Source of the DNA: Pelosinus fermentans
Lineage (GTDB): Bacteria; Bacillota; Negativicutes; DSM-13327
Length of the DNA: 18,513 bases
Assembly (NCBI GenBank): GCA_002434245.1
Contig: DJJR01000042.1
Location: 1-18,513 of the forward strand
Reading direction: 5' to 3'
Shown: piece after piece, positions 1-18,513 of the stretch
How positions within the stretch are numbered: position 1 is the stretch's first letter
Layout: each line of letters starts with the position of its first letter
Position numbers and translations under genes: made by a program
Notes under the pieces: model-generated
Told to the model about the DNA's origin: nothing
Database searches by the model: none
Seen by the model: the letters and a program-made list of their open reading frames with translations, nothing else

Positions 1-21
1 ATCAAAACAAGGAGTAACCCT

Positions 22-588
22 ATGAATGTAAAAGAAGAACTTTTTGACTGGCTCTACAGTATTGTTATTGCCTTTACCTGCGCATTGCTTATTAATGCCT
101 TTTTATTCCACCCTACGAGAGTTCAAGGCAGCTCTATGGAACCTACCTTGCAAAGCAATAACTATCTATTGGTTTCTAAAATACCTCACACCTTAGGTCA
201 ATTGCCTGAATACGGCGATATCATTATCATCGACAGCCGTGTACAGCGAGAAAGAACCTGGAAAGACGATTTAATCGATCCTATGCATACATATTTAACA
301 ATGACGAAACTGATCACTGAGCCTGATCATCATGTATGGGTAAAAAGAGTCATTGGCAAGCCAGGAGATACATTAGAATTTAAAGACCATAAAGTTTATC
401 GAAATGGAATGGCCCTAGATGAACCATATACGAAAGAACCTATGCGTTATACTTCAGATAATACGATAATCGTTCCGGAGAACCATGTATTTGTCATGGG
501 TGATAATCGTAACAACAGCAGTGACAGCCGCTATATCGGTCCTGTGCCAAAGAATCAAGTCCTAGGCAAGGTTGTTTATAAACTATAA
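22..588 (+). CDS. lepB: Signal peptidase I (type I leader peptidase)
   Basis: This 188-aa membrane-anchored serine protease removes signal peptides from exported proteins on the outer face of the cytoplasmic membrane. One hydrophobic segment (about residues 10-29) is the N-terminal anchor. It is followed by the box GSSMEPT, with the nucleophile Ser38, then WVKRVIGKPGD with the general-base Lys108, and the C-terminal GDNRNNSSDSR signature near residue 159. The length and single anchor fit the short Gram-positive type. The ATG is preceded by AAGGAG with 8-nt spacing. It is alone on the + strand here, converges on moaA and is followed by a bidirectional terminator, so it is not part of the molybdenum cluster. 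Its promoter lies outside the window. Confidence 0.95.
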   Translation: MNVKEELFDWLYSIVIAFTCALLINAFLFHPTRVQGSSMEPTLQSNNYLLVSKIPHTLGQLPEYGDIIIIDSRVQRERTWKDDLIDPMHTYLTMTKLITEPDHHVWVKRVIGKPGDTLEFKDHKVYRNGMALDEPYTKEPMRYTSDNTIIVPENHVFVMGDNRNNSSDSRYIGPVPKNQVLGKVVYKL

Positions 589-614
589 TCCTTTTAAACA
601 TAATAAAAACGGAT

Positions 615-710
615 TGAACCACAAAATCGCAAAGGACACAAAGGGGTTTTATTTATTTTTCATGCACTCCTTTGTGTGCCGCGTTAGCGGCATTGTGCAT
701 TTGTGGTTCA
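615..710. repeat. Nested inverted repeat in the lepB-moaA intergenic region
   Basis: The outer arms TGAACCACAAA (615-625) and TTTGTGGTTCA (700-710) are a perfect 11-bp inverted repeat. Inside are three more complementary pairs: ACACAAAGG (636-644) with CCTTTGTGT (669-677), ATGCAC (662-667) with GTGCAT (695-700), and a small hairpin TGCCGC-gtta-GCGGCA (677-692). Not all can form at once. AACCACAAAG/ACACAAAGG motifs of this kind recur in intergenic repeats of several anaerobe genomes (memory, unchecked), so a dispersed, possibly MITE-like, palindromic element is the likeliest reading. No open frame or terminator T-tract belongs to it. Confidence 0.65.
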
Positions 711-758
711 TACTATCTCACCTTTTCCGCACCTAAAAACTTATACTTTCTATGCTTA

Positions 759-800
759 CAAAAAACATCATTTATTGTTAAGATAAATGATGTTTTTTTG
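759..800. terminator. Bidirectional rho-independent terminator between lepB and moaA
   Basis: The stem CATCATTTA (766-774) pairs with TAAATGATG (784-792) around a 9-nt loop. It is flanked by six A on the left and seven T on the right, so both strands read as a hairpin followed by a U-tract. It lies between the convergent ends of lepB (588) and moaA (853) and can serve both. Confidence 0.85.
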
Positions 801-852
801 TTATGCTGCGGCTTAGATATCCTATCGCTGAACTATTTTTTTAGCATTATCC

Positions 853-1833
853 TTAACCACCCACCTGGGACATATTTCGTATCAAATTCGTCCCTTCCCG
901 ATCATTGCCCCAAATATGATGAAGGGGCTTGCTTTGCAGCGCTTTTACAAACAGCTCCGCGACTTTACTGTCACTCGTACCACTGCGTAAGGCATGCTTA
1001 ATATCAAATTCTTTGTTTGCAAGTAAACAAGGTTTAATTTTTCCATCGGCTGTCAAACGAATGCGGTTACAGGTATAACAAAAATGCTGTGTCATCGGCG
1101 TGATAAAGCCGAATACCCCCATTGCCCGGGGCAGTCGATAATAATAGGCGGGTCCATTTCCCTTTATACTGAACGTTTTTTCCAACATACCATACCCTGC
1201 TGTATTGATGCTGTTTTTTATTTCCTTACTACTATATCCTGCTTTCACACCGCAGGGCCCAAGAGGCATGTATTCAATAAATCGTACTGCAATAGGAAAC
1301 TCATAGGTTTGTTTTATGAAATAAGACAAATCTTCCATGGAAAAAGCTTCCGTCACAACTACATTGAGCTTAACGGGAGTCAAGCCAGCATGCATAGCGC
1401 TTTTTATTCCTTGCAATACATCTGACAACTGACCACCACCTGTAATACGAGAAAATTCTTTTGGATTAAGAGTGTCAATGCTGATATTTACTCGATCTAA
1501 ACCAGCCTTTTTAAGCTGATAAGCTCTATCTGCAAGTAAGCTGCCGTTTGTTGTCATTGCCAAATCTGCAACCGTTTTTATTTCTCTAATAGCACGAATG
1601 AAATCCACTATTCCCTTGCGGATTAATGGTTCACCACCAGTAATACGAATCTTATTCACGCCATATTGTCCCAATATCCGAATCACACGAAGCAACTCTT
1701 CGTAAGACAATATTTCAGAGTGTTCCAGTAAGGGAACTCCTTCTGGAGGCATACAATAGCTGCAGCGAAAATTGCAACGATCCGTAATAGAAATTCGCAA
1801 ATAGTCAATGACACGTCCAAAACTGTCCTGCAT
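853..1833 (-). CDS. moaA: GTP 3',8-cyclase MoaA (molybdenum cofactor biosynthesis)
   Basis: MoaA is a radical SAM enzyme that, with MoaC, turns GTP into cyclic pyranopterin monophosphate, the first step of molybdopterin synthesis. The 326-aa form starts at ATG 1833 (FGRVIDYLRISITDRCNFRC follows). A GTG 18 nt upstream opens the same frame, but AGAGGAG lies between the two starts, 8 nt before the ATG. The radical SAM cluster is C20, C24, C27. A GGEPLIRK motif follows. The second cluster lies in CYTCNRIRLT plus a later Cys (KPCLLA). The C-terminus ends in the family-typical double glycine (MSQVGG). It is the last gene of the minus-strand series, 51 nt after the C_GCAxxG gene, but has its own promoter, which suits a housekeeping enzyme that also serves the cluster. 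Confidence 0.96.
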   Translation of the reverse strand: MQDSFGRVIDYLRISITDRCNFRCSYCMPPEGVPLLEHSEILSYEELLRVIRILGQYGVNKIRITGGEPLIRKGIVDFIRAIREIKTVADLAMTTNGSLLADRAYQLKKAGLDRVNISIDTLNPKEFSRITGGGQLSDVLQGIKSAMHAGLTPVKLNVVVTEAFSMEDLSYFIKQTYEFPIAVRFIEYMPLGPCGVKAGYSSKEIKNSINTAGYGMLEKTFSIKGNGPAYYYRLPRAMGVFGFITPMTQHFCYTCNRIRLTADGKIKPCLLANKEFDIKHALRSGTSDSKVAELFVKALQSKPLHHIWGNDREGTNLIRNMSQVGG

Positions 1834-1858
1834 CTGTTTCACTCCTCTCACTGCTAAA

Positions 1859-1888
1859 ATTTTAACGGTTCTAACCTTCTATTGTCAA
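1859..1888 (-). promoter_or_regulatory. Sigma-A type promoter of moaA
   Basis: On the minus strand a perfect -35 TTGACA (1888-1883) is followed after 18 nt by TAAAAT (1864-1859), or after 17 nt by TTAAAA. The predicted transcription start is near 1852, just upstream of the moaA ribosome binding site. The -35 box contains the TGA stop of the preceding gene. This would uncouple moaA from the upstream operon. Confidence 0.7.
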
Positions 1889-2325
1889 GAACCCGAGAGG
1901 AAGCCATTATCCTCAAGAATTTCCGTAGCTTTTAAATATGTCTGTATCACTACATCCGGGCAGCGAGTCAAACGATTCCAAGGATCATGATTCATAATGT
2001 GCTGGCAATCGATACCGCCATACTCTTTTGCAAATGTTTCTTCAAACCATACTACCAATTCCTGAATCATCGTATTTAATTGATGATTTTCCCGTTCTTC
2101 CAGCTCGCCCCGACCTCCATACAAACCTAATAAACAAACCGCTCCCGTTAAGGTTCCACAGTTTTTGCCGCTAAAGCCTAATCCACCAGCTAATCCCGTC
2201 ATGGCCCGTATTAAATCAGGATTGTTTTTTTCCTGCTCTTCCAGTCCTAACATGATCATAATCTGACTACAGTGAAATCCTTGCATATGCAGCTTAGTTA
2301 CACGAGCGACTACATCCCCTGACAT
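1885..2325 (-). CDS. C_GCAxxG_C_C family protein (DVU_1555-like)
   Basis: A 146-aa soluble cysteine-rich protein. It carries the spaced pattern that names the family: HCSQ near the N-terminus, then NCGTLTGAVCLLGLYGGR, then DCQHIM and TRCPDVV near the C-terminus. Family members are presumed to bind a metal, an Fe-S cluster or redox-active cysteines, and none has an established reaction that I know of. The open frame reaches 2376, but AGGGGGG lies 5-7 nt before ATG 2325, so the shorter start is preferred. It then sits 22 nt after the histidine phosphatase stop, with no overlap. From memory it corresponds to the DVU_1555 family found next to aldehyde oxidoreductases. Confidence 0.85.
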   Translation of the reverse strand: MSGDVVARVTKLHMQGFHCSQIMIMLGLEEQEKNNPDLIRAMTGLAGGLGFSGKNCGTLTGAVCLLGLYGGRGELEERENHQLNTMIQELVVWFEETFAKEYGGIDCQHIMNHDPWNRLTRCPDVVIQTYLKATEILEDNGFLSGS

Positions 2326-2347
2326 TAAAAATCCCCCCCTCAAAAAA

Positions 2348-2965
2348 TCAGCCTTCTCCTCTACAGATTGTTTCATTTACTAACTTTACCTGCCAGCCGG
2401 ATTTCCTTGCAGTGATGATATTCAAAGAACCATAATCTTGGTGCATTCTAAAAAGATTTGCCAAAGGCATTCCTAATACATAGCACAGCAGCAACCGATT
2501 GACTCCTGCATGCCCGACAAGCAAAATAGTACCTGACGAAGAATTCATAATCTCATGAAACGCGTCAATCACACGCTTATAGCAATCAGCAAAACTTTCT
2601 CCCCCCGCCACTCGATAATAGCCAATATCAGCTCCACGTGCCTTAAACTCCTCGGGATATTCCTTCACAATATGGGAGAATGTGCGCCCCTCCCAATTTC
2701 CCATATGTATCTCCCTAAGATCTTTTCGCATAATAACTGGAATCGCTTTGTTACCGGCTATTATCTGAGCGGTCTGCTGAGAACGCAAAAGATCACTACA
2801 GTATATCTTACCAATGTCTATATCTTTTAAGATTGTTTCTAAACATTGAGCTTGCTGTATGCCTTCCAGGCTTAATGGCAAGTCGAGTTGGCCAATATAC
2901 CTTCGTTGATTATCTTCCAATTTAATTTTTCCATGCCTAATCAAATATACCGTCCTGTTTTCCAT
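2348..2965 (-). CDS. Histidine phosphatase (phosphoglycerate mutase / CobC-like)
   Basis: A 205-aa member of the histidine phosphatase superfamily. The phosphohistidine motif LIRHG holds His11. Arg and Glu residues follow in DLLRSQQTAQ and HMGNWEGR, and the second catalytic His lies in VGHAG near residue 147. Family members remove phosphate from small metabolites. The nearest named type is alpha-ribazole phosphatase (CobC), but no cobalamin genes are nearby, so a phosphorylated intermediate of the aldehyde oxidoreductase system is a better guess. The ATG overlaps the TGA of the AMP ligase gene (ATGA), which implies translational coupling. The substrate cannot be read from the sequence. Confidence 0.88.
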   Translation of the reverse strand: MENRTVYLIRHGKIKLEDNQRRYIGQLDLPLSLEGIQQAQCLETILKDIDIGKIYCSDLLRSQQTAQIIAGNKAIPVIMRKDLREIHMGNWEGRTFSHIVKEYPEEFKARGADIGYYRVAGGESFADCYKRVIDAFHEIMNSSSGTILLVGHAGVNRLLLCYVLGMPLANLFRMHQDYGSLNIITARKSGWQVKLVNETICRGEG

Positions 2966-4299
2966 CAGCTGTCTTTCAACTCCATAATCCTTCTTTTAGG
3001 AGCACTGGGAAAAAAAGTACCTTTACTGCAAATTATTTTTACACTTACGAAGAGCTGCCCCGCTTGTCTTGCCTGAGCCAGCGCCGGCACACGGTACAGT
3101 GCATCCCAAAGTGCACGCTCAGCAGCCTCATTAGACTGACCTAATAACCAAACAGAAACATGCAGTTGTATTGCTTGCTGCAAACTATCAACACTAACTG
3201 TAAAATCAATTACTCCATCCACCGCCAATATGTTTTCATCCAGATCCGACATAGTGAAAAATGTATTGCTTTTGAGAAAAACCAGACCATCCTTTCTTTT
3301 GATGATCCGTTCTAATGTTTTAAGTATGGTACCACAAGAACAGGGATCAGGAAGAAACCTTGATAGATCCCCTGTCCGATAGCGAATAAAGGGCATTCCC
3401 TGTCTAGTCAGCGTGGTAAAAACAACTTCCCCTTCCTGCCCATCAGGTACTGGCATGCCTCTTTGATCAACGATTTCGAAATACAAATCCGCTTCCCGCA
3501 GATGATACCCCTTATGGGCTGCACAGTCCAGGCCGCCTCCCAAACCCATTTCAGTCATGCCATAGTGTTCAAATACTTGGCAGCCCCACACGCGAACCAA
3601 CTCTTGAATAATCACGTCAGGTACATGATCCGTGCTGAGCAGTGCACTCTTAAGCCGAATAGTTTTTTTTGTCATTTCAGCATAGCGAGCTAATGCCAGT
3701 ACTTGTATCGGAATTCCAACTAAGGAGTCAATTCTTTCCTGTACCATAAACGCTACTGTTTTAGGAATATTTTGCACAAGACCATGAAGAATAGGCACCA
3801 CTCCTGCCCGCTCCAGTGCCTTGCTCAGCAAATCACCAACACTGCCGACACGTTCACCTGGCAGCAGAATCAGAACCCGATCTCCCCTTTCCAAAAAAGT
3901 GGACATGCCTTGTTGAAAGAAATCAATCGTTAGTTCTTGATCAAAATCGGTAAAATATATGCGTTTGGCCTCACCTGTTGTCCCGGAACTATTTAATGTC
4001 ACAATTCGGCTGATATCACTTTGGGATACACAGAGAAACTGTCGTGCCTGTTCTCTGATATGATCCCCAGTAGTAAAAGGAAATTGCTGCAAATCTTCCA
4101 TACAAGTTATTTCTTTGCTGACAAAATTCTTTAACAGCTTACGGTAAAAAGGACTGTTCTCGTAGGCCCGCTGGATAGTTTGCCGTACTTTATGCAATTG
4201 ATAGTGAGCAATTTGCTCTCGGGTCAAATTCGATCTCAATCCCATTTTCTTTGCGTTCCAAGCCTCAAACATTTTGTTTTGTTGTACTGTTGCCCTCAT
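2965..4299 (-). CDS. AMP-forming CoA ligase, phenylacetate-CoA ligase-like (DVU_1553-like)
   Basis: A 444-aa member of the adenylate-forming superfamily, closest in form to phenylacetate-CoA ligases. The phosphate-binding loop is TLNSSGTTGEAK (about residues 101-112). The adenine/acyl motif is HYGMTEMGLGGGLDC, followed by a motif similar to the PaaK GLH-type segment (GYHLREADLYFEIVD), then YRTGDLS. A CSC pair follows, and a basic C-terminal tail (APKRRIME) may carry the lysine used in adenylation. It presumably activates a carboxylate as acyl-AMP and passes it to CoA or another acceptor. The acid is unknown. It starts 9 nt after the radical SAM gene and overlaps the phosphatase by 4 nt. From memory it matches the family called DVU_1553 AMP-dependent CoA ligase, always near a Mop-type oxidoreductase. 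Confidence 0.87.
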   Translation of the reverse strand: MRATVQQNKMFEAWNAKKMGLRSNLTREQIAHYQLHKVRQTIQRAYENSPFYRKLLKNFVSKEITCMEDLQQFPFTTGDHIREQARQFLCVSQSDISRIVTLNSSGTTGEAKRIYFTDFDQELTIDFFQQGMSTFLERGDRVLILLPGERVGSVGDLLSKALERAGVVPILHGLVQNIPKTVAFMVQERIDSLVGIPIQVLALARYAEMTKKTIRLKSALLSTDHVPDVIIQELVRVWGCQVFEHYGMTEMGLGGGLDCAAHKGYHLREADLYFEIVDQRGMPVPDGQEGEVVFTTLTRQGMPFIRYRTGDLSRFLPDPCSCGTILKTLERIIKRKDGLVFLKSNTFFTMSDLDENILAVDGVIDFTVSVDSLQQAIQLHVSVWLLGQSNEAAERALWDALYRVPALAQARQAGQLFVSVKIICSKGTFFPSAPKRRIMELKDS

Positions 4300-4308
4300 T
4301 ATTTATAA

Positions 4309-5691
4309 TCACCCCTTTAAGGGACGATAAAGAGGATTGCCCTGTTTATCCGTCAAGTTATAAGCGCAAAAGGGAATGATTCGGCTATCCGGGCTGACCA
4401 CATGAATGAAACATTCTCTTAAACGATCCAGATCCAAATTCCAGACATCCTGAAAGGCCATGCCCGATATGCAGAAGGAATACTTTTCCACACGATCTAA
4501 AAAAGCATCCATACTGCCAACATGAATGTCATTACCATATTTCTCCTCTTTACTTTCGCGCTCTCTCCTCTCTGTTTTTTGGGGCGCAGACCAGCGTTTC
4601 GCAACAAAAGTGCGAGCTTTTCTTGCTTCCACAGCTGCTACTTGGGGCTGGCAGCATCCCTTTGAACCTGCGTTTGACCACGCTTTTAATTCTCCATTTG
4701 CCATTAGAACAAAATTGCCATGAAAGGAACAATAGGCATTTTCTCCCCTGGGGGGCTGAAAATCTTCTATCTGAAATTTTCCCCCAGCCTGCTTTACAAT
4801 CTTGTTTATAACCTCCGGAATGGTAATCCGTTCTCTATCTGAAGGTTCTTGAGGATATCTGCCAAAATAGCTGACAGGCTGAAAATGAACGCCGCGTACT
4901 GTCGGCATTTGTTCAATAGCATATTGAATAATGGATCCGATATTTTGGGTATTCACGCCAGGAACTAATGTCGGCACAAGAACTACTCCTAACTGCTGCT
5001 TAGCACAATTGGCAATAGCCGCCTGCTTTTCTGCCAGCAAAGCCGATCCTCGTAATTTCTCATAAATTTCATCATTGGTGCCGTCAAACTGCAAAAACAC
5101 ACAGGATAATCCAGCTTCTTTTAGTCTTTTAACGTAGCTATAGTCCCTTGCCAGCCTTAGTCCATTGGTATTTACTTGAATAAAATCATATCCTAAACTT
5201 CGTCCTGAGGCTATTATTTCCGGCAGATCATCCCGTAAGGTCGGCTCACCTCCAGATAACTGAATATTATAGGGACCGCCACTTTTTAATAATAGGCGAT
5301 ACCAGTTTTCAATTGTCGTTCTATCCGGATCACTTTCCTCGGAACCTGCTGTGGCAAAACAGATAGGGCAGTGCAAATTACACCGCTTAGTAACTTCAAG
5401 CAGAACACAGCATGTGTGCTGACGATGATCTGGGCACAAACCACAATCAAAAGGACAGCCTTGGCTAACATTGGTTGCACATACAGGCGGCCTGGAAGGA
5501 AGTTTGGCAACAGACCAGGAGGTATAAGACGGATGTCCCCGCCAAATTACCGTACAAAAATCCCCGTGATCTTTACATGTCTTCACCAGATAAATCGTAT
5601 GATTTATTTCAACTCTTTTTGCCTTTATACGCTGTAGGCACTCGGGACAAAGGCTTTCCGTTATTCCTACTATAGTTTTCTTATCCTGCAT
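4309..5691 (-). CDS. trsS: Multi-cysteine radical SAM protein (TrsS-like, DVU_1554 neighbourhood)
   Basis: A 460-aa radical SAM enzyme. The canonical CxxxCxxC is in TKRCNLHCPICFATA (C104, C108, C111), followed by the SAM motif LSGGEPTLRDD. Before it come an N-terminal CPEC pair (15-18), two more cysteines (39, 46) and a dense set C71, C79, C83, C86, C94, C95, enough for a zinc site and extra Fe-S ligation. More cysteines follow (CSFHG, GCC, FCISG, PFCAYN near the end). This resembles the MJ0619/Tes type, which alkylates or methylates pterins and lipids, but the substrate here is unknown. A TTG at 5718 opens the frame but touches its own AGGAG, while ATG 5691 has AAAGGTGG at 9 nt. A charged, low-complexity stretch (about residues 370-395) looks like a linker. 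The name TrsS is from memory. Confidence 0.82.
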   Translation of the reverse strand: MQDKKTIVGITESLCPECLQRIKAKRVEINHTIYLVKTCKDHGDFCTVIWRGHPSYTSWSVAKLPSRPPVCATNVSQGCPFDCGLCPDHRQHTCCVLLEVTKRCNLHCPICFATAGSEESDPDRTTIENWYRLLLKSGGPYNIQLSGGEPTLRDDLPEIIASGRSLGYDFIQVNTNGLRLARDYSYVKRLKEAGLSCVFLQFDGTNDEIYEKLRGSALLAEKQAAIANCAKQQLGVVLVPTLVPGVNTQNIGSIIQYAIEQMPTVRGVHFQPVSYFGRYPQEPSDRERITIPEVINKIVKQAGGKFQIEDFQPPRGENAYCSFHGNFVLMANGELKAWSNAGSKGCCQPQVAAVEARKARTFVAKRWSAPQKTERRERESKEEKYGNDIHVGSMDAFLDRVEKYSFCISGMAFQDVWNLDLDRLRECFIHVVSPDSRIIPFCAYNLTDKQGNPLYRPLKG

Positions 5692-5725
5692 ATCTGTTAG
5701 CCACCTTTCTAACTTCAACTCCTAT

Positions 5726-6850
5726 TCACAGGTCTTTAGCTGCCATTACCAGGCTAATGCCTAATAGCTGCTCTACTGCTTGTTCCATCTTTTCAGCTCG
5801 CAAAAGACGTTCTCGAATAACGGCAACCGCCTCTGCACTTGCTGCATAGTTGTCCATAGAATCAGAAAACCGTTTCTTAATGGACACAATGTTGCCTCCT
5901 TTTACCAGCTTATCCGCCAAATATACGACTGCAGCCTCATCTGGCAATGCTTTTTCATTCATTTCCAGATCAGTATGTGCAGCAACGATCTGCGCCACCT
6001 TATAATATCCATATTTTTTTAGTATTCTACCGCCAATTTGAGCATGATTGGGCTTTCCTTTAGCTAAATCATGCAGCTTTCCAGCAGCTATGACAGCGTG
6101 AACATCAATATTTAGGCCGATTTGATTCAGACGAAGAGCCAAATTCTTCGCTATCTTTGCTACCATTCTGCCATGCTTCACAATCGGCTCTGACACATTC
6201 ATTTTCACTAAGATTGCTTCACACTCAGCCTGCGTCGGAATATCCCGACGGTAGTATCCTGTCATAATCTTCTGATAGTCCTCGTGAGTATCAAGATCCA
6301 GCAATATGCCTTCATCAAATACCTCTACTTCATATGCGTTCCCCTCACGCCTTTCTAAAATTTGACGCAAGCCTCCCCTTGTATTACCCAACAGAATTTC
6401 AGGAAAGCAATTTGCACCAATTAAAGGAGGATGCCCCCGATGTTTCTGGAAGACAGGGTAGATAATATCTGCCTTTACTTTATTAAACGCCCGCCCCAAC
6501 ACTCTCACCGTATGACTTTTTACCAAAGGCATATCTGACGGCAGTAGGAAAAAGGCTTTGGTTTCTGTCGGTAGGGACTGCACTCCCTTGACAATAGAAG
6601 AGAACATTCCTTCGCTATACTTTTCATTAAAAACATAGGACACCTTTAGCGCATCCAATATAGGTATCAATTCATCAGCCCGATGCCCCACCACCACTGT
6701 GATATCCATTATACTGGCTTGTCTGAATGTATTGATTCCTCTTTCAATCACTCTTAAGCCACCTAAGGGCAGCAGCGACTTACATTTCACCATACGAGAT
6801 GAATAGCCTGCTGCCAATAATACTGCGCCTATTTTACCTTTATTCCACAC
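5726..6850 (-). CDS. MocA-like molybdopterin nucleotidyltransferase fused to an HD domain (DVU_1551-like)
   Basis: A 374-aa two-domain protein. Residues 1-200 are a MobA/MocA-type nucleotidyltransferase: LAAGYSSRMVKCKSLLPLGG, PSDMP (104-108) for metal binding, a GHPPLIG motif and DLDTHEDY (185-192). MocA makes molybdopterin cytosine dinucleotide from CTP and Mo-molybdopterin, the form expected for the aldehyde oxidoreductase upstream. The usual Gly after RM is Val21. Residues 205-364 are an HD metal-dependent phosphohydrolase with all ligands present: H226, H260-D261, H269, H292 and D313. The start is GTG, with AGGTGA 6 nt upstream. The HD half might remove a phosphate or nucleotide or control cofactor turnover, which is inference. 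From memory the family is called DVU_1551 NTP transferase. Confidence 0.85.
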   Translation of the reverse strand: MWNKGKIGAVLLAAGYSSRMVKCKSLLPLGGLRVIERGINTFRQASIMDITVVVGHRADELIPILDALKVSYVFNEKYSEGMFSSIVKGVQSLPTETKAFFLLPSDMPLVKSHTVRVLGRAFNKVKADIIYPVFQKHRGHPPLIGANCFPEILLGNTRGGLRQILERREGNAYEVEVFDEGILLDLDTHEDYQKIMTGYYRRDIPTQAECEAILVKMNVSEPIVKHGRMVAKIAKNLALRLNQIGLNIDVHAVIAAGKLHDLAKGKPNHAQIGGRILKKYGYYKVAQIVAAHTDLEMNEKALPDEAAVVYLADKLVKGGNIVSIKKRFSDSMDNYAASAEAVAVIRERLLRAEKMEQAVEQLLGISLVMAAKDL

Positions 6851-6880
6851 TCTATTTCACCTGCGCTTTACTGCTTTTTC

Positions 6881-7192
6881 TCAGATGATTTGAATAAATA
6901 CCTCCATGATACCTCCACATACCATTCCCTCGTCTGCAGCCATATCATTTAGCATGCTCACTGTATATAAGCTGGAGCAATTTACATCCAGTGCCGTTAA
7001 CGCTTGGCGCCTGACCTCCCCTTCCGCGCATCCTCCGCCAATCGTTCCATAAGAGGTACCATCTGGTAAAATCAACATTTTACTTCCTGCTTTGCGAGGC
7101 GTTGATCCACGAGTTTCCACAATAGTGACTAAGACAGCTTTTTCCCCCTTATGCTGCAGTTCGCAAATTCGGTTAAGGATTTCTGAGTCCAC
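6881..7192 (-). CDS. Small XdhC/CoxI-domain protein
   Basis: A protein of about 103 aa consisting only of the XdhC/CoxI domain: TRGSTPRKAGSKML, then GTIGGGCAEGEVRRQAL, then a C-terminal MVCGGIMEVFI. In full-length XdhC this is the N-terminal half, and the conserved cysteine in GGGC is implicated in binding or sulfurating the Mo cofactor before insertion. An in-frame GTG lies at 7213, but AAGGAGG sits between it and GTG 7192, so the latter is preferred. It overlaps the end of the Rossmann-domain XdhC gene by 20 nt, which implies coupled translation of the two parts. It acts in the cytoplasm, probably as a partner of that protein. Confidence 0.85.
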   Translation of the reverse strand: MDSEILNRICELQHKGEKAVLVTIVETRGSTPRKAGSKMLILPDGTSYGTIGGGCAEGEVRRQALTALDVNCSSLYTVSMLNDMAADEGMVCGGIMEVFIQII

Positions 7193-7955
7193 AGGATCCC
7201 TCCTTGTCGGCACTTAATGATCGACCAGACCCACCGCCGCGAAAAACACCAATTACTTCAGCAACAATACTCACGGCTATTTCTACGGGCGTTTCTGCTC
7301 GAATATCAAGACCAATCGGAGCCTTTAGACGCCCTTCAAGGTCCTCTGCTCTTCCTTCCTCCCGCAAAACAGCAACTACTTCTTTTACCCGTTTCTTGCT
7401 GCCAATCATCCCCAAATATCGAGCTTTACTACCCATGGTAGCACGCAAACATTCCAGATCATATCTATGCCCGCGGGTTACAATAATCACAGCAGTGTCA
7501 CTGCTTATGACCAATTTCTTAAAAGCTCGGTCGAAGTTTTCGCAAATGATAGTATGAACTCCTGGAAATCTGGCCTGATTTGCAAATTCAGGGCGGTCAT
7601 CCACTACTGTCACAATAAAATCCAATTGGATAAGCATTTGGACCAAGGGTTGACTGATATGCCCGCCACCAAATACAATCGCATGGTATTTAGCTGTCAT
7701 CCTATCCCAAAAAATCCGATAGGTTTCTCCTGATTGATCTGCAAGGGAAAGTGTCATGGCTTTGCTCCATGGCAGATTTTTCACCGTATCTAATACTTGC
7801 TGCCTAATCATCCCTTCCAATTGACTTTCTATTCTTCCGTCTTGATGGATGATCAGCATTTTTCCAATGTCATATTTAAGACTACTAGCAATAACAGTAA
7901 AACAGTCAGCGGTTCTGCCACTATTTTGAGCCGAAAGCAGGCTACTAAATATCAT
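7173..7955 (-). CDS. XdhC-family maturation factor, Rossmann-domain part
   Basis: A 260-aa XdhC-type protein. The C-terminal XdhC Rossmann domain is complete: VFGGGHIS (94-101), VVDDRPEFA, VIIVTRGHRYDLECL, RYLGMIGSKKR and the family-typical KAPIGLDIRAETPVEIA. The first 90 residues look like a worn copy of the CoxI domain (IGKMLIIHQDGRIES...) without the GSTPR and GGGC motifs, which are instead carried by the next gene. XdhC proteins stabilise, sulfurate and insert the molybdenum cofactor into xanthine dehydrogenase-family enzymes. The target here should be the aldehyde oxidoreductase at 12150-14888. The start is ATG with AAAGGAGG about 6 nt upstream. It is the first gene of the second operon, divergent from the + strand gene at 8093. 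Confidence 0.88.
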   Translation of the reverse strand: MIFSSLLSAQNSGRTADCFTVIASSLKYDIGKMLIIHQDGRIESQLEGMIRQQVLDTVKNLPWSKAMTLSLADQSGETYRIFWDRMTAKYHAIVFGGGHISQPLVQMLIQLDFIVTVVDDRPEFANQARFPGVHTIICENFDRAFKKLVISSDTAVIIVTRGHRYDLECLRATMGSKARYLGMIGSKKRVKEVVAVLREEGRAEDLEGRLKAPIGLDIRAETPVEIAVSIVAEVIGVFRGGGSGRSLSADKEGSCGLRNP

Positions 7956-8011
7956 ATAAATCCTCCTTTATCCGGAAGGTTATATCATCCTTCACTGGTA
8001 ATCTTCACCAC

Positions 8012-8040
8012 ATTTATCTTGAATTTGCATTGGGATTCAA
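8012..8040 (-). promoter_or_regulatory. Possible sigma-A promoter of the xdhC operon
   Basis: On the minus strand TTGAAT (8040-8035) is followed by GATAAA after 16 nt or ATAAAT after 17 nt. Another -10-like TATAAC lies nearer the gene. The match is only moderate. The second operon could also be fed by read-through from the sigma-54 transcript, although the + strand gene lies between. Confidence 0.35.
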
Positions 8041-8054
8041 TTACCATATAGAAT
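8025..8054 (+). promoter_or_regulatory. Possible sigma-A promoter of the + strand gene at 8093
   Basis: TTGCAT (8025-8030) is followed by TATAGA after 16 nt or TAGAAT after 18 nt, giving a leader of roughly 30 nt. It overlaps the candidate minus-strand promoter, so the two transcription units may compete. Confidence 0.4.
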
Positions 8055-8092
8055 AAGTGCCATCGTATTTATTTTTTCCGGAGGTTGATACA

Positions 8093-8545
8093 ATGAATAA
8101 CAGCAATAACCCCCAGTGGAAAGAAAAATTCACTGCTTTTTATAATGATATGCTGAAACAACTAGCTGATCATCATCGGGAAAGCTATGGTGAACTACTA
8201 ACTCTGCAGCAGGAATTACATACTCTATATCTGGATATCACCGCTAAACATCTTGAGCAATGGTCCCAAACATATGGTTCAGACACTCCCGCTGAAAGTA
8301 ATCTTTTAGACAAAATCGAAGCCGATTCCGTTGTTGTCGAGATTATCGACAATAATACTGGCAGGGTTTTTAGGCGTAGCCTGCCAATCAACTATCTTGA
8401 AACGGATAATGGCTTACTTTTGACAGGCGAAACAATGGAAGGCAATCCTTCCCAAATGGTTTTTCTTTCAGAAACAGCCATCACCAAAGTAAATGATCTC
8501 TTAGGCAAGGGGCCAGATATCCCTCGCTGCGGCGATACATCTTAA
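8093..8545 (+). CDS. Hypothetical protein of unknown function, 150 aa
   Basis: I do not recognise this protein. It is soluble and acidic, with no signal peptide, membrane segment or cysteine motif (its only Cys is near the C-terminus). Residues 5-70 look helical and amphipathic, possibly a coiled coil (KFTAFYNDMLKQLADHHRESY, then leucine-rich LLTLQQELHTLYLDI). Residues 80-140 look like beta strands (VVVEIIDNNTGRVFRRSLP, then LLLTGETMEG). The ATG has GGAGGTTGAT 3 nt upstream. A longer frame from 8057 lacks such a site. It is the only + strand gene inside the cluster, has its own candidate promoter and a clear terminator, and is divergent from xdhC. A regulatory or chaperone role is possible, but nothing in the sequence proves it. 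Confidence 0.8.
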   Translation: MNNSNNPQWKEKFTAFYNDMLKQLADHHRESYGELLTLQQELHTLYLDITAKHLEQWSQTYGSDTPAESNLLDKIEADSVVVEIIDNNTGRVFRRSLPINYLETDNGLLLTGETMEGNPSQMVFLSETAITKVNDLLGKGPDIPRCGDTS

Positions 8546-8560
8546 TCCTGCTCGGCATGT

Positions 8561-8596
8561 TAAACATCTCAAGTGAGATGTTTATTCTTTTTTTAT
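8561..8596 (+). terminator. Rho-independent terminator of the 150-aa gene
   Basis: A perfect 10-bp stem, TAAACATCTC (8561-8570) with GAGATGTTTA (8575-8584), has a 4-nt loop and is followed by TTCTTTTTTT. It lies 15 nt after the + strand stop and overlaps the last codons of the minus-strand zinc-ribbon gene. Confidence 0.88.
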
Positions 8597-8788
8597 CTTC
8601 GATTTCTCTAAAGGCAGCAGCATACGCTGAGACATTTTACAATTCGGACAAAGGCGTCCTTCACTGGTTTCTGTACATTTCCTGCAATATACGGTAAAAC
8701 AGCGCACACATTTATATAAGAGAGTATCTATCAGCTCATTCTTACATCGGGGACATGCTTGAATATCCAAATTGCACCTCTTTCTCAC
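8582..8788 (-). CDS. Small zinc-ribbon protein, 68 aa
   Basis: A 68-aa protein with four CxxC knuckles: C12/C15, C27/C30, C35/C38 and C47/C50, plus C5. The tail is basic (KSKIKKE). This suggests two zinc sites or a rubredoxin-like metal centre. No catalytic motif is visible. The GTG start overlaps the TGA of the methyltransferase gene, so it is probably translated by coupling. A TTG six codons later is an alternative start but is too close to its GAGGTG. It is the last gene of the first minus-strand series. Its function is unknown. A metal or electron-carrier role alongside the CxxC protein at 9489 is a guess. Confidence 0.75.
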   Translation of the reverse strand: MRKRCNLDIQACPRCKNELIDTLLYKCVRCFTVYCRKCTETSEGRLCPNCKMSQRMLLPLEKSKIKKE

Positions 8789-9492
8789 GAACCTTTTTCC
8801 GCTATCAGCAAATAATAGCCTAATCCAGGTATTTTTTTATCCAATTTCTTTTTTCCTGTACATTGCCAAAGTTCTTCGATTGAGCCATGCTCCATAATGA
8901 AACTGGCAACAAATTCTTTTAGAAAAGCAGTCTGATCCTCAAAGACGAGTATATTAAAATCATGCTTCTGTATTATCTGAAAAAGATCACTGTGGGTCAT
9001 GATGCCGGGTATATCACAGTCTCCTTCTCGGATATAGAGATCCGTTATGGCCAGCTTTCCTCCCGAAACAAGAATACGATTGATTTCAGTTAAAACCTTA
9101 GAGACATCAGGCATAACCGATAAACTGCACTCAGCCAAAACACCATCAATCGAATGATCGGCAAAAGGCATGTCTCTGCCTGGTGACTGAATGAGTTGTA
9201 AATCAGCCTTGCGTTCTTTTCCCTGCTGCAATAATGGAGTGGACAAGTCAACACCCAGAGCATGCACTCCTCGTACATCCTGTAGATACTCTACAGTAGT
9301 TCCCGTGCCACACCCCATATCAACAACGATAGAACAATGGTCAAAGTTACAATAATCAACAAGTCTCCGTGTTAATTGTAATCCCCCTGGACGGGCTCCT
9401 TCGGCCATGTCAGCAAAAATCTTATTTTCATATATATTCGAACTACATTCATGCAGATCTGTCGTAATAGGATCATTATGTTGGCCCATCAT
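8785..9492 (-). CDS. trsM: Class I SAM-dependent methyltransferase (DVU_1556 / TrsM-like)
   Basis: A 235-aa methyltransferase with a Rossmann fold. Motif I is VVDMGCGTGT (56-65), then the acidic strand end ALGVDLSTPLL, the post-motif region SPGRDMPFADHSIDGVLAECSLSVMPD and the later GGKLAITDLYIRE. The residues CSLSV stand where many family members carry an aromatic acceptor site. The substrate is unknown. The ATG overlaps the TGA of the 66-aa gene (ATGATG), with GGAGG 4-8 nt upstream of the two possible Met codons. Position and form match what I remember as the DVU_1556 family, which is found together with the radical SAM protein at 4309. That pairing suggests the two act on the same molecule. 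Confidence 0.85.
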   Translation of the reverse strand: MMGQHNDPITTDLHECSSNIYENKIFADMAEGARPGGLQLTRRLVDYCNFDHCSIVVDMGCGTGTTVEYLQDVRGVHALGVDLSTPLLQQGKERKADLQLIQSPGRDMPFADHSIDGVLAECSLSVMPDVSKVLTEINRILVSGGKLAITDLYIREGDCDIPGIMTHSDLFQIIQKHDFNILVFEDQTAFLKEFVASFIMEHGSIEELWQCTGKKKLDKKIPGLGYYLLIAEKGS

Positions 9493-9689
9493 TTGTCCTC
9501 CAGTGCTTTTTCCACCTGGTCCATCTTCCCCTTTGCTAACTCTTCAGGAATATATACCAGCCCGCATTGCGGGCATTTATAAAGTTCAACAGGAAACTCA
9601 TTCCCCAAGTAGGCTAGGGTTACCTTTCCTAAGGCAAGAGGAATATCGCAAGTATTACATATAATGATATTCTGAACTTGCTTATCCAT
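9489..9689 (-). CDS. Small CxxC redox/zinc protein (DVU_1557-like)
   Basis: A 66-aa protein with two cysteine knuckles, ICNTCD (C11, C14) and CPQCG (about C39, C42), in a rubredoxin- or zinc-ribbon-like arrangement. A beta-rich middle and a helical tail (MDQVEKALEDK) complete it. It presumably binds one metal and may carry electrons between the oxidoreductase and the dicluster protein. It starts at ATG with GAGGTGA about 4-5 nt upstream, 9 nt after the end of the dicluster gene, and overlaps the methyltransferase start by 4 nt. From memory the DVU_1557 redox protein family occupies the same position in other genomes. Confidence 0.82.
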   Translation of the reverse strand: MDKQVQNIIICNTCDIPLALGKVTLAYLGNEFPVELYKCPQCGLVYIPEELAKGKMDQVEKALEDK

Positions 9690-9698
9690 AAAGTCACC

Positions 9699-12035
9699 TC
9701 ATGATCCTTTTATCTCTAATCTGTGGCTATAGGCATTATGCACCAGGAAGCCGTCTTCCTGAGGAGAATACTCTACCCAATACGTTACACTGGCAGGTTT
9801 AAAAGATGCAATATAAGAGTTATTTTCCATGTTTTTAAATTTATTACCAGTATGTTCTGCCTGTGAAATCACAGCTATAATATCACTATCAAGAATCATC
9901 AACTCTTCCAAGGTCTGCCGTACATTCTCTGAAATGATCAACGTAACGTTGCACTGTTCTTTGTCTGCCAACTCTCCCCACACCTCTTTTTGCAGCGTCC
10001 TTTTCAGCCTTGCCCTATTCTCCTGTCGCTCAGAATAGCCGGGACCTTTTTTGCCAGCCACATCTTGCTGCCTTGTTGGAAAAATCAAGTCCAAAAGGTG
10101 ATAGCTCTGCTTTCCTTGACTGGCAAAATTATCACGGCACATTGCACAGTAAGTAAGAAAATCATTTTCACTCTGTTGACTGCGCTTTTTTATCATCTTA
10201 TGGGCAATTTCTTTATTAGCAAACAGCATAAGACCTCCATAACCACAACACTCTGTAAATTCATTACTGTTTTCCAATTCCTCCACTTGGTGGCCAAGTG
10301 TATGCAAAATTTTTCGTATACTTTGCTGTAAGGCAGCTTCATGCCTTGTGGTACAAGCATCATGTACCACCAATTTTAATGGCGCAAGCGGCTCTTCCCC
10401 TTGATCTGGCAGTCCAATTTTATCTAATACTGTCCATATTGACTCAACATCCATAGAAGGCCATTCACGCTTAAAAACACTATAGCAAGTGGGACAGCCT
10501 GTGATGACCCGGGGAGAACCCAATTTCCGCCAATTATCTTCGATGGCCTTACTTGTTTCTTTAAATAAATTTTCTTGTCCTGCCCAGTCAGCTGGAACAC
10601 CGCAGCAGCCCAGCATTAAACCCACGCCATCAGTTATTTTTTTGCAAAGGAATTGGTACATGCTTTTTACATGTTCCGGCGAAGAGGCACTGAGCTGGCA
10701 ACCGGGAAAGAATACGGTACTGCTGGATGCAAAACCTGGCTGATGTCTGCTGAAGGCAAACTTCTCACTGGTACTAAACTGCATGTCTCGTAAAGCAAAA
10801 TCATGGACTCTTGGCGGCATTTTCCCTTTTTTGACCATAATCCGTCTTGCTTCTTGGCAAATTTCTCCCATATTCAAATTTCCCGGACAAACCTGCTCAC
10901 ATAAACCGCATAAATTACAGGCATTAATCATTTTATTCGCATGGTGAACGCCCATCACAATGGATGAATTATTATAAACTTCCCGTACATACCGCTTTGG
11001 ATAAGCGTGAAAATGAGCCAGATATTCACAAACCTTAACACACTCCAAACACTCACATAATAGGCAGCGCTTCGCCTCCTTTACTGCTTCTTCCGTCGTA
11101 TAGCCTTTATTGGGATCAGCGCTTCGTACCCTTCTTTGCGGTTCTACGCCAGCAATATTTGTGTAAAGTAAAGAAGTAAAAGCTCCTTCCTTTTCCCGAC
11201 TGGCTGTAAGAGAAGCATTTTGTAAGAAACGATCGATTGAATTTGCAGCTATTTTCCCATGAGAGATTGAGGTAATTGGTGACTTATGATCAGGTCCCAA
11301 GTAAAGACTGCCCCCAGCAAAAATGTTGGGCACGCTCGTTGCCAGTGTTACAGGATGAATGGCAATCCCTCCACCCACGTCAAGAGCAAGTCCCCAATCA
11401 TGGGGATTTGTTTCTATGCAGCCTGTTGCTAAATAGACAGCATCAAAAGTTGCACTTATATGATCTAACGATGTCCTTGCGTCCTTATGATTATTCACGA
11501 TAACATGTAAGTTAATTTCTAATGGTATTCTTTTTAATATGGCAAAATCATCAGCAATATTCTGCCTGGGCAGCTGATGTTCGGGAATGTTCCGTATACT
11601 CCCGCCTACTAATTTCTTTGCCTCAAAAATCACAACATGATAGCCCTTTTTGCCTAGTTCAACTGCCGCTGTTAAGCCACTTAATCCAGCTCCGATAATT
11701 GCGATGGTTTTATCCTTCGGCGGCATGGGTGTGATGTTAAGAATCAATTCATTACTATTATCCACGCAGCTTTTTTCCAGTTCATTCACTGCAATAGACT
11801 CATCTATTTCTTGCCGCTTACAGGCCTGCTGACAGGGTTGATCACAAATTCTACTAATGATTCGCGGAAAGGGCACCATTTTGTATAATAATTGCACTCC
11901 AGCTTTATAGTCCTCTTTTTGAATCGCTGCAACCATGCCTCTTACATCAACATGAACCGGGCAGGCAGCTGTACATCCTGGAGGCTGCTCTTGAACACAT
12001 TGCTGCTCTCTTTCCTTTAAGACTTTTTGCTCCAT
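9699..12035 (-). CDS. FAD-dependent pyridine nucleotide-disulfide oxidoreductase / Fe-S dicluster / CCG-domain protein (DVU_1558-like)
   Basis: A 778-aa modular electron-transfer protein. In order: an N-terminal GltD-type Fe-S domain (C21, C25, C64, C68, C72); an FAD-binding Rossmann fold with IIGAGLSG (113-120) and ATG plus VPNIFAGG (203-242); a C324/C327/C329/C332/C336 cluster site and a ferredoxin CxxCxxCxxxCP site (C373-C383); two heterodisulfide reductase-type CCG domains (C446...CC477-478...C514/C517, and C561...CC596-597...C630/C633); and a 90-residue C-terminal domain. The second, NAD(P)H-binding Rossmann domain expected in GltD-like proteins is absent: only about 30 residues separate the FAD half-sites. 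It probably transfers electrons between the aldehyde oxidoreductase and a thiol/disulfide or quinone partner. The start is ATG with GGGAG 6 nt upstream. It follows the oxidoreductase gene after a 114-nt palindromic gap. Confidence 0.85.
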   Translation of the reverse strand: MEQKVLKEREQQCVQEQPPGCTAACPVHVDVRGMVAAIQKEDYKAGVQLLYKMVPFPRIISRICDQPCQQACKRQEIDESIAVNELEKSCVDNSNELILNITPMPPKDKTIAIIGAGLSGLTAAVELGKKGYHVVIFEAKKLVGGSIRNIPEHQLPRQNIADDFAILKRIPLEINLHVIVNNHKDARTSLDHISATFDAVYLATGCIETNPHDWGLALDVGGGIAIHPVTLATSVPNIFAGGSLYLGPDHKSPITSISHGKIAANSIDRFLQNASLTASREKEGAFTSLLYTNIAGVEPQRRVRSADPNKGYTTEEAVKEAKRCLLCECLECVKVCEYLAHFHAYPKRYVREVYNNSSIVMGVHHANKMINACNLCGLCEQVCPGNLNMGEICQEARRIMVKKGKMPPRVHDFALRDMQFSTSEKFAFSRHQPGFASSSTVFFPGCQLSASSPEHVKSMYQFLCKKITDGVGLMLGCCGVPADWAGQENLFKETSKAIEDNWRKLGSPRVITGCPTCYSVFKREWPSMDVESIWTVLDKIGLPDQGEEPLAPLKLVVHDACTTRHEAALQQSIRKILHTLGHQVEELENSNEFTECCGYGGLMLFANKEIAHKMIKKRSQQSENDFLTYCAMCRDNFASQGKQSYHLLDLIFPTRQQDVAGKKGPGYSERQENRARLKRTLQKEVWGELADKEQCNVTLIISENVRQTLEELMILDSDIIAVISQAEHTGNKFKNMENNSYIASFKPASVTYWVEYSPQEDGFLVHNAYSHRLEIKGS

Positions 12036-12063
12036 ACGATCTCCCTTTCCTTCATAAATATAC

Positions 12064-12129
12064 GTAAATTCAATTCGTATATTGGAAAGCCTAAAACGAA
12101 TTGAATTTACATTTCCAATTCGTTTTAGG
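12064..12129. repeat. Overlapping, mutually exclusive inverted repeats between the oxidoreductase and dicluster genes
   Basis: Two perfect inverted repeats share their middle arm. The first is GTAAATTCAATTCGT (12064-12078) with ACGAATTGAATTTAC (12096-12110), 15 bp. The second is CCTAAAACGAATTG (12090-12103) with CAATTCGTTTTAGG (12116-12129), 14 bp. An 8-bp pair, ATTGGAAA (12081-12088) with TTTCCAAT (12112-12119), spans them. In the minus-strand mRNA either hairpin can form but not both, as in an attenuator. Neither is followed by a U-tract, so a simple terminator is unlikely. RNA processing, differential stability or a protein operator are possible roles. Confidence 0.8.
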
Positions 12130-12149
12130 TTATATTTATATAGGAACTC

Positions 12150-14888
12150 TTATTTGTCGCTTATGGATAGTGCTGCCAGTCCGGCTTTTATTTTTTCGGG
12201 CAGTGCAGGAATTGCATAAATACGTACACCACATGCATTATAAATGGCATTAAGAATCCCAGGATGAGGAGCAGTCAAGGGACCTTCCCCTGCTCCTGCT
12301 GCACCGTGAGGTCCGTGCTCGCGAGGAGTAATATTGTAGATAATTTGAATATCATCTGGTACATCATAAATGAAGGGCAGCCCACAATTAACCAGGTTTG
12401 TGTGTTTCTTAAGATCTTCGAAGTCTTCTGTAAGAGCAAGACCAATACCTTGTGCTAAACCACCATATATCTGGCCATCACAAGCTGTTTTATTCGTAAT
12501 CGTTCCCATATCAGCAACAGTGGTAAACTTAACGACTTTAGCCTTCCCTGTCTTCATGTCAACTTCCACTTCCGGCATAAATAGTTCATACATGTAGATG
12601 GGGAAAGGTTTTCCCTGACCCGTAACTGGGTCACAGTCAGTACACATCGATGCTGTCCATTTACCATCGTAGTGCAGAGGAAGATTTTCCGCTGCCATTT
12701 CATCATAGGAGCGGTAAGTGCCGTCCGGCTTACGCATAGCATTTAATAACATTTCACAAGCAACCTTGATCGCGTTACCAGTCATGACGTTGGATCGGCT
12801 GCCGCCAGAGGGTCCACTGTTAGGCGTAAAGGCAGTGTCGTTCATCACAAGCTTGATTTGCTCTGCTTTAATACCAAGAGGACGCAGCGTTTCATGAGCA
12901 TGGCTTAAGGTTCCAATATCTGCCCCTTGCCCATGATCTTGCCAAGAATCTCCGACGCTTATGCCGTTCTTTGTCAATTCGACCCAAGCTTCAGAACTAT
13001 CTGGGCCATCAAGACCACAGCCGTAAATACCAAGCGATACACCCACGCCACGTTTTTTCTCCGGCGTTGAGAGCTCTTTACACCGTTTTTTAGCTTCTTC
13101 CCATAAAGGACGGAGAGTATTAATCATGTCTTCAAAACAAAATACTTCAGGCACTTGTCCCGTAGGTGTAGTAGCTCCTGGACGGTAAATATTCTTAAAG
13201 CGCAGTTCCAAGGGATCTAAGCCAAGTTTTTCTGCCAGTTCATCCATGGCTATTTCAGAGGCTAAAAAGGCTTGAGGCGAACCATATCCACGAAATGCCG
13301 ATCCCCAGGCATGATTGGTGCAGACGGTACGGCCTTTACCCCGTATCCGGGGTATATCATAACCGGCACCAGTAAACTGAGCTTGACGCAGAGTCAGCAA
13401 ATCACCGAACTCAGAATAAGGACCATGATCAATAAACCAGTCCGTTTCCATCGCAAGAAGTTTTCCGGTTTTATCAGCAGCCAGCTTACATTTAACAAAG
13501 CCAGGCGAACGTTTACCCGTATACGTAATATTCTGATGCATTGTGAAATTAAGGGAAACAGGTTTACCTGTTGCCAGGCAGGCAACACCAAGCAATGCTT
13601 CAATGGTCGGGCTGAATTTGTAGCCAAAGGTACCGCCGGCAGGGTTTTGAACAATGCGGCATTTTTCAGGCTCAATGCCAATCCCGGCAACAATCATGGC
13701 ATGATGTAAATGAAGGCCGATACTCTTAGAATGAATGGTCAAACGACCTTCTTCATCAAAATAAGCACATCCACAATCCGGTTCAAGAGGCAGATGGGGC
13801 TGCCGGCTGCAATAGGTATCCACTTCTACAGTTACAACATCTGATTGTTTCATAATGGGCTCTGTATCTTCGCCTTTTATAATACCCTGTTCAAAATAAA
13901 TATTAGGTACGCCGGGATGTATTTCAATCGCATCCTCAGCCATTGCCGCAGGTGCACTCATGTAAGAGGGCAGAATTTCTAAATCAACTTTAACTTTCTG
14001 GGCTGCAGCTTTAGCATGTTCTTCCGTATCAGCACAAACAATTGCGATAGCATCGCCAAACTGAAACACTTTTTCATCACAAAGTATGGGCCGATCCCAG
14101 CCATCCCCTTTATTGGTTGGAAACGTAATCAGACCAGTAATACGATTTTTGCCTTTAACATCTTTATGAGTAATTACCTTATATACCCCAGGCATATTTT
14201 CAGCTTCTGCCGTATCAATCCCCAAAATATTGGCATGGGATACTTCTGCTTGCACCAAAGCCATTCGCAATGTACCTGGGGGCATTTGCAGCGCAACATC
14301 AGCGCCATAATCCCAAGTACCAGTAACTTTGCGCAAAGCAGAAGGACGATGATATGTCGTGCCATAAATTTTATTGCCAACCGGTTTATATAGTAAATCT
14401 TCTTTGTGCATTTCGCCCCGCATTACCTTAGCTGCCGCCATAACAGCATCTACCAGTGGCTTGTAGCCTGTACATCGACATGCATTACGGTTCTTTTGAA
14501 ACCACTCACGGACATCTTCTCTCGTCGGAGCCGAGTTAGTATCCAGCAATACCTTAGCCGATAGAATGAACCCGGGGCTGCAGAAACCACATTGGGCACA
14601 GCCGTATGCCATCCAAGCTACCTGCAGGGGATGGAGATTCTCTGGTTTGGCCAAACCTTCAATGGTAGTAATGTTTGCCTCATCCGGTACTCTCTTCATC
14701 TTGACAATGCAGGAGCGAACTACTTTTCCATCCATGATAATCGAACAAGTGCCGCATTGCCCCTGATTACAGCCCACTTTGCAGCCCGTTAATAAGAGCT
14801 GCTCTCGAAGTACACTTGCCAGACTGGTTTCTGGGTCTACGATTAAAACTCGCGGTAGTCCATTAATATGCAATACCTTCTTTTGCAT
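12150..14888 (-). CDS. Mop-type molybdenum aldehyde oxidoreductase (xanthine oxidase family)
   Basis: A 912-aa single-chain aldehyde oxidoreductase that converts aldehyde plus water to carboxylate plus two electrons. The N-terminal plant-type [2Fe-2S] site is C40, C45, C48, C60, and the second site is C100, C103, C137, C139 (with C97 close by). From memory these numbers equal those of the D. gigas Mop protein, which is 907 aa. The large Mo domain carries PHLPLEPDCG, AGGTFGYKFSP, GYGSPQAFLASE, QDHGQGADIGT, SGPSGGSRSNVMTGNA and finally GAAGAGEGPL, with the catalytic Glu868. The cofactor is expected to be molybdopterin cytosine dinucleotide without heme or FAD. It has no signal peptide and acts in the cytoplasm. 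The start is ATG with AAGGAG 8 nt upstream. The natural aldehyde is not visible in the sequence. Confidence 0.95.
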   Translation of the reverse strand: MQKKVLHINGLPRVLIVDPETSLASVLREQLLLTGCKVGCNQGQCGTCSIIMDGKVVRSCIVKMKRVPDEANITTIEGLAKPENLHPLQVAWMAYGCAQCGFCSPGFILSAKVLLDTNSAPTREDVREWFQKNRNACRCTGYKPLVDAVMAAAKVMRGEMHKEDLLYKPVGNKIYGTTYHRPSALRKVTGTWDYGADVALQMPPGTLRMALVQAEVSHANILGIDTAEAENMPGVYKVITHKDVKGKNRITGLITFPTNKGDGWDRPILCDEKVFQFGDAIAIVCADTEEHAKAAAQKVKVDLEILPSYMSAPAAMAEDAIEIHPGVPNIYFEQGIIKGEDTEPIMKQSDVVTVEVDTYCSRQPHLPLEPDCGCAYFDEEGRLTIHSKSIGLHLHHAMIVAGIGIEPEKCRIVQNPAGGTFGYKFSPTIEALLGVACLATGKPVSLNFTMHQNITYTGKRSPGFVKCKLAADKTGKLLAMETDWFIDHGPYSEFGDLLTLRQAQFTGAGYDIPRIRGKGRTVCTNHAWGSAFRGYGSPQAFLASEIAMDELAEKLGLDPLELRFKNIYRPGATTPTGQVPEVFCFEDMINTLRPLWEEAKKRCKELSTPEKKRGVGVSLGIYGCGLDGPDSSEAWVELTKNGISVGDSWQDHGQGADIGTLSHAHETLRPLGIKAEQIKLVMNDTAFTPNSGPSGGSRSNVMTGNAIKVACEMLLNAMRKPDGTYRSYDEMAAENLPLHYDGKWTASMCTDCDPVTGQGKPFPIYMYELFMPEVEVDMKTGKAKVVKFTTVADMGTITNKTACDGQIYGGLAQGIGLALTEDFEDLKKHTNLVNCGLPFIYDVPDDIQIIYNITPREHGPHGAAGAGEGPLTAPHPGILNAIYNACGVRIYAIPALPEKIKAGLAALSISDK

Positions 14889-14952
14889 TTCCTACTCTCC
14901 TTTATGATTTCATATTATTTCAGAGGAAATATACCCCTAAAATTTCCCGAAC

Positions 14953-15978
14953 TTAGTTACCTTTACCAAAAGCACAGTGAGGATATTGACAGGGATCACA
15001 ATTGGTACACAAACCACCATGAGCTAAACGTACAATATCTTTGCGATTAAGCTCATCTCCTGCTAGAATGCGAGGAATGATCAAATCAAAAATGGTAGTT
15101 TTGCGATACATTACACAACCTGGTAAGCCTAATACTGGAATACTGCCAATGTAGGCCAGCATAAACATAGAGCCTGGAAGTACTGGCGCTCCATAAGCAA
15201 CAACTCGCCCCCCAGCTGAGCGAATTCCTGCAGGGGTTACATCGTCAGGGTCTACTGACATCCCCCCAGTCGTTATGATCATCTCAGCACCATCTTGTAT
15301 TAATGTTTTGATGGCATTATCAATCATGTCGATAGCATCATCCACAATGATCTGCCTTAATACCCGGCTGCCCAATGCAGTTATTTTTTTATCTAAAACG
15401 GGACCAAATTGATCTTGAATACGCCCATGATAAACCTCACTGCCTGTTGTAACAATTCCTACTTTTAGAGGCTTAAGAGGTTTGATTTCCATGACTGGAA
15501 AGGATAATCTACCGATATTTTCCACATTGTTTATTTTGTTAGTTTCGATAACCAGCGGCACCACGCGGCAGCCTGCAACGATTTCTCCGGCAGAGACTAA
15601 CTGATGGGAATGGATAGAAGCAACAATAATTTCATTAATATCATTTAATTCTTCCAAGGCATCGAGATTAATTTTTAACATCCCAGGAATTTGCGCTTTT
15701 AGTTCCACCTTGCCTTCCATTGGTGCTGTTAACATAATTCCTGGACCTGTCACGGCTTTAGCAATTCTCATAGCCGCATCATTTTCATGTATAACATTCT
15801 GATTTACTTCCCAAACATAAAGATGCTCTTTTCCCAATTTTAATAGTTTGGATATATCTTCTTTTTTTACAACATGACCTTTCTTAAAGGCTCGCCCAGC
15901 TACTTTACCTGGAATAATTTCTGTAATGTCATGACACAATACTGCACCTTCCGCCTCCCATACTGGTATGACTCTCAT
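14953..15978 (-). CDS. MoeA/MogA-like molybdopterin-binding protein with C-terminal cysteine tail
   Basis: A 341-aa protein with a MoCF (molybdopterin-binding) domain at about 170-300: VGIVTTGSEVYHG, IITTGGMSVDPDDVTP (235-250) and LGLPGCVMY. Its first 150 residues are not the usual MoeA domains I and II but a shorter, SAF-like or unassigned region. The last 20 residues add a possible metal site, CTNCDPCQYPHC (C324, C327, C330, C335), absent from standard MoeA. It probably presents molybdopterin for metal insertion, or hands the cofactor to the oxidoreductase. The ATG has GAGGAAGTGA upstream. It is the first gene downstream of the sigma-54 promoter and is followed after 64 nt by the oxidoreductase gene, whose cofactor it presumably serves. 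Confidence 0.85.
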   Translation of the reverse strand: MRVIPVWEAEGAVLCHDITEIIPGKVAGRAFKKGHVVKKEDISKLLKLGKEHLYVWEVNQNVIHENDAAMRIAKAVTGPGIMLTAPMEGKVELKAQIPGMLKINLDALEELNDINEIIVASIHSHQLVSAGEIVAGCRVVPLVIETNKINNVENIGRLSFPVMEIKPLKPLKVGIVTTGSEVYHGRIQDQFGPVLDKKITALGSRVLRQIIVDDAIDMIDNAIKTLIQDGAEMIITTGGMSVDPDDVTPAGIRSAGGRVVAYGAPVLPGSMFMLAYIGSIPVLGLPGCVMYRKTTIFDLIIPRILAGDELNRKDIVRLAHGGLCTNCDPCQYPHCAFGKGN

Positions 15979-16178
15979 CTTCTCACTTCCTCATGTATAA
16001 GTAGACCCAATCCACAATATCCTTGACCACGCAGCAAAGCAAAGCGTAAAAAGAAAGACAGCGCTTTGCATCTTTTACCCCTCTGGCAGCACTGTATTCC
16101 TTTTTTCACCTGACCCATTGAATAAGGTCATGAACAACTGAGACTTTATCTATTGCTTAGTGTTATTTTTATTAATAA
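15979..16178 (-). other. About 200-nt leader of the sigma-54 transcript
   Basis: No gene fits here. In the predicted 5' leader I see two hairpins. One has an 8-bp stem, GCAAAGCG (16039-16046) with CGCTTTGC (16062-16069), and a 15-nt loop. The other is TGACC (16111-16115) with GGTCA (16126-16130). No poly-U follows either. I looked for Moco, cobalamin, TPP and FMN riboswitch signatures by eye and did not find a convincing one. Confidence 0.5.
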
Positions 16179-16234
16179 TGCAAATATTGTGCCAATTATT
16201 GTTTTATCAATCACTATTAATAAACTAAGTCTCA
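16139..16234. repeat. Imperfect inverted repeats flanking the sigma-54 promoter
   Basis: TGAGACTT at 16139-16146 recurs inverted as AAGTCTCA at 16227-16234. Similarity continues inward (TATT, then AGTG after a one-base gap) for about 24 bp each. One copy covers the predicted start site and the other ends about 13 bp upstream of the -24 box. They may be operator sites, but this is only a sequence observation. Confidence 0.45.
16179..16194 (-). promoter_or_regulatory. Sigma-54 (-24/-12) promoter
   Basis: On the minus strand TGGCAC (16194-16189), a 5-nt spacer AATAT and TTGCA (16183-16179) match the sigma-54 consensus TGGCAC-N5-TTGCW exactly. Transcription should begin near 16167 and read into the MoeA-like gene, the aldehyde oxidoreductase and the genes beyond. 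The gene for a sigma-54 activator lies immediately upstream, which strongly supports the assignment. Confidence 0.9.
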
Positions 16235-16295
16235 TGATTCAGTAAGAACATTGAATATACGTATCTGGAATGCTAAACTATTTTTTTCTTGAGCA

Positions 16296-16335
16296 ATAGA
16301 AAAATACCACCTCCAAGATAATTAGGAGATGGTAT
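16296..16335 (-). terminator. Rho-independent terminator of the sigma-54 regulator gene
   Basis: On the minus strand TACCATCTCC (16334-16325) pairs with GGAGGTGGTA (16314-16305) with one mismatch and a 10-nt loop, followed by TTTTTCTATT. It lies about 60 nt after the regulator stop and upstream of the sigma-54 promoter, so it separates regulator and target transcripts. Confidence 0.85.
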
Positions 16336-16344
16336 GCTTACTTG

Positions 16345-16365
16345 TGTCCTATTTATGTCCTATTT
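16345..16365. promoter_or_regulatory. Candidate upstream activator site: 11-bp phased direct repeat
   Basis: TGTCCTATTT occurs at 16345-16354 and again at 16356-16365, an 11-bp period that puts both copies on one face of the helix. It lies about 150-175 bp upstream of the -24 box, a usual distance for a sigma-54 activator binding site. It has no dyad symmetry, which is atypical for a Fis-type HTH dimer. Confidence 0.35.
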
Positions 16366-16393
16366 GTGTTAATCAAATGTGACATAAATACAT

Positions 16394-18400
16394 TTAGTTC
16401 TGTATCGCATATAGGTGCATTTTACGATAGAGAGTGTTACGTGAAATCCTTAATTGCCGTGCTACTATACTTACATTACCGCCACACTTGGATAATAGCG
16501 CTAAAATTTCCTGACGCTCTGCTTCAGCTAATAATTGCCTCCGCTGTTCCCGTCCAAAATGTTCATTCAATGATGGAAGCAGTGATAATTGGGCCTGACT
16601 CCGGGCTGCTCTTTGAGGAGCATACACTTCCATGGGAAGATGCGCTATCATAATGAGTCCTGACTCTGCTAAGCTCACTGCGCGTTCGACGACATTTTGA
16701 AGTTCCCGCACATTTCCAGGCCAGTCAAAATTCTCTAAACAGGCTAAAACGGCTGGATCAACATAATATATAATACCCCGATCTTTTGCTATTTTATCTA
16801 AAAAATAGTTAAACAATAAAGGAATGTCTTTCACGCGATTACGCAAAGGCGGAATCGTAATTGAGATTACATTTAAACGATAATATAAGTCTTGACGAAA
16901 GTCTCCTTTTTCTACCGCTTGGAATAAGTTTTTATTAGTTGCACAAATTACCCGTACACTGACAGGAATTACTTTATCACTGCCAATACGCATTACTTTT
17001 TTTTCCTGTAACACTCTAAGGAGAGCAATTTGCTGTTCCAAGGGCATATCACCAATCTCATCAAGGAACAACGTGCCTCCTGAAGCCAATTCAAATTTTC
17101 CTGGTTTGCCTCCCCGTACCGCTCCCGTAAAGGCACCTTCAACATAGCCAAATAGTTCACTGCCGATTAGCTCCCGTGGGATTACACCACAATTCACAGC
17201 TACAAAAGGTCCATTGCGCTGTTCGCTTCGATTATGAATCGCTTGAGCAAAAATTTCCTTACCAGTACCGCTTTCACCTTGCAGTAAAACACTGGATGAT
17301 GTTACCGCGGCAAGAGAAGACACCCTTATAACCTCTCGTATTTCTAAACTTTCTCCTACAATATCACTAAATTGCAAGGCTGCGCAATAACCACTATAAC
17401 GATTGACTAGCTTTTGTATTTGTTTGATGGGACGTAAAATAATAACGCCGCCAATCACTTTTCCTTGCTCATTTGTCAAAGGTTCACCAGAGGCTAAACA
17501 ATGAAACATATTCTTTTTAGTATTTACCATAAATTCCATATCTTCATAGGGTTCTTTATTTTTTAACATCCGCTGTGTAACAACCGTTTTACTGCCAAAT
17601 ATCCGATCAATAGACATTCCTAATACTTCCTGCTCTGCCATATTTAGAATTTCCTGGGCTGCTGGATTTAATTGGTTGACAATACCACTGTCATTGACCA
17701 TCAATACTCCATCTGACATGGTATTAAATATATTGGTTAACCAGCTGTTGGCATGTGATAACTCTTTATTTTTACGCTGAATGTTAAGCTGTGCCATGAT
17801 GGCCTCAGCAGCTGCTGCCACCATTCCCAAGGTATGTAAATGAGATCGGTACGATGCACCTGACATATTCAATATACCGATAATTTTCCCCTGATAGTCA
17901 AAAATCGGAGCGGCTGAGCAAGTCAAACAATGGAGCTTCTGACAGTAATGTTCAGCACCTGATACTTGGATCGGTTCCTTCATTACTAATGAAGTACCAA
18001 TGGCATTTGTACCTGATTGCTCGCTCCATAAAGCACCTTGAAAAAAATTGCTGGTCATTGCATTATTTAGTGTATCCTCATCTCCAAACATTTCTACAAT
18101 ATAGCCGCGTTCATCGGTTAAAGCAACCACAAAACCCGAACCCTCAACAAATTTATAAAGATTCATCATAAAGGGCTTGGCAATCTTTATAAACTCTTGC
18201 TTCTCTAATAACATGGTCGACATTGAAGCATCATCTAATTTACTATGAGTATTATAATCATAAGGGTTTATACAGGCTTGATAACATCGAACCCATGATG
18301 CAACAATTTGCGGACGCGTAGAATATTGTCTCTTATCTCCATTAATAAATCTTTCCCAGCTAGGAAGAGTATCATCTTGATAACTATTATTAATATTCAT
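16394..18400 (-). CDS. Sigma-54-dependent transcriptional activator (AcoR/Fis type, GAF-PAS-AAA+-HTH)
   Basis: A 668-aa enhancer-binding protein. The N-terminus has the AcoR-like IVASWVRCYQACINP segment, then a GAF-type sensor (about 85-210) with HYCQKLHCLTCSAAPI, a cysteine-rich stretch (CxxxxCxxC) that could sense metal or redox state. A PAS domain follows (about 215-320). The AAA+ ATPase has Walker A GESGTGKE (375-382), the sigma-54 contact loop GAFTGA (422-427) and Walker B GGTLFLDEIGD (about 441-451). A Fis-type HTH ends the protein (VSIVARQLRISRNTLYRKM). The frame opens at 18466, but AGGGTGG lies 6 nt before ATG 18400 and the upstream part overlaps a promoter. It most likely activates the -24/-12 promoter directly downstream in response to an aldehyde or related ligand. 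Confidence 0.93.
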   Translation of the reverse strand: MNINNSYQDDTLPSWERFINGDKRQYSTRPQIVASWVRCYQACINPYDYNTHSKLDDASMSTMLLEKQEFIKIAKPFMMNLYKFVEGSGFVVALTDERGYIVEMFGDEDTLNNAMTSNFFQGALWSEQSGTNAIGTSLVMKEPIQVSGAEHYCQKLHCLTCSAAPIFDYQGKIIGILNMSGASYRSHLHTLGMVAAAAEAIMAQLNIQRKNKELSHANSWLTNIFNTMSDGVLMVNDSGIVNQLNPAAQEILNMAEQEVLGMSIDRIFGSKTVVTQRMLKNKEPYEDMEFMVNTKKNMFHCLASGEPLTNEQGKVIGGVIILRPIKQIQKLVNRYSGYCAALQFSDIVGESLEIREVIRVSSLAAVTSSSVLLQGESGTGKEIFAQAIHNRSEQRNGPFVAVNCGVIPRELIGSELFGYVEGAFTGAVRGGKPGKFELASGGTLFLDEIGDMPLEQQIALLRVLQEKKVMRIGSDKVIPVSVRVICATNKNLFQAVEKGDFRQDLYYRLNVISITIPPLRNRVKDIPLLFNYFLDKIAKDRGIIYYVDPAVLACLENFDWPGNVRELQNVVERAVSLAESGLIMIAHLPMEVYAPQRAARSQAQLSLLPSLNEHFGREQRRQLLAEAERQEILALLSKCGGNVSIVARQLRISRNTLYRKMHLYAIQN

Positions 18401-18461
18401 GGCAACCACCCTCATCAATATTATAGTGATGAATTTCGCCATTACTTTACTGAAACCTGCA

Positions 18462-18492
18462 ATCATAGCAGATACTCTTTCAAAAAAATCAA
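18462..18492 (-). promoter_or_regulatory. Possible promoter of the sigma-54 regulator gene
   Basis: On the minus strand TTGATT (18492-18487), a 19-nt spacer and TATGAT (18467-18462) preceded by TGC (extended -10) give a start near 18455. The spacer is long. A perfect TATAAT nearer the gene (about 18424-18419) has no good -35, and another -10-like element at the window edge would need sequence outside it. Confidence 0.4.
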
Positions 18493-18513
18493 TCCTCGTA
18501 TAATATATTTAAG

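Follow-up and report, generated by a model that had tools for sequence, protein, structure and literature searches.

The window analysed in the present work, a stretch of 18,513 nucleotides from Pelosinus fermentans (contig DJJR01000042.1), carries on its minus strand a cluster of genes that we read as a sigma-54-controlled operon for a complete aldehyde-oxidation system built around a Mop-type aldehyde oxidoreductase, with a side branch that would make a diffusible redox carrier. The probability of this reading as a whole is roughly 0.4. The cassette of genes that accompanies Mop probably makes a small helper molecule for the enzyme rather than changing the known pterin, and a novel redox carrier is the leading, as yet unproven, candidate for that product.

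All of the genes named in the original prediction (moaA, a MoeA-like and a MocA-like gene, xdhC, mop, a radical SAM enzyme and the others) were recovered by profile searches or by a check of the open reading frames, and all are on the minus strand between positions 853 and 15978. The list omitted, however, a protein of 778 amino acids at 9699..12035, and its XdhC consists of two open reading frames in reversed order. The gaps between neighbouring genes range from -41 to 114 bases, with a single exception of 626 bases, and these tight gaps, together with the recurring gene company at the 80 TrsS loci described below, indicate that the cluster is not a chance arrangement. The operon itself probably starts outside this range, at a candidate sigma-54 -24/-12 promoter element, TGGCACAATATTTGCA, at 16179..16194 (minus strand), about 200 bases before the start of the MoeA-like gene. 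This perfect match is the only element without mismatches in the window, where about 0.018 exact matches would be expected in uniform sequence; allowing up to two mismatches gives 17 matches, which is not clearly above shuffled sequence. At 16394..18466 (minus strand) lies the gene for a DhaR/PrdR-like sigma-54-dependent activator of 690 amino acids with GAF/PAS, AAA and Fis HTH parts (Pfam Sigma54_activat, 228 bits), which scores 452 bits against NCBIfam DhaR, under the cut-off of 551. A scan of the window with Rfam gave no match at the gathering threshold, and a tRNA search of the window found none.

Mop (12150..14888, minus strand; 912 amino acids) scores 1665 bits against NF045668 over positions 2-904 of 905, where the curated cut-off is 1100, and is the sole PF02738 match in its own genome, which is 83.5% complete. 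Pfam matches and alignment to 1sij give it two [2Fe-2S] domains and the Mo domains, without an FAD domain. Its closest solved chains are the aldehyde oxidoreductases of D. gigas (1sij, 1356 bits) and D. desulfuricans (1dgj, 1314 bits). The alignment to the former, the nearest solved relative, covers residues 3-904 and reveals no difference in domain plan. Glu869 of the D. gigas chain (in GVGE), which we take to be the catalytic glutamate, is retained as the glutamate of GAGE in the window Mop.

Four activities, all encoded on the minus strand, would build ordinary MCD and insert it into Mop: MoaA, the GTP 3',8-cyclase (853..1851; TIGR02666, 359 bits); a MoeA-like/MoCF domain protein of 341 amino acids (14953..15978; PF00994, 86 bits); a MocA-like cytidylyltransferase fused to an HD domain, of the DVU_1551 family (MocA-HD; 5726..6850; NF045665, 449 bits; PF12804 and PF01966); and XdhC. 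In XdhC the domain order is reversed, with the C-terminal (Rossmann) half upstream (7173..7955; PF13478, 142 bits; NF045664 positions 169-342) and the N-terminal (CoxI) half downstream (6881..7213; PF02625, 89 bits; NF045664 positions 1-100), and the two frames score 187 and 95 bits against NF045664, for which the cut-off is 350.

The remaining minus-strand genes constitute the cassette. They encode TrsS, a radical SAM enzyme with the tetraether-synthase fold (4309..5718; NF045646, 702 bits, cut-off 490); a PaaK-like AMP-forming ligase of the DVU_1553 family (2965..4299; NF045666, 476 bits); a histidine phosphatase resembling CobC/alpha-ribazole phosphatase (2348..2965; TIGR03162, 174 bits, cut-off 163); a C_GCAxxG_C_C protein of the DVU_1555 family (1885..2376; NF045669, 171 bits); a UbiE-like SAM methyltransferase of the DVU_1556 family (8785..9492; 235 amino acids; NF045667, 215 bits); a CxxC redox protein of the DVU_1557 family (9489..9689; 66 amino acids; NF045645, 100 bits, cut-off 60; PF24292, DUF7479); the omitted protein, which is a flavin/dicluster/double-CCG electron-transfer protein (NF045663, 1042 bits); and a small zinc-ribbon-like CxxC frame of 68 amino acids (8582..8788), which overlaps the methyltransferase stop and matched no family in the profile searches. 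The NCBIfam DVU_1551-1559/TrsS set (NF045645, NF045646, NF045663-NF045669) is thus present above cut-off in every member except the split XdhC, and the window differs from the NCBIfam TrsS neighbourhood by the added MoaA, sigma-54 activator and unnamed CxxC frame and by the two reversed XdhC frames. The recurrence of this set in Desulfovibrio as DVU_1551-1559, given in the original prediction, is supported by the NCBIfam names for DVU_1551, 1553, 1555, 1556 and 1557 and by one paper, which lists DVU_1559 as the aldehyde oxidoreductase.

The claim that the cassette is dedicated to the Mop-type oxidoreductase is well supported by two phylogenetic profiles and by a direct search for Mop in genomes with TrsS. 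Around TrsS, at 80 named loci kept out of 556 (many loci being short, and the score thresholds being our own), the ligase and the C_GCAxxG protein each occur in 73, the DVU_1557 protein in 66, the methyltransferase in 61, the flavin protein in 60 and Mop in 48. The profile of 199 genomes from the phylum of the window, which left out XdhC (NF045664), DVU_1557 (NF045645) and the phosphatase, has Mop in 13 of 13 TrsS genomes, one of these Mops being contig-cut, and the DVU_1556 family methyltransferase in exactly those 13 and in none other. In the second profile, of the family to which genome G380 belongs, TrsS is present in 58 of the 60 genomes that have Mop and in 1 of the 20 that lack it (Fisher p 3.5e-15, uncorrected for relatedness). 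When 17 TrsS genomes were searched for Mop, 16 had it above the family cut-off and the 17th had contig-cut fragments; Mop is still in the genome where TrsS sits away from mop, and one further genome (G073) has a contig-cut Mop and no TrsS. The link is specific to Mop of the NF045668 type: among 36 genomes with a Mop-like match (E <= 1e-150), 21 have no NF045668-level Mop, and none of these has TrsS over the cut-off. The flavin protein keeps the company of TrsS, ligase and C_GCAxxG protein even where mop is elsewhere (L074, L079, L120). Some cassettes also contain a PLP cysteine-desulfurase-like gene; that it substitutes for the methyltransferase was ruled out, since both occur in L073, L075 and L077, and it is therefore an add-on, possibly for cofactor sulfuration.

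The alternative with the best standing, which is a real possibility and a lesser one than the carrier, is a substrate pathway. Here the additional enzymes would supply or consume one particular aldehyde, Mop would oxidise it, the resulting acid would be activated by the PaaK-like ligase, and the methyltransferase, the phosphatase and TrsS would work at earlier or later steps. Such a pathway is suggested by the PaaK-like AMP ligase and UbiE-like methyltransferase, by a regulator of a type known from catabolic operons together with its promoter, and by the assignment of DVU_1559 to ethanol metabolism in the part of the above paper that was available. Neither the ligase nor the DhaR/PrdR-like regulator distinguishes such a pathway from a carrier. 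Dosage of the two genes points both ways. Genome G498 has two Mops (C1:3420190 and C1:2043349) and a single TrsS, which adjoins the first of them; in G303 a second Mop locus (L166) has no cassette; and two Mop matches are listed with one TrsS in each of G442, G461 and G481. From these gene arrangements it appears that one TrsS can serve two Mops, which argues against a substrate pathway, but there are counter-cases with two Mops and two TrsS (G042, and G208 with TrsS loci L074 and L075), and G210 has one Mop and two TrsS. The D. gigas enzyme, moreover, accepts several simple and aromatic aldehydes (the latter appear in the title of a cited work), and the set is retained across many bacterial phyla of widely differing metabolism, both of which speak against such a pathway.

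The remaining alternatives place the product of the cassette on Mop itself or in the membrane, and the former can be confronted with the enzyme from D. gigas, a model of its family with almost 40 years of study behind it (PMC10223205, consulted in part). The D. gigas genome was recognised by a Mop identical to PDB 1sij over 903 residues, and that of D. desulfuricans by a Mop identical to PDB 1dgj over the 312 residues compared. In both, the genes for TrsS, methyltransferase, ligase, C_GCAxxG protein, DVU_1557 protein, flavin protein and the MoeA-like protein adjoin mop. The D. gigas stretch around mop also contains the phosphatase and XdhC, with no match to MocA-HD or MoaA in that stretch, and the D. 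desulfuricans stretch contains MocA-HD.

A labile ligand or modification of Mop, whether on its Mo or on its protein chain, that purification removes would account for the near-obligate co-occurrence, and it could be connected with the desulfurase-like gene of some cassettes and with the second oxo group that Desulfovibrio aldehyde oxidoreductases have at the site of the sulfido ligand of their relatives, according to the part of a review that was consulted. We consider it doubtful, given that there are 11 PDB entries for the D. gigas chain and that the same part of the review gives only dithiolene and oxygen ligands, a sulfido ligand not being needed. A cofactor altered in its pterin or dinucleotide part, as put forward in the original prediction, is very unlikely, although it would suit a MocA with an extra HD domain and an operon that encodes both a radical SAM enzyme and a methyltransferase. 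The modified pterin is rejected here because the D. gigas genome has TrsS, methyltransferase, ligase and phosphatase beside mop, yet its native cofactor is defined as plain MCD, and the pterin is clearly resolved in the structure at 1.28 A (PMC10223205, in the portion consulted). The lack of MocA-HD in the D. gigas stretch means that this organism leaves room for an HD-dependent change; MocA-HD, however, is found in 23 of 42 long TrsS loci and lies outside the constant core. TrsS relatives carry the name 7,8-dihydro-6-hydroxymethylpterin dimethyltransferase, but this link to pterin is unsafe, because the founding enzyme, MJ0619, is a lipid synthase whose pterin annotation was judged incorrect (PMC9433317, in the part seen).

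TrsS has the fold of that lipid synthase, Tes (GDGT-MAS; PDB 7TOL, 7TOM), is 38% identical to it and agrees with it in metal ligands, and scores 364 bits against the Tes profile NF045702, below the cut-off of 450. In an alignment of 21 TrsS sequences C24/C27/C48/H51, C88/C92/C95/H98 and C113/C117/C120 occur in all 21 and Met420 in 20, and by this correspondence, which is drawn from sequence alignment and does not extend to the Cys ligands of the C-terminal cluster, the published Tes ligands for three [Fe4S4] sites and the rubredoxin iron appear to be matched. The two differ in gene company and at several sites: Tyr459 of Tes is Val in 20 of 21 TrsS and Phe in one, Cys438 is mostly Gly, Cys103 is invariant in the 21 TrsS and is not a Cys in MJ0619, and Tes positions 332-448 have no sequence alignment to TrsS. 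That TrsS makes membrane-spanning lipids in bacteria as Tes does in archaea, and adjoins mop for another reason, is the least probable alternative and is disfavoured in spite of these likenesses and of the existence of bacterial Tes relatives, which are not known to make biphytanyl chains, because it leaves the linkage to Mop unexplained and because the residue replaced by Val is fully conserved in 1000 archaeal homologues, though not essential for Tes activity (PMC9433317, part consulted).

The NCBIfam family name reads (seleno)protein, and selenocysteine is thus not required for membership; there is no in-frame stop in the window TrsS, which therefore has no selenocysteine codon, nor in the profiled matches above the cut-off. 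Two TrsS matches (L099, L102) contain a stop codon, in both cases before the conserved start. A literature search on TrsS and the DVU gene numbers, most subscription papers lying outside it, returned no description of TrsS function; TrsS is named in one table row in the consulted part of a review.

The flavin protein joins in one chain an Nfn/StnABC-like part and a part with CCG repeats of the LutA/HdrB/EtfD kind. Nfn has an NAD(P)-binding domain that is lost here, residues 209 to 215 bridging 290 to 444 of the 9bov chain. The cysteines C446/C477/C478/C514/C517 and C561/C596/C597/C630/C633 are invariant in 22 sequences and form two repeats of the HdrB/LutA pattern CX(n)CCG X(n) CXXC. Whole-chain Foldseek TM-scores are low (0.36-0.37 in the best rows).

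For the redox carrier, the preferred reading, the following scheme may be proposed, in which we infer the existence of the product, its diffusibility, its role as carrier and the route of the electrons. Because Mop has no flavin domain, the [2Fe-2S] clusters would be the exit for its electrons, with the flavin/dicluster/CCG protein as the probable acceptor. TrsS, the methyltransferase, the AMP ligase, the phosphatase, the C_GCAxxG protein and the DVU_1557 protein would produce a small molecule on which Mop depends in vivo; the likeliest candidate is a diffusible redox carrier, reduced or oxidised by the CCG modules. By Tes-type chemistry TrsS would abstract hydrogen from an unactivated carbon, and a sulfide in the C-terminal cluster would capture the resulting carbon radical, which would go on to a C-C or C-S bond. 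A specific form of this scheme, tentative and well below even odds, is that TrsS stops at or passes through a Tes-like C-S bond, and that the new carrier, thiol- or C-C-linked and completed through the action of ligase, methyltransferase and phosphatase, is cycled in a disulfide or quinone-like form by the flavin/CCG protein with electrons from Mop. Against a carrier, the flavin protein could instead be the electron donor to TrsS, and purified D. gigas aldehyde oxidoreductase donates electrons to flavodoxin in vitro (PMC10223205, partial text), so that no dedicated carrier is called for in that case.

The gene for the textbook aldehyde oxidoreductase of D. gigas shares its operon with genes for a radical SAM enzyme resembling tetraether synthase and for a flavin/CCG protein, and such a pair is a near-obligate companion of Mop across phyla. 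The idea of a changed pterin is removed on existing structural data, and bacterial relatives of Tes gain a defined genetic setting. If what the cassette makes serves as a carrier, or as a partner that Mop requires, then the natural electron acceptor and the role of Mop become directly testable, and a carrier made by TrsS together with an Hdr-like flavin/CCG reductase without an NAD(P) site would be a bacterial counterpart of coenzyme M and coenzyme B.

The window comprises a whole contig (C35, 1-18513, 18513 bases) and carries 15 minus-strand genes which, in transcription order, encode a sigma-54 activator, a MoeA-like protein, the molybdenum aldehyde oxidoreductase Mop, a flavin/dicluster/CCG protein, the DVU_1557 CxxC protein, a methyltransferase, a 68-aa CxxC ORF, two XdhC halves, MocA-HD, the radical SAM protein TrsS, an AMP ligase, a CobC-like phosphatase, a C_GCAxxG protein and MoaA. 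The intergenic gaps within the block range from -41 to 114 bases, with a single exception of 626 bases; the sigma-54 activator gene lies 415 bases away from the block, and a perfect -24/-12 element is found about 200 bases upstream of the MoeA-like gene. The genes named in the original prediction are correct, but its list left out the flavin protein, and XdhC (6881-7955, minus strand) consists of two ORFs in which the domain order is reversed, with the C-half first. The reversed pair also occurs in four Sporomusa loci (L073, L075, L076 and L077), and an additional XdhC match lies downstream of it in three of these (not L076). The only long gap is occupied by a plus-strand ORF of 162 aa (8057-8545) which has no match in Pfam or NCBIfam, and the block may be divided into two transcripts at this point. 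In the methyltransferase (8785-9492, minus strand) the Glu-Cys pair E121-C122 is invariant in 16/16 aligned sequences.

Curated NCBIfam models exist for Mop, the flavin protein, XdhC, MocA-HD, the ligase, the methyltransferase, the C_GCAxxG protein, DVU_1557 and TrsS, five of them named after D. vulgaris genes, and the window genes score above the cut-offs for all of these families except the split XdhC. TrsS appears as a selenoprotein family, credited to Haft & Tolstoy 2025, in a passage of a 2026 review. The neighbourhood is one more instance of a gene set known to annotators.

The composition of this “cassette” was counted in 42 of 80 named loci, those of at least 19 kb, using score thresholds of our own choice. 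The most constant members are TrsS (42, by selection), the ligase (40), the C_GCAxxG protein (40), the flavin protein (38), DVU_1557 (38), the methyltransferase (37) and Mop (35), while genes for the cofactor are found less regularly (XdhC 24, MocA-HD 23, phosphatase 23, MoeA-like 10, MoaA 1). A class-V PLP enzyme gene is present in L073, L075, L076, L077, L079 and L120, where it is followed by an uncharacterised protein of about 100 aa and then directly by TrsS; the copy at L079 resembles cysteine desulfurases/Sec lyases, at scores below cut-offs, and a further four loci carry the PLP gene but lack the small protein. At L114:10001-11847 the TrsS match covers about 1847 bases, versus the usual 1350 or so, and is spread over two ORFs, as if by an insertion or frameshift.

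The dedication of the cassette to Mop, which had been predicted from the window, was checked by phylogenetic profiling. A single set of 199 genomes from the presumed phylum of the window, Bacillota, was searched with TrsS and six further cassette families. TrsS is above cut-off in 12 genomes, and a thirteenth, G072, reaches 469.5 bits against a cut-off of 490; the methyltransferase is above cut-off in exactly these 13. Mop is above cut-off in 13/199 genomes, with contig-cut copies below it in G073 and G076, and is present in 13/13 TrsS genomes (in G076 as the contig-cut copy). Two genomes, G073 and G083, have Mop, contig-cut in both, without TrsS above cut-off, and G083 has a TrsS-like match of 332 bits on a separate short contig. 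None of the 21 genomes with a Mop-like match but no NF045668-level Mop has TrsS above cut-off (36 genomes have a match at E <= 1e-150). The Fisher test on the Bacillota table gives p = 1.3e-18, which makes the association look stronger than it is, since kinship links the genomes. The ligase is above cut-off in 10/199 genomes and below it in G030 (281 bits) and G072 (275), the next best match having 231 and the best in G076 209; the flavin protein reaches at least 690 bits in 12 of the 13 TrsS genomes (not G076), and four further genomes pass weakly (531 to 582 bits); the C_GCAxxG protein is above cut-off in 8/199, with G076 at 98 bits against 103. The linkage of MocA-HD is looser, with 7/199 genomes above cut-off, including G061, which lacks TrsS. 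In G096 an additional Mop-like gene with a lower score (800 bits) adjoins the ligase and methyltransferase (C45:5751-12594), and TrsS and the true Mop lie on contig C114.

In the family of G380, presumably Desulfovibrionaceae, 169/247 genomes match D. gigas Mop at E <= 1e-200, and TrsS was sought in 80 of the 247: the first 59 Mop-positive genomes listed plus G640, and all 20 listed Mop-negative genomes. TrsS (E <= 1e-70) is found in 58/60 Mop-positive versus 1/20 Mop-negative genomes (Fisher p = 3.5e-15, which likewise overstates the association because of kinship), and 56 of the 58 matches are above cut-off (G494 and G502 are below). The Mop-positive genomes without TrsS are G439, with Mop at a contig start, and G462, a 1.7-Mb assembly with two Mop matches; the sole Mop-negative genome with TrsS is G413. 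Its two tandem TrsS-like genes (C34:21840-24223) score 539 and 335 bits, with no Mop match at E <= 1e-200. In the sample from the phylum of G213, presumably Desulfobacterota, Mop occurs in 14/198 genomes, and TrsS in 12 of the 14 Mop regions fetched (from 13 of the 14 genomes, G213 excluded); of the other two, L155 is at a contig end and L166 holds a second copy of Mop.

Mop was also sought in 17 TrsS genomes, 15 of them picked because no mop lay in the stretch fetched around TrsS, including five with TrsS nearly alone (L103, L115, L116, L126, L134); at L131 and L136 mop was present. Mop is above cut-off in 16/17; in the remaining genome, G205, it is represented by contig-cut fragments (e.g. 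727 bits over positions 2-382). The set of genes is real and conserved, and it is tied to Mop. At L116:8234-9340 (C. ragsdalei), where Mop is elsewhere in the genome, TrsS adjoins a CobW-type GTPase gene, and apparent molybdate-type and FecCD-type transporter genes, judged by eye, lie a few kb beyond it. Four Desulfobacterota MAG loci (L109, L117, L124, L133) have a partial cassette without local Mop; a PhoU-like/Pit-type transporter pair (Pit-type by eye) comes after it in each of the three whose domain matches were listed (L109, L117 and L124).

The proposal that the cassette makes a modified pterin cofactor can be compared with known structures: the solved chains closest to the window Mop are those of D. 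gigas (1sij, 11 entries) and D. desulfuricans (1dgj). Over 312 compared residues the Mop of G640 shows 100% identity with 1dgj, and the D. desulfuricans enzyme presumably carries MCD. The Mop of G427 is 100% identical to 1sij (903 residues), and its locus reads MoeA-like, Mop, flavin protein, DVU_1557, methyltransferase, C_GCAxxG, TrsS, ligase, XdhC, phosphatase, with no match to MocA-HD or MoaA within the stretches fetched; downstream of Mop, G640 has the same genes through the ligase, then MocA-HD at the stretch end. According to PMC10223205, the cofactor of the native D. gigas enzyme had been identified as MCD and was subsequently resolved at 1.28 Å. A host recognised as D. gigas by its Mop therefore carries TrsS, the methyltransferase, ligase and phosphatase beside mop while its native enzyme holds plain MCD, and for this organism the modified pterin does not hold up.

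The other product originally proposed, a redox carrier for Mop, is tentatively preferred, with a probability of about 0.4. That the cassette instead serves a dedicated substrate step is rather unlikely: one TrsS can serve two Mops (G498, G303), and because of this sharing a common small molecule fits somewhat better, but the copy numbers do not favour sharing everywhere, since G042 and G208 each have two Mops and two TrsS, and in G210 a single Mop is accompanied by two TrsS. A labile modification of Mop by the cassette is more doubtful still. In the literature searched, no description of the cassette's chemistry was found.
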